Assembly (NCBI GenBank): GCA_964017235.1
Contig: OZ024931.1
Span: 121,531,530 to 121,595,529 of the forward strand
DNA length: 64,000 nt
Source of the DNA: Sabellastarte sp. h YS-2021
Lineage: Eukaryota; Annelida; Polychaeta; Sabellida; Sabellidae
Direction: 5' to 3'
Every line of letters starts with the position of its first letter. Positions within the stretch are counted from its first letter, which is position 1. The position numbers were made by a program, and so were the translations under genes. Shown piece by piece: positions 1 through 64,000 of this stretch. Below the pieces are notes generated by a model that was not told the DNA's origin, searched no databases, and was given only the letters and a program-made list of their open reading frames with translations.

Positions 1-487
1 TTCAGTAAGTCTTGCTATTTTTACTTACAAATGGCTGGGTTTATGCTTGGGGTGAGGTTAAGGTCACTGCACAAATGCACGGGCCAAAATGGGGGTCAAA
101 GTATCATACACTGTTGTGCACCTCTCTGGGAGAGCCCAGTGGTGATCTGTAATTTTCAAGAGCTAATGTTTTGACAATTATGATAAGGTTATTTTATATA
201 CATCAAAGTAAATCCAGTACAGCAAACCTCACAAGACATACCTCTCAAGCAAGACAAAACTTATGTAAAGATAAACTATCAAAACAAGATAATTTAACAG
301 CACATGACCGTATTCATTTATCAACTAAAAGTTCTCAAGTTGTACAATTTATTAACTCATCTAGTTAGCAACTGAAGCATAGCTGTCAATAATAAAAATA
401 AGTACAGTAGTCAGTTCCAGCAATGCTTATATATTTGTGATATGAAAAATATGGCTCAAATAAGGCAGTAGAAACATTCTGGCAGAG

Positions 488-1268
488 CCAAGGTCAAAGG
501 TCACACCAAGGTCACGCTATGATGCTTCACACCCACAACCTTGAACCAACATATCTAACAAGTAACAATTCCCTACACCTTATGGTTTTTCAGACAAAGC
601 CTGGACACTATTTTACAGGTCAAGGTCAATACAGCCAGGTTAAAGGTCAATTCAAGGTCACGCCATGACGCTACATACCTACACCACCCAAACCAATGTC
701 CCTACCAAGTATCAACTTCTTGCACCTTATGGCTTCTGAGATATAGCCTAGACAAGATTTTAAAGGTCAAGGTCATACACAGCTATGTCAAAAGTCAAAT
801 CAATCTCACACCATGACACTGCACACCTTCAACACCCTACCAAAGTTTCTACAAAGTATCAACTTCCTACGCCTCATGCTTTCCAAGACACAATCAACAA
901 AATTTAAAGGGTCAAGGTCTATACGGCAAGGTCAAAAGTTAAATCAATGTCACACCATGACACTGCATACCCACACCACTCAGCCAATTTCCCTACAACA
1001 AATAAACTTTATACATCATGCAGCTTTTACAGATACAGCACAGACAAGATTTGAAAGGTCAAGGTCACTAAAGCAAGGTCAAAGGTCAGGATCACAGCAA
1101 ACCTTATCATTTGTAAGATACAGCCAGGACAACATTTTAAATGACAAAGCCACTAAGACAAGGTCAAATCATGGTCATACCATGATTTTCAAGGTCACTA
1201 CAGCAAGGTCAAAGGTTAAATCAAGTTTACACCACACCTTATAGTTTCTGAGATACAGACAGGACCAG
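488..1268. repeat. AGGTCA-rich degenerate tandem repeat block (U1)
   Basis: About six degenerate monomers of roughly 145 bp can be aligned on a recurring CACCTTATGG-like anchor (near 575, 723, 870, 1012, 1100 and 1234; the fifth step is short). Each monomer carries AGGTCA motifs in one orientation. I count about 17 exact AGGTCA copies by eye, far above chance for 780 bp. They include DR1 pairs (AGGTCA-A-AGGTCA) at 491-503 and 1076-1088, and directly abutting pairs near 616, 764 and 1057. AGGTCA is the half-site bound by nuclear receptors; DR1 suits RXR/HNF4-type dimers and TCAAGGTCA suits ERR/FTZ-F1-type monomers. Whether it is regulatory or only a satellite cannot be told from sequence. The block lies downstream of A and of the previous B. 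Confidence 0.85.
1166..1188. repeat. 10-bp inverted repeat with 3-bp spacer inside the AGGTCA block
   Basis: Arms AAATCATGGT (1166-1175) and ACCATGATTT (1179-1188) are perfect reverse complements around CAT. The same palindrome is present in the AGGTCA block of the other units. It could be a dimeric binding site or a hairpin; nothing else supports a role. Confidence 0.7.
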
Positions 1269-1402
1269 ACTTCTTCCCACCTGTCTGCCGGCCCAATTTC
1301 AAGGAAATTATGCAGCTAATATCAGTTATGTGGCTAGAGCACAGACACCAAAGTTTCTCAGTGGTTACATAAAACAGAAAATACAGTTTCAACAATACAA
1401 CT

Positions 1403-1408
1403 TTTATT
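1403..1408 (-). terminator. Poly(A) signal of gene A
   Basis: AATAAA on the minus strand lies about 120 bases after the gene A stop codon. It is kept at the same relative place in the other units, so A has a short unspliced 3' UTR with the ordinary polyadenylation signal rather than a histone stem-loop. Confidence 0.7.
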
Positions 1409-1524
1409 GATTCCATCAAATTGCTATTCATATTTACACAGTGCAATATGGTTATAATGTCTTGATTATTATCACAGATAAATGCTAAGCATAGTATTCC
1501 AAAATTTCACTCATGCAACAACAA

Positions 1525-1935
1525 CTAACAATGGACATCAGCACCATCTAAGGCTTCTAAATCCAGTTCGTCTTCAATGATGCCTTCTCTCAATAGTTTC
1601 AGGTGCAACGCATCCAACTTATCAGCATGTTGGCTGGCATAATCATAGAACATGTTTCGGATACCCTCCAGAGTAGCAATCTTCAGTCTCAAGAAGTAGC
1701 GGAAGCTCCTGCTGCTGCAATCCACAGCTCTGTCATAGCGGTTCTGTAGGTATTCTATTTCATTGTTCATCAGCACCACTTGTTTGCAAGCAAGTCTAAA
1801 CTTCTTGTTCATCTGCTTCAGACTGTACAGTAACTTTTCACCATAGTCATCATCATCCAAAAAATCAGACACACTGCTGTCCATGCTACTTTCCATCTCC
1901 AGTTCATAATCACTAATTTCCATATCTGACTCCAT
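1525..1935 (-). CDS. Gene A copy 1: 136-aa acidic coiled-coil protein, unknown function
   Basis: I do not recognise this family. The longest open frame would begin 25 codons upstream at a GTG, which is not a usual nuclear start. The first ATG (1935) sits in AACATGG, a good Kozak context, and aligns exactly with the start of paralogue B, so I place the start there. Residues 1-35 are acidic and Ser/Asp-rich, with a DDDD run at 27-30 ahead of YG. From about residue 35 a heptad series continues to about 70. A second helix covers about 78-117, and the tail is acidic and ends in HC. Residues 42-71 are identical to B 43-72. There is one cysteine in the core (Cys50) and no signal peptide or membrane segment. 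It is intronless and divergent from B. A small cytosolic or nuclear helical protein is likely. Confidence 0.82.
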   Translation of the reverse strand: MESDMEISDYELEMESSMDSSVSDFLDDDDYGEKLLYSLKQMNKKFRLACKQVVLMNNEIEYLQNRYDRAVDCSSRSFRYFLRLKIATLEGIRNMFYDYASQHADKLDALHLKLLREGIIEDELDLEALDGADVHC

Positions 1936-2432
1936 GTTAATAAAGTGCACAATTGGCAAGGTCACACAAGCTATAGCAATACCAAGAGGTTTTAGGTATA
2001 TCTCTGACACACCCTACCTGGTGGGGCATATTTATACCACATCTGATGACACAATGACACTGATCAACTCTTGATTGCAATCCGTGCTTAACTCCAAATA
2101 CTCATCATCTGACAAAAGTCAAGTCCTGCCAAAGTGGCTCCACTACCACATTGCAATTACCACCCACTCCTCAAGTGACATATCTTCTCTTCCCATTCAA
2201 AGCCTGATTTATGGCAGTTAGCCTGAACAAAGGACAATGCATTATCAGTGGACCATTGAGCAGCCATTTCAAAGTCACTGTCAACCCATCTCAAAGGACA
2301 AATTACAATTTCAATAGCACTCGGGCCACTGGGACTTACAACTACATGTATATATATAGGAAGGCAATTTCAATGATGCATGTTACACCCTACCAACACA
2401 GTGATTCTGTATTTTTGTGACCTTTATTCATC
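1936..2432. promoter_or_regulatory. Shared bidirectional promoter of genes A and B (U1)
   Basis: This 497-bp gap separates the divergent start codons. For A, TATAAATA is on the minus strand at 2029-2036, about 95 bp before its ATG, with no ATG between. For B, a (TA)5 run preceded by CATG at about 2349-2358 is the likely TATA element, about 75 bp before its ATG. Two ATTGCAAT motifs (2074-2081 and 2150-2157; C/EBP-like) lie between the two TATA boxes. An AGGTCA half-site sits in each presumed 5' UTR: CAAGGTCACA at 1957-1966 for A and TGACCT at 2418-2423 for B. ATGs at 2373-2382 form a short upstream frame of 15 codons if transcription starts before them. A 69-codon plus frame and a roughly 60-codon minus frame also cross this region; I do not count either as a gene. 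Confidence 0.75.
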
Positions 2433-2849
2433 ATGGAATCTGGTATGGAACTTAATGATTATGAGTACAAAATGGACAGTAGCTTTGATACCACTGATTC
2501 AGATTTTCTGACCAATGATGATGATTATGGGCAGAACCTGTTAAATCAAATCAAACAAATGAACAAGAAGTTCAGACTTGCCTGTAAACAGGTGGTCTTA
2601 ATGAATAATGAAATAGAGTACCTGCAGAATCGATATGACAGAGCAGTTCAGCACAGCAACAGAAGCTACCGCTACTTTTTGAGACTCAAGATTGCTACCA
2701 TAGAAGGAATAAGGAACATGTTTTATGATTATGCCAGTCAACATGCTGACAAATTAGATGCTCTACACGAACAGCTTCTCACTGAAGGCATCATTGAGGA
2801 GGAATTAGACCTAGATGCTCTTGATGATGAAGACATTGAAAACCCATAG
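2433..2849 (+). CDS. Gene B copy 1: 138-aa acidic coiled-coil protein, paralogue of A
   Basis: Unrecognised family. The ATG is in ATCATGG (A at -3, G at +4). Residues 1-35 are acidic with Tyr10/Tyr12 and an NDDDYG motif at 28-33. Positions L36, I40, M43, F47, A50, V54, M57, I61, L64, Y68 and A71 keep strict 3-4 spacing, a coiled coil of five heptads. A second helix, about 79-116, has a partial heptad pattern (L83, I87, I90, F97, A101, L108, L111, L115). The tail, about 118-138, is acidic and ends NP. An amphipathic helical hairpin or dimer is the simplest reading. It is about 80% identical to A in the second half and identical over 30 core residues. It is intronless, with AATAAA about 180 bases after the stop. 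I see no DNA-binding or catalytic motif. Confidence 0.85.
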   Translation: MESGMELNDYEYKMDSSFDTTDSDFLTNDDDYGQNLLNQIKQMNKKFRLACKQVVLMNNEIEYLQNRYDRAVQHSNRSYRYFLRLKIATIEGIRNMFYDYASQHADKLDALHEQLLTEGIIEEELDLDALDDEDIENP

Positions 2850-3028
2850 TTTTCCAAGATGACAAAATACAAGCATATTGGTATTATGCAACCTGTGATA
2901 ATTCTGAACATTCTACTTTGTAATTAAATAGAAACATGTTTCCATTGTGTATTTCACTCAATGTATTTATCTTATATCCTTGATATTAATTCTGTTGTGC
3001 ACGTCTTGTGTCTTACATAGCATTTCTT

Positions 3029-3034
3029 AATAAA
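3029..3034 (+). terminator. Poly(A) signal of gene B
   Basis: AATAAA lies 180 bases after the B stop codon and keeps the same place in every unit with an intact B 3' end. No competing upstream AATAAA was seen. Confidence 0.7.
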
Positions 3035-3745
3035 ATATTATGTTACCAATCTTATGTGTCTATCTACTCGTTACTTTATGCTTGATACAATACAAAATCT
3101 TAATTCTTATTTACACAAAATTCAATGACAGGTTTTAACTGAAAACTCAAATACTTTAGGTGAAGTCACTTTGCCAGCCTTATTCCTAAGCCTAGCACTA
3201 ATCATTCACTTTGCTACTGCTGCTGTTAGCACATAGTTTCTGGAATGTCACTCAAACTTTCAGTAAGTCTTGCTATTTTTACTTACAAATGGCTGGGTTT
3301 ATGCTTGGGGTGAGGTTAAGGTCACTGCACAAATGCACGGGCCAAAATGGGGGTCAAAGTATCATACACTGTTGTGCACCTCTCTGGGAGAGCCCAGTGG
3401 TGATCTGTAATTTTCAAGAGCTAATGTTTTGACAATTATGATAAGGTTATTTTATATACATCAAAGTAAATCCAGTACAGCAAACCTCACAAGACATACC
3501 TCTCAAGCAAGACAAAACTTATGTAAAGATAAACTATCAAAACAAGATAATTTAACAGCACATGACCGTATTCATTTATCAACTAAAAGTTCTCAAGTTG
3601 TACAATTTATTAACTCATCTAGTTAGCAACTGAAGCATAGCTGTCAATAATAAAAATAAGTACAGTAGTCAGTTCCAGCAATGCTTATATATTTGTGATA
3701 TGAAAAATATGGCTCAAATAAGGCAGTAGAAACATTCTGGCAGAG
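3035..3745. other. Non-coding spacer between B 3' end and next AGGTCA block
   Basis: Roughly 700 bp of AT-rich sequence spans the unit boundary. It contains one isolated AGGTCA near 3317-3322 and short open frames of 62-76 codons that change length between units through single substitutions, such as TTTTGA against TTTAGA near 3427. I find no gene. Equivalent spacers follow every gene B in the array. Confidence 0.7.
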
Positions 3746-4526
3746 CCAAGGTCAAAGGTCACACCAAGGTCACGCTATGATGCTTCACACCCACAACCTT
3801 GAACCAACATATCTAACAAGTAACAATTCCCTACACCTTATGGTTTTTCAGACAAAGCCTGGACACTATTTTACAGGTCAAGGTCAATACAGCCAGGTTA
3901 AAGGTCAATTCAAGGTCACGCCATGACGCTACATACCTACACCACCCAAACCAATGTCCCTACCAAGTATCAACTTCTTGCACCTTATGGCTTCTGAGAT
4001 ATAGCCTAGACAAGATTTTAAAGGTCAAGGTCATACACAGCTATGTCAAAAGTCAAATCAATCTCACACCATGACACTGCACACCTTCAACACCCTACCA
4101 AAGTTTCTACAAAGTATCAACTTCCTACGCCTCATGCTTTCCAAGACACAATCAACAAAATTTAAAGGGTCAAGGTCTATACGGCAAGGTCAAAAGTTAA
4201 ATCAATGTCACACCATGACACTGCATACCCACACCACTCAGCCAATTTCCCTACAACAAATAAACTTTATACATCATGCAGCTTTTACAGATACAGCACA
4301 GACAAGATTTGAAAGGTCAAGGTCACTAAAGCAAGGTCAAAGGTCAGGATCACAGCAAACCTTATCATTTGTAAGATACAGCCAGGACAACATTTTAAAT
4401 GACAAAGCCACTAAGACAAGGTCAAATCATGGTCATACCATGATTTTCAAGGTCACTACAGCAAGGTCAAAGGTTAAATCAAGTTTACACCACACCTTAT
4501 AGTTTCTGAGATACAGACAGGACCAG
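3746..4526. repeat. AGGTCA-rich block (U2)
   Basis: Type I version, matching the U1 block, with the 7-bp AATTCCC segment present. Confidence 0.85.
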
Positions 4527-4782
4527 ACTTCTTCCCACCTGTCTGCCGGCCCAATTTCAAGGAAATTATGCAGCTAATATCAGTTATGTGGCTAGAGCAC
4601 AGACACCAAAGTTTCTCAGTGGTTACATAAAACAGAAAATACAGTTTCAACAATACAACTTTTATTGATTCCATCAAATTGCTATTCATATTTACACAGT
4701 GCAATATGGTTATAATGTCTTGATTATTATCACAGATAAATGCTAAGCATAGTATTCCAAAATTTCACTCATGCAACAACAA

Positions 4783-5193
4783 CTAACAATGGACATCAGC
4801 ACCATCTAAGGCTTCTAAATCCAGTTCGTCTTCAATGATGCCTTCTCTCAATAGTTTCAGGTGCAACGCATCCAACTTATCAGCATGTTGGCTGGCATAA
4901 TCATAGAACATGTTTCGGATACCCTCCAGAGTAGCAATCTTCAGTCTCAAGAAGTAGCGGAAGCTCCTGCTGCTGCAATCCACAGCTCTGTCATAGCGGT
5001 TCTGTAGGTATTCTATTTCATTGTTCATCAGCACCACTTGTTTGCAAGCAAGTCTAAACTTCTTGTTCATCTGCTTCAGACTGTACAGTAACTTTTCACC
5101 ATAGTCATCATCATCCAAAAAATCAGACACACTGCTGTCCATGCTACTTTCCATCTCCAGTTCATAATCACTAATTTCCATATCTGACTCCAT
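4783..5193 (-). CDS. Gene A copy 2
   Basis: The protein is identical to copy 1 and intact from ATG to stop. The start is chosen at the internal ATG as for copy 1. Confidence 0.82.
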   Translation of the reverse strand: MESDMEISDYELEMESSMDSSVSDFLDDDDYGEKLLYSLKQMNKKFRLACKQVVLMNNEIEYLQNRYDRAVDCSSRSFRYFLRLKIATLEGIRNMFYDYASQHADKLDALHLKLLREGIIEDELDLEALDGADVHC

Positions 5194-5690
5194 GTTAATA
5201 AAGTGCACAATTGGCAAGGTCACACAAGCTATAGCAATACCAAGAGGTTTTAGGTATATCTCTGACACACCCTACCTGGTGGGGCATATTTATACCACAT
5301 CTGATGACACAATGACACTGATCAACTCTTGATTGCAATCCGTGCTTAACTCCAAATACTCATCATCTGACAAAAGTCAAGTCCTGCCAAAGTGGCTCCA
5401 CTACCACATTGCAATTACCACCCACTCCTCAAGTGACATATCTTCTCTTCCCATTCAAAGCCTGATTTATGGCAGTTAGCCTGAACAAAGGACAATGCAT
5501 TATCAGTGGACCATTGAGCAGCCATTTCAAAGTCACTGTCAACCCATCTCAAAGGACAAATTACAATTTCAATAGCACTCGGGCCACTGGGACTTACAAC
5601 TACATGTATATATATAGGAAGGCAATTTCAATGATGCATGTTACACCCTACCAACACAGTGATTCTGTATTTTTGTGACCTTTATTCATC
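5194..5690. promoter_or_regulatory. Bidirectional A/B promoter (U2)
   Basis: 497 bp as in U1, with (TA)5 at the B TATA element. Confidence 0.7.
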
Positions 5691-6107
5691 ATGGAATCTG
5701 GTATGGAACTTAATGATTATGAGTACAAAATGGACAGTAGCTTTGATACCACTGATTCAGATTTTCTGACCAATGATGATGATTATGGGCAGAACCTGTT
5801 AAATCAAATCAAACAAATGAACAAGAAGTTCAGACTTGCCTGTAAACAGGTGGTCTTAATGAATAATGAAATAGAGTACCTGCAGAATCGATATGACAGA
5901 GCAGTTCAGCACAGCAACAGAAGCTACCGCTACTTTTTGAGACTCAAGATTGCTACCATAGAAGGAATAAGGAACATGTTTTATGATTATGCCAGTCAAC
6001 ATGCTGACAAATTAGATGCTCTACACGAACAGCTTCTCACTGAAGGCATCATTGAGGAGGAATTAGACCTAGATGCTCTTGATGATGAAGACATTGAAAA
6101 CCCATAG
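5691..6107 (+). CDS. Gene B copy 2
   Basis: 138 aa, identical to copy 1, with the tail ending ENP. Confidence 0.85.
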   Translation: MESGMELNDYEYKMDSSFDTTDSDFLTNDDDYGQNLLNQIKQMNKKFRLACKQVVLMNNEIEYLQNRYDRAVQHSNRSYRYFLRLKIATIEGIRNMFYDYASQHADKLDALHEQLLTEGIIEEELDLDALDDEDIENP

Positions 6108-7002
6108 TTTTCCAAGATGACAAAATACAAGCATATTGGTATTATGCAACCTGTGATAATTCTGAACATTCTACTTTGTAATTAAATAGAAACATGTTTC
6201 CATTGTGTATTTCACTCAATGTATTTATCTTATATCCTTGATATTAATTCTGTTGTGCACGTCTTGTGTCTTACATAGCATTTCTTAATAAAATATTATG
6301 TTACCAATCTTATGTGTCTATCTACTCGTTACTTTATGCTTGATACAATACAAAATCTTAATTCTTATTTACACAAAATTCAATGACAGGTTTTAACTGA
6401 AAACTCAAATACTTTAGGTGAAGTCACTTTGCCAGCCTTATTCCTAAGCCTAGCACTAATCATTCACTTTGCTACTGCTGCTGTTAGCACATAGTTTCTG
6501 GAATGTCACTCAAACTTTCAGTAAGTCTTGCTATTTTTACTTACAAATGGCTGGGTTTATGCTTGGGGTGAGGTTAAGGTCACTGCACAAATGCACGGGC
6601 CAAAATGGGGGTCAAAGTATTATACACTGTTGTGCACCTCTCTGGGAGAGCCCAGTGGTGATCTGTAATTTTCAAGAGCTAATGTTTAGACAATTATGAT
6701 AAGGTTATTTTATATACATCAAAGTAAATCCAGTACAGCAAACCTCACAAGAAATACCTCTCAAGAAAGACAAAACTTATGTAAAGATAAACTATCAAAA
6801 CAAGATAATTTAACACCACATGACCGTATTCATTTATCAACTAAAAGCTTTCAAGTTGTACAATTTATTAACTCATCTAGTTAGCAACTGAAGCATAGCT
6901 GTCAATAATAAAAATAAGTACAGTAGTCAGTTCCAGCAATGCTTATATATTTGTGATATGAGAAATATGGCTCAAATAGGGCAGTAGAAACATTCTGGCA
7001 CA

Positions 7003-7777
7003 GTCAAGGTCAAAGGTCACACCAAGGTCATACTATGATGCTTCACACCCACAACCTTGAACCAACATATCTAACAAGTAACTACACCTTATGGTTTTTC
7101 AGACAAAGCCTGGACACTATTTTACAGGTCAAGGTCAATACAGCCAGGTTAAAGGTCAATTCAAGGTCACGCCATGACGCTACATACCTACACCACCCAA
7201 ACCAATGTCCCTACCAAGTATCAACTTCTTGCACCTCATGGCTTGTGAGATATTGCCTAGACAAGATTTTAAAGGTCAAGGTCATACACAGCTATGTCAA
7301 AAGTCAAATCAATCTCACACCATGACACTGCACACCTTCAACACCCTACCAAAGTTTCTACAAAGTATCAACTTCCTACCCCTCATGCTTTCCAAGACAC
7401 AATCAACAAAATTTAAAGGGTCAAGGTCTTTACGGCAAGGTCAAAAGTTAAATCAATGTCACACCATGACACTGCATACCCACACCACTCAGCCAATTTC
7501 CCTACAACACATAAACTTTATACACCATGCAGCTTTTTCAGATACAGCACAGACAAGATTTGAAAGGTCAAGGTCACTAAAGCAAGGTCAAAGGTCAGGA
7601 TCACAGCACACCTTATCATTTGTAAGATACAGCCAGGGCAACATTTTAAATGACAAAGCCACTAAGACAAGGTCAAATCATGGTCATACCATGATTTTCA
7701 AGGTCACTACAGCAAGGTCAAAGGTTAAATCAAGTTTACACCACACCTTATAGTTTCTGAGATACAGACAGGACCAG
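7003..7777. repeat. AGGTCA-rich block (U3, type II)
   Basis: Same monomer layout as U1 but with type II substitutions. Single-base changes lengthen a spurious 143-codon frame to 182 codons here, which shows that the frame is not conserved as a protein. Confidence 0.85.
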
Positions 7778-8033
7778 ACTTCTTCCCACCTGTCTGCCGG
7801 CCCAATTTCAAGGAAATTATGCAGCTAATATCAGTTATGTGGCTAGAGCACAGACACCAAAGTTTCTCAGTGGTTACATAAAACAGAAAATACAGTTTCA
7901 ACAATACAACTTTTATTGATTCCATCAAATTGCTATTCATATTTACACAGTGCAATATGGTTATAATGTCTTGATTATTATCACAGATAAATGCTAAGCA
8001 TAGTATTCCAAAATTTCACTCATGCAACAACAA

Positions 8034-8444
8034 CTAACAATGGACATCAGCACCATCTAAGGCTTCTAAATCCAGTTCGTCTTCAATGATGCCTTCTCTC
8101 AATAGTTTCAGGTGCAACGCATCCAACTTATCAGCATGTTGGCTGGCATAATCATAGAACATGTTTCGGATACCATCCAGAGTAGCAATCTTCAGTCTCA
8201 AGAAGTAGCGGAAGCTCCTGCTGCTGCAATCCACAGCTCTGTCATAGCGGTTCTGTAGGTATTCTATTTCATTGTTCATCAGCACCACTTGTTTGCAAGC
8301 AAGTCTAAACTTCTTGTTCATCTGCTTCAGACTGTACAGTAACTTTTCACCATAGTCATCATCATCCAAAAAATCAGACACACTGCTGTCCATGCTACTT
8401 TCCATCTCCAGTTCATAATCACTAATTTCCATATCTGACTCCAT
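8034..8444 (-). CDS. Gene A copy 3
   Basis: Intact, 136 aa. It differs from copy 1 by Glu90 to Asp in the second helix (CTC to ATC in the plus-strand codon), a variant shared only with copy 4. Confidence 0.82.
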   Translation of the reverse strand: MESDMEISDYELEMESSMDSSVSDFLDDDDYGEKLLYSLKQMNKKFRLACKQVVLMNNEIEYLQNRYDRAVDCSSRSFRYFLRLKIATLDGIRNMFYDYASQHADKLDALHLKLLREGIIEDELDLEALDGADVHC

Positions 8445-8941
8445 GTTAATAAAGTGCACAATTGGCAAGGTCACACAAGCTATAGCAATACCAAGAGGTT
8501 TTAGGTATATCTCTGACACACCCTACCTGGTGGGGCATATTTATACCACATCTGATGACACAATGACACTGATCAACTCTTGATTGCAATCGGTGCTTAA
8601 CTCCAAATACTCATCATCTGACAAAAGTCAAGTCCTGCCAAAGTGGCTCCACTACCACATTGCAATTACCACCCACTCCTCAAGTGACATATCTTCTCTT
8701 CCCATTCAAAGCCTGATTTATGGCAGTTAGCCTGAACAAAGGACAATGCATTATCAGTGGACCATTGAGCAGCCATTTCAAAGTCACTGTCAACCCATCT
8801 CAAAGGACAAATTACAATTTCAATAGCACTCGGGCCACTGGGACTTACAACTACATGTATATATATAGGAAGGCAATTTCAATGATGCATGTTACACCCT
8901 ACCAACACAGTGATTCTGTATTTTTGTGACCTTTATTCATC
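8445..8941. promoter_or_regulatory. Bidirectional A/B promoter (U3)
   Basis: 497 bp with (TA)5 at the B TATA. It carries a G (CGGTGC) where U1 has C (CCGTGC) just beyond the first ATTGCAAT motif. Confidence 0.7.
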
Positions 8942-9358
8942 ATGGAATCTGGTATGGAACTTAATGATTATGAGTACAAAATGGACAGTAGCTTTGATAC
9001 CACTGATTCAGATTTTCTGACCAATGATGATGATTATGGGCAGAACCTGTTAAATCAAATCAAACAAATGAACAAGAAGTTCAGACTTGCCTGTAAACAG
9101 GTGGTCTTAATGAATAATGAAATAGAGTACCTGCAGAATCGATATGACAGAGCAGTTCAGCACAGCAACAGAAGCTACCGCTACTTTTTGAGACTCAAGA
9201 TTGCTACCATAGAAGGAATAAGGAACATGTTTTATGATTATGCCAGTCAACATGCTGACAAATTAGATGCTCTACACGAACAGCTTCTCACTGAAGGCAT
9301 CATTGAGGAGGAATTAGACCTAGATGCTCTTGATGATGAAGACATTGAAAACCCATAG
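8942..9358 (+). CDS. Gene B copy 3
   Basis: Intact, 138 aa, protein identical to copy 1. Confidence 0.85.
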   Translation: MESGMELNDYEYKMDSSFDTTDSDFLTNDDDYGQNLLNQIKQMNKKFRLACKQVVLMNNEIEYLQNRYDRAVQHSNRSYRYFLRLKIATIEGIRNMFYDYASQHADKLDALHEQLLTEGIIEEELDLDALDDEDIENP

Positions 9359-10253
9359 TTTTCCAAGATGACAAAATACAAGCATATTGGTATTATGCAA
9401 CCTGTGATAATTCTGAACATTCTACTTTGTAATTAAATAGAAACATGTTTCCATTGTGTATTTCACTCAATGTATTTATCTTATATCCTTGATATTAATT
9501 CTGTTGTGCACGTCTTGTGTCTTACATAGCATTTCTTAATAAAATATTATGTTACCAATCTTATGTGTCTATCTACTCGTTACTTTATGCTTGATACAAT
9601 ACAAAATCTTAATTCTTATTTACACAAAATTCAATGACAGGTTTTAACTGAAAACTCAAATACTTTAGGTGAAGTCACTTTGCCAGCCTTATTCCTAAGC
9701 CTAGCACTAATCATTCACTTTGCTACTGCTGCTGTTAGCACATAGTTTCTGGAATGTCACTCAAACTTTCAGTAAGTCTTGCTATTTTTACTTACAAATG
9801 GCTGGGTTTATGCTTGGGGTGAGGTTAAGGTCACTGCACAAATGCACGGGCCAAAATGGGGGTCAAAGTATTATACACTGTTGTGCACCTCTCTGGGAGA
9901 GCCCAGTGGTGATCTGTAATTTTCAAGAGCTAATGTTTAGACAATTATGATAAGGTTATTTTATATACATCAAAGTAAATCCAGTACAGCAAACCTCACA
10001 AGAAATACCTCTCAAGAAAGACAAAACTTATGTAAAGATAAACTATCAAAACAAGATAATTTAACACCACATGACCGTATTCATTTATCAACTAAAAGCT
10101 TTCAAGTTGTACAATTTATTAACTCATCTAGTTAGCAACTGAAGCATAGCTGTCAATAATAAAAATAAGTACAGTAGTCAGTTCCAGCAATGCTTATATA
10201 TTTGTGATATGAGAAATATGGCTCAAATAGGGCAGTAGAAACATTCTGGCACA

Positions 10254-11028
10254 GTCAAGGTCAAAGGTCACACCAAGGTCATACTATGATGCTTCACACC
10301 CACAACCTTGAACCAACATATCTAACAAGTAACTACACCTTATGGTTTTTCAGACAAAGCCTGGACACTATTTTACAGGTCAAGGTCAATACAGCCAGGT
10401 TAAAGGTCAATTCAAGGTCACGCCATGACGCTACATACCTACACCACCCAAACCAATGTCCCTACCAAGTATCAACTTCTTGCACCTCATGGCTTGTGAG
10501 ATATTGCCTAGACAAGATTTTAAAGGTCAAGGTCATACACAGCTATGTCAAAAGTCAAATCAATCTCACACCATGACACTGCACACCTTCAACACCCTAC
10601 CAAAGTTTCTACAAAGTATCAACTTCCTACCCCTCATGCTTTCCAAGACACAATCAACAAAATTTAAAGGGTCAAGGTCTTTACGGCAAGGTCAAAAGTT
10701 AAATCAATGTCACACCATGACACTGCATACCCACACCACTCAGCCAATTTCCCTACAACACATAAACTTTATACACCATGCAGCTTTTTCAGATACAGCA
10801 CAGACAAGATTTGAAAGGTCAAGGTCACTAAAGCAAGGTCAAAGGTCAGGATCACAGCACACCTTATCATTTGTAAGATACAGCCAGGGCAACATTTTAA
10901 ATGACAAAGCCACTAAGACAAGGTCAAATCATGGTCATACCATGATTTTCAAGGTCACTACAGCAAGGTCAAAGGTTAAATCAAGTTTACACCACACCTT
11001 ATAGTTTCTGAGATACAGACAGGACCAG
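10254..11028. repeat. AGGTCA-rich block (U4, type II)
   Basis: Same type II form as in U3. Confidence 0.85.
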
Positions 11029-11284
11029 ACTTCTTCCCACCTGTCTGCCGGCCCAATTTCAAGGAAATTATGCAGCTAATATCAGTTATGTGGCTAGAGC
11101 ACAGACACCAAAGTTTCTCAGTGGTTACATAAAACAGAAAATACAGTTTCAACAATACAACTTTTATTGATTCCATCAAATTGCTATTCATATTTACACA
11201 GTGCAATATGGTTATAATGTCTTGATTATTATCACAGATAAATGCTAAGCATAGTATTCCAAAATTTCACTCATGCAACAACAA

Positions 11285-11695
11285 CTAACAATGGACATCA
11301 GCACCATCTAAGGCTTCTAAATCCAGTTCGTCTTCAATGATGCCTTCTCTCAATAGTTTCAGGTGCAACGCATCCAACTTATCAGCATGTTGGCTGGCAT
11401 AATCATAGAACATGTTTCGGATACCATCCAGAGTAGCAATCTTCAGTCTCAAGAAGTAGCGGAAGCTCCTGCTGCTGCAATCCACAGCTCTGTCATAGCG
11501 GTTCTGTAGGTATTCTATTTCATTGTTCATCAGCACCACTTGTTTGCAAGCAAGTCTAAACTTCTTGTTCATCTGCTTCAGACTGTACAGTAACTTTTCA
11601 CCATAGTCATCATCATCCAAAAAATCAGACACACTGCTGTCCATGCTACTTTCCATCTCCAGTTCATAATCACTAATTTCCATATCTGACTCCAT
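11285..11695 (-). CDS. Gene A copy 4
   Basis: Intact, 136 aa, with the Glu90 to Asp variant shared with copy 3. Confidence 0.82.
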   Translation of the reverse strand: MESDMEISDYELEMESSMDSSVSDFLDDDDYGEKLLYSLKQMNKKFRLACKQVVLMNNEIEYLQNRYDRAVDCSSRSFRYFLRLKIATLDGIRNMFYDYASQHADKLDALHLKLLREGIIEDELDLEALDGADVHC

Positions 11696-12194
11696 GTTAA
11701 TAAAGTGCACAATTGGCAAGGTCACACAAGCTATAGCAATACCAAGAGGTTTTAGGTATATCTCTGACACACCCTACCTGGTGGGGCATATTTATACCAC
11801 ATCTGATGACACAATGACACTGATCAACTCTTGATTGCAATCGGTGCTTAACTCCAAATACTCATCATCTGACAAAAGTCAAGTCCTGCCAAAGTGGCTC
11901 CACTACCACATTGCAATTACCACCCACTCCTCAAGTGACATATCTTCTCTTCCCATTCAAAGCCTGATTTATGGCAGTTAGCCTGAACAAAGGACAATGC
12001 ATTATCAGTGGACCATTGAGCAGCCATTTCAAAGTCACTGTCAACCCATCTCAAAGGACAAATTACAATTTCAATAGCACTCAGGCCACTGGGACTTACC
12101 ACTACATGTATATATATATAGGAAGGCAATTTCAATGATGCATGTTACACCCTACCAACACAGTGATTCTGTATTTTTGTGACCTTTATTCATC
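11696..12194. promoter_or_regulatory. Bidirectional A/B promoter (U4)
   Basis: 499 bp with (TA)6 at the B TATA. It carries CTCAGGCC and TTACCAC in place of the CTCGGGCC and TTACAAC of U1, the second promoter haplotype. Confidence 0.7.
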
Positions 12195-12611
12195 ATGGAA
12201 TCTGGTATGGAACTTAATGATTATGAGTACAAAATGGACAGTAGCTTTGATACCACTGATTCAGATTTTCTGACCAATGATGATGATTATGGGCAGAACC
12301 TGTTAAATCAAATCAAACAAATGAACAAGAAGTTCAGACTTGCCTGTAAACAGGTGGTCTTAATGAATAATGAAATAGAGTACCTGCAGAATCGATACGA
12401 CAGAGCAGTTCAGCACAGCAACAGAAGCTACCGCTACTTTTTGAGACTCAAGATTGCTACCATAGAAGGAATAAGGAACATGTTTTATGATTATGCCAGT
12501 CAACATGCTGACAAATTAGATGCTCTACACGAACAGCTTCTCACTGAAGGCATCATTGAGGAGGAATTAGACCTAGATGCTCTTGATGATGAAGACATTG
12601 AAAACCCATAG
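12195..12611 (+). CDS. Gene B copy 4
   Basis: Intact, 138 aa. It has a private synonymous change at Tyr68 (TAC against TAT elsewhere). Confidence 0.85.
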   Translation: MESGMELNDYEYKMDSSFDTTDSDFLTNDDDYGQNLLNQIKQMNKKFRLACKQVVLMNNEIEYLQNRYDRAVQHSNRSYRYFLRLKIATIEGIRNMFYDYASQHADKLDALHEQLLTEGIIEEELDLDALDDEDIENP

Positions 12612-13507
12612 TTTTCCAAGATGACAAAATACAAGCATATTGGTATTATGCAACCTGTGATAATTCTGAACATTCTACTTTGTAATTAAATAGAAACATG
12701 TTTCCATTGTGTATTTCACTCAATGTATTTATCTTATATCCTTGATATTAATTCTGTTGTGCACGTCTTGTGTCTTACATAGCATTTCTTAATAAAATAT
12801 TATGTTACCAATCTTATGTGTCTATCTACTCGTTACTTTATGCTTGATACAATACAAAATCTTAATTCTTATTTACACAAAATTCAATGACAGGTTTTAA
12901 CTGAAAACTCAAATACTTTAGGTGAAGTCACTTTGCCAGCCTTATTCCTAAGCCTAGCACTAATCATTCACTTTGCTACTGCTGCTGTTAGCACATAGTT
13001 TCTGGAATGTCACTCAAACTTTCAGTAAGTCTTGCTATTTTTACTTACAAATGGCTGGGTTTATGCTTGGGGTGAGGTTAAGGTCACTGCACAAATGCAC
13101 GGGCCAAAATGGGGGTCAAAGTATCATACACTGTTGTGCACCTCTCTGGGAGAGCCCAGTGGTGATCTGTAATTTTCAAGAGCTAATGTTTTGACAATTA
13201 TGATAAGGTTATTTTATATACATCAAAGTAAATCCAGTACAGCAAACCTCACAAGACATACCTCTCAAGCAAGACAAAACTTATGTAAAGATAAACTATC
13301 AAAACAAGATAATTTAACAGCACATGACCGTATTCATTTATCAACTAAAAGTTCTCAAGTTGTACAATTTATTAACTCATCTAGTTAGCAACTGAAGCAT
13401 AGCTGTCAATAATAAAAATAAGTACAGTAGTCAGTTCCAGCAATGCTTATATATTTGTGATATGAAAAATATGGCTCAAATAAGGCAGTAGAAACATTCT
13501 GGCAGAG

Positions 13508-14288
13508 CCAAGGTCAAAGGTCACACCAAGGTCACGCTATGATGCTTCACACCCACAACCTTGAACCAACATATCTAACAAGTAACAATTCCCTACACCT
13601 TATGGTTTTTCAGACAAAGCCTGGACACTATTTTACAGGTCAAGGTCAATACAGCCAGGTTAAAGGTCAATTCAAGGTCACGCCATGACGCTACATACCT
13701 ACACCACCCAAACCAATGTCCCTACCAAGTATCAACTTCTTGCACCTTATGGCTTCTGAGATATAGCCTAGACAAGATTTTAAAGGTCAAGGTCATACAC
13801 AGCTATGTCAAAAGTCAAATCAATCTCACACCATGACACTGCACACCTTCAACACCCTACCAAAGTTTCTACAAAGTATCAACTTCCTACGCCTCATGCT
13901 TTCCAAGACACAATCAACAAAATTTAAAGGGTCAAGGTCTATACGGCAAGGTCAAAAGTTAAATCAATGTCACACCATGACACTGCATACCCACACCACT
14001 CAGCCAATTTCCCTACAACAAATAAACTTTATACATCATGCAGCTTTTACAGATACAGCACAGACAAGATTTGAAAGGTCAAGGTCACTAAAGCAAGGTC
14101 AAAGGTCAGGATCACAGCAAACCTTATCATTTGTAAGATACAGCCAGGACAACATTTTAAATGACAAAGCCACTAAGACAAGGTCAAATCATGGTCATAC
14201 CATGATTTTCAAGGTCACTACAGCAAGGTCAAAGGTTAAATCAAGTTTACACCACACCTTATAGTTTCTGAGATACAGACAGGACCAG
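13508..14288. repeat. AGGTCA-rich block (U5, type I)
   Basis: Matches the U1 block. Confidence 0.85.
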
Positions 14289-14544
14289 ACTTCTTCCCAC
14301 CTGTCTGCCGGCCCAATTTCAAGGAAATTATGCAGCTAATATCAGTTATGTGGCTAGAGCACAGACACCAAAGTTTCTCAGTGGTTACATAAAACAGAAA
14401 ATACAGTTTCAACAATACAACTTTTATTGATTCCATCAAATTGCTATTCATATTTACACAGTGCAATATGGTTATAATGTCTTGATTATTATCACAGATA
14501 AATGCTAAGCATAGTATTCCAAAATTTCACTCATGCAACAACAA

Positions 14545-14955
14545 CTAACAATGGACATCAGCACCATCTAAGGCTTCTAAATCCAGTTCGTCTTCAATGA
14601 TGCCTTCTCTCAATAGTTTCAGGTGCAACGCATCCAACTTATCAGCATGTTGGCTGGCATAATCATAGAACATGTTTCGGATACCCTCCAGAGTAGCAAT
14701 CTTCAGTCTCAAGAAGTAGCGGAAGCTCCTGCTGCTGCAATCCACAGCTCTGTCATAGCGGTTCTGTAGGTATTCTATTTCATTGTTCATCAGCACCACT
14801 TGTTTGCAAGCAAGTCTAAACTTCTTGTTCATCTGCTTCAGACTGTACAGTAACTTTTCACCATAGTCATCATCATCCAAAAAATCAGACACACTGCTGT
14901 CCATGCTACTTTCCATCTCCAGTTCATAATCACTAATTTCCATATCTGACTCCAT
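14545..14955 (-). CDS. Gene A copy 5
   Basis: Intact, 136 aa, identical protein to copy 1. Confidence 0.82.
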   Translation of the reverse strand: MESDMEISDYELEMESSMDSSVSDFLDDDDYGEKLLYSLKQMNKKFRLACKQVVLMNNEIEYLQNRYDRAVDCSSRSFRYFLRLKIATLEGIRNMFYDYASQHADKLDALHLKLLREGIIEDELDLEALDGADVHC

Positions 14956-15454
14956 GTTAATAAAGTGCACAATTGGCAAGGTCACACAAGCTATAGCAAT
15001 ACCAAGAGGTTTTAGGTATATCTCTGACACACCCTACCTGGTGGGGCATATTTATACCACATCTGATGACACAATGACACTGATCAACTCTTGATTGCAA
15101 TCGGTGCTTAACTCCAAATACTCATCATCTGACAAAAGTCAAGTCCTGCCAAAGTGGCTCCACTACCACATTGCAATTACCACCCACTCCTCAAGTGACA
15201 TATCTTCTCTTCCCATTCAAAGCCTGATTTATGGCAGTTAGCCTGAACAAAGGACAATGCATTATCAGTGGACCATTGAGCAGCCATTTCAAAGTCACTG
15301 TCAACCCATCTCAAAGGACAAATTACAATTTCAATAGCACTCAGGCCACTGGGACTTACCACTACATGTATATATATATAGGAAGGCGATTTCAATGATG
15401 CATGTTACACCCTACCAACACAGTGATTCTGTATTTTTGTGACCTTTATTCATC
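14956..15454. promoter_or_regulatory. Bidirectional A/B promoter (U5)
   Basis: 499 bp with (TA)6. It has a private G in GGCGATTTC just downstream of the B TATA run (GGCAATTTC elsewhere). Confidence 0.7.
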
Positions 15455-15871
15455 ATGGAATCTGGTATGGAACTTAATGATTATGAGTACAAAATGGACA
15501 GTAGCTTTGATACCACTGATTCAGATTTTCTGACCAATGATGATGATTATGGGCAGAACCTGTTAAATCAAATCAAACAAATGAACAAGAAGTTCAGACT
15601 TGCCTGTAAACAGGTGGTCTTAATGAATAATGAAATAGAGTACCTGCAGAATCGATATGACAGAGCAGTTCAGCACAGCAACAGAAGCTACCGCTACTTT
15701 TTGAGACTCAAGATTGCTACCATAGAAGGAATAAGGAACATGTTTTATGATTATGCCAGTCAACATGCTGACAAATTAGATGCTCTACACGAACAGCTTC
15801 TCACTGAAGGCATCATTGAGGAGGAATTAGACCTAGATGCTCTTGATGATGAAGACATTGAAAACCCATAG
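15455..15871 (+). CDS. Gene B copy 5
   Basis: Intact, 138 aa, identical protein to copy 1. Confidence 0.85.
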   Translation: MESGMELNDYEYKMDSSFDTTDSDFLTNDDDYGQNLLNQIKQMNKKFRLACKQVVLMNNEIEYLQNRYDRAVQHSNRSYRYFLRLKIATIEGIRNMFYDYASQHADKLDALHEQLLTEGIIEEELDLDALDDEDIENP

Positions 15872-16767
15872 TTTTCCAAGATGACAAAATACAAGCATAT
15901 TGGTATTATGCAACCTGTGATAATTCTGAACATTCTACTTTGTAATTAAATAGAAACATGTTTCCATTGTGTATTTCACTCAATGTATTTATCTTATATC
16001 CTTGATATTAATTCTGTTGTGCACGTCTTGTGTCTTACATAGCATTTCTTAATAAAATATTATGTTACCAATCTTATGTGTCTATCTACTCGTTACTTTA
16101 TGCTTGATACAATACAAAATCTTAATTCTTATTTACACAAAATTCAATGACAGGTTTTAACTGAAAACTCAAATACTTTAGGTGAAGTCACTTTGCCAGC
16201 CTTATTCCTAAGCCTAGCACTAATCATTCACTTTGCTACTGCTGCTGTTAGCACATAGTTTCTGGAATGTCACTCAAACTTTCAGTAAGTCTTGCTATTT
16301 TTACTTACAAATGGCTGGGTTTATGCTTGGGGTGAGGTTAAGGTCACTGCACAAATGCACGGGCCAAAATGGGGGTCAAAGTATCATACACTGTTGTGCA
16401 CCTCTCTGGGAGAGCCCAGTGGTGATCTGTAATTTTCAAGAGATAATGTTTTGACAATTATGATAAGGTTATTTTATATACATCAAAGTAAATCCAGTAC
16501 AGCAAACCTCACAAGACATACCTCTCAAGCAAGACAAAACTTATGTAAAGATAAACTATCAAAACAAGATAATTTAACAGCACATGACCGTATTCATTTA
16601 TCAACTAAAAGTTCTCAAGTTGTACAATTTATTAACTCATCTAGTTAGCAACTGAAGCATAGCTGTCAATAATAAAAATAAGTACAGTAGTCAGTTCCAG
16701 CAATGCTTATATATTTGTGATATGAAAAATATGGCTCAAATAAGGCAGTAGAAACATTCTGGCAGAG

Positions 16768-17548
16768 CCAAGGTCAAAGGTCACACCAAGGTCACGCTAT
16801 GATGCTTCACACCCACAACCTTGAACCAACATATCTAACAAGTAACAATTCCCTACACCTTATGGTTTTTCAGACAAAGCCTGGACACTATTTTACAGGT
16901 CAAGGTCAATACAGCCAGGTTAAAGGTCAATTCAAGGTCACGCCATGACGCTACATACCTACACCACCCAAACCAATGTCCCTACCAAGTATCAACTTCT
17001 TGCACCTTATGGCTTCTGAGATATAGCCTAGACAAGATTTTAAAGGTCAAGGTCATACACAGCTATGTCAAAAGTCAAATCAATCTCACACCATGACACT
17101 GCACACCTTCAACACCCTACCAAAGTTTCTACAAAGTATCAACTTCCTACCCCTCATGCTTTCCAAGACACAATCAACAAAATTTAAAGGGTCAAGGTCT
17201 ATACGGCAAGGTCAAAAGTTAAATCAATGTCACACCATGACACTGCATACCCACACCACTCAGCCAATTTCCCTACAACAAATAAACTTTATACATCATG
17301 CAGCTTTTACAGATACAGCACAGACAAGATTTGAAAGGTCAAGGTCACTAAAGCAAGGTCAAAGGTCAGGATCACAGCAAACCTTATCATTTGTAAGATA
17401 CAGCCAGGACAACATTTTAAATGACAAAGCCACTAAGACAAGGTCAAATCATGGTCATACCATGATTTTCAAGGTCACTACAGCAAGGTCAAAGGTTAAA
17501 TCAAGTTTACACCACACCTTATAGTTTCTGAGATACAGACAGGACCAG
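16768..17548. repeat. AGGTCA-rich block (U6, type I)
   Basis: Type I except for the single type II-like site noted for the unit. Confidence 0.85.
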
Positions 17549-17804
17549 ACTTCTTCCCACCTGTCTGCCGGCCCAATTTCAAGGAAATTATGCAGCTAAT
17601 ATCAGTTATGTGGCTAGAGCACAGACACCAAAGTTTCTCAGTGGTTACATAAAACAGAAAATACAGTTTCAACAATACAACTTTTATTGATTCCATCAAA
17701 TTGCTATTCATATTTACACAGTGCAATATGGTTATAATGTCTTGATTATTATCACAGATAAATGCTAAGCATAGTATTCCAAAATTTCACTCATGCAACA
17801 ACAA

Positions 17805-18215
17805 CTAACAATGGACATCAGCACCATCTAAGGCTTCTAAATCCAGTTCGTCTTCAATGATGCCTTCTCTCAATAGTTTCAGGTGCAACGCATCCAACTT
17901 ATCAGCATGTTGGCTGGCATAATCATAGAACATGTTTCGGATACCCTCCAGAGTAGCAATCTTCAGTCTCAAGAAGTAGCGGAAGCTCCTGCTGCTGCAA
18001 TCCACAGCTCTGTCATAGCGGTTCTGTAGGTATTCTATTTCATTGTTCATCAGCACCACTTGTTTGCAAGCAAGTCTAAACTTCTTGTTCATCTGCTTCA
18101 GACTGTACAGTAACTTTTCACCATAGTCATCATCATCCAAAAAATCAGACACACTGCTGTCCATGCTACTTTCCATCTCCAGTTCATAATCACTAATTTC
18201 CATATCTGACTCCAT
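17805..18215 (-). CDS. Gene A copy 6
   Basis: Intact, 136 aa, identical protein to copy 1. Confidence 0.82.
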   Translation of the reverse strand: MESDMEISDYELEMESSMDSSVSDFLDDDDYGEKLLYSLKQMNKKFRLACKQVVLMNNEIEYLQNRYDRAVDCSSRSFRYFLRLKIATLEGIRNMFYDYASQHADKLDALHLKLLREGIIEDELDLEALDGADVHC

Positions 18216-18712
18216 GTTAATAAAGTGCACAATTGGCAAGGTCACACAAGCTATAGCAATACCAAGAGGTTTTAGGTATATCTCTGACACACCCTACCTG
18301 GTGGGGCATATTTATACCACATCTGATGACACAATGACACTGATCAACTCTTGATTGCAATCCGTGCTTAACTCCAAATACTCATCATCTGACAAAAGTC
18401 AAGTCCTGCCAAAGTGGCTCCACTACCACATTGCAATTACCACCCACTCCTCAAGTGACATATCTTCTCTTCCCATTCAAAGCCTGATTTATGGCAGTTA
18501 GCCTGAACAAAGGACAATGCATTATCAGTGGACCATTGAGCAGCCATTTCAAAGTCACTGTCAACCCATCTCAAAGGACAAATTACAATTTCAATAGCAC
18601 TCGGGCCACTGGGACTTACAACTACATGTATATATATAGGAAGGCAATTTCAATGATGCATGTTACACCCTACCAACACAGTGATTCTGTATTTTTGTGA
18701 CCTTTATTCATC
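18216..18712. promoter_or_regulatory. Bidirectional A/B promoter (U6)
   Basis: 497 bp with (TA)5, the same haplotype as U1. Confidence 0.7.
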
Positions 18713-19129
18713 ATGGAATCTGGTATGGAACTTAATGATTATGAGTACAAAATGGACAGTAGCTTTGATACCACTGATTCAGATTTTCTGACCAATGATG
18801 ATGATTATGGGCAGAACCTGTTAAATCAAATCAAACAAATGAACAAGAAGTTCAGACTTGCCTGTAAACAGGTGGTCTTAATGAATAATGAAATAGAGTA
18901 CCTGCAGAATCGATATGACAGAGCAGTTCAGCACAGCAACAGAAGCTACCGCTACTTTTTGAGACTCAAGATTGCTACCATAGAAGGAATAAGGAACATG
19001 TTTTATGATTATGCCAGTCAACATGCTGACAAATTAGATGCTCTACACGAACAGCTTCTCACTGAAGGCATCATTGAGGAGGAATTAGACCTAGATGCTC
19101 TTGATGATGAAGACATTGAAAACCCATAG
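18713..19129 (+). CDS. Gene B copy 6
   Basis: Intact, 138 aa, identical protein to copy 1. Confidence 0.85.
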   Translation: MESGMELNDYEYKMDSSFDTTDSDFLTNDDDYGQNLLNQIKQMNKKFRLACKQVVLMNNEIEYLQNRYDRAVQHSNRSYRYFLRLKIATIEGIRNMFYDYASQHADKLDALHEQLLTEGIIEEELDLDALDDEDIENP

Positions 19130-20024
19130 TTTTCCAAGATGACAAAATACAAGCATATTGGTATTATGCAACCTGTGATAATTCTGAACATTCTACTTTG
19201 TAATTAAATAGAAACATGTTTCCATTGTGTATTTCACTCAATGTATTTATCTTATATCCTTGATATTAATTCTGTTGTGCACGTCTTGTGTCTTACATAG
19301 CATTTCTTAATAAAATATTATGTTACCAATCTTATGTGTCTATCTACTCGTTACTTTATGCTTGATACAATACAAAATCTTAATTCTTATTTACACAAAA
19401 TTCAATGACAGGTTTTAACTGAAAACTCAAATACTTTAGGTGAAGTCACTTTGCCAGCCTTATTCCTAAGCCTAGCACTAATCATTCACTTTGCTACTGC
19501 TGCTGTTAGCACATAGTTTCTGGAATGTCACTCAAACTTTCAGTAAGTCTTGCTATTTTTACTTACAAATGGCTGGGTTTATGCTTGGGGTGAGGTTAAG
19601 GTCACTGCACAAATGCACGGGCCAAAATGGGGGTCAAAGTATTATACACTGTTGTGCACCTCTCTGGGAGAGCCCAGTGGTGATCTGTAATTTTCAAGAG
19701 CTAATGTTTAGACAATTATGATAAGGTTATTTTATATACATCAAAGTAAATCCAGTACAGCAAACCTCACAAGAAATACCTCTCAAGAAAGACAAAACTT
19801 ATGTAAAGATAAACTATCAAAACAAGATAATTTAACACCACATGACCGTATTCATTTATCAACTAAAAGCTTTCAAGTTGTACAATTTATTAACTCATCT
19901 AGTTAGCAACTGAAGCATAGCTGTCAATAATAAAAATAAGTACAGTAGTCAGTTCCAGCAATGCTTATATATTTGTGATATGAGAAATATGGCTCAAATA
20001 GGGCAGTAGAAACATTCTGGCATA

Positions 20025-20799
20025 GTCAAGGTCAAAGGTCACACCAAGGTCATACTATGATGCTTCACACCCACAACCTTGAACCAACATATCTAACAAG
20101 TAACTACACCTTATGGTTTTTCAGACAAAGCCTGGACACTATTTTACAGGTCAAGGTCAATACAGCCAGGTTAAAGGTCAATTCAAGGTCACGCCATGAC
20201 GCTACATACCTACACCACCCAAACCAATGTCCCTACCAAGTATCAACTTCTTGCACCTCATGGCTTGTGAGATATTGCCTAGACAAGATTTTAAAGGTCA
20301 AGGTCATACACAGCTATGTCAAAAGTCAAATCAATCTCACACCATGACACTGCACACCTTCAACACCCTACCAAAGTTTCTACAAAGTATCAACTTCCTA
20401 CCCCTCATGCTTTCCAAGACACAATCAACAAAATTTAAAGGGTCAAGGTCTTTACGGCAAGGTCAAAAGTTAAATCAATGTCACACCATGACACTGCATA
20501 CCCACACCACTCAGCCAATTTCCCTACAACACATAAACTTTATACACCATGCGGCTTTTTCAGATACACCACAGACAAGATTTGAAAGGTCAAGGTCACT
20601 AAAGCAAGGTCAAAGGTCAGGATCACAGCACACCTTATCATTTGTAAGATACAGCCAGGGCAACATTTTAAATGACAAAGCCACTAAGACAAGGTCAAAT
20701 CATGGTCATACCATGATTTTCAAGGTCACTACAGCAAGGTCAAAGGTTAAATCAAGTTTACACCACACCTTATAGTATCTGAGATACAGACAGGACCAG
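20025..20799. repeat. AGGTCA-rich block (U7, type II)
   Basis: Type II with extra changes (ATGCGGC, ATACACCACAG). These are shared with the inverted units I1 and I2 and with F2-F4, but not with U3 and U4. Confidence 0.85.
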
Positions 20800-21055
20800 A
20801 CTTCTTCCCACCTGTCTGCCGGCCCAATTTCAAGGAAATTATGCAGCTAATATCAGTTATGTGGCTAGAGCACAGACACCAAAGTTTCTCAGTGGTTACA
20901 TAAAACAGAAAATACAGTTTCAACAATACAACTTTTATTGATTCCATCAAATTGCTATTCATATTTACACAGTGCAATATGGTTATAATGTCTTGATTAT
21001 TATCACAGATAAATGCTAAGCATAGTATTCCAAAATTTCACTCATGCAACAACAA

Positions 21056-21466
21056 CTAACAATGGACATCAGCACCATCTAAGGCTTCTAAATCCAGTTC
21101 GTCTTCAATGATGCCTTCTCTCAATAGTTTCAGGTGCAACGCATCCAACTTATCAGCATGTTGGCTGGCATAATCATAGAACATGTTTCGGATACCCTCC
21201 AGAGTAGCAATCTTCAGTCTCAAGAAGTAGCGGAAGCTCCTGCTGCTGCAATCCACAGCTCTGTCATAGCGGTTCTGTAGGTATTCTATTTCATTGTTCA
21301 TCAGCACCACTTGTTTGCAAGCAAGTCTAAACTTCTTGTTCATCTGCTTCAGACTGTACAGTAACTTTTCACCATAGTCATCATCATCCAAAAAATCAGA
21401 CACACTGCTGTCCATGCTACTTTCCATCTCCAGTTCATAATCACTAATTTCCATATCTGACTCCAT
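21056..21466 (-). CDS. Gene A copy 7
   Basis: Intact, 136 aa, identical protein to copy 1. It still faces a full promoter although its partner B is broken. Confidence 0.82.
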   Translation of the reverse strand: MESDMEISDYELEMESSMDSSVSDFLDDDDYGEKLLYSLKQMNKKFRLACKQVVLMNNEIEYLQNRYDRAVDCSSRSFRYFLRLKIATLEGIRNMFYDYASQHADKLDALHLKLLREGIIEDELDLEALDGADVHC

Positions 21467-21969
21467 GTTAATAAAGTGCACAATTGGCAAGGTCACACAA
21501 GCTATAGCAATACCAAGAGGTTTTAGGTATATCTCTGACACACCCTACCTGGTGGGGCATATTTATACCACATCTGATGACACAATGACACTGATCAACT
21601 CTTGATTGCAATCGGTGCTTAACTCCAAATACTCATCATCTGACAAAAGTCAAGTCCTGCCAAAGTGGCTCCACTACCACATTGCAATTACCACCCACTC
21701 CTCAAGTGACATATCTTCTCTTCCCATTCAAAGCCTGATTTATGGCAGTTAGCCTCAACAAAGGACAATGCATTATCAGTGGACCATTGAGCAGCCATTT
21801 CAAAGTCACTGTCAACCCATCTCAAAGGACAAATTACAATTTCAATAGCACTCAGGCCACTGGGACTTACCACTACATGTATATATATATATATAGGAAG
21901 GCAATTTCAATGATGCATGTTACACCCTACCAACACAGTGATTCTGTATTTTTGTGACCTTTATTCATC
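21467..21969. promoter_or_regulatory. Bidirectional A/B promoter (U7)
   Basis: 503 bp with the longest B TATA run in the window, (TA)8. It has a private C in GCCTCAAC (GCCTGAAC elsewhere). Confidence 0.7.
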
Positions 21970-22291
21970 ATGGAATCTGGTATGGAACTTAATGATTATG
22001 AGTACAAAATGGACAGTAGCTTTGATACCACTGATTCAGATTTTCTGACCAATGATGATGATTATGGGCAGAACCTGTTAAATCAAATCAAACAAATGAA
22101 CAAGAAGTTCAGACTTGCCTGTAAACAGGTGGTCTTAATGAATAATGAAATAGAGTACCTGCAGAATCGATATGACAGAGCAGTTCAGCACAGCAACAGA
22201 AGCTACCGCTACTTTTTGAGACTCAAGATTGCTACCATAGAAGGAATAAGGAACATGTTTTATGATTATGCCAGTCAACATGCTGACAAAT
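21970..22291 (+). pseudogene. Gene B copy 7, 5' fragment, broken by DIRS element 1
   Basis: Codons 1-107 are normal; the element enters within codon 108. The frame runs 11 codons into the element and stops at 22326, so a transcript could make a 118-aa product with both the coiled coil and most of the second helix but no acidic tail. The missing 3' part is at 27849-27943. Confidence 0.9.
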
Positions 22292-22332
22292 TTGAAAAAT
22301 TTTGTTGTAATTTTAATTTTTATTAGATAAAT

Positions 22333-22500
22333 ACTTACCATTTCCTGACCATTGCTATATGTTGGTGCCATCCAACTCACTGGCCAACGTTGAGAAACGT
22401 TTTAAGAAACCTTAAGAGGCCAGTGAGTGAGTGTGAACTAGCATGTCCCCCTAGTGGTCATGTGACCACGCTAGTAAACAACCTTCATTATTTTTGTTGC
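22333..22500. repeat. DIRS element 1 inverted terminal repeat, 3' side
   Basis: Pairs with 27664-27830 over about 167 bp. The outermost 41 bp (22292-22332) are unique to this end. It contains an internal palindrome GTGGTCATGTGACCAC at 22455-22470. Confidence 0.85.
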
Positions 22501-22552
22501 AGAAAATACTCCCCTAGTACTGAATCTGCGGGGAGGTAGGGGGGGACTATCC

Positions 22553-22654
22553 TGGTCAGGAAATGGTAAGTATTTATCTAATAAAAATTAAAATTACAAC
22601 AAAATTTTTCAATTTTATTGCGAAAAATACACTTACCATTTCCTGACCATTGCT
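22553..22654. repeat. DIRS element 1 internal complementary region
   Basis: 22553-22612 is the exact reverse complement of the left end 22292-22351. 22613-22654 is the exact reverse complement of the right end 27807-27848. The two termini are thus represented head to tail, as at a circle junction. This is the hallmark by which DIRS elements copy their ends. Confidence 0.9.
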
Positions 22655-23339
22655 GAATGCAGCCTTCATGGAAGGAGGGCAGTACTAGAATTTAAAGACC
22701 CAGTACACCACTCTGCACAGCTACCATACACAGCACAAACCTATAGGCATTCAGATCCAAACTAACCTCCCAGATGAGGCAGTGGAACTGTTGAGCACTA
22801 CAAAACAACACAGCCTTGTTGCTGTTGTTGTTGCTGTTGTAGGAAGGAAGTAATCATAACAGAGACTCACTACCTAGCCTACAACTAAAACATTATGAGA
22901 AGTTTACATTGAAATTTACATGCATACCACAACATATAAACTTCCAACAGTCACCACATACCATACAGATCCCCTAAATCATAGTATGTAGTTGAAGTTC
23001 TCACAAACTGACAGTCATTGTCACAGTTGAATGTTGCATCTAGACAAACATCCAACACCCACACAGGTGACACAAATATTGGAAGTGTCATCAGCATATT
23101 GTGTAATTCCAAGCCTGAATGAAGTCAACAATTCTGCCTAATAAAAAGACAGATAGTATGACACACATACAGATGCAAATGTATACTAAAGTATCAAAAT
23201 AGGTATCACACATATACTTATAAGATAACAAACTGTAGGACACAATATCAAAGTCTGACCACAAGCAAACCAAGCAGGTGAGACTGAAAATTGGTGAAAA
23301 AGTTATGGTTTCCAGTAACAGGCATCTGAAAATTCATAT

Positions 23340-24110
23340 ACAGAAACACTATACTAAAACCTAAAGATTCTTGCTTTGACTCGCTGCTGTTGAGAGTCAG
23401 AATTTGACTTCTCCTCAGTCAAAAAGCTAGTCTGCCTACAGCAAGATAAGATAGTAGACCTGAAAATATCTGCTGTAAAGCCTTCCTAACTAGGCACGGA
23501 CAAGACATAATAATTCCTCATTGAATCCTTTGTCCCAAGTAAAAGTATTTCAAAACCTCACAAGACAAAGAGATCTATCTTGAGTAAAACTGCTGTCCCA
23601 GTGATTGAGAGCTGGCATATCGACCGGCTTAACTGAAGTAGGCCCATCCAAAGCCAACTGAATCTTGGCTAATAAATGGCCAGAGCCACTTGTGAGCAAT
23701 ACTCATTCAAAGTAAGGGAAGACAAAGCTAACGAAAATACCCTTCTTCCTTTGCCTAATGCCAAAGTCAAAAGAAAGACCGTCTTGAAAGTTAATAACCT
23801 CCAAGAAATCTTCCCCAAAGGCTCAAACGGCTGTCTGGTGAGACCAAACAAGACCAGAGACAAAAGGAAAAGAAGGCTTAACCTATTGACTACTGGATTG
23901 TCTCTATAGAAATATGTCAACAATCTATACAGCTGAAGAGTTCTAGAGACTATTCTCCTTCAAGGAAAGCAATCTACCATTGTTATTCTGAAACCAGCAA
24001 TAGTAGATGGCTTAAGATTCCTTTCCTTAAAGAAATAATTAAGGAAATTTGCTACATCTAGAAAAGAAGTATCTGAGAAGTTCACCACAAAGAAGCCTCA
24101 GATGTGCATA
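23340..24110 (-). pseudogene. Tyrosine recombinase relic (DIRS element 1)
   Basis: Minus-strand fragments match element 3 in order: an N-terminal piece with PSTIAGFR at about 24000-24060, then FYRDNP near 23900, then LTFKTVFLL at about 23790, then QDRSLCLVR near 23560, then a C-terminal part with several stops. I cannot find an intact HxxR box. Frameshifts and stops break it at least five times. Confidence 0.7.
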
Positions 24111-24159
24111 GATTTACCAGGTCCCACAACCAAGAACATCCACCATGACCATCATGATT

Positions 24160-24840
24160 CAATCATGATGAATCTGCACCTGAAGGTGGTCATCTTCTAA
24201 ATCACCTGAAGAATCCTTGGCTATCCTGGTGCAATCATGATGATTCTGCACCTGTAGGTGATCATCTTGAGTCACCTGAGGAATGAGAACCACTGGAAAC
24301 AAACACAAAGCTGTCCAGATCCTCCCAAGAAATGAGTAATGCACCTGATCCCCAAGCCCCACAGTCTAAGAAAGGAAACACATACACTGGAAGCTTAAGA
24401 TTCAGGTTATTGGATACCAATGGCATAATGATTGAACTCACCAGCAAGGGAAGCCTTAAAAAGGAACCTTTGTGGAACAGATCCACCAGATCCCAAAAAT
24501 AAGACATCCCTAGCCACTCTGATGCAATCCAGATGATTCTGCACTTAAATCTTGGAGTAGCCATTCTTAATAGCTACAAAAAGAATTTTCTTGACTTTCC
24601 TGAGATCTTTGACTTATCCAGATAACCTCTCAAGACTCTCACTGGACAAAGAAACCTATCTTGCACCAAAGCATGATCTAAAGAAGGTTCCAAAACAGGA
24701 ATGACTACAGGTTGAAAAACCAAAGGAGCCTTAGAAGCCAAATGATTCACCTGCATCACCTGAAGAATCAAGGTCACAGGACCAAACAAACTGTCCAGTC
24801 CATCCCAAGAAAAGTTGAAAAAGACAAGCTTGTGGTTCAA
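24160..24840 (-). pseudogene. Scrambled DIRS coding segments (element 1)
   Basis: Reading the minus strand, a post-RNase H segment (SWDGLDSLFG) is followed by an out-of-place copy of the middle of the recombinase (RFLCPVRVLRGYLD at about 24650). Next comes a second post-RNase H stretch (YFWDLVDLF near 24500) and then another SWEDLDSF segment near 24320. In element 3 each segment occurs once and in order. Internal duplication and template switching would explain it. Confidence 0.55.
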
Positions 24841-25149
24841 ACTAGTTGCAAAACAAATCCATCATTGGTGATTGTAATCAAAGACAGATTTGATTGAACA
24901 CCTGAATCAGAATAGAAGATTCAAAAGTCATCCAAAACACATTCAATTTGAATCACCTTGACTCTCATGAACAAAGAATTTGTTAGAACATTTGTATACC
25001 CTGGGAAGTGATATGCCTGAATCTGAACCCATCGCATTCGTCCAAGGAATGATTCTTCAGATAAGGAAACACATTCCTGAAAGTGGGTACCTCCCTACCT
25101 GTTCAGATAGGAAACCACTGAAGAACTGTCTGTGGAAATCAAGAGATTT

Positions 25150-25375
25150 AGAATCCGAATCAGACTTCCAAATGATTCTAAAGGTAGTAGCACTGTTAAT
25201 GTGGAGTCTTGACCCCTCATGATACAACAGACCACTGGCTGTTTGATGCCATAATTGTGCATCCCAACCCTAAAAGAAAGCATCTAATAACAGAAGGAGA
25301 TTGTGCTCCTTCTGATGAAGTAATGGGAGCTCCTGCAAATTTGAAAAGTCGGTCCACCACTGAAGATGATCCCTG
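25150..25375 (-). pseudogene. RNase H relic (DIRS element 1)
   Basis: On the minus strand a QWWTD-like segment, then LLLDAFF, then GWDAQLW in other frames, parallel the RWWLEES, FTDAS and GWGAHL region of element 3. The catalytic Asp region survives only in part, and frameshifts separate the pieces. Confidence 0.6.
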
Positions 25376-27663
25376 AGAACCTGAGAATATCACAAGATCT
25401 CTGGAACTCTAGAAGATAGCCTTGACCAAAATGACCCAATGGCCTTGTCTTATCCTATGAAGCCATGCCACCAACCAGAAAAATGGCTTCCTAGAAACCA
25501 TTAACTGGAGAATCTGCAATTCAAAATAAAAACCCTGAGACTGGGACTTAACTTGATATAATAAATCATGATCCAACCCTGGCTTTAGACATGTACCAAA
25601 TGTATATAAAGTGGTGACACCGAATGCCTTCTACTACAGCCATCATGTTCACTATCATTTGATACCAGCAGAGCCGAAAATAAACCATTTCAAAGAGCCA
25701 GGCAATGAAATGGTCTATATACTGGTAAAACATGATGCGTTCTTATAGATCCCACAGTTTCACCATGTACTGACATAGCGAAGAGACAATGAACTGGTGT
25801 GATCTGTCATCAACACTGAAGTGAAGATAAAAATTCGCGTGAATCCGGCTACGAAAGAATGCCACTGTAAGGAAAGGTACAAATACCTCCATTCACTTAC
25901 TAGAAACAAAAGCAAATATTCCAATATTGCGAAATTAAGGTACATGTAAAGGCCTGTTTAACTGACCTCAACTATTGGTGGTAGCCATCTCTTCCCAGCT
26001 TATGACAACCGATAAACTGTAAAATTGCAGCGATATCCCCATCTTACTGGTGTTATCGCCCTTTGTCGATCATTTCATAAACAGCTCCTATCAAACTGTT
26101 GTCTCTCGCCCTTTTTTTTTTTTTTTTTTTTAACTTCAAAACCCATGTCCACAAATGTTTTCTGCATATGGATCAGAACTACTTCCTGCTACTGTCGCTT
26201 CCGTGAAAAAAATGGATGAAAAAAGTCCTGCTACTGTCTGAACAAGTAAGAAATTGTATATCTGCGAAACTGGACATACATTCCTCCTAAACAATTACTC
26301 CATTAAAAACATTACTAACTTATATTACTTCTAATTCCCCCATGTCTATCTGAGGAACAGAGTAAAAGGAAGAATTGTCATAAAAGGGACAAAAGTATAT
26401 GTTGTAGTGCCTTTTATGACGTTTCTAGTCATATGTCAGATTTGGCCCTTCCTAACATAAGAATCCCCATAACATGAGATTACAAAATGAAGTTTTTCGG
26501 GGCATCTGACATGTGTCCACCAAGAAAAAACTTCATTAACAGTGAAAAATGCACTCCTTATCCCACTAAAATATTTAAAGAGATATGTTAGAGCACTGAA
26601 AGATCTGAAACACTCCTGGTGAGCAAAAATTCAGGATCTTTGAGGACTGTAATTGCAAATATTCTGGTGACAAACCAAGAAGTTGCTGATATTCTATGAG
26701 AAGTAGCTAATCCTTATAGATCCTTGAAGAAATCCTGCCAGAGGTCCTGCTAGACCACTTCCAATAATTCTTATCCAAGATTTGACATGCTCTCTAGCTG
26801 CTGCAGAGAACCAGAGAACATGTACTCTTGAATAATAAATTGACAATGGCTACTAGTTATATGTACCGGTGCCGGTTTCCAGCAGAAAAACCGGTAAAAA
26901 AGTATAGACTGAAAAGGCAATTGCTGAGATGAATCACAACTCCGGTCATCTGTCAAACCGATTCCAGACCTTTGAGGAGGTATGGAAACTCGATTGTGTT
27001 CGGATGACGTCATTCAGGTATTTTCCTCCGTGAAAAGTTCCGACTGAAGTCCATCGGAAGAAATAAATGGAGAAACAGATCAAATCTGCATTCGGAACTT
27101 GTCCAAGAGCATGTCTGACCCCAAAGGGGATTCCATCCAGTCACCGCTTCGGCAGAGAATGACGTGGTGAGATATTTGCTACCAAACTCCAGGCTAAATG
27201 AACCCGACGAGTGAACAGGTTTATAACAATCGAATTGTCTTTCATGGCGACTTCCTTGGTTGCCTAGCAACCTGTAAACTGTCCCTGCCGGAGCTAGTAA
27301 GACTGCCGACAGTTTCAGTGTATATTGTTGTAAATCTTCAATCTAGTGGACAAAAAATATAAAAATAAAAGAACTTGGGTCATCTTCATGAAACACAAGC
27401 CTTTTGAAGGAAAAATTGAATTCTGAATAGAGGAATCCTCTTCATCCAACAACGAAACATCAATGCCGCCATCTTACAAATAGTGGCGCTCAATCCACCA
27501 TAAAATGGCCACAAAAGCACTTTCCCTCTGTGCTTTTTTAATTTCGTCCTGAGAAGACATTGTCAACACAGATGTCTTACCACAGAACTCAAAAAGCCAC
27601 AAAAAACCATCAAACTTAATAAAAATCCCAATAGAAAAAAATACGTCCACACTCTGGGATGGC
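25376..27663. other. 5' half of DIRS element 1, no recognisable gene
   Basis: AT-rich, with a T run near 26110-26131 and an ACCGGT-containing stretch near 26864 that recurs in element 2 (35669). Short minus frames at 26771-27270 are not recognisable as gag or RT. The RT core expected here is absent or decayed beyond recognition by eye. Confidence 0.6.
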
Positions 27664-27830
27664 CAACAAAAATAATGAAGGTTGTTTACTAGCGTGGTCA
27701 CATGACCACTAGGGGGACATGCTAGTTCACACTCACTCACTGGCCTCTTAAGGTTTCTTAAAACGTTTCTCAACGTTGGCCAGTGAGTTGGATGGCACCA
27801 ACATATAGCAATGGTCAGGAAATGGTAAGT
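27664..27830. repeat. DIRS element 1 inverted terminal repeat, 5' side
   Basis: Reverse complement of 22333-22500. Outside it are 18 unique bases, ending CGCAATAAAA at 27848. Confidence 0.85.
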
Positions 27831-27848
27831 GTATTTTTCGCAATAAAA

Positions 27849-27943
27849 TAGATGCTCTACACGAACAGCTTCTCACTGAAGGCATCATTGAGGAGGAATT
27901 AGACCTAGATGCTCTTGATGATGAAGACATTGAAAGCCCATAG
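27849..27943 (+). pseudogene. Gene B copy 7, 3' fragment
   Basis: Continues codon 108 to the stop. The tail ends ESP rather than the ENP of copies 1-6, and the AATAAA signal follows normally. It has no start codon or promoter of its own. Confidence 0.9.
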
Positions 27944-28843
27944 TTTTCCAAGATGACAAAATACAAGCATATTGGTATTATGCAACCTGTGATAATTCTG
28001 AACATTCTACTTTGTAATTAAATAGAAACATGTTTCCATTGTGTATTTCACTCAATGTATTTATATTATATCCTTGATATTAATTCTGTTGTGCACGTCT
28101 TGTGTCTTACATAGCATTTCTTAATAAAATATTATGTTACCAATCTTATGTGTCTATCTACTCGTTACTTTATGCTTGATACAATACAAAATCTTAATTC
28201 TTATTTACACAAAATTCAATGACAGGTTTTAACTGAAAACTCAAATACTTTAGGTGAAGTCACTTTGCCAGCCTTATTCCTAAGCCTAGCACTAATCATT
28301 CACTTTGCTACTGCTGCTGTTAGCACATAGTTTCTGGAATGTCACTCAAACTTTCAGTAAGTCTTGCTGATTTTTACTTACAAATGGCTGGGTTTATGCT
28401 TGGGGTGAGGTTAAGGTCACTGCACAAATGCACGGGCCAAAATGGGGGTCAAAGTATCATACAGTGTTGTGCACCTCTCTGGGAGAGTCCAGTGGTGATC
28501 TGTAATTTTCAAGAGCTAATGTTTAGACAATTGTGATAAGGTGATTTTATATACGTCAAAGTAAATCCAGTACAGCAAACCTCACAAGAAATAACTCTCA
28601 AGAAAGAGAAAACTTAATATGTAAAGATAAACTATCAAAACAAGATAATTTAACAGCACATGACCGTATTCATTTATCAACTAAAAGTTCTCAAGTTGTA
28701 CAATTTATTAACTCATCTAGTTAGCAACTGAAGCATAGCTGTCAATAATAAAAATAAGTACAGTAGTCAGTTCCAGCAATGCTTATATATTTGTGATATG
28801 AAAAATATGGCTCAAATAAGGCAGTAGAAACATTCTGGCAGAG

Positions 28844-29624
28844 CCAAGGTCAAAGGTCACACCAAGGTCACGCTATGATGCTTCACACCCACAACCTTGA
28901 ACCAACATATCTAACAAGTAACAATTCCCTACACCTTATGGTTTTTCAGACAAAGCCTGGACACTATTTTACAGGTCAAGGTCAATACAGCCAGGTTAAA
29001 GGTCAATTCAAGGTCACGCCATGACGCTACATACCTACACCACCCAAACCAATGTCCCTACCAAGTATCAACTTCTTGCACCTTATGGCTTCTGAGGTAT
29101 AGCCTAGACAAGATTTTAAAGGTCAAGGTCATACACAGCTATGTCAAAAGTCAAATCAATCTCACACCATGACACTGCACACCTTCAACACCCTACCAAA
29201 GTTTCTACAAAGTATCAACTTCCTACGCCTCATGCTTTCCAAGACACAATCAACAAAATTTAAAGGGTCAAGGTCTATACGGCAAGGTCAAAAGTTAAAT
29301 CAATGTCACACCATGACACTGCATACCCACACCACTCAGCCAGTTTCCCTACAACAAATAAACTTTATACATCATGCAGCTTTTACAGATACAGAACAGA
29401 CAAGATTTGAAAGGTCAAGGTCACTAAAGCAAGGTCAAAGGTCAGGATCACAGCAAACCTTATCATTTGTAAGATACAGCCAGGACAACATTTTAAATGA
29501 CAAAGCCACTAAGACAAGGTCAAATCATGGTCATACCATGATTTTCAAGGTCACTACAGCAAGGTCAAAGGTTAAATCAAGTTTACACCACACCTTATAG
29601 TTTCTGAGATACAGACAGGACCAG
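28844..29624. repeat. AGGTCA-rich block (U8, type I)
   Basis: Type I form with private changes (CTGAGGTATAG near 29091, CAGTTTCCC near 29342, ATACAGAACAG near 29391). Confidence 0.85.
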
Positions 29625-29880
29625 ACTTCTTCCCACCTGTCTGCCGGCCCAATTTCAAGGAAATTATGCAGCTAATATCAGTTATGTGGCTAGAGCACAG
29701 ACACCAAAGTTTCTCAGTGGTTACATAAAACAGAAAATACAGTTTCAACAATACAACTTTTATTGATTCCATCAAATTGCTATTCATATTTACACAGTGC
29801 AATATGGTTATAATGTCTTGATTATTATCACAGATAAATGCTAAGCATAGTATTCCAAAATTTCACTCATGCAACAACAA

Positions 29881-30291
29881 CTAACAATGGACATCAGCAC
29901 CATCTAAGGCTTCTAAATCCAGTTCGTCTTCAATGATGCCTTCTCTCAATAGTTTCAGGTGCAACGCATCCAACTTATCAGCATGTTGGCTGGCATAATC
30001 ATAGAACATGTTTCGGATACCCTCCAGAGTAGCAATCTTCAGTCTCAAGAAGTAGCGGAAGCTCCTGCTGCTGCAATCCACAGCTCTGTCATAGCGGTTC
30101 TGTAGGTATTCTATTTCATTGTTCATCAGCACCACTTGTTTGCAAGCAAGTCTAAACTTCTTGTTCATCTGCTTCAGACTGTACAGTAACTTTTCACCAT
30201 AGTCATCATCATCCAAAAAATCAGACACACTGCTGTCCATGCTACTTTCCATCTCCAGTTCATAATCACTAATTTCCATATCTGACTCCAT
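29881..30291 (-). CDS. Gene A copy 8
   Basis: Intact, 136 aa, identical protein to copy 1. Confidence 0.82.
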   Translation of the reverse strand: MESDMEISDYELEMESSMDSSVSDFLDDDDYGEKLLYSLKQMNKKFRLACKQVVLMNNEIEYLQNRYDRAVDCSSRSFRYFLRLKIATLEGIRNMFYDYASQHADKLDALHLKLLREGIIEDELDLEALDGADVHC

Positions 30292-30790
30292 GTTAATAAA
30301 GTGCACAATTGGCAAGGTCACACAAGCTATAGCAATACCAAGAGGTTTTAGGTATATCTCTGACACACCCTACCTGGTGGGGCATATTTATACCACATCT
30401 GATGACACAATGACACTGATCAACTCTTGATTGCAATCGGTGCTTAACTCCAAATACTCATCATCTGACAAAAGTCAAGTCCTGCCAAAGTGGCTCCACT
30501 ACCACATTGCAATTACCACCCACTCCTCAAGTGACATATCTTCTCTTCCCATTCAAAGCCTGATTTATGGCAGTTAGCCTGAACAAAGGACAATGCATTA
30601 TCAGTGGACCATTGAGCAGCCATTTCAAAGTCACTGTCAACCCATCTCAAAGGACAAATTACAATTTCAATAGCACTCAGGCCACTGGGACTTACCACTA
30701 CATGTATATATATATAGGAAGGCAATTTCAATGATGCATGTTACACCCTACCAACACAGTGATTCTGTATTTTTGTGACCTTTATTCATC
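30292..30790. promoter_or_regulatory. Bidirectional A/B promoter (U8)
   Basis: 499 bp with (TA)6, the U4-like haplotype. Confidence 0.7.
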
Positions 30791-31112
30791 ATGGAATCTG
30801 GTATGGAACTTAATGATTATGAGTACAAAATGGACAGTAGCTTTGATACCACTGATTCAGATTTTCTGACCAATGATGATGATTATGGGCAGAACCTGTT
30901 AAATCAAATCAAACAAATGAACAAGAAGTTCAGACTTGCCTGTAAACAGGTGGTCTTAATGAATAATGAAATAGAGTACCTGCAGAATCGATATGACAGA
31001 GCAGTTCAGCACAGCAACAGAAGCTACCGCTACTTTTTGAGACTCAAGATTGCTACCATAGAAGGAATAAGGAACATGTTTTATGATTATGCCAGTCAAC
31101 ATGCTGACAAAT
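30791..31112 (+). pseudogene. Gene B copy 8, 5' fragment, broken by DIRS element 2
   Basis: Codons 1-107 only, cut at the same base as copy 7. The frame continues to 31147 with the same 11 element-derived codons. Confidence 0.9.
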
Positions 31113-31373
31113 TTGAAAAATTTTGTTGTAATTTTAATTTTTATTAGATAAATACTTACCATTTCCTGACCATTGCTATATGTTGGTGCCATCCAACTCA
31201 CTGGCCAACGTTGAGAAACGTTTTAAGAAACCTTAAGAGGCCAGTGAGTGAGTGTGAACTAGCATGTCCCCCTAGTGGTCATGTGACCACGCTAGTAAAC
31301 AACCTTCATTATTTTTGTTGCAGAAAATACTCCCCTAGTACTGAATCTGCGGGGAGGTAGGGGGGGACTATCC

Positions 31374-31475
31374 TGGTCAGGAAATGGTAAGTATTTATCT
31401 AATAAAAATTAAAATTACAACAAAATTTTTCAATTTTATTGCGAAAAATACACTTACCATTTCCTGACCATTGCT
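31374..31475. repeat. DIRS element 2 internal complementary region
   Basis: 31374-31433 is complementary to 31113-31172. 31434-31475 complements the 5' terminus that this copy has lost, which proves that it once had one. Confidence 0.88.
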
Positions 31476-32149
31476 GAATGCAGCCTTCATGGAAGGAGGG
31501 CAGTACTAGAATATAAAGACCCAGTACACCACTCTGCACAGCTATCATACACAGCACAATCCTATAGGCATTCAGATCCAAACTCACCTCCCAGATGAGG
31601 CAGTGGAACTGTTGAGCACTACAAAACAACACAGCCTTGTTGTTGTTGTTGTTGTAGAAAGGAAGTAATCATTACAGAGACTCACTACCTAGGCTACAAC
31701 TAAAACACTATGAGAAGTTTACATTGAAATTTACATGCATACAACAACATATAAACTTCCAACAGTCACCACATACCATACAGATCCCCTAAATCATAGT
31801 ATGTAGTTGAAGTTCTCACAAATTGCCAGTTATTGTCACAGTTGAATGCTGTATCTAGACAAACATCCAACACCCACACAGGTGACACAAATATTGGAAG
31901 TGTCATCAGCATATTGTGTAATTCCAAAACTGAATGAAGTCAACAATTCTGCTTAATAAAAATACAGATAGTATGACAGACATACAGCTGCAAATGCATA
32001 CTAAAGTATCAATATAAGTATCACGCATATACTTATAAGATAACCAACTGTAGGACACAATATCAAAGTCTGACCACAAGCAAACCAAGCAGGTGAGACT
32101 GAAAATTGGTAAAAAAGTTATGGTTTCCAGTAACATGCATCTAAAAATC

Positions 32150-32870
32150 CATATACAGAAACACTATCCTAAAACCTAAAGATTCTTGCTTTGACTCGGT
32201 GCTGTTGAGAGTCAGAATTTGACTTCTCCTCAGTCAAAATGATAGTCTGCCTATAGCAATATAAGATAGTTGACCTGAAAATATCTGCTGTAAAGCCTTC
32301 CTAACTAGGCACAGACAAGACATAATAATTCCTCATTGAATCATTTGTCTCAAGTAAAAGTATTTCAAAACCTCACAAGACAAAGAGATCTATCTTGAGT
32401 AAAACTGCTGTTCCAGTGATTGAGAGCTGGCATATCGACCGGCTTAACTGAAGTAGGCCCATCCGAAGCCAACTGATTCTTGGCTAAAAAATGGCCAGAG
32501 CCACCTGTGAGCAAAACTCATTTAAAGTACGGGAAGTCAAAAGAAAGACCATCTTGAAAGTTAATAACCTCCAAGAAATCTTCCCCAAAGGCTCAAAAGA
32601 CTGTCTGGTGAGACCAAACAAGACCAGAGACAAAAGGTAAAGAAGGCTTAACCTATTGGCTACTGGATTGTCTCTATAGAAATATGTCAACAATCTATAC
32701 AGCTGAAGAGTTCTAGAGACTTATTCCTCTTCAAGGAAAGCAATCTACCATTGTTATTCTGTAACCAGCAATAGTAGATGGCTTAAGATTCTTTTCCTTA
32801 AAGAAATAATTAAGGAAATTTGCTACATCTACAAAAGTAGTATCTGAGAAGTTCACCACAAAGAAGCCTC
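32150..32870 (-). pseudogene. Tyrosine recombinase relic (DIRS element 2)
   Basis: Same fragment order as in element 1 (FYRDNP, LTFKMVFLL). It lacks about 47 bases present in element 1 near 23725-23771 and has other stops. Confidence 0.65.
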
Positions 32871-32929
32871 AGATGGAGGTTTGTGCATAAATCTACCAGG
32901 TCCCACAACCAAGAACATCCACCATGACC

Positions 32930-33610
32930 ATCATGATTCAATCATGATGAATCTGCACCTGAAGGTGGGCATCTTCTAAATCACCTGAAGAATCCTTGGC
33001 TATCCTGGTGCAACCATGATGATTCTGCACCTGTAGGTGATCATCTTGAATCACCTGAGGAATGAGAGCCAATGGAACAAACACAAAGCTGTCCAAATCC
33101 TCCCAAGAAATGAGTAATGCATCTGTTCCCCAAGCCCCACAGTCTAAGAAAGAAAACACATACACTGGAAGCTTAAGATTCAGGTTGTTGGATACCAATG
33201 GTAGAATGATTGAACTCACCTGCAAGGGAAGCCCTAAAAGGAACCTTTGTGGAACAGATCCACCAGATCCCAAAAATAAGACATCCCTAGCCACTCTGAT
33301 GCAATCAAGATGATTCTGCACCTAAATCTTGGAGTAGCCCTTCTTAATAGCTACAAAAGAATTTCTTGCCTTTCCTGAGATCTTTTGTCTTATCAAGATA
33401 ACCTCTCAAGGCTCTCACTGGACAAAGAAACCTATCTTGCATCAAAGCATGATCTAAAGAAGGTTTCAAAGCAGGAATGATTACAGGTTGAAAATCCAAG
33501 GAGCCTTAGAAGCCAAATGATTCACCTGCATCACCTGAAGAATCAAGGTCACAGGACCAAACAAACTGTCCAGTCCATCCCAAGAAAAGTTGAAAAAGAC
33601 GAGCTTGTGA
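32930..33610 (-). pseudogene. Scrambled DIRS coding segments (element 2)
   Basis: Same out-of-order arrangement as 24160-24840, so the scramble predates the separation of the two copies. The SWEDLDSF segment is open for 127 codons (32938-33321). Confidence 0.5.
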
Positions 33611-33889
33611 TTCAAACTAGTTGCAAAACAAATCCATCATTGGTGATTGTAATCAAAGACAGATTTGATTGAACACCTGAATCAGAATAGAAGATTCAAC
33701 AGTCATCCAAAACCCATTCAATTTGAATCATCTTGACTCTCATGAACAAAGAATTGTTGGAATATTTGTACACCCTGGGAAGTGATATGCCTGAATCTGA
33801 ACCCATGGCATTCGTCCAAGGAATGATTCTTCAGATAAGGAAACACATTCCTGAAAGTGGGTACCTCCCTACCTGTTCAGATAGGAAAC

Positions 33890-34140
33890 CACTGAAGAAA
33901 TATCTGGGGAAATCAACAGATTCAGAATCCGAATCAGACCTCCAAATGATTCTAAAGGTAGTAGCCCTGTTAATGTGGAGTGTTGACCCCTCATGATACA
34001 ACAGACCACTGGCTGTTTGATGCCATAATTGTGCATCCCAACCCTTAAAGAAAGCATCTAATAACAGAAGGAGATTGTGCTCCTTGTGATGAAGTAGTGG
34101 GACCTCCTTCAAACTTTAAAAATCGGTCCACCACTGAAAA
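33890..34140 (-). pseudogene. RNase H relic (DIRS element 2)
   Basis: A single open frame keeps LLLDAFFKGWDAQLW and LHINRA, aligned to FTDASKEGWGAHL and LHINHLELKA of element 3. The acidic residues of the second motif are lost, so it is not expected to be active. Confidence 0.65.
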
Positions 34141-34378
34141 TGATCCCTGAGAACAGAAAAACTGGGATATCACAAGACTTAGGATATGTGTGGTACATTA
34201 GCAGATAGCCTTGGGGTCACCTGATAAACAAATGACCCAATGACACTGTTTCCTCCTATAAAGCCATATCGCCATCAAATGGCTTCCTTAGAAACCCTTA
34301 ACTGGAGAAAAATGCTTGCTATGAGTAAAAGATCTACCCTAAGGTGGAATCAGGAAACCAAACTGAAAACCCCTGGTG

Positions 34379-34421
<43 letters not shown>

Positions 34422-36522
34422 CAAATGTATATAGCCTGGTGACACCCAATGCCTTCTACTGCAGCTATCAGGTTCACTATCCTTTGAAACCATAGCAGAA
34501 TTGAAAATAACCCGTTTCAAAGAGCAAGGCAATGAAAAGGTCTATATACTGACAAATCGAGATGCGTTCTTTTAACTGTACAAGTCTCACCATCCACTAA
34601 CATAGTAAACAGGCAGTGAACTGGTATGATCTGTCATCAACACTGAAGTGAAGATAAAATTCACGTCATCCGGCTACGAAAGAATGCCACTGTAAGGAAA
34701 CGAGTTAACACACTCATCCAGTTACTAGTAACCAATTGCGAAAATCCCAACAATGTGAAATTAAGGTACATGTAAAGACTTGTTTAACTGACCTCAACTA
34801 TTAGTGGTAGCCATCTCTTTCCAGCTTATCACAACCGATAAACTGCAAAATTGCAGCGATATCACCATCTCACTGGTGTTATCGCCCTTTTGTCGATCAA
34901 TTCATAAACAGCTTTTATGAAAACTGTTGTCTCTCGCATTTTATTTAATTATTAATTATTTAAAAAAGACATGTCCACAACTGCTTTAGAAACATGGCAA
35001 AGTACTCATTCCTGTTACTGTAACCTCTGTGAAAAGTAATGTATGGTTGCAAATAATAATCCTCTTACTATCTTAAGATGTAAGGTGTAGAATATCTGTC
35101 AATACTGAACAAACATTCCTCCTAACAGATTACTCCCAAATCCTCTACATCCTACTGAGGAGGAGATTTTTGTAACAGTAAAAAGGATTAAATGTCAGAA
35201 AAGGGACAAAAATAACTGCCCTGAGGCACTTTATCCCATTTCTAGCAATGTGTAGGAGTTTGCTCCTTCCCAGACCGAAGAAACACTATACTCCCGAGAT
35301 CACAAAATGAAGTTTTCCTGGACATCTGACCAAATGCACTTTTAATTCTACCAAAATCATCTAAGAGATAAGATAGAGAAAAGAAAGACTTGTAACACTC
35401 CTGATGAGTAACAAGTTGAAAAACTGGTCAACGCACTGCCCAAAACACATCCAGGATCATTGAAGACTACAATTACTATACATAGTCCAAGGTAGTACTG
35501 GATATTCTATGAGATTCCTGTTAATCCTTAAATCCTTGAAGACCTCCTGACAGAGGTACTGACTCCAAATTATTAAATTCCAAGATTTGACATGATTGTG
35601 CTGCAAGAAACACAGAGAACCTGTATTCTTGAACAAATCTGACAATGGGTACATATAGGTCTTATGTACCGGTGCCGGTTTCCAGCAGAAAAACCGGTAA
35701 AAATCCACAGAATGAATGAAAAGCCAATTGTTGAGATGAAACACAACTCCGGTCATCTGACAACCCGATTCCAGACCTTTGGGATGAATCACAGCTCCGG
35801 GAATCTGACAAACCGATTTCTGACCTTTGGGAGGTATGGAAACTCGATTGTCTTCGGATGACGTCATGCAGGTATTTTCCTCCGTTGAATGTTCCGACTG
35901 AACTTCACCGGATAAGTTTATCGCAGTGAAAAGCCCAGACGTGTACTCGGAACTTCTCCACAACGATGCATACTATGGGAAAAAGATGTCTGCCTCCATG
36001 GGGAAATCCTTTTGTCATGCTTTTCGATTGAAAAGTACGTGGTGAAAAAAGAGCCTCCAAAACGCCTGGCTATTAGAACCCGACGTATGAACAGCTTTAT
36101 AACAATCGAATAGTCGCTGCTCTTCACAGTGCCTTCCTTCGTTGCATAGCAACATGTAAACTGTCCCTGTCGGAGCTAGTATAACTGCCAACAGTTTCAG
36201 TTAAAATGTACCAAATCTTCTCAGATATGTGCAATAAAGTATTGTATAGTAGCTTTGGTCCTAAATTCTAACCTCCTGGTATTTAAGGAAAACTGAAATG
36301 AAGACTCCTCTTCCTCCATCAACGCCAAACTGAGCCGCCATGTTGAAGAAAGGTCATTTCAAACGTCAAAATATCATTTTCCCTCTGTAGATCCTTAATT
36401 TAGTCCTGAGAAGACATTGTCCAAACATATGTCTCACCACAGAACTCAAGAAAAAAGGTTCCAAAAACTCCAAAAATTAATAAAATACGAAATAAAAAAT
36501 ACACATCCACACTCTAGGATGG
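34141..36522. other. 5' half of DIRS element 2, no recognisable gene
   Basis: Contains a pure T tract of about 42 bases at about 34380-34421, not matched at the same place in element 1. It has a local duplication of a TCCGG-TCTGACAA-CCGATT stretch near 35747-35822 and the ACCGGT stretch near 35669. No RT or gag was recognised. Confidence 0.6.
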
Positions 36523-36731
36523 CCAACAAAAATAATGAAGGTTGTTTACTAGCGTGGTCACATGACCACTAGGGGGACATGCTAGTTCACACTCACTCAC
36601 TGGCCTCTTAAGGTTTCTTAAAACGTTTCTCAACGTTGGCCAGTGAGTTGGATGGCACCAACATATAGCAATGGTCAGGAAATGGTAAGTATTTATCTAA
36701 TAAAAATTAAAATTACAACAAAATTTTTCAA
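36523..36731. repeat. Second, inverted 3' terminus of DIRS element 2
   Basis: Reverse complement of 31113-31321. It replaces the expected 5' terminus and abuts inverted gene B. Confidence 0.88.
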
Positions 36732-37053
36732 ATTTGTCAGCATGTTGACTGGCATAATCATAAAACATGTTCCTTATTCCTTCTATGGTAGCAATCTTGA
36801 GTCTCAAAAAGTAGCGGTAGCTTCTGTTGCTGTGCTGAACTGCTCTGTCATATCGATTCTGCAGGTACTCTATTTCATTATTCATTAAGACCACCTGTTT
36901 ACAGGCAAGTCTGAACTTCTTGTTCATTTGTTTGATTTGATTTAACAGGTTCTGCCCATAATCATCATCATTGGTCAGAAAATCTGAATCAGTGGTATCA
37001 AAGCTACTGTCCATTTTGTACTCATAATCATTAAGTTCCATACCAGATTCCAT
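36732..37053 (-). pseudogene. Gene B copy 9, 5' fragment (inverted)
   Basis: Codons 1-107, cut at the same base as copies 7 and 8. The frame runs into the element and stops at 36697. Confidence 0.88.
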
Positions 37054-37504
37054 GATGAATAACATTGAAATTGCCTTCCTATATATATATACATGTAGTG
37101 GTAAGTCCCAGTGGCCTGAGTGCTATTGAAATTGTAATTTGTCCTTTGAGATGGGTTGACAGTGACTTTGAAATGGCTGCTCAATGGTCCACTGATAATG
37201 CATTGTCCTTTGTTCAGGCTAACTGCCATAAATCAGGCTTTGAATGGGAAGAGAAGATATGTCACTTGAGGAGTGGGTGGTAATTGCAATGTGGTAGTGG
37301 AGCCACTTTGGCAGGACTTGACTTTTGTCAGATGATGAGTATTTGGAGTTAAGCACGGATTGCAATCAAGAGTTGATCAGTGTCATTGTGTCATCAGATG
37401 TGGTATAAATATGCCCCACCAGGTAGGGTGTGTCAGAGATATACCTAAAACCTCTTGGTATTGCTATAGCTTGTGTGACCTTGCCAATTGTGCACTTTAT
37501 TAAC
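37054..37504. promoter_or_regulatory. Bidirectional A/B promoter (I1), 48-bp deletion on the B side
   Basis: 451 bp with (TA)6 at the B TATA. It lacks 48 bp present in other units (equivalent to 40268-40315), between the TATA run and the B ATG. That removes the AGGTCA half-site and the upstream ATGs. The A side is unchanged. Confidence 0.75.
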
Positions 37505-37915
37505 ATGGAGTCAGATATGGAAATTAGTGATTATGAACTGGAGATGGAAAGTAGCATGGACAGCAGTGTGTCTGATTTTTTGGATGATGATGACTATGGT
37601 GAAAAGTTACTGTACAGTCTGAAGCAGATGAACAAGAAGTTTAGACTTGCTTGCAAACAAGTGGTGCTGATGAACAATGAAATAGAATACCTACAGAACC
37701 GCTATGACAGAGCTGTGGATTGCAGCAGCAGGAGCTTCCGCTACTTCTTGAGACTGAAGATTGCTACTCTGGAGGGTATCCGAAACATGTTCTATGATTA
37801 TGCCAGCCAACATGCTGATAAGTTGGATGCGTTGCACCTGAAACTATTGAGAGAAGGCATCATTGAAGACGAACTGGATTTAGAAGCCTTAGATGGTGCT
37901 GATGTCCATTGTTAG
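37505..37915 (+). CDS. Gene A copy 9 (inverted)
   Basis: Intact, 136 aa, identical protein to copy 1. Confidence 0.82.
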   Translation: MESDMEISDYELEMESSMDSSVSDFLDDDDYGEKLLYSLKQMNKKFRLACKQVVLMNNEIEYLQNRYDRAVDCSSRSFRYFLRLKIATLEGIRNMFYDYASQHADKLDALHLKLLREGIIEDELDLEALDGADVHC

Positions 37916-38171
37916 TTGTTGTTGCATGAGTGAAATTTTGGAATACTATGCTTAGCATTTATCTGTGATAATAATCAAGACATTATAACCATATTGCACT
38001 GTGTAAATATGAATAGCAATTTGATGGAATCAATAAAAGTTGTATTGTTGAAACTGTATTTTCTGTTTTATGTAACCACTGAGAAACTTTGGTGTCTGTG
38101 CTCTAGCCACATAACTGATATTAGCTGCATAATTTCCTTGAAATTGGGCCGGCAGACAGGTGGGAAGAAGT

Positions 38172-38948
38172 CTGGTCCTGTCTGTATCTCAGAAACTATA
38201 AGGTGTGGTGTAAACTTGATTTAACCTTTGACCTTGCTGTAGTGACCTTGAAAATCATGGTATGACCATGATTTGACCTTGTCTTAGTGGCTTTGTCATT
38301 TAAAATGTTGCCCTGGCTGTATCTTACAAATGATAAGGTGTGCTGTGATCCTGACCTTTGACCTTGCTTTAGTGACCTTGACCTTTCAAATCTTGTCTGT
38401 GGTGTATCTGAAAAAGCCGCATGGTGTATAAAGTTTATGTGTTGTAGGGAAATTGGCTGAGTGGTGTGGGTATGCAGTGTCATGGTGTGACATTGATTTA
38501 ACTTTTGACCTTGCCGTAAAGACCTTGACCCTTTAAATTTTGTTGATTGTGTCTTGGAAAGCATGAGGGGTAGGAAGTTGATACTTTGTAGAAACTTTGG
38601 TAGGGTGTTGAAGGTGTGCAGTGTCATGGTGTGAGATTGATTTGACTTTTGACATAGCTGTGTATGACCTTGACCTTTAAAATCTTGTCTAGGCAATATC
38701 TCACAAGCCATGAGGTGCAAGAAGTTGATACTTGGTAGGGACATTGGTTTGGGTGGTGTAGGTATGTAGCGTCATGGCGTGACCTTGAATTGACCTTTAA
38801 CCTGGCTGTATTGACCTTGACCTGTAAAATAGTGTCCAGGCTTTGTCTGAAAAACCATAAGGTGTAGTTACTTGTTAGATATGTTGGTTCAAGGTTGTGG
38901 GTGTGAAGCATCATAGTATGACCTTGGTGTGACCTTTGACCTTGACTG
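38172..38948. repeat. AGGTCA-rich block (I1, type II, inverted)
   Basis: Reads TGACCT on the plus strand; U7-like type II. Confidence 0.85.
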
Positions 38949-39841
38949 TGCCAGAATGTTTCTACTGCCCTATTTGAGCCATATTTCTCATATCACAAAT
39001 ATATAAGCATTGCTGGAACTGACTACTGTACTTATTTTTATTATTGACAGCTATGCTTCAGTTGCTAACTAGATGAGTTAATAAATTGTACAACTTGAAA
39101 GCTTTTAGTTGATAAATGAATACGGTCATGTGGTGTTAAATTATCTTGTTTTGATAGTTTATCTTTACATAAGTTTTGTCTTTCTTGAGAGGTATTTCTT
39201 GTGAGGTTTGCTGTACTGGATTTACTTTGATGTATATAAAATAACCTTATCATAATTGTCTAAACATTAGCTCTTGAAAATTACAGATCACCACTGGGCT
39301 CTCCCAGAGAGGTGCACAACAGTGTATAATACTTTGACCCCCATTTTGGCCCGTGCATTTGTGCAGTGACCTTAACCTCACCCCAAGCATAAACCCAGCC
39401 ATTTGTAAGTAAAAATAGCAAGACTTACTGAAAGTTTGAGTGACATTCCAGAAACTATGTGCTAACAGCAGCAGTAGCAAAGTGAATGATTAGTGCTAGG
39501 CTTAGGAATAAGGCTGGCAAAGTGACTTCACCTAAAGTATTTGAGTTTTCAGTTAAAACCTGTCATTGAATTTTGTGTAAATAAGAATTAAGATTTTGTA
39601 TTGTATCAAGCATAAAGTAACGAGTAGATAGACACATAAGATTGGTAACATAATATTTTATTAAGAAATGCTATGTAAGACACAAGACGTGCACAACAGA
39701 ATTAATATCAAGGATATAAGATAAATACATTGAGTGAAATACACAATGGAAACATGTTTCTATTTAATTACAAAGTAGAATGTTCAGAATTATCACAGGT
39801 TGCATAATACCAATATGCTTGTATTTTGTCATCTTGGAAAA

Positions 39842-40258
39842 CTATGGGTTTTCAATGTCTTCATCATCAAGAGCATCTAGGTCTAATTCCTCCTCAATGA
39901 TGCCTTCAGTGAGAAGCTGTTCGTGTAGAGCATCTAATTTGTCAGCATGTTGACTGGCATAATCATAAAACATGTTCCTTATTCCTTCTATGGTAGCAAT
40001 CTTGAGTCTCAAAAAGTAGCGGTAGCTTCTGTTGCTGTGCTGAACTGCTCTGTCATATCGATTCTGCAGGTACTCTATTTCATTATTCATTAAGACCACC
40101 TGTTTACAGGCAAGTCTGAACTTCTTGTTCATTTGTTTGATTTGATTTAACAGGTTCTGCCCATAATCATCATCATTGGTCAGAAAATCTGAATCAGTGG
40201 TATCAAAGCTACTGTCCATTTTGTACTCATAATCATTAAGTTCCATACCAGATTCCAT
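39842..40258 (-). CDS. Gene B copy 10 (inverted)
   Basis: Intact, 138 aa, ENP tail. Confidence 0.85.
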   Translation of the reverse strand: MESGMELNDYEYKMDSSFDTTDSDFLTNDDDYGQNLLNQIKQMNKKFRLACKQVVLMNNEIEYLQNRYDRAVQHSNRSYRYFLRLKIATIEGIRNMFYDYASQHADKLDALHEQLLTEGIIEEELDLDALDDEDIENP

Positions 40259-40755
40259 GATGAATAAAGGTCACAAAAATACAGAATCACTGTGTTGGTA
40301 GGGTGTAACATGCATCATTGAAATTGCCTTCCTATATATATACATGTAGTTGTAAGTCCCAGTGGCCCGAGTGCTATTGAAATTGTAATTTGTCCTTTGA
40401 GATGGGTTGACAGTGACTTTGAAATGGCTGCTCAATGGTCCACTGATAATGCATTGTCCTTTGTTCAGGCTAACTGCCATAAATCAGGCTTTGAATGGGA
40501 AGAGAAGATATGTCACTTGAGGAGTGGGTGGTAATTGCAATGTGGTAGTGGAGCCACTTTGGCAGGACTTGACTTTTGTCAGATGATGAGTATTTGGAGT
40601 TAAGCACGGATTGCAATCAAGAGTTGATCAGTGTCATTGTGTCATCAGATGTGGTATAAATATGCCCCACCAGGTAGGGTGTGTCAGAGATATACCTAAA
40701 ACCTCTTGGTATTGCTATAGCTTGTGTGACCTTGCCAATTGTGCACTTTATTAAC
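40259..40755. promoter_or_regulatory. Bidirectional A/B promoter (I2)
   Basis: 497 bp with (TA)5, the U1 haplotype. Confidence 0.7.
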
Positions 40756-41166
40756 ATGGAGTCAGATATGGAAATTAGTGATTATGAACTGGAGATGGAA
40801 AGTAGCATGGACAGCAGTGTGTCTGATTTTTTGGATGATGATGACTATGGTGAAAAGTTACTGTACAGTCTGAAGCAGATGAACAAGAAGTTTAGACTTG
40901 CTTGCAAACAAGTGGTGCTGATGAACAATGAAATAGAATACCTACAGAACCGCTATGACAGAGCTGTGGATTGCAGCAGCAGGAGCTTCCGCTACTTCTT
41001 GAGACTGAAGATTGCTACTCTGGAGGGTATCCGAAACATGTTCTATGATTATGCCAGCCAACATGCTGATAAGTTGGATGCGTTGCACCTGAAACTATTG
41101 AGAGAAGGCATCATTGAAGACGAACTGGATTTAGAAGCCTTAGATGGTGCTGATGTCCATTGTTAG
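40756..41166 (+). CDS. Gene A copy 10 (inverted)
   Basis: Intact, 136 aa, identical protein to copy 1. Confidence 0.82.
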   Translation: MESDMEISDYELEMESSMDSSVSDFLDDDDYGEKLLYSLKQMNKKFRLACKQVVLMNNEIEYLQNRYDRAVDCSSRSFRYFLRLKIATLEGIRNMFYDYASQHADKLDALHLKLLREGIIEDELDLEALDGADVHC

Positions 41167-41422
41167 TTGTTGTTGCATGAGTGAAATTTTGGAATACTAT
41201 GCTTAGCATTTATCTGTGATAATAATCAAGACATTATAACCATATTGCACTGTGTAAATATGAATAGCAATTTGATGGAATCAATAAAAGTTGTATTGTT
41301 GAAACTGTATTTTCTGTTTTATGTAACCACTGAGAAACTTTGGTGTCTGTGCTCTAGCCACATAACTGATATTAGCTGCATAATTTCCTTGAAATTGGGC
41401 CGGCAGACAGGTGGGAAGAAGT

Positions 41423-42199
41423 CTGGTCCTGTCTGTATCTCAGAAACTATAAGGTGTGGTGTAAACTTGATTTAACCTTTGACCTTGCTGTAGTGACCTT
41501 GAAAATCATGGTATGACCATGATTTGACCTTGTCTTAGTGGCTTTGTCATTTAAAATGTTGCCCTGGCTGTATCTTACAAATGATAAGGTGTGCTGTGAT
41601 CCTGACCTTTGACCTTGCTTTAGTGACCTTGACCTTTCAAATCTTGTCTGTGGTGTATCTGAAAAAGCCGCATGGTGTATAAAGTTTATGTGTTGTAGGG
41701 AAATTGGCTGAGTGGTGTGGGTATGCAGTGTCATGGTGTGACATTGATTTAACTTTTGACCTTGCCGTAAAGACCTTGACCCTTTAAATTTTGTTGATTG
41801 TGTCTTGGAAAGCATGAGGGGTAGGAAGTTGATACTTTGTAGAAACTTTGGTAGGGTGTTGAAGGTGTGCAGTGTCATGGTGTGAGATTGATTTGACTTT
41901 TGACATAGCTGTGTATGACCTTGACCTTTAAAATCTTGTCTAGGCAATATCTCACAAGCCATGAGGTGCAAGAAGTTGATACTTGGTAGGGACATTGGTT
42001 TGGGTGGTGTAGGTATGTAGCGTCATGGCGTGACCTTGAATTGACCTTTAACCTGGCTGTATTGACCTTGACCTGTAAAATAGTGTCCAGGCTTTGTCTG
42101 AAAAACCATAAGGTGTAGTTACTTGTTAGATATGTTGGTTCAAGGTTGTGGGTGTGAAGCATCATAGTATGACCTTGGTGTGACCTTTGACCTTGACTG
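41423..42199. repeat. AGGTCA-rich block (I2, type II, inverted)
   Basis: Matches the I1 block. Confidence 0.85.
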
Positions 42200-43092
42200 T
42201 GCCAGAATGTTTCTACTGCCCTATTTGAGCCATATTTCTCATATCACAAATATATAAGCATTGCTGGAACTGACTACTGTACTTATTTTTATTATTGACA
42301 GCTATGCTTCAGTTGCTAACTAGATGAGTTAATAAATTGTACAACTTGAAAGCTTTTAGTTGATAAATGAATACGGTCATGTGGTGTTAAATTATCTTGT
42401 TTTGATAGTTTATCTTTACATAAGTTTTGTCTTTCTTGAGAGGTATTTCTTGTGAGGTTTGCTGTACTGGATTTACTTTGATGTATATAAAATAACCTTA
42501 TCATAATTGTCTAAACATTAGCTCTTGAAAATTACAGATCACCACTGGGCTCTCCCAGAGAGGTGCACAACAGTGTATAATACTTTGACCCCCATTTTGG
42601 CCCGTGCATTTGTGCAGTGACCTTAACCTCACCCCAAGCATAAACCCAGCCATTTGTAAGTAAAAATAGCAAGACTTACTGAAAGTTTGAGTGACATTCC
42701 AGAAACTATGTGCTAACAGCAGCAGTAGCAAAGTGAATGATTAGTGCTAGGCTTAGGAATAAGGCTGGCAAAGTGACTTCACCTAAAGTATTTGAGTTTT
42801 CAGTTAAAACCTGTCATTGAATTTTGTGTAAATAAGAATTAAGATTTTGTATTGTATCAAGCATAAAGTAACGAGTAGATAGACACATAAGATTGGTAAC
42901 ATAATATTTTATTAAGAAATGCTATGTAAGACACAAGACGTGCACAACAGAATTAATATCAAGGATATAAGATAAATACATTGAGTGAAATACACAATGG
43001 AAACATGTTTCTATTTAATTACAAAGTAGAATGTTCAGAATTATCACAGGTTGCATAATACCAATATGCTTGTATTTTGTCATCTTGGAAAA

Positions 43093-43509
43093 CTATGGGT
43101 TTTCAATGTCTTCATCATCAAGAGCATCTAGGTCTAATTCCTCCTCAATGATGCCTTCAGTGAGAAGCTGTTCGTGTAGAGCATCTAATTTGTCAGCATG
43201 TTGACTGGCATAATCATAAAACATGTTCCTTATTCCTTCTATGGTAGCAATCTTGAGTCTCAAAAAGTAGCGGTAGCTTCTGTTGCTGTGCTGAACTGCT
43301 CTGTCATATCGATTCTGCAGGTACTCTATTTCATTATTCATTAAGACCACCTGTTTACAGGCAAGTCTGAACTTCTTGTTCATTTGTTTGATTTGATTTA
43401 ACAGGTTCTGCCCATAATCATCATCATTGGTCAGAAAATCTGAATCAGTGGTATCAAAGCTACTGTCCATTTTGTACTCATAATCATTAAGTTCCATACC
43501 AGATTCCAT
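43093..43509 (-). CDS. Gene B copy 11 (inverted)
   Basis: Intact, 138 aa, ENP tail. Confidence 0.85.
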   Translation of the reverse strand: MESGMELNDYEYKMDSSFDTTDSDFLTNDDDYGQNLLNQIKQMNKKFRLACKQVVLMNNEIEYLQNRYDRAVQHSNRSYRYFLRLKIATIEGIRNMFYDYASQHADKLDALHEQLLTEGIIEEELDLDALDDEDIENP

Positions 43510-44006
43510 GATGAATAAAGGTCACAAAAATACAGAATCACTGTGTTGGTAGGGTGTAACATGCATCATTGAAATTGCCTTCCTATATATATACATGTAG
43601 TTGTAAGTCCCAGTGGCCCGAGTGCTATTGAAATTGTAATTTGTCCTTTGAGATGGGTTGACAGTGACTTTGAAATGGCTGCTCAATGGTCCACTGATAA
43701 TGCATTGTCCTTTGTTCAGGCTAACTGCCATAAATCAGGCTTTGAATGGGAAGAGAAGATATGTCACTTGAGGAGTGGGTGGTAATTGCAATGTGGTAGT
43801 GGAGCCACTTTGGCAGGACTTGACTTTTGTCAGATGATGAGTATTTGGAGTTAAGCACGGATTGCAATCAAGAGTTGATCAGTGTCATTGTGTCATCAGA
43901 TGTGGTATAAATATGCCCCACCAGGTAGGGTGTGTCAGAGATATACCTAAAACCTCTTGGTATTGCTATAGCTTGTGTGACCTTGCCAATTGTGCACTTT
44001 ATTAAC
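43510..44006. promoter_or_regulatory. Bidirectional A/B promoter (I3)
   Basis: 497 bp with (TA)5, the U1 haplotype. Confidence 0.7.
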
Positions 44007-44417
44007 ATGGAGTCAGATATGGAAATTAGTGATTATGAACTGGAGATGGAAAGTAGCATGGACAGCAGTGTGTCTGATTTTTTGGATGATGATGACTATG
44101 GTGAAAAGTTACTGTACAGTCTGAAGCAGATGAACAAGAAGTTTAGACTTGCTTGCAAACAAGTGGTGCTGATGAACAATGAAATAGAATACCTACAGAA
44201 CCGCTATGACAGAGCTGTGGATTGCAGCAGCAGGAGCTTCCGCTACTTCTTGAGACTGAAGATTGCTACTCTGGAGGGTATCCGAAACATGTTCTATGAT
44301 TATGCCAGCCAACATGCTGATAAGTTGGATGCGTTGCACCTGAAACTATTGAGAGAAGGCATCATTGAAGACGAACTGGATTTAGAAGCCTTAGATGGTG
44401 CTGATGTCCATTGTTAG
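44007..44417 (+). CDS. Gene A copy 11 (inverted)
   Basis: Intact, 136 aa, identical protein to copy 1. Confidence 0.82.
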   Translation: MESDMEISDYELEMESSMDSSVSDFLDDDDYGEKLLYSLKQMNKKFRLACKQVVLMNNEIEYLQNRYDRAVDCSSRSFRYFLRLKIATLEGIRNMFYDYASQHADKLDALHLKLLREGIIEDELDLEALDGADVHC

Positions 44418-44673
44418 TTGTTGTTGCATGAGTGAAATTTTGGAATACTATGCTTAGCATTTATCTGTGATAATAATCAAGACATTATAACCATATTGCA
44501 CTGTGTAAATATGAATAGCAATTTGATGGAATCAATAAAAGTTGTATTGTTGAAACTGTATTTTCTGTTTTATGTAACCACTGAGAAACTTTGGTGTCTG
44601 TGCTCTAGCCACATAACTGATATTAGCTGCATAATTTCCTTGAAATTGGGCCGGCAGACAGGTGGGAAGAAGT

Positions 44674-45455
44674 CTGGTCCTGTCTGTATCTCAGAAACTA
44701 TAAGGTGTGGTGTAAACTTGATTTAACCTTTGACCTTGCTGTAGTGACCTTGAAAATCATGGTATGACCATGATTTGACCTTGTCTTAGTGGCTTTGTCA
44801 TTTAAAATGTTGTCCTGGCTGTATCTTACAAATGATAAGGTTTGCTGTGATCCTGACCTTTGACCTTGCTTTAGTGACCTTGACCTTTCAAATCTTGTCT
44901 GTGCTGTATCTGTAAAAGCTGCATGATGTATAAAGTTTATTTGTTGTAGGGAAATTGGCTGAGTGGTGTGGGTATGCAGTGTCATGGTGTGACATTGATT
45001 TAACTTTTGACCTTGCCGTATAGACCTTGACCCTTTAAATTTTGTTGATTGTGTCTTGGAAAGCATGAGGCGTAGGAAGTTGATACTTTGTAGAAACTTT
45101 GGTAGGGTGTTGAAGGTGTGCAGTGTCATGGTGTGAGATTGATTTGACTTTTGACATAGCTGTGTATGACCTTGACCTTTAAAATCTTGTCTAGGCTATA
45201 TCTCAGAAGCCATAAGGTGCAAGAAGTTGATACTTGGTAGGGACATTGGTTTGGGTGGTGTAGGTATGTAGCGTCATGGCGTGACCTTGAATTGACCTTT
45301 AACCTGGCTGTATTGACCTTGACCTGTAAAATAGTGTCCAGGCTTTGTCTGAAAAACCATAAGGTGTAGGGAATTGTTACTTGTTAGATATGTTGGTTCA
45401 AGGTTGTGGGTGTGAAGCATCATAGCGTGACCTTGGTGTGACCTTTGACCTTGGC
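44674..45455. repeat. AGGTCA-rich block (I3, type I, inverted)
   Basis: Type I form as in U1. Confidence 0.85.
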
Positions 45456-46350
45456 TCTGCCAGAATGTTTCTACTGCCTTATTTGAGCCATATTTTTCAT
45501 ATCACAAATATATAAGCATTGCTGGAACTGACTACTGTACTTATTTTTATTATTGACAGCTATGCTTCAGTTGCTAACTAGATGAGTTAATAAATTGTAC
45601 AACTTGAGAACTTTTAGTTGATAAATGAATACGGTCATGTGCTGTTAAATTATCTTGTTTTGATAGTTTATCTTTACATAAGTTTTGTCTTGCTTGAGAG
45701 GTATGTCTTGTGAGGTTTGCTGTACTGGATTTACTTTGATGTATATAAAATAACCTTATCATAATTGTCAAAACATTAGCTCTTGAAAATTACAGATCAC
45801 CACTGGGCTCTCCCAGAGAGGTGCACAACAGTGTATGATACTTTGACCCCCATTTTGGCCCGTGCATTTGTGCAGTGACCTTAACCTCACCCCAAGCATA
45901 AACCCAGCCATTTGTAAGTAAAAATAGCAAGACTTACTGAAAGTTTGAGTGACATTCCAGAAACTATGTGCTAACAGCAGCAGTAGCAAAGTGAATGATT
46001 AGTGCTAGGCTTAGGAATAAGGCTGGCAAAGTGACTTCACCTAAAGTATTTGAGTTTTCAGTTAAAACCTGTCATTGAATTTTGTGTAAATAAGAATTAA
46101 GATTTTGTATTGTATCAAGCATAAAGTAACGAGTAGATAGACACATAAGATTGGTAACATAATATTTTATTAAGAAATGCTATGTAAGACACAAGACGTG
46201 CACAACAGAATTAATATCAAGGATATAAGATAAATACATTGAGTGAAATACACAATGGAAACATGTTTCTATTTAATTACAAAGTAGAATGTTCAGAATT
46301 ATCACAGGTTGCATAATACCAATATGCTTGTATTTTGTCATCTTGGAAAA

Positions 46351-46767
46351 CTATGGGCTTTCAATGTCTTCATCATCAAGAGCATCTAGGTCTAATTCCT
46401 CCTCAATGATGCCTTCAGTGAGAAGCTGTTCGTGTAGAGCATCTAATTTGTCAGCATGTTGACTGGCATAATCATAAAACATGTTCCTTATTCCTTCTAT
46501 GGTAGCAATCTTGAGTCTCAAAAAGTAGCGGTAGCTTCTGTTGCTGTGCTGAACTGCTCTGTCATATCGATTCTGCAGGTACTCTATTTCATTATTCATT
46601 AAGACCACCTGTTTACAGGCAAGTCTGAACTTCTTGTTCATTTGTTTGATTTGATTTAACAGGTTCTGCCCATAATCATCATCATTGGTCAGAAAATCTG
46701 AATCAGTGGTATCAAAGCTACTGTCCATTTTGTACTCATAATCATTAAGTTCCATACCAGATTCCAT
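46351..46767 (-). CDS. Gene B copy 12 (inverted)
   Basis: Intact, 138 aa, tail ESP. Confidence 0.85.
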   Translation of the reverse strand: MESGMELNDYEYKMDSSFDTTDSDFLTNDDDYGQNLLNQIKQMNKKFRLACKQVVLMNNEIEYLQNRYDRAVQHSNRSYRYFLRLKIATIEGIRNMFYDYASQHADKLDALHEQLLTEGIIEEELDLDALDDEDIESP

Positions 46768-47264
46768 GATGAATAAAGGTCACAAAAATACAGAATCACT
46801 GTGTTGGTAGGGTGTAACATGCATCATTGAAATTGCCTTCCTGTATATATACATGTAGTTGTAAGTCCCAGTGGCCTGAGTGCTATTGAAATTGTAATTT
46901 GTCCTTTGAGATGGGTTGACAGTGACTTTGAAATGGCTGCTCAATGGTCCACTGATAATGCATTGTCCTTTGTTCAGGCTAACTGCCATAAATCAGGCTT
47001 TGAATGGGAAGAGAAGATATGTCACTTGAGGAGTGGGTGATAATTGCAATGTGGTAGTGGAGCCACTTTGGCAGGACTTGACTTTTGTCAGATGATGAGT
47101 ATTTGGAGTTAAGCACGGATTGCAATCAAGAGTTGATCAGTGTCATTGTGTCATCAGATGTGGTATAAATATGCCCCACCAGGTAGGGTGTGTCAGAGAT
47201 ATACCTAAAACCTCTTGGTATTGCTATAGCTTGTGTGACCTTGCCAATTGTGCACTTTATTAAC
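46768..47264. promoter_or_regulatory. Bidirectional A/B promoter (I4)
   Basis: The B TATA run is altered to GTATATATACAGG. It carries GGGTGATAATTGC where other units have GGGTGGTAATTGC, a variant shared only with the promoter on the other side of the fold-back. Confidence 0.7.
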
Positions 47265-47390
47265 ATGGAGTCAGATATGGAAATTAGTGATTATGAACTG
47301 GAGATGGAAAGTAGCATGGACAGCAGTGTGTCTGATTTTTTGGATGATGATGACTATGGTGAAAAGTTACTGTACAGTCTGAAGTTTTAG
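47265..47390 (+). pseudogene. Gene A copy 12, truncated at the fold-back junction
   Basis: Codons 1-40 of A followed by one foreign codon and a stop: 41 aa containing only the acidic N-terminus. Its promoter is complete, so the stub could be transcribed. No A 3' end or poly(A) signal follows in this orientation. Confidence 0.88.
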
Positions 47391-47827
47391 GTATATCTCT
47401 GACACACCCTACCTGGTGGGGCATATTTATACCACATCTGATGACACAATGACACTGATCAACTCTTGATTGCAATCCGTGCTTAACTCCAAATACTCAT
47501 CATCTGACAAAAGTCAAGTCCTGCCAAAGTGGCTCCACTACCACATTGCAATTATCACCCACTCCTCAAGTGACATATCTTCTCTTCCCATTCAAAGCCT
47601 GATTTATGGCAGTTAGCCTGAACAAAGGACAATGCATTATCAGTGGACCATTGAGCAGCCATTTCAAAGTCACTGTCAACCCATCTCAAAGGACAAATTA
47701 CAATTTCAATAGCACTCAGGCCACTGGGACTTACCACTACATGTATATATATAGGAAGGCAATTTCAATGATGCATGTTACACCCTACCAACACAGTGAT
47801 TCTGTATTTTTGTGACCTTTATTCATC
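47385..47827. promoter_or_regulatory. A/B promoter (F1), A side cut
   Basis: The A TATA box is present, but only the start of the A 5' UTR remains, pointing into inverted sequence. The B side is whole with (TA)5. It shares the private GCAATTATCACC variant with I4. Confidence 0.7.
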
Positions 47828-48244
47828 ATGGAATCTGGTATGGAACTTAATGATTATGAGTACAAAATGGACAGTAGCTTTGATACCACTGATTCAGATT
47901 TTCTGACCAATGATGATGATTATGGGCAGAATCTGTTAAATCAAATCAAACAAATGAACAAGAAGTTCAGACTTGCCTGTAAACAGGTGGTCTTAATGAA
48001 TAATGAAATAGAGTACCTGCAGAATCGATATGACAGAGCAGTTCAGCACAGCAACAGAAGCTACCGCTACTTTTTGAGACTCAAGATTGCTACCATAGAA
48101 GGAATAAGGAACATGTTTTATGATTATGCCAGTCAACATGCTGACAAATTAGATGCTCTACACGAACAGCTTCTCACTGAAGGCATCATTGAGGAGGAAT
48201 TAGACCTAGATGCTCTTGATGATGAAGACATTGAAAGCCCATAG
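47828..48244 (+). CDS. Gene B copy 13
   Basis: Intact, 138 aa, ESP tail. It has a synonymous AAT at Asn35 (AAC in copies 1-12), shared with copies 14 and 15. Confidence 0.85.
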   Translation: MESGMELNDYEYKMDSSFDTTDSDFLTNDDDYGQNLLNQIKQMNKKFRLACKQVVLMNNEIEYLQNRYDRAVQHSNRSYRYFLRLKIATIEGIRNMFYDYASQHADKLDALHEQLLTEGIIEEELDLDALDDEDIESP

Positions 48245-48634
48245 TTTTCCAAGATGACAAAATACAAGCATATTGGTATTATGCAACCTGTGATAATTCT
48301 GAACATTCTACTTTGTAATTAAATAGAAACATGTTTCCATTGTGTATTTCACTCAATGTATTTATCTTATATCCTTGATATTAATTCTGTTGTGCACGTC
48401 TTGTGTCTTACATAGCATTTCTTAATAAAATATTATGTTACCAATCTTATGTGTCTATCTACTCGTTACTTTATGCTTGATACAATACAAAATCTTAATT
48501 CTTATTTACACAAAATTCAATGACAGGTTTTAACTGAAAACTCAAATACTTTAGGTGAAGTCACTTTGCCAGCCTTATTCCTAAGCCTAGCACTAATCAT
48601 TCACTTTGCTACTGCTGCTGTTAGCACATAGTTT

Positions 48635-48697
48635 ATACATACATACATATATACATTTATATAGCGCTAATTTCAGAGAACCTGTTCATTAGCGCTT
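48635..48697. mobile_element. 63-bp insertion with AGCGCTAA hairpin
   Basis: Absent from the same site in every other unit (CACATAGTTT joined to CTGGAATG). It begins with an ATAC/ATAT-rich stretch and ends with a stem of AGCGCTAA and TTAGCGCT around about 18 bases. It is probably a tiny non-autonomous or hairpin-type repeat. I see no clear target-site duplication. Confidence 0.65.
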
Positions 48698-49207
48698 CTG
48701 GAATGTCACTCAAACTTTCAGTAAGTCTTGCTGATTTTTACTTACAAATGGCTGGGTTTATGCTTGGGGTGAGGTTAAGGTCACTGCACAAATACACGGG
48801 CCAAAATGGGGGTCAAAGTATCATACAGTGTTGTGCACCTCTCTGGGAGAGTCCAGTGGTGATCTGTAATTTTCAAGAGCTAATGTTTAGACAATTGTGA
48901 TAAGGTGATTTTATATACGTCAAAGTAAATCCAGTACAGCAAACCTCACAAGAAATAACTCTCAAGAAAGAGAAAACTTAATATGTAAAGATAAACTATC
49001 AAAACAAGATAATTTAACAGCACATGACCGTATTCATTTATCAACTAAAAGTTCTCAAGTTGTACAATTTATTAACTCATCTAGTTAGCAACTGAAGCAT
49101 AGCTGTCAATAATAAAAATAAGTACAGTAGTCAGTTCCAGCAATGCTTATATATTTGTGATATGAAAAATATGGCTCAAATAAGGCAGTAGAAACATTCT
49201 GGCAGAG

Positions 49208-49988
49208 CCAAGGTCAAAGGTCACACCAAGGTCACGCTATGATGCTTCACACCCACAACCTTGAACCAACATATCTAACAAGTAACAATTCCCTACACCT
49301 TATGGTTTTTCAGACAAAGCCTGGACACTATTTTACAGGTCAAGGTCAATACAGCCAGGTTAAAGGTCAATTCAAGGTCACGCCATGACGCTACATACCT
49401 ACACCACCCAAACCAATGTCCCTACCAAGTATCAACTTCTTGCACCTTATGGCTTCTGAGATATAGCCTAGACAAGATTTTAAAGGTCAAGGTCATACAC
49501 AGCTATGTCAAAAGTCAAATCAATCTCACACCATGACACTGCACACCTTCAACACCCTACCAAAGTTTCTACAAAGTATCAACTTCCTACGCCTCATGCT
49601 TTCCAAGACACAATCAACAAAATTTAAAGGGTCAAGGTCTATACGGCAAGGTCAAAAGTTAAATCAATGTCACACCATGACACTGCATACCCACACCACT
49701 CAGCCAATTTCCCTACTACACATACACTTTATACACCATGCGGCTTTTTCAGATACACCACAGACAAGATTTGAAAGGTCAAGGTCACTAAAGCAAGGTC
49801 AAAGGTCAGGATCACAGCACACCTTATCATTTGTAAGATACAGCCAGGGCAACATTTTAAATGACAAAGCCACTAAGACAAGGTCAAATCATGGTCATAC
49901 CATGATTTTCAAGGTCACTACAGCAAGGTCAAAGGTTAAATCAAGTTTACACCACACCTTATAGTTTCTGAGATACAGACAGGACCAG
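49208..49988. repeat. AGGTCA-rich block (F2), mosaic of types I and II
   Basis: Type I (7-bp segment, CTACGCCTC, TCTATACGG) up to about 49650. From about 49715 onward it is the U7-like type II (ATGCGGC, ACACCACAG, AGGGCAAC). The switch lies in about 65 bp of shared sequence. Confidence 0.82.
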
Positions 49989-50244
49989 ACTTCTTCCCAC
50001 CTGTCTGCCGGCCCAATTTCAAGGAAATTATGCAGCTAATATCAGTTATGTGGCTAGAGCACAGACACCAAAGTTTCTCAGTGGTTACATAAAACAGAAA
50101 ATACAGTTTCAACAATACAACTTTTATTGATTCCATCAAATTGCTATTCATATTTACACAGTGCAATATGGTTATAATGTCTTGATTATTATCACAGATA
50201 AATGCTAAGCATAGTATTCCAAAATTTCACTCATGCAACAACAA

Positions 50245-50520
50245 CTAACAATGGACATCAGCACCATCTAAGGCTTCTAAATCCAGTTCGTCTTCAATGA
50301 TGCCTTCTCTCAATAGTTTCAGGTGCAACGCATCCAACTTATCAGCATGTTGGCTGGCATAATCATAGAACGTGTTTCGGATACCCTCCAGAGTAGCAAT
50401 CTTCAGTCTCAAGAAGTAGCGGAAGCTCCTGCTGCTGCAATCCACAGCTCTGTCATAGCGGTTCTGTAGGTATTCTATTTCATTGTTCATCAGCACCACT
50501 TGTTTGCAAGCAAGTCTAAA
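50245..50520 (-). pseudogene. Gene A copy 13, 3' part, split by DIRS element 3
   Basis: Codons 46-136 and the stop. It carries Met95 to Thr, shared with copies 14 and 15. The N-terminal half lies at 56821-56955. The A poly(A) signal is still downstream. Confidence 0.9.
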
Positions 50521-50562
50521 TTGCAAATTTAATAAGTAAATTAAATTTTTATAAGTTAATAC

Positions 50563-50735
50563 CCTATCCAATGGACAATTGCTTTACCGGTCGGCGCGAC
50601 CGGTCCCGCCAAACGCCAGAAAAAGACGTCCTGTATATAATACTGGCAGGACCGGTCAGTAGTGTGCATTCGCTAGGTGGCGCATCATACTTGCTTCCTG
50701 TCCAGACAGAGTGACGTCAGTTCATCTTTTTCGTT
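50563..50735. repeat. DIRS element 3 inverted terminal repeat, 3' side
   Basis: Pairs with 56629-56801. It contains ACCGGTCG at 50586-50593 and CGACCGGT at 50597-50604, a perfect palindrome around GCG. Confidence 0.88.
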
Positions 50736-50796
50736 GTCTAAAACGGTTTAGAACCCTAGTAAGCTGGTAGCGGGGTCGGTTGGGAGGGCCTTGCCT

Positions 50797-50892
50797 GTCC
50801 ATTGGATAGGGTATTAACTTATAAAAATTTAATTTACTTATTAAATTTGCAATTTTATTGCGTTAATACATCCTATCCAATGGACAATTGCT
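50797..50892. repeat. DIRS element 3 internal complementary region
   Basis: 50797-50852 is the reverse complement of the left end 50521-50576, and 50853-50892 of the right end 56781-56820. Both are perfect, and the joint reproduces a circle junction. Confidence 0.9.
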
Positions 50893-51289
50893 GAATAACT
50901 ACCGCTTGGTAGGCGGGTAAGCAGCTAGGGACTTCTGTGAACTCATAACAAAACAAAATTGTACAGGCCCATTTGACCTAGGGTCAGAGAACCCTGACAG
51001 GTCAAGGTCGGCCACTAACTCACCGGTTAACCGGGAGTCTACCGACGTTGCCCCCCCCCCTTTTCTTTCCTTCCAGAGTTGGTTGAGAAGGGAAAGATAG
51101 AGAGAGAGGGGCTGAGTTCAGTCCCAGAAGAAATAAACTTCTCAAGGGAAGCAAGTCACAGTTTTTTTTTGTTTTTTTTTTTTATTTACAATATGTACAT
51201 ATTTACATATATACAACATCCCCTCATTTCTGGGCCTGGTGGTGCACCTGCTGGGCAGCCACTACAGGTCCCAGGTGGAAAAGCTCCGA

Positions 51290-52290
51290 GTCAGCCCAGG
51301 CAACATCCTTCAAATAGAATTAGGTGAAGGTGTTGTGAGATTTCCAGTGGCAGGCTGACAAGATCTGATCTAAGGAAATCCCTGATTGGAAAGCCTTAGA
51401 GGCAGCAAAGGCCCTAACATCATGGGCTTTAACCTGATGTAAGGCGAGGGCCTCCTGGTCAGAGAGCTCATAGCACAGAACCACAGTCTGTTTGATCCAT
51501 GAGGAGATGGTGGCAGGTGAGATGTCTTTATCAAAACCCTTCTTGAAGGAGACAAAGACTAACTCTTTATTCTGCCTGAGGTCTGCAGTCCTGTCCAAGT
51601 AGTAGCGCAGGGCTCTAACTGGACATAGGGACCTGTCACCCTTGAGTGACCTATCCAGAGGTGGTGCCAGGGCTGGGATGACCACTGGTGCCACACTATC
51701 TGGACCTTCCTTAGCCAGCTGGTTCTTGGATAGGGAACTGGGTGAGGGGTACAAAAACACCTTAGACCAGTCCGACTGGTGTCTGATGTTCTGATGTAAC
51801 CAAGCATGGATCTCACTCCTGCGTTTACCTGAACCCAAAGCCAGCAAGAAAACAGTCTTGAAAGTTAGATGTTTCAAGGAGGCCTCTTTCAGGGAATCAA
51901 AGGGAGCCTTTGTGAGCTGATGTAAAACCAGTGAAAGGTTTCAGGAGGGGATGCCCCTCCTGCCCTTAGGTCTGTCTCTATGGAAACTATCCAGGAGACG
52001 AGAGAGATTCTCATCTTTGCTGACATTAATGGTGGAATTGCCCAGTTTGTCAGCAATGGCGGATCTGTAGCCATCAATAGTGCTTGGTTGTAACTTCTTC
52101 TCCTGAAATAAGTGCAGGAGGAAGTCAGCAATGGCTTTCAGAGGTGGTGCCCTGAAGTCCACCTGATTACTGAGGCACCACTTTGCCTCATAGACAGATC
52201 TGGTTGACCTTCTTTGAGGAGCCTCAATTCGTGCTGCCACTGCCTCAGAGAAGCCTTGCTCCTTGATTGCTGAGGCTCGAGGAGCCAGGC
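51290..52290 (-). pseudogene. Tyrosine recombinase of DIRS element 3, inactivated
   Basis: The N-terminal core-binding part (PSTIDGYRSAIADK, about 52055-52095) is followed by LTFKTVFLLAL, then GKRRSEIH with the first catalytic Arg, then SLCPVRALRYYLD, then AHDVRAFA (HxxR box, about 51408-51431), then the CHWKSHNTF segment. A TGA at 51941-51943 splits it. A TAA at 51320-51322 falls just before the FYL codons where the nucleophilic Tyr of DIRS recombinases lies. The first part shares DNA with the end of the RNase H region in a different frame, as usual for DIRS. Confidence 0.85.
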
Positions 52291-52533
52291 ATGTAGGTTC
52301 AGATTCGACAGGTTCCTGTGAAGGACCTGGTTGAATGGCTGAGACACTAGGTTGGGTATGCTGGGCAGACACAGTGGGATCTGGCTTGACATTGCTACCA
52401 GGTCCCAAAACCAGGGCATGTTGGGCCACCCTGGAGCAATCAGAATTATTCTGTTGCAGGGGTAGTCCTGGAGCTTCTCCACCACTTTGCCCAAGATGGC
52501 TGCCGGTGGGAAGGCGTATGGGTCCAGGTACTC
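52138..52533 (-). pseudogene. Post-RNase H linker segment of DIRS element 3
   Basis: In frame with RNase H after a TGA at 52534-52536. It has WFWDLVA and SNLNLHAWLLEP, segments that also appear in elements 1 and 2, so they belong to the family's polyprotein C-terminus. Its 3' half overlaps the recombinase frame. Confidence 0.65.
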
Positions 52534-53250
52534 TCAGGACAGGCTGAGTGCATCCACTGCCCAAGCCTGGGGGTCTGGTACCGGTGATACAAACTGTGGT
52601 AGTTTGTTGTTGAACCTGGTGGCAAACAGGTCCACTTGTGGCTGATGCCACCTTGAACATACAGCTTGGAACACTTCTGGATGAAGTGACCACTCTGTTT
52701 GAATGGTCTGGCCAAGCCTGGATAGCTTGTCTGCTATCACGTTCAGCCGGCCGGGGATGTGACGTGCCCTGAGGGTTACTTGCTGCCTGGTGCACCAGGA
52801 CAGAATTCTCCACAGTAGGGCACACAGAGAGCCCGATTTCATCCCCCTTTCTTTGTCGATATAGGCAACCACTGTTGTGTTGTCTGTAGCTACCAACACT
52901 GTCTTGTTGAAGACTAGGGTTTGAAACTCTTTTAGAGCTAGAAATACTGCTTTCAGCTCCAAGTGGTTTATGTGTAACTTGTTCTCGGGTAGGGACCACT
53001 GTCCCCTTGCAGTGTGCTCCTCTAAGTGGGCGCCCCACCCTTCTTTTGATGCGTCTGTAAAGATTTGCAGAGCATGTTTTAGAGGGTGTAATGGTTGACC
53101 TAGAAGCACATTGCTTTCCTCCAGCCACCACCTTAGATGGGGGTGGAGGGATTTGGGGACCGAGATCACCTTTTCCAGTGACTCTGGTACCCTCCAGTTG
53201 TTTTTCAAGTGCCACTGTATGGGTCTCAAGTTAGTCGCCCTAAGTGGACT
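52534..53250 (-). pseudogene. RNase H domain of DIRS element 3
   Basis: FTDAS, LELKAVFLAL, ATDNTTVVAYI and HIPGRLNVIADKLSR give the expected D-E-D-D catalytic set with its flanks in order, open in one frame to the TGA at 52534. The domain itself looks intact. It is separated from RT by a frameshift near 53230. Confidence 0.85.
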
Positions 53251-54143
53251 TGCTTTTCTGTTGCTGTGAGTAGACCTATGAGGGACATGAATTGTTGGAC
53301 CGGGCAAAGCGGATCCGACAATATTGATCTGATCTTGTGTGTCAAGGCCTGCCAACGTTCTTCTGTTGGTCTGACCTTGCCCTCTTTCAGGTCGAACTGG
53401 TAACCTACGAAGTTGAAGACCTGTTTGGGAACCAGCTCTAACTTTTCCTTGTTCACCAGCCACCCTAATTCCTGACAAAGTGTGACTAGGGTTTGAGTAT
53501 GCTGGAGACAGGTGTGGTGGGTAGAGGCTCTCACCAGCCAGTCGTCTAGGTACTGGTGGATCCTTATACCCTTCTGAAAAGCCACGAGTTTGACCTCTTT
53601 GGCCACCACTGTGAACTCCATGGGAGCTGTGGACAGGCCAAAGGGAAGGGCTTGAACTGGTAGGACCGACCCTGGAGGTAAAAGCGCATGTACTTCCTGG
53701 ACTGACTGTGAATTGGTATGTGGAAGTATGCTTCTTTGAAATCTATGGATGTGACCCACTCCCCTGCTTGGAGGGAGGTTCTTATGGTCTCTGGGGTTTC
53801 CATCTTGAACGTCCCTGTGTTCAAAAAGGTGTTCAAGGTGCTCAGGACCAGGACAGGTCTCGACCGGTTGTTGGGCTCGGGTACCAAAAATAGCCGGTTG
53901 CCCTGTGAGTTTGATTTCTACCGGTTGTACTGTATTCTTGTTCACCAGCTGATACAGTGCTTCTAAAAGGAAGGACTGCTTGGCTGGGTTGTGGTAGTTG
54001 CTTATTACAGTTGGTGACCTTGTCAAGTTGGGTCTGAACCGGAAGGGGAGGGTGTAGCCCTCCCTCAGTGTGGGGACTACTTTTGGACTCAAACCCAGAA
54101 CTTCCCACTTCTCCCAGCACCAGTTATAAGTGAAGCAATGCAC
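53226..54143 (-). pseudogene. Reverse transcriptase of DIRS element 3, frameshifted
   Basis: Segments LREGYTLPFRFRP and LLEALYQLVNK open the domain. Motif A (SIDFKEAYFHIPI) is in a second frame within 53564-53887. Motif B (LPFGLSTAP) and motif C (HQYLDDWLV) are back in the first frame. Frameshifts therefore lie near 53885 and near 53650, with a third before RNase H. The YLDD catalytic motif is intact. Confidence 0.88.
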
Positions 54144-56628
54144 TGTAACCGGTTCCTGGTGGTTCCCCAGTTCTGCATAAACTCATTGGAGTTGGCCGAA
54201 CTGGGTGAATTGAACCATTTCTTTGTATGGGTAGGTTCATATGAAAACTGCCTTCTTCCTGCCCAGTGGAGGATTCAGCAGCTTCTGCAACCAACAGTCT
54301 CTGTAACCGGCCAAACCGGTAGGTGCCATCTCTCTGTAACCAAAGTTTCTGGGAGAAGGCCCTGTAACCAAAGAATTGGGACATCACATTTCTGTAGTCT
54401 TAGTTAATCCCTTGGTAGATCTCCCAGTCCAGTAGACTGGTGTTCGAGATTCAGTCTGGTTACTTCACCATTATCTCTCAGATTCTTTTGAAGCAACTGT
54501 CCCTGAAGGTTTGCAAGCCGGCACCTGGTGGGTAGGTTCTGTAACCAGTCGGTTAAGGGAATTTCTTCCCGTCCAACTAACTTGTCACCAGCAAATTTCT
54601 ATAGCCGGTAAACCTCTGTAACCGGTGAACCTGTTGTCAGCACTGGATTTGAAGCTGGTTTCTTGTCAGTAAGCATGGGAACAGTAGTTTCTCTGTAACC
54701 AGCACCACACTCGGGAACCAGCAGCACTCCGGAACCGGTAATTCTCTGTAACCGGTGAACCTGCTGTCAGCACTAGATTTGAAGCTGGTTTCTTGCCAGT
54801 AAGAATGGGAACAGCAGATTCCTCTGTAACCAGCAGCACTCCTGGACCGGCAGCACTCAGGCACCGGCAACCCTGCGGCACCGGTACACTCCGGAACCGG
54901 CAACACTCGGGAGCCGGTAATTCTCTGAACCAGTAGCCCTGCTGTGTGTCACCAGCAACTCTGTGTAACCGGTAATCCTATTTAACCGGTAGCCCTTGCT
55001 GGATTTCTGTGACCACAACCAGCAGTCTGAGCAGAACTGGTGCCGGTATCCCTCATCAGTGGCTGGCTAGTGACCCTACCGGTAGCCTGAACAGGACTGG
55101 TACCGGTCCAAAATTCTGCACTGGGGAGATAAGGGTCAATGGTCACTGCGACTTCTGGTAGGTGAACCCTCTGAGCAGCCGCACCGGTGGTCTGAACAAG
55201 ACTGGAACCGGTACCCCCACAGTCACACCAGTGGAAAGGCCTCTGGTGGAGGTTCCAGTATCAAACAGGGCTGATCACTGGAAACCACTGAGGAGGGGGT
55301 CCTTGACAGCTTCACAGGAACATGACTGGAACCAGTACCCCCCAACAGTCCCACCAGTGGAAAGGTCTCTGGTGGAGGTTCCAGGATCAAGCAGGACTGA
55401 TCACTGGCAGCCACTGAAGGGGTTCTTCACAGGAACAGCACCCACCGGTAGTCTGTACAGACCGGAACCGGTACCCCCAACAGTCACACCAGTGGAAAGG
55501 CCTCTGGTGGAGGTTCCAGGATCAAGCAGGACTGATCACTGGCAGCCACTGAAGGGGATTTCTTCACAGGAACAGCACCCACCGGTAGTCTGTACAGACC
55601 GGAACCGGTACCCCCAACAGTCACACCAGTGGAAAGGCCTCTGGTGGAGGTTCCAGTATCAAAACAGGGTGATCACTGGTAACCACTGAAGGGGGTTGTT
55701 GACAGCTTCACAGGAACATGACTGGAACCAGTACCCCCAACAGTCCCACCAGTGGAAAGGCCTCTGGTGGAGGTTCCAGGATCAAGCAGGACTGATCACT
55801 GGCAACCAACTGAAGGGGTTTCTTCACAGGAACAGCACCCACCGGTAGTCTGTACAGACTGGAACCGGTAAAACCCATCACTAGTGCTCCCCACCGGTAG
55901 TCTGACCAGAACTGGTACCGGTAAAAATCATCACTTCTTGTCAGCTGAACCAGTCACGCCTGGGGATTTGCTTGCCGGTAGTGGTGTTGAGATCTGTGAA
56001 GTCACATGACCGGCACCGGCAAAAATTTGCAGAGTTCAATGACCACTTGTCATCTAATTCTTCAGGCCAACAGACGAGTTGCTGGATTTCTTCTTGACAG
56101 TTAAAAAGTGTGTGTACAGTAATAATTACTCGTCTTTTTTTTTTTTTTTTTTTCTAAAACTTCTGTTGAAAACACGATTCCTCCATTGTAAATGCGTATC
56201 ACGTGACCTCCATTGTTGAATGCGTATCACGTGACCAGGTCCGTGTCACGTGACAAACATAAGCTGGAAGTGATGACGTCAGACGATGCATTCTTCTTTC
56301 CTTCTAAATTCTTCTCGTCGACATACACTCAGTGTTTCTCGACAACGAAGAAATAAATGGAGGTTAAGTCGTGGAGATACAACCTTCTGTGTAGAAGAAG
56401 GAATGCTGCAGGGACGACACACGAGCTCTCACCCACGACTTCGTCTCGACGACAAGTACACAGAAATTCTTCAAAACTGGTTATAAAGTGCTGGATAATG
56501 CCTCGTTTTAGTCCTGGAGAGGCACTGATATGTATGAACACAATAAATATATTTAAATTCGTAGAATAAGCCGCGTTTCCTTCAAAACTTGGAGATAACT
56601 TCAAAACGCGTCTGCACACGACGCGCCA
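54144..56628. other. ACCGGT-rich 5' leader of DIRS element 3
   Basis: About 19 ACCGGT sites by eye between 54300 and 56000. No gag is recognised; an 87-codon minus frame at 54124-54387 is unassigned. It has a T tract near 56135-56153 and CACGTGAC-type repeats near 56199-56253. Confidence 0.6.
55150..55880. repeat. Tandem repeat of about 125-137 bp in the DIRS element 3 leader
   Basis: Five to six copies of a unit with CCAGTGGAAAGG, CTCTGGTGGAGGTTCC and GACTGATCACTGG; for example ACCGGTAGTCTGTACAGAC at 55444, 55581 and 55841. The period is not a multiple of three throughout, so the 175-codon plus frame across it is probably accidental. Confidence 0.75.
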
Positions 56629-56801
56629 AACGAAAAAGATGAACTGACGTCACTCTGTCTGGACAGGAAGCAAGTATGATGCGCCACCTAGCGAATGCAC
56701 ACTACTGACCGGTCCTGCCAGTATTATATACAGGACGTCTTTTTCTGGCGTTTGGCGGGACCGGTCGCGCCGACCGGTAAAGCAATTGTCCATTGGATAG
56801 G
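56629..56801. repeat. DIRS element 3 inverted terminal repeat, 5' side
   Basis: Reverse complement of 50563-50735, followed by 19 unique bases ending CGCAATAAAA. Confidence 0.88.
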
Positions 56802-56820
56802 ATGTATTAACGCAATAAAA

Positions 56821-56955
56821 CTTCTTGTTCATCTGCTTCAGACTGTACAGTAACTTTTCACCATAGTCATCATCATCCAAAAAATCAGACACACTGCTGT
56901 CCATGCTACTTTCCATCTCCAGTTCATAATCACTAACTTCCATATCTGACTCCAT
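56821..56955 (-). pseudogene. Gene A copy 13, N-terminal part
   Basis: Codons 1-45 from ATG, with Ile7 to Val. The element follows in sense orientation, so a transcript would run directly into the element's 5' end. Confidence 0.9.
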
Positions 56956-57447
56956 GTTAATAAAATGCACAATTGGCAAGGTCACACAAGCTAAAGTAAT
57001 ACCAAGAGGTTTTAGGTATATCTCTGACACACCCTACCTGGTGGGGCATATTTATACCACATCTGATGACACAATGACACTGATCAACTCTTGATTGCAA
57101 TCCGTACTTAACTCCAAATACTCATCATCTAACAAAAGTCAAGTCAAAGTGGCTCCACTACCACATTGCAATTACCACCAACTCCTCAAGTGACATATCT
57201 TCTCTTCCCATTCAAAGCCTGATTTATGGCAGTTAGCCTGAACAAAGGACAATGCATTATCAGTGGACCATTGAGCAGCCATTTCAAAGTCACTGTCAAC
57301 CCATCTCAAAGGACAAATTACAATTTCAATAGCACTCAGGCCACTGGGACTTACAACTACATGTATATATATAGGAAGGTAATTTCAATGATGCATGTTA
57401 CACCCTACCAACACAGTGATTCTGTATTTTTGTGACCTTTATTCATC
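56956..57447. promoter_or_regulatory. Bidirectional A/B promoter (F2)
   Basis: 492 bp. It lacks 5 bp (AAGTCAAAGTGG for AAGTCCTGCCAAAGTGG) beside the second ATTGCAAT motif, and has (TA)5. Confidence 0.7.
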
Positions 57448-57864
57448 ATGGAATCTGGTATGGAACTTAATGATTATGAGTACAAAATGGACAGTAGCTT
57501 TGATACCACTGATTCAGATTTTCTGACCAATGATGATGATTATGGGCAGAATCTGTTAAATCAAATCAAACAAATGAACAAGAAGTTCAGACTTGCCTGT
57601 AAACAGGTGGTCTTAATGAATAATGAAATAGAGTACCTGCAGAATCGATATGACAGAGCAGTTCAGCACAGCAACAGAAGCTACCGCTACTTTTTGAGAC
57701 TCAAGATTGCTACCATAGAAGGAATAAGGAACATGTTTTATGATTATGCCAGTCAACATGCTGACAAATTAGATGCTCTACACGAACAGCTTCTCACTGA
57801 AGGCATCATTGAGGAGGAATTAGACCTAGGTGCTCTTGATGATGAAGATATTGAAAGCCCATAG
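57448..57864 (+). CDS. Gene B copy 14
   Basis: Intact, 138 aa, with Asp128 to Gly and an ESP tail, a slightly less acidic C-terminus. Confidence 0.85.
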   Translation: MESGMELNDYEYKMDSSFDTTDSDFLTNDDDYGQNLLNQIKQMNKKFRLACKQVVLMNNEIEYLQNRYDRAVQHSNRSYRYFLRLKIATIEGIRNMFYDYASQHADKLDALHEQLLTEGIIEEELDLGALDDEDIESP

Positions 57865-58761
57865 TTTTCCAAGATGACAAAATACAAGCATATTGGTATT
57901 ATGCAACCTGTGATAATTCTGAACATTCTACTTTGTAATTAAATGGAAACATGTTTCCATTGTGTATTTCACTCAATGTATTTATATTATATCCTTGATA
58001 TTAATTCTGTTGTGCACGTCTTGTGTCTCACATAGCATTTCTTAATAAAATATTATGTTACCAATCTTATGTGTCTATCTACTCGTTACTTTATGCTTGA
58101 TACAATACAAAATCTTAATTCTTATTTACACAAAATTCAATGACAGCTTTTAACTGAAAACTCAAATACTTTAGGTGAAGTCACTTTGCCAACCTTATTC
58201 CTAAGCCTAGCACTAATCATTCACTTTGCTACTGCTGCTGTTAGCACATAGTTTCTGGAATGTCACTCAAACTTTCAGTAAGTCTTGCTATTTTTACTTA
58301 CAAATGGCTGAGTTTATGCTTGGGGTGAGGTTAAGGTCACTGCACAAATGCACGGGCCAAAATGGGGGGTCAAAGTATCATACACTGTTGTGCACCTCTC
58401 TGGTAGAGCCCAGTGGTGATCTGTAATTTTCAAGAGCTAATGTTTAGACAATTATGATAAGGTTATCTTATATACATCAAAGTAAATCCAGTACAGCAAA
58501 CCTCACAAGAAATACCTCTCAAGAAAGAGAAAACTTATGTAAAGATAAACTATCAAAACAAGACAATTTAACACCACATGACCGTATTCATTTATCAACT
58601 AAAAGCTTTCAAGTTGTACAATTTATTAACTCATCTAGTTAGCAACTGAAGCATAGCTGTCAATAATAAAAATAAGTACAGTAGTCAGTTCCAGCAATGC
58701 TTATATATTTGTGATATGAGAAATATGGCTCAAATAAGGCAGTAGAAACATTCTGGCACAG

Positions 58762-59535
58762 TCAAGGTCAAAGGTCACACCAAGGTCATACTATGATGCT
58801 TCACACCCACAACCTTGAACCAACATATCTAACAAGTAACTACACCTTATGGTTTTTCAGACAAAGCCTGGACACTATTTTACAGGTCAAGGTCAATACA
58901 GCCAGGTTAAAGGTCAATTCAAGGTCACGCCATGACGCTACATACCTACACCACCCAAACCAATGTCCCTACCAAGTATAAACTTCTTGTACCTTATGGC
59001 TTGTGAGATATTGCCTAGACAAGATTTTAAAGGTCAAGGTCATACACAGCTATGTCAAAAGTCAAATCAATCTCACACCATGACACTGCACACCTTCAAC
59101 ACCCTACCAAAGTTTCTACAAAGTATCAACTTCCTACGCCTCATGCTTTCCAAGACACAATCAACAAAATTTAAAGGGTCAAGGTCTTTACGGCAAGGTC
59201 AAAAGTTAAATCAATGTCACACCATGACACTGCATACCCACACCACTCAGCCAATTTCCCTACTACACATAAACTTTATACACCATGCGGCTTTTTCAGA
59301 TACACCACAGACAAGATTTGAAAGGTCAAGGTCACTAAAGCAAGGTCAAAGGTCAGGATCACAGCACACCTTATCATTTGTAAGATACAGCCAGGGCAAC
59401 ATTTTAAATGACAAAGCCACTAAGACAAGGTCAAATCATGGTCATACCATGATTTTCAAGGTCACTACAGCAAGGTCAAAGGTTAAATCAAGTTTACACC
59501 ACACCTTATAGTTTCTGAGATACAGACAGGACCAG
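58762..59535. repeat. AGGTCA-rich block (F3, type II)
   Basis: U7-like type II with CTACTACACATAAAC. Confidence 0.85.
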
Positions 59536-59791
59536 ACTTCTTCCCACCTGTCTGCCGGCCCAATTTCAAGGAAATTATGCAGCTAATATCAGTTATGTGG
59601 CTAGAGCACAGACACCAAAGTTTCTCAGTGGTTACATAAAACAGAAAATACAGTTTCAACAATACAACTTTTATTGATTCCATCAAATTGCTATTCATAT
59701 TTACACAGTGCAATATGGTTATAATGTCTTGATTATTATCACAGATAAATGCTAAGCATAGTATTCCAAAATTTCACTCATGCAACAACAA

Positions 59792-60202
59792 CTAACAATG
59801 GACATCAGCACCATCTAAGGCTTCTAAATCCAGTTCGTCTTCAATGATGCCTTCTCTCAATAGTTTCAGGTGCAACGCATCCAACTTATCAGCATGTTGG
59901 CTGGCATAATCATAGAACGTGTTTCGGATACCCTCCAGAGTAGCAATCTTCAGTCTCAAGAAGTAGCGGAAGCTCCTGCTGCTGCAATCCACAGCTCTGT
60001 CATAGCGGTTCTGTAGGTATTCTATTTCATTGTTCATCAGCACCACTTGTTTGCAAGCAAGTCTAAACTTCTTGTTCATCTGCTTCAGACTGTACAGTAA
60101 CTTTTCACCATAGTCATCATCATCCAAAAAATCAGACACACTGCTGTCCATGCTACTTTCCATCTCCAGTTCATAATCACTAATTTCCATATCTGACTCC
60201 AT
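59792..60202 (-). CDS. Gene A copy 14
   Basis: Intact, 136 aa, with Met95 to Thr. Confidence 0.82.
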   Translation of the reverse strand: MESDMEISDYELEMESSMDSSVSDFLDDDDYGEKLLYSLKQMNKKFRLACKQVVLMNNEIEYLQNRYDRAVDCSSRSFRYFLRLKIATLEGIRNTFYDYASQHADKLDALHLKLLREGIIEDELDLEALDGADVHC

Positions 60203-60699
60203 GTTAATAAAATGCACAATTGGCAAGGTCACACAAGCTATAGTAATACCAAGAGGTTTTAGGTATATCTCTGACACACCCTACCTGGTGGGGCATATTT
60301 ATACCACATCTGATGACACAATGACACTGATCAACTCTTGATTGCAATCCGTGCTTAACTCCAAATACTCATCATCTAACAAACGTCAAGTCCTGCCAAA
60401 GTGGCTCCACTACCACATTGCAATTACCACCAACTCCTCAAGTGACATATCTTCTCTTCCCATTCAAAGCCTGATTTATGGCAGTTAGCCTGAACAAAGG
60501 ACAATGCATTATCAGTGGACCATTGAGCAGCCATTTCAAAGTCACTGTCAACCCATCTCAAAGGACAAATTACAATTTCAATAGCACTCAGGCCACTGGG
60601 ACTTACAACTACATGTATATATATAGGAAGGCAATTTCAATGATGCATGTTACACCCTACCAACACAGTGATTCTGTATTTTTGTGACCTTTATTCATC
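60203..60699. promoter_or_regulatory. Bidirectional A/B promoter (F3)
   Basis: 497 bp with (TA)5. It has the F-type changes ATCTAACAAACG and ACCACCAACTCC. Confidence 0.7.
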
Positions 60700-61113
60700 A
60701 TGGAATCTGGTATGGAACTTAATGATTATGAGTACAAAATGGACAGTAGCTTTGATACCACTGATTCAGATTTTCTGACCAATGATGATGATTATGGGCA
60801 GAATCTGTTAAATCAAATCAAACAAATGAACAAGAAGTTCAGACTTGCCTGTAAACAGGTGGTCTTAATGAATAATGAAATAGAGTACCTGCAGAATCGA
60901 TATGACAGAGCAGTTCAGCACAGCAACAGAAGCTACCGCTACTTTTTGAGACTCAAGATTGCTACCATAGAAGGAATAAGGAACATGTTTTATGATTATG
61001 CCAGTCAACATGCTGACAAATTAGATGCTCTACACGAACAGCTTCTCACTGAAGGCATCATTGAGGAGGAATTAGACCTAGGTGCTCTTGATGAAGATAT
61101 TGAAAGCCCATAG
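60700..61113 (+). CDS. Gene B copy 15, one codon shorter
   Basis: 137 aa: one Asp codon is missing from the DDED stretch near the C-terminus. It also has Asp128 to Gly and an ESP tail. The frame is preserved. Confidence 0.85.
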   Translation: MESGMELNDYEYKMDSSFDTTDSDFLTNDDDYGQNLLNQIKQMNKKFRLACKQVVLMNNEIEYLQNRYDRAVQHSNRSYRYFLRLKIATIEGIRNMFYDYASQHADKLDALHEQLLTEGIIEEELDLGALDEDIESP

Positions 61114-62008
61114 TTTTCCAAGATGACAAAATACAAGCATATTGGTATTATGCAACCTGTGATAATTCTGAACATTCTACTTTGTAATTAAATGGAAACA
61201 TGTTTCCATTGTGTATTTCACTCAATGTATTTATATTATATCCTTGATATTAATTCTGTTGTGCACGTCTTGTGTCTCACATAGCATTTCTTAATAAAAT
61301 ATTATGTTACCAATCTTATGTGTCTATCTACTCGTTACTTTATGCTTGATACAATACAAAATCTTAATTCTTATTTACACAAAATTCAATGACAGCTTTT
61401 AACTGAAAACTCAAATACTTTAGGTGAAGTCACTTTGCCAACCTTATTCCTAAGCCTAGCACTAATCATTCACTTTGCTACTGCTGCTGTTAGCACATAG
61501 TTTCTGGAATGTCACTCAAACTTTCAGTAAGTCTTGCTATTTTTACTTACAAATGGCTGAGTTTATGCTTGGGGTGAGGTTAAGGTCACTGCACAAATGC
61601 ACGGGCCAAAATGGGGGTCAAAGTATCATACACTGTTGTGCACCTCTCTGGTAGAGCCCAGTGGTGATCTGTAATTTTCAAGAGCTAATGTTTAGACAAT
61701 TATGATAAGGTTATCTTATATACATCAAAGTAAATCCAGTACAGCAAACCTCACAAGAAATACCTCTCAAGAAAGAGAAAACTTATGTAAAGATAAACTA
61801 TCAAAACAAGATAATTTAACAGCACATGACCGTATTCATTTATCAACTAAAAGCTTTCAAGTTGTACAATTTATTAACTCATCTAGTTAGCAACTGAAGC
61901 ATAGCTGTCAATAATAAAAATATGTACAGTAGTCAGTTCTAGCAATGCTTATATATTTGTGATATAAGAAATATGGCTCAAATAAGGCAGTAGAAACATT
62001 CTGGCACA

Positions 62009-62783
62009 GTCAAGGTCAAAGGTCACACCAAGGTCATACTATGATGCTTCACACCCACAACCTTGAACCAACATATCTAACAAGTAACTACACCTTATGG
62101 TTTTTCAGACAAAGCCTGGACACTATTTTACAGGTCAAGGTCAATACAGCCAGGTTAAAGGTCAATTCAAGGCCACGCCATGACGCTACATACCTACACC
62201 ACCCAAACCAATGTCCCTACCAAGTATCAACTTCTTGTACCTTATGGCTTCTGAGATATTGCCTAGACAAGATTTTAAAGGTCAAGGTCATACACAGCTA
62301 TGTCAAAAGTCGTATCAATCTCACACCATGACACTGCACACCTTCAACACCCTACCAAAGTTTCTACAAAGTATCAACTTCCTACGCCTCATACTTTCCA
62401 AGACACAATCAACAAAATTTAAAGGGTCAAGGTCTTTACGGCAAGGTCAAAAGTTAAATCAATGTCACACCATGACACTGCATACCCACACCACTCAGCC
62501 AATTTCCCTACTACACATAAACTTTATACACCATGCGGCTTTTTCAGATACACCACAGACAAGATTTGAAAGGTCAAGGTCACTAAAGCAAGGTCAAAGG
62601 TCAGGATCACAGCACACCTTATCATTTGTAAGATACAGCCAGGGCAACATTTTAAATGACAAAGCCACTAAGACAAGGTCAAATCATGGTCATACCATGA
62701 TTTTCAAGGTCACTACAGCAAGGTCAAAGGTTAAATCAAGTTTACACCACACCTTATAGTTTCTGAGATACAGACAGGACCAG
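62009..62783. repeat. AGGTCA-rich block (F4, type II)
   Basis: As F3, but one AGGTCA has decayed to AGGCCA near 62171. Confidence 0.85.
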
Positions 62784-63039
62784 ACTTCTTCCCACCTGTC
62801 TGCCGGCCCAATTTCAAGGAAATTATGCAGCTAATATCAGTTATGTGGCTAGAGCACAGACACCAAAGTTTCTCAGTGGTTACATAAAACAGAAAATACA
62901 GTTTCAACAATACAACTTTTATTGATTCCATCAAATTGCTATTCATATTTACACAGTGCAATATGGTTATAATGTCTTGATTATTATCACAGATAAATGC
63001 TAAGCATAGTATTCCAAACTTTCACTCATGCAACAACAA

Positions 63040-63450
63040 CTAACAATGGACATCAGCACCATCTAAGGCTTCTAAATCCAGTTCGTCTTCAATGATGCCT
63101 TCTCTCAATAGTTTCAGGTGCAACGCATCCAACTTATCAGCATGTTGGCTGGCATAATCATAGAACGTGTTTCGGATACCCTCCAGAGTAGCAATCTTCA
63201 GTCTCAAGAAGTAGCGGAAGCTCCTGCTGCTGCAATCCACAGCTCTGTCATAGCGGTTCTGTAGGTATTCTATTTCATTGTTCATCAGCACCACTTGTTT
63301 GCAAGCAAGTCTAAACTTCTTGTTCATCTGCTTCAGACTGTACAGTAACTTTTCACCATAGTCATCATCATCCAAAAAATCAGACACACTGCTGTCCATG
63401 CTACTTTCCATCTCCAGTTCATAATCACTAACTTCCATATCTGACTCCAT
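63040..63450 (-). CDS. Gene A copy 15
   Basis: Intact, 136 aa, with Ile7 to Val and Met95 to Thr, the most diverged intact A here. Confidence 0.82.
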   Translation of the reverse strand: MESDMEVSDYELEMESSMDSSVSDFLDDDDYGEKLLYSLKQMNKKFRLACKQVVLMNNEIEYLQNRYDRAVDCSSRSFRYFLRLKIATLEGIRNTFYDYASQHADKLDALHLKLLREGIIEDELDLEALDGADVHC

Positions 63451-63947
63451 GTTAATAAAATGCACAATTGGCAAGGTCACACAAGCTATAGTAATACCAA
63501 GAGGTTTTAGGTATATCTCTGACACACCCTACCTGGTGGGGCATATTTATACCACATCTGATGACACAATGACACTGATCAACTCTTGATTGCAATCCGT
63601 GCTTAACTCCAAATACTCATCATCTAACAAAAGTCAAGTCCTGCCAAAGTGGCTCCACTACCACATTGCAATTACCACCAACTCCTCAAGTGACATATCT
63701 TCTCTTCCCATTCAAAGCCTGATTTATGGCAGTTAGCCTGAACAAAGGACAATGCATTATCAGTGGACCATTGAGCAGCCATTTCAAAGTCACTGTCAAC
63801 CCATCTCAAAGGACAAATTACAATTTCAATAGCACTCAGGCCACTGGGACTTACAACTACATGTATATACATAGGAAGGCAATTTCAATGATGCATGTTA
63901 CACCCTACCAACACAGTGATTCTGTATTTTTGTGACCTTTATTCATC
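63451..63947. promoter_or_regulatory. Bidirectional A/B promoter (F4)
   Basis: 497 bp. The B TATA run is interrupted (GTATATACATAGG). Confidence 0.7.
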
Positions 63948-64000
63948 ATGGAATCTGGTATGGAACTTAATGATCATGAGTACAAAATGGACAGTAGCTT
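63948..64000 (+). CDS. Gene B copy 16, partial at window edge
   Basis: First 17 codons and part of the next. Tyr10 is His here (GATCATGAG). Confidence 0.8.
   Translation, partial: MESGMELNDHEYKMDSS

Follow-up and report, generated by a model that had tools for sequence, protein, structure and literature searches.

A homogenised tandem array of a head-to-head gene pair encoding a candidate helical-hairpin protein family

The 64-kb window, the whole stretch of DNA that was analysed, carries the same two small genes, termed A and B, again and again in tandem. This raises the question of what the two genes encode, whether their near-identity from copy to copy reflects selection on the proteins, and why so many copies might have been kept. 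The genome searches covered a 1.79-Gb eukaryotic assembly, in which the window lies on the contig labelled C5.

Organisation of the array and its inserts

The preliminary description of about 15 tandem units of about 3.25 kb is borne out, as the units in the window measure 3249–3260 bp and are 98–100% identical to one another. At the sequence level, the A/B cassette is seen as one head-to-head unit with separate TATA-like boxes (Table 1). The "one promoter" proposed earlier thus stands insofar as a single intergenic region separates the genes, but this region holds two TATA boxes. Both ATGs have the base A at position -3 of the start context, and together with the TATA boxes and AATAAA signals this agrees with the expression signals previously assigned to each gene. 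Neither coding frame is interrupted by an intron.

Table 1. Positions of the cassette, its copies and the inserted elements in the window.
Feature	Position	Strand	Remark
Reference unit u01	1..3258	.	unit boundaries arbitrary
147-bp internal tandem repeat	486..1088	.	AGGTCA-rich; in spacer
AATAAA of A	1403..1408	-	3' of A
Gene A	1525..1935	-	136 aa; single exon
A/B common intergenic region	1936..2432	.	497 bp; head-to-head pair
TATA box of A	2031..2036	-	-101 from ATG
TATA box of B	2349..2354	+	-84 from ATG
Gene B	2433..2849	+	138 aa; single exon
AATAAA of B	3029..3034	+	3' of B
Intact A, further copies	4783-5193, 8034-8444, 11285-11695, 14545-14955, 17805-18215, 21056-21466, 29881-30291	-	
Intact A, further copies	37505-37915, 40756-41166, 44007-44417	+	
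Intact A, further copies	59792-60202, 63040-63450	-	
40-codon 5' fragment of A	47265..47384	+	adjoins second inversion junction (~47384)
Intact B, further copies	5691-6107, 8942-9358, 12195-12611, 15455-15871, 18713-19129	+	
Intact B, further copies	39842-40258, 43093-43509, 46351-46767	-	
Intact B, further copies	47828-48244, 57448-57864, 60700-61113	+	60700-61113 is 137 aa
B copy broken at codon 111 by e1	21970..22302	+	3' tail resumes at 27842
B copy cut by e2	30791..31123	+	same site as e1
B copy cut at same site, other side of e2	36721..37053	-	opposite orientation
e1, degenerate DIRS-like	22293..27844	.	inverted termini; similarity to e3 reveals remnants of a recombinase and RNase H
e2, relative of e1	31114..36727	.	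palindromic ends; unit orientation flips across e2
e3, DIRS-like retrotransposon	50521..56817	-	splits one A copy

Fifteen places in the window hold A sequence, of which 13 are intact (136 aa), one is split by an insertion and one is the 40-codon fragment. B occupies 16 places, with 12 intact copies (138 aa in 11, 137 aa in one), three cut at about codon 110 and one clipped by the window end. The earlier count of 11 full-length copies of each gene was therefore too low, and the A copy said to be split by an element was found again, with e3 inserted in it. According to genome-wide matches, the main array reaches beyond the window on C5 and spans ~177 kb (about C5:121.4605-121.6378 Mb), with 35 full-length copies of A without a stop versus three partial ones, and 26 full-span copies of B versus 22 partial ones. 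Damaged units have been amplified too: five B copies are cut off at residue 109, where e1 and e2 are inserted, and a further five, at the left array end, carry a frameshift. Related clusters are located on C3 and C2, the former being a sister array of the cassette.

At least 41 matches to the intergenic region were recovered genome-wide: 36 fall in the main C5 array, one at C5:121.048 Mb and four on C3. The region was encountered only alongside the gene pairs. A simple motif scan of this region, using individual patterns rather than a motif library, returned E-boxes, AGGTCA half sites and one ARE-like match, none compelling, and no heat-shock, NF-kB, AP-1, STAT or IRF-type motif. The histone 3' stem-loop consensus was absent from both strands of the unit, and an Rfam scan of the window gave zero families at gathering score. 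Open frames of 143 and 182 aa were taken as spurious, because they lie over the 147-bp spacer repeat and their lengths shift from unit to unit.

Inserted elements fill ~17.5 kb of the 64 kb. Of these, e3 exceeds the Pfam cut-offs for RVT_1 (37.6 bits, cut-off 29.6), RT_RNaseH (29.1, cut-off 24.8) and RVT_3 (28.4, cut-off 21.6). In addition, e3 has inverted terminal repeats and internal complementary copies, with inverted copies at its ends and beside one end. These features, as well as the reverse transcriptase and RNase H, resemble those of DIRS1-like retrotransposons as portrayed in PMC3266345, although the recombinase match of e3 lies under the cut-off (Phage_integrase, E 6.4e-5, 23.2 bits, cut-off 27.1) and a methyltransferase domain was not matched in the scanned frames (two, then five); the comparison extends to the inserts and not to A or B. 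Judged from their sequences, one of the three inserts (e3) is a DIRS-like retrotransposon and the other two are degenerate relatives; A and B belong to none of them.

Constraint and homogenisation

Over 136 codons, A and B differ at 27 first, 15 second and 68 third positions, with a pS of 0.81 versus a pN of 0.14. In the core, pN is 0.044 and pS 0.75, and the two cores remain similar despite near-saturation at synonymous sites. Because half of the third codon positions differ versus 5 of 69 core residues, A and B are, on this codon pattern, real proteins, which upholds their earlier designation as an intronless paralogue pair. A similar signal is displayed by 12 paralogue pairs, two of them including A or B, where seven have a dN/dS of 0.19-0.33, two of 0.45 and one of 0.6, while for two it is undefined; each of the ten defined ratios has dN below dS. 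Between C5 and C3, one unit pair differs by 1.5% in the A coding sequence, 2.9% in that of B, 8.7% in the spacer and 5.8% in the repeat. Non-synonymous divergence between these arrays is 0.012-0.022 for A (five copies) and 0.015-0.021 for B (three copies), as compared to synonymous values of 0.024-0.086 and 0.072-0.073, respectively.

Inside the window, variable sites are rarer in coding sequence (10 of 828) than elsewhere (76 of 2430; p 0.002). The same-length copies show five non-synonymous and three synonymous changes (A 3:0, B 2:3), with a 3-base deletion in one further B copy, so that constraint is not visible at that scale. Two noncoding stretches, 1241-1407 and 3036-3258, are no more variable than the coding sequence, and conversion tracts may therefore account for part of the low coding variation; between C5 and C3 these stretches differ by 2.4% and 1.4%, and the A 3' UTR by 0.9%. 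Whole units, noncoding DNA included, are seen in their sequences to have been homogenised. The insert-tagged units constitute an internal record of this process: e1 and e2, located at the same B site, agree at 95-96% over the first 3 kb and at ~80% beyond, while u07 and u08, the units that flank them, agree at 98.8%. The near-invariance of the full-length proteins noted previously is thus real, but it does not by itself imply constraint, since homogenisation extends to most noncoding sequence of the unit. As far as sequence comparison goes, the evidence for constraint is the comparison between A and B and among the other paralogues, not invariance within the array.

The protein family and its predicted fold

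A and B belong to a family with 139 matches over nine contigs at identities down to about 28-30%, clustered on several contigs; two further members used as queries returned subsets of the same loci. Thirty-four members were tabulated as single open frames, and AATAAA occurs within ~400 bases downstream in 18 of them, indicating that this signal is not universal in the family. In three fetched loci (L025, L036 and L037; with splice sites judged by eye) introns interrupt the hairpin described below. Their two positions differ, so that intron gain may be considered besides retroposition; no one locus stands out as the parent gene. The presence of such loci beside single-exon copies suggests that an intron-bearing parent was retroposed and that tandem duplication followed. 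A clusters with copies from C1 and C2 in the tree (support 99/97, the bootstrap being not yet settled), from which we infer that A and B are not sister genes.

The predicted architecture comprises a disordered acidic head, then a basic hairpin of antiparallel helices and finally an acidic tail. Two structure models have mean pLDDT values of 75 and 80, with residues 41-110 in blocks of 94-98, and the domain common to A and B is accordingly modelled with confidence as a helical hairpin with acidic disordered tails. The hairpin carries the family motif K-F, Q, A, E-G, Y. The best Foldseek matches of the two models have E values of 0.28 and 0.34, and none reaches 0.001; a fold missing from the VIA/Foldseek lists does not count against that fold. 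ING N-terminal dimerisation domains (4afl, 5me8, 5mto, 8cok) occupy the first row for both models and the top five rows for the second. They share with the predicted domain an antiparallel helical hairpin of similar size, but the match falls short of significance (the upper ING rows have E values of 0.28-0.60; identity 14-18%) and A and B have no ING or PHD match in Pfam. Hairpins of ESCRT-III, prefoldin, the LSD1 tower and PI3K iSH2 score similarly, so that dimerisation of the modelled hairpin is a guess. A viral structure library gave zero matches at E 0.001.

The profile searches recommended earlier, like the fold search, recovered no catalogued family. No Pfam cut-off was reached by A, B, truncated B or in 20 further protein scans (10 + 10), the best NCBIfam match (E 0.02) fell far under its cut-offs, the best PHROGs match had an E of 0.015, and PADLOC gave zero matches. 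Against Pfam histone, transposase, reverse transcriptase, ING and PHD families, A and B had no match at E up to 1, in keeping with the previous statement that the protein is not a histone. For 32 members the Pfam scan gives the best 25 of 29 families, with a cut-off for B alone; the KIF9, LemA, DUF496, NDC80-loop, TBCA, Mutator and comparable rows were rejected, being below the curated cut-off wherever one is given. The Mutator transposase profile matched three of the 32 members weakly (E 0.0006-0.01, 15-19 bits versus a cut-off of 26.5) over residues 10-78, before the hairpin. Matches of the core profile to PDB sequences (tropomyosin at E 0.0016, BAP31 and tetherin among them) were dismissed as coiled-coil background. 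Collections of viruses, bacteria, archaea and phages contained no relatives, which says little, as eukaryotes are outside their content. Peptide strings had no match in the literature searched, and DNA-motif strings yielded nothing of use. A passage in a paper on trochin speaks neither for nor against a link.

Possible roles of the array

We consider a dosage array whose product is a dimeric intracellular adaptor to be the likely and, taken as a whole, best explanation, and hold it with moderate confidence. A and B would be two members of a small, mostly single-exon and presumably intracellular protein family, spread in the way suggested above. Unequal exchange and gene conversion would keep the units alike, and the array would be retained because it raises dosage, chiefly that of A but also that of B. 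The earlier suggestion that large amounts of product must be made quickly may be plausible. By pairing with itself or with a sister protein, the hairpin would build a four-helix bundle, with the acidic tails recruiting partners. The product would then be an abundant dimer serving as adaptor, regulator or chaperone-like factor, not as an enzyme. A more specific version, an uncatalogued animal domain spread by retrogenes and held in a histone-style dosage array as an obligate or preferred 1:1 A/B heterodimer, is rather doubtful; in it, the head-to-head co-amplification would follow from products that pair and are needed in very large amounts.

The most credible rival is neutral amplification, in which the cassette sits in an exchange-prone region, its copy number has drifted and a single copy or very few would be enough. 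We regard it as plausible, if tentative: parts of the noncoding DNA equal the coding sequence in homogeneity, cut and frameshifted B copies were amplified as well, and coding changes in the window bear no sign of constraint, while the excess of full-length over partial A, the lower coding than spacer divergence between C3 and C5, and the family clusters on several contigs argue against it. Animal histone arrays consist of tandem kilobase-scale units with divergent pairs, lack introns and evolve in concert, and the A/B units are likewise tandem, kilobase-scale, divergent, intronless and homogenised. By this analogy the array might supply early embryos or the germline, short cell cycles favouring intronless multi-copy genes; with AATAAA polyadenylation signals present and neither a Pfam histone match nor a 3' stem-loop match, such a role appears unlikely.

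Somewhat less unlikely, again by analogy, is an inducible pool of effectors against infection or environmental stress. Topic searches of the literature found only analogies, namely the bivalve IAP (PMC7831173) and nAChR (PMC6896357) families, whose single-exon copies arose, according to both papers, by retroposition and tandem duplication. The A/B family similarly has intronless copies beside intron-bearing homologues, dispersed and in tandem, and the view that no described system matches was in this respect too strong. Unlike A and B, however, the bivalve proteins have known domains, and their copies are described in these texts as diversified, in contrast to the near-identical head-to-head cassettes. 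TATA promoters and the lack of introns would suit fast induction, yet the simple intergenic scan met no heat-shock, NF-kB, AP-1, STAT or IRF-type motif, and the array is uniform where such a pool might be diversified. That A and B are part of, or recently derived from, a mobile element or satellite is highly improbable. In its favour, three DIRS-type inserts lie within the array and three family members other than A and B have the sub-cut-off Mutator match. Against it, copies of A and B are interrupted by the inserts, which bring their own ends, no transposase or reverse transcriptase family matches either protein, the intergenic region is matched only with gene pairs, and relatives on nine contigs have dN below dS wherever the ratio is defined. 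This outcome, named beforehand as one that would refute the proposal, was looked for in domain scans, insert ends and intergenic matches and was not found.

Should the array indeed be retained for dosage, it would show a protein-coding pair other than histones being amplified and evolving in concert; under neutrality, it would still illustrate cleanly how exchange between tandem units can lend proteins a look of invariance. The family itself is conserved and sizeable, reaches no Pfam cut-off in the members for which one is given, and its hairpin motif can be searched for in other animals.

Organisation of the A/B array

The tandem unit measures 3249–3260 bp in the window, and each intact unit carries the single-exon genes A and B on opposite strands, with 497 bp between them and the ATGs pointing apart. 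TATA boxes lie at −101 for A and −84 for B, and AATAAA is present 3′ of both. The arrangement in the preliminary description, about 15 units of about 3.25 kb with A and B facing apart, was thus recovered, whereas its copy counts (11 A plus one split, 11 B) were too low: the 15 A places comprise 13 intact copies, one split by an element and one fragment of 40 codons, and the 16 B places comprise 12 intact copies, three cut near codon 110 and one cut by the window end. Units 1–8 and 13–16 run one way and units 9–12 the opposite, with junctions at e2 and ~47384 that reflect either real inversions or assembly joins.

The window occupies C5:121531530–121595529 of an assembly of 1.786 Gb in 647 contigs. 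A search with B, in which 150 of 152 candidates were scored, gave at least 139 matches on nine contigs, and the intergenic region has at least 41 matches (36 in the main array, one at the solitary cassette and four on C3). In the main array, 35 full A copies stand against three partial A-like rows, and 26 full-span B copies (five of them six or seven codons short) against 22 partial B-like rows. Several of the latter belong to copies listed in two parts, and the tallies do not represent independent events. Since intact copies are commoner for A than for B, A may be the product in greater demand. Among the partial rows are five B copies truncated at residue 109, where e1 and e2 lie, and five frameshifted B copies, each listed as two pieces, which indicates that damaged units were themselves amplified. 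The seven B places of the sister array on C3 consist of two full copies without a stop, one with a stop, two lacking the first six residues, one frameshifted and one partial. The divergent pair at L009 indicates that a head-to-head arrangement is not confined to the arrays.

Location of the arrays, family loci (L, fetched genome loci; C, contigs) and associated features
Feature	Location	Observation
Main array	C5:121460548-121637776	86 rows, 25 partial
Solitary A-intergenic-B cassette	C5:121.048 Mb	Unit positions 1378-2825, 98.8% identity
Sister array	C3:14.21-14.23 Mb	~95% identity; five full-length A copies
More relatives	C2:130.92-130.95 Mb; C1:69.40 Mb	Some arranged as divergent pairs
Pseudogene-like copy	C2:130.943 Mb	Two stops
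L009	C1:69.3995-69.4055 Mb	Two A-like copies, divergent, ~2.2 kb apart, coding DNA identical
L025	C6:36.209 Mb	Intron between the two helices
L036, L037	C1:12.77, 12.17 Mb	Intron within first helix
L034	C6:11.037-11.041 Mb	363 aa from first Met; hairpin flanked by long repetitive extensions
L035	C6:10.865-10.869 Mb	339 aa from first Met; hairpin flanked by long repetitive extensions
L017	C3:139.320-139.323 Mb	330 aa; N-terminal hairpin and long tail
L031, L032	C4:49.62-49.63 Mb	Separate small tandem cluster, divergent members
Reverse transcriptase fragment	L043:4842-5411	E 6.6e-20; ~1 kb beyond left end of main array
Flip at e2	window 31114-37065	e2 ends form perfect 220-bp inverted repeat extending into B
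Second flip	window ~47384	Restores direction; junction inside A
Repeats in e3	window 54605-55870	Nested tandem repeats of 130-137 bp, away from recombinase frame

The protein family

A profile of A and B detects open frames bearing the hairpin motif in the 36 family loci fetched, with identity to B falling as low as 28–30%; two other members used as queries returned no new loci, only subsets of those already found. In the 84-column core, to which 24 of the 32 alignment rows were trimmed, K13 and Y67 are invariant and F14, Q20, A38, E58 and G59 nearly so. The 24-row tree places A with C1 and C2 copies (99/97), apart from B, with unsettled bootstrap and unsure deep branches. Introns are found in L025, L036 and L037 (splice sites read by eye), the remaining aligned members have a single open frame through the hairpin, and some further copies are pseudogene-like. 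Of 34 rows, A, B and ten further ones have a TATAWA hexamer 71–103 bp 5′ of the ATG; as a common feature it is weak, since the related copies are not independent of one another and shuffled sequences yield it at a rate of 14–65% over 200 bp.

The long tail of L017 has no Pfam match at E 0.01. The N-terminal part of L031/L032 bears a weak likeness to a Mutator transposase profile (E 0.0006–0.01, below cut-off).

Coding constraint and proposed origin

The near-invariance of the full-length proteins holds (four variants among 13 A copies, four among 12 B copies), but it is weak evidence of a real protein because whole units are 98–100% alike along their full length. A against B is the informative comparison. 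The two differ at 68 third, 27 first and 15 second codon positions (n = 136), with pS 0.81 and pN 0.14, and in the core (columns 41–112) with pS 0.75 and pN 0.044. Among 12 paralogue pairs, two with A or B as a partner, one was identical and one had saturated dS; dN was below dS in all remaining 10. Seven of these had a dN/dS of 0.19–0.33, two (L034/L035 and L015/L011) had 0.45, and the pair formed by two young L031 copies with few changes had 0.6. Between C5 and C3, compared in one unit pair, divergence is 1.5% for the A CDS and 2.9% for the B CDS, and 3.2% for the intergenic region, 8.7% for the spacer, 5.8% for the repeat and 4.3% for the B 3′ UTR, with three further noncoding stretches at only 0.9–2.4%. 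Two observations in the window count against constraint: same-length copies carry five non-synonymous and three synonymous coding substitutions, and two noncoding stretches are as invariant as the coding ones.

The best reading is that A and B belong to a retrogene family, two members of which would have been captured as a divergent cassette, amplified in tandem and kept under concerted evolution. The array may raise dose; this step, like any biochemical role of A and B, we infer. The earlier statement that no described system matches goes too far, as bivalve gene-family expansions by retroposition and tandem duplication (PMC7831173, PMC6896357) are of the same kind. Compared with these, the proposed mode of amplification is already known, and the array differs in its near-identical head-to-head cassettes and in having no recognised domain. 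Its apparent absence from print was judged on the open-licence literature.

Inserted elements

Membership of A and B in a mobile element, raised beforehand as a possibility, was not found for the inserts: every one breaks A or B, and the inserts are thus not their vehicle. Elements e1 (window 22293–27844) and e2 (window 31114–36727) are related wrecks whose recombinase and RNase H remnants were recognised by similarity to e3. Both occupy the identical site of B and are 95–96% alike in the first 3 kb and ~80% further on, with flanking units 98.8% alike. This pattern fits one old insertion that would have been copied inside the array while its flanks stayed under homogenisation; independent insertions at the B site are also conceivable. 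The e1–e2 divergence (4–5% in the first 3 kb, more beyond), set against ~1% for the surrounding units, could serve as a homogenisation clock. The reverse transcriptase and RNase H matches of e3 exceed the Pfam thresholds, and its recombinase match stays under the threshold; together with inverted termini and internal complementary copies, this set of features resembles that of DIRS1-like elements (PMC3266345).
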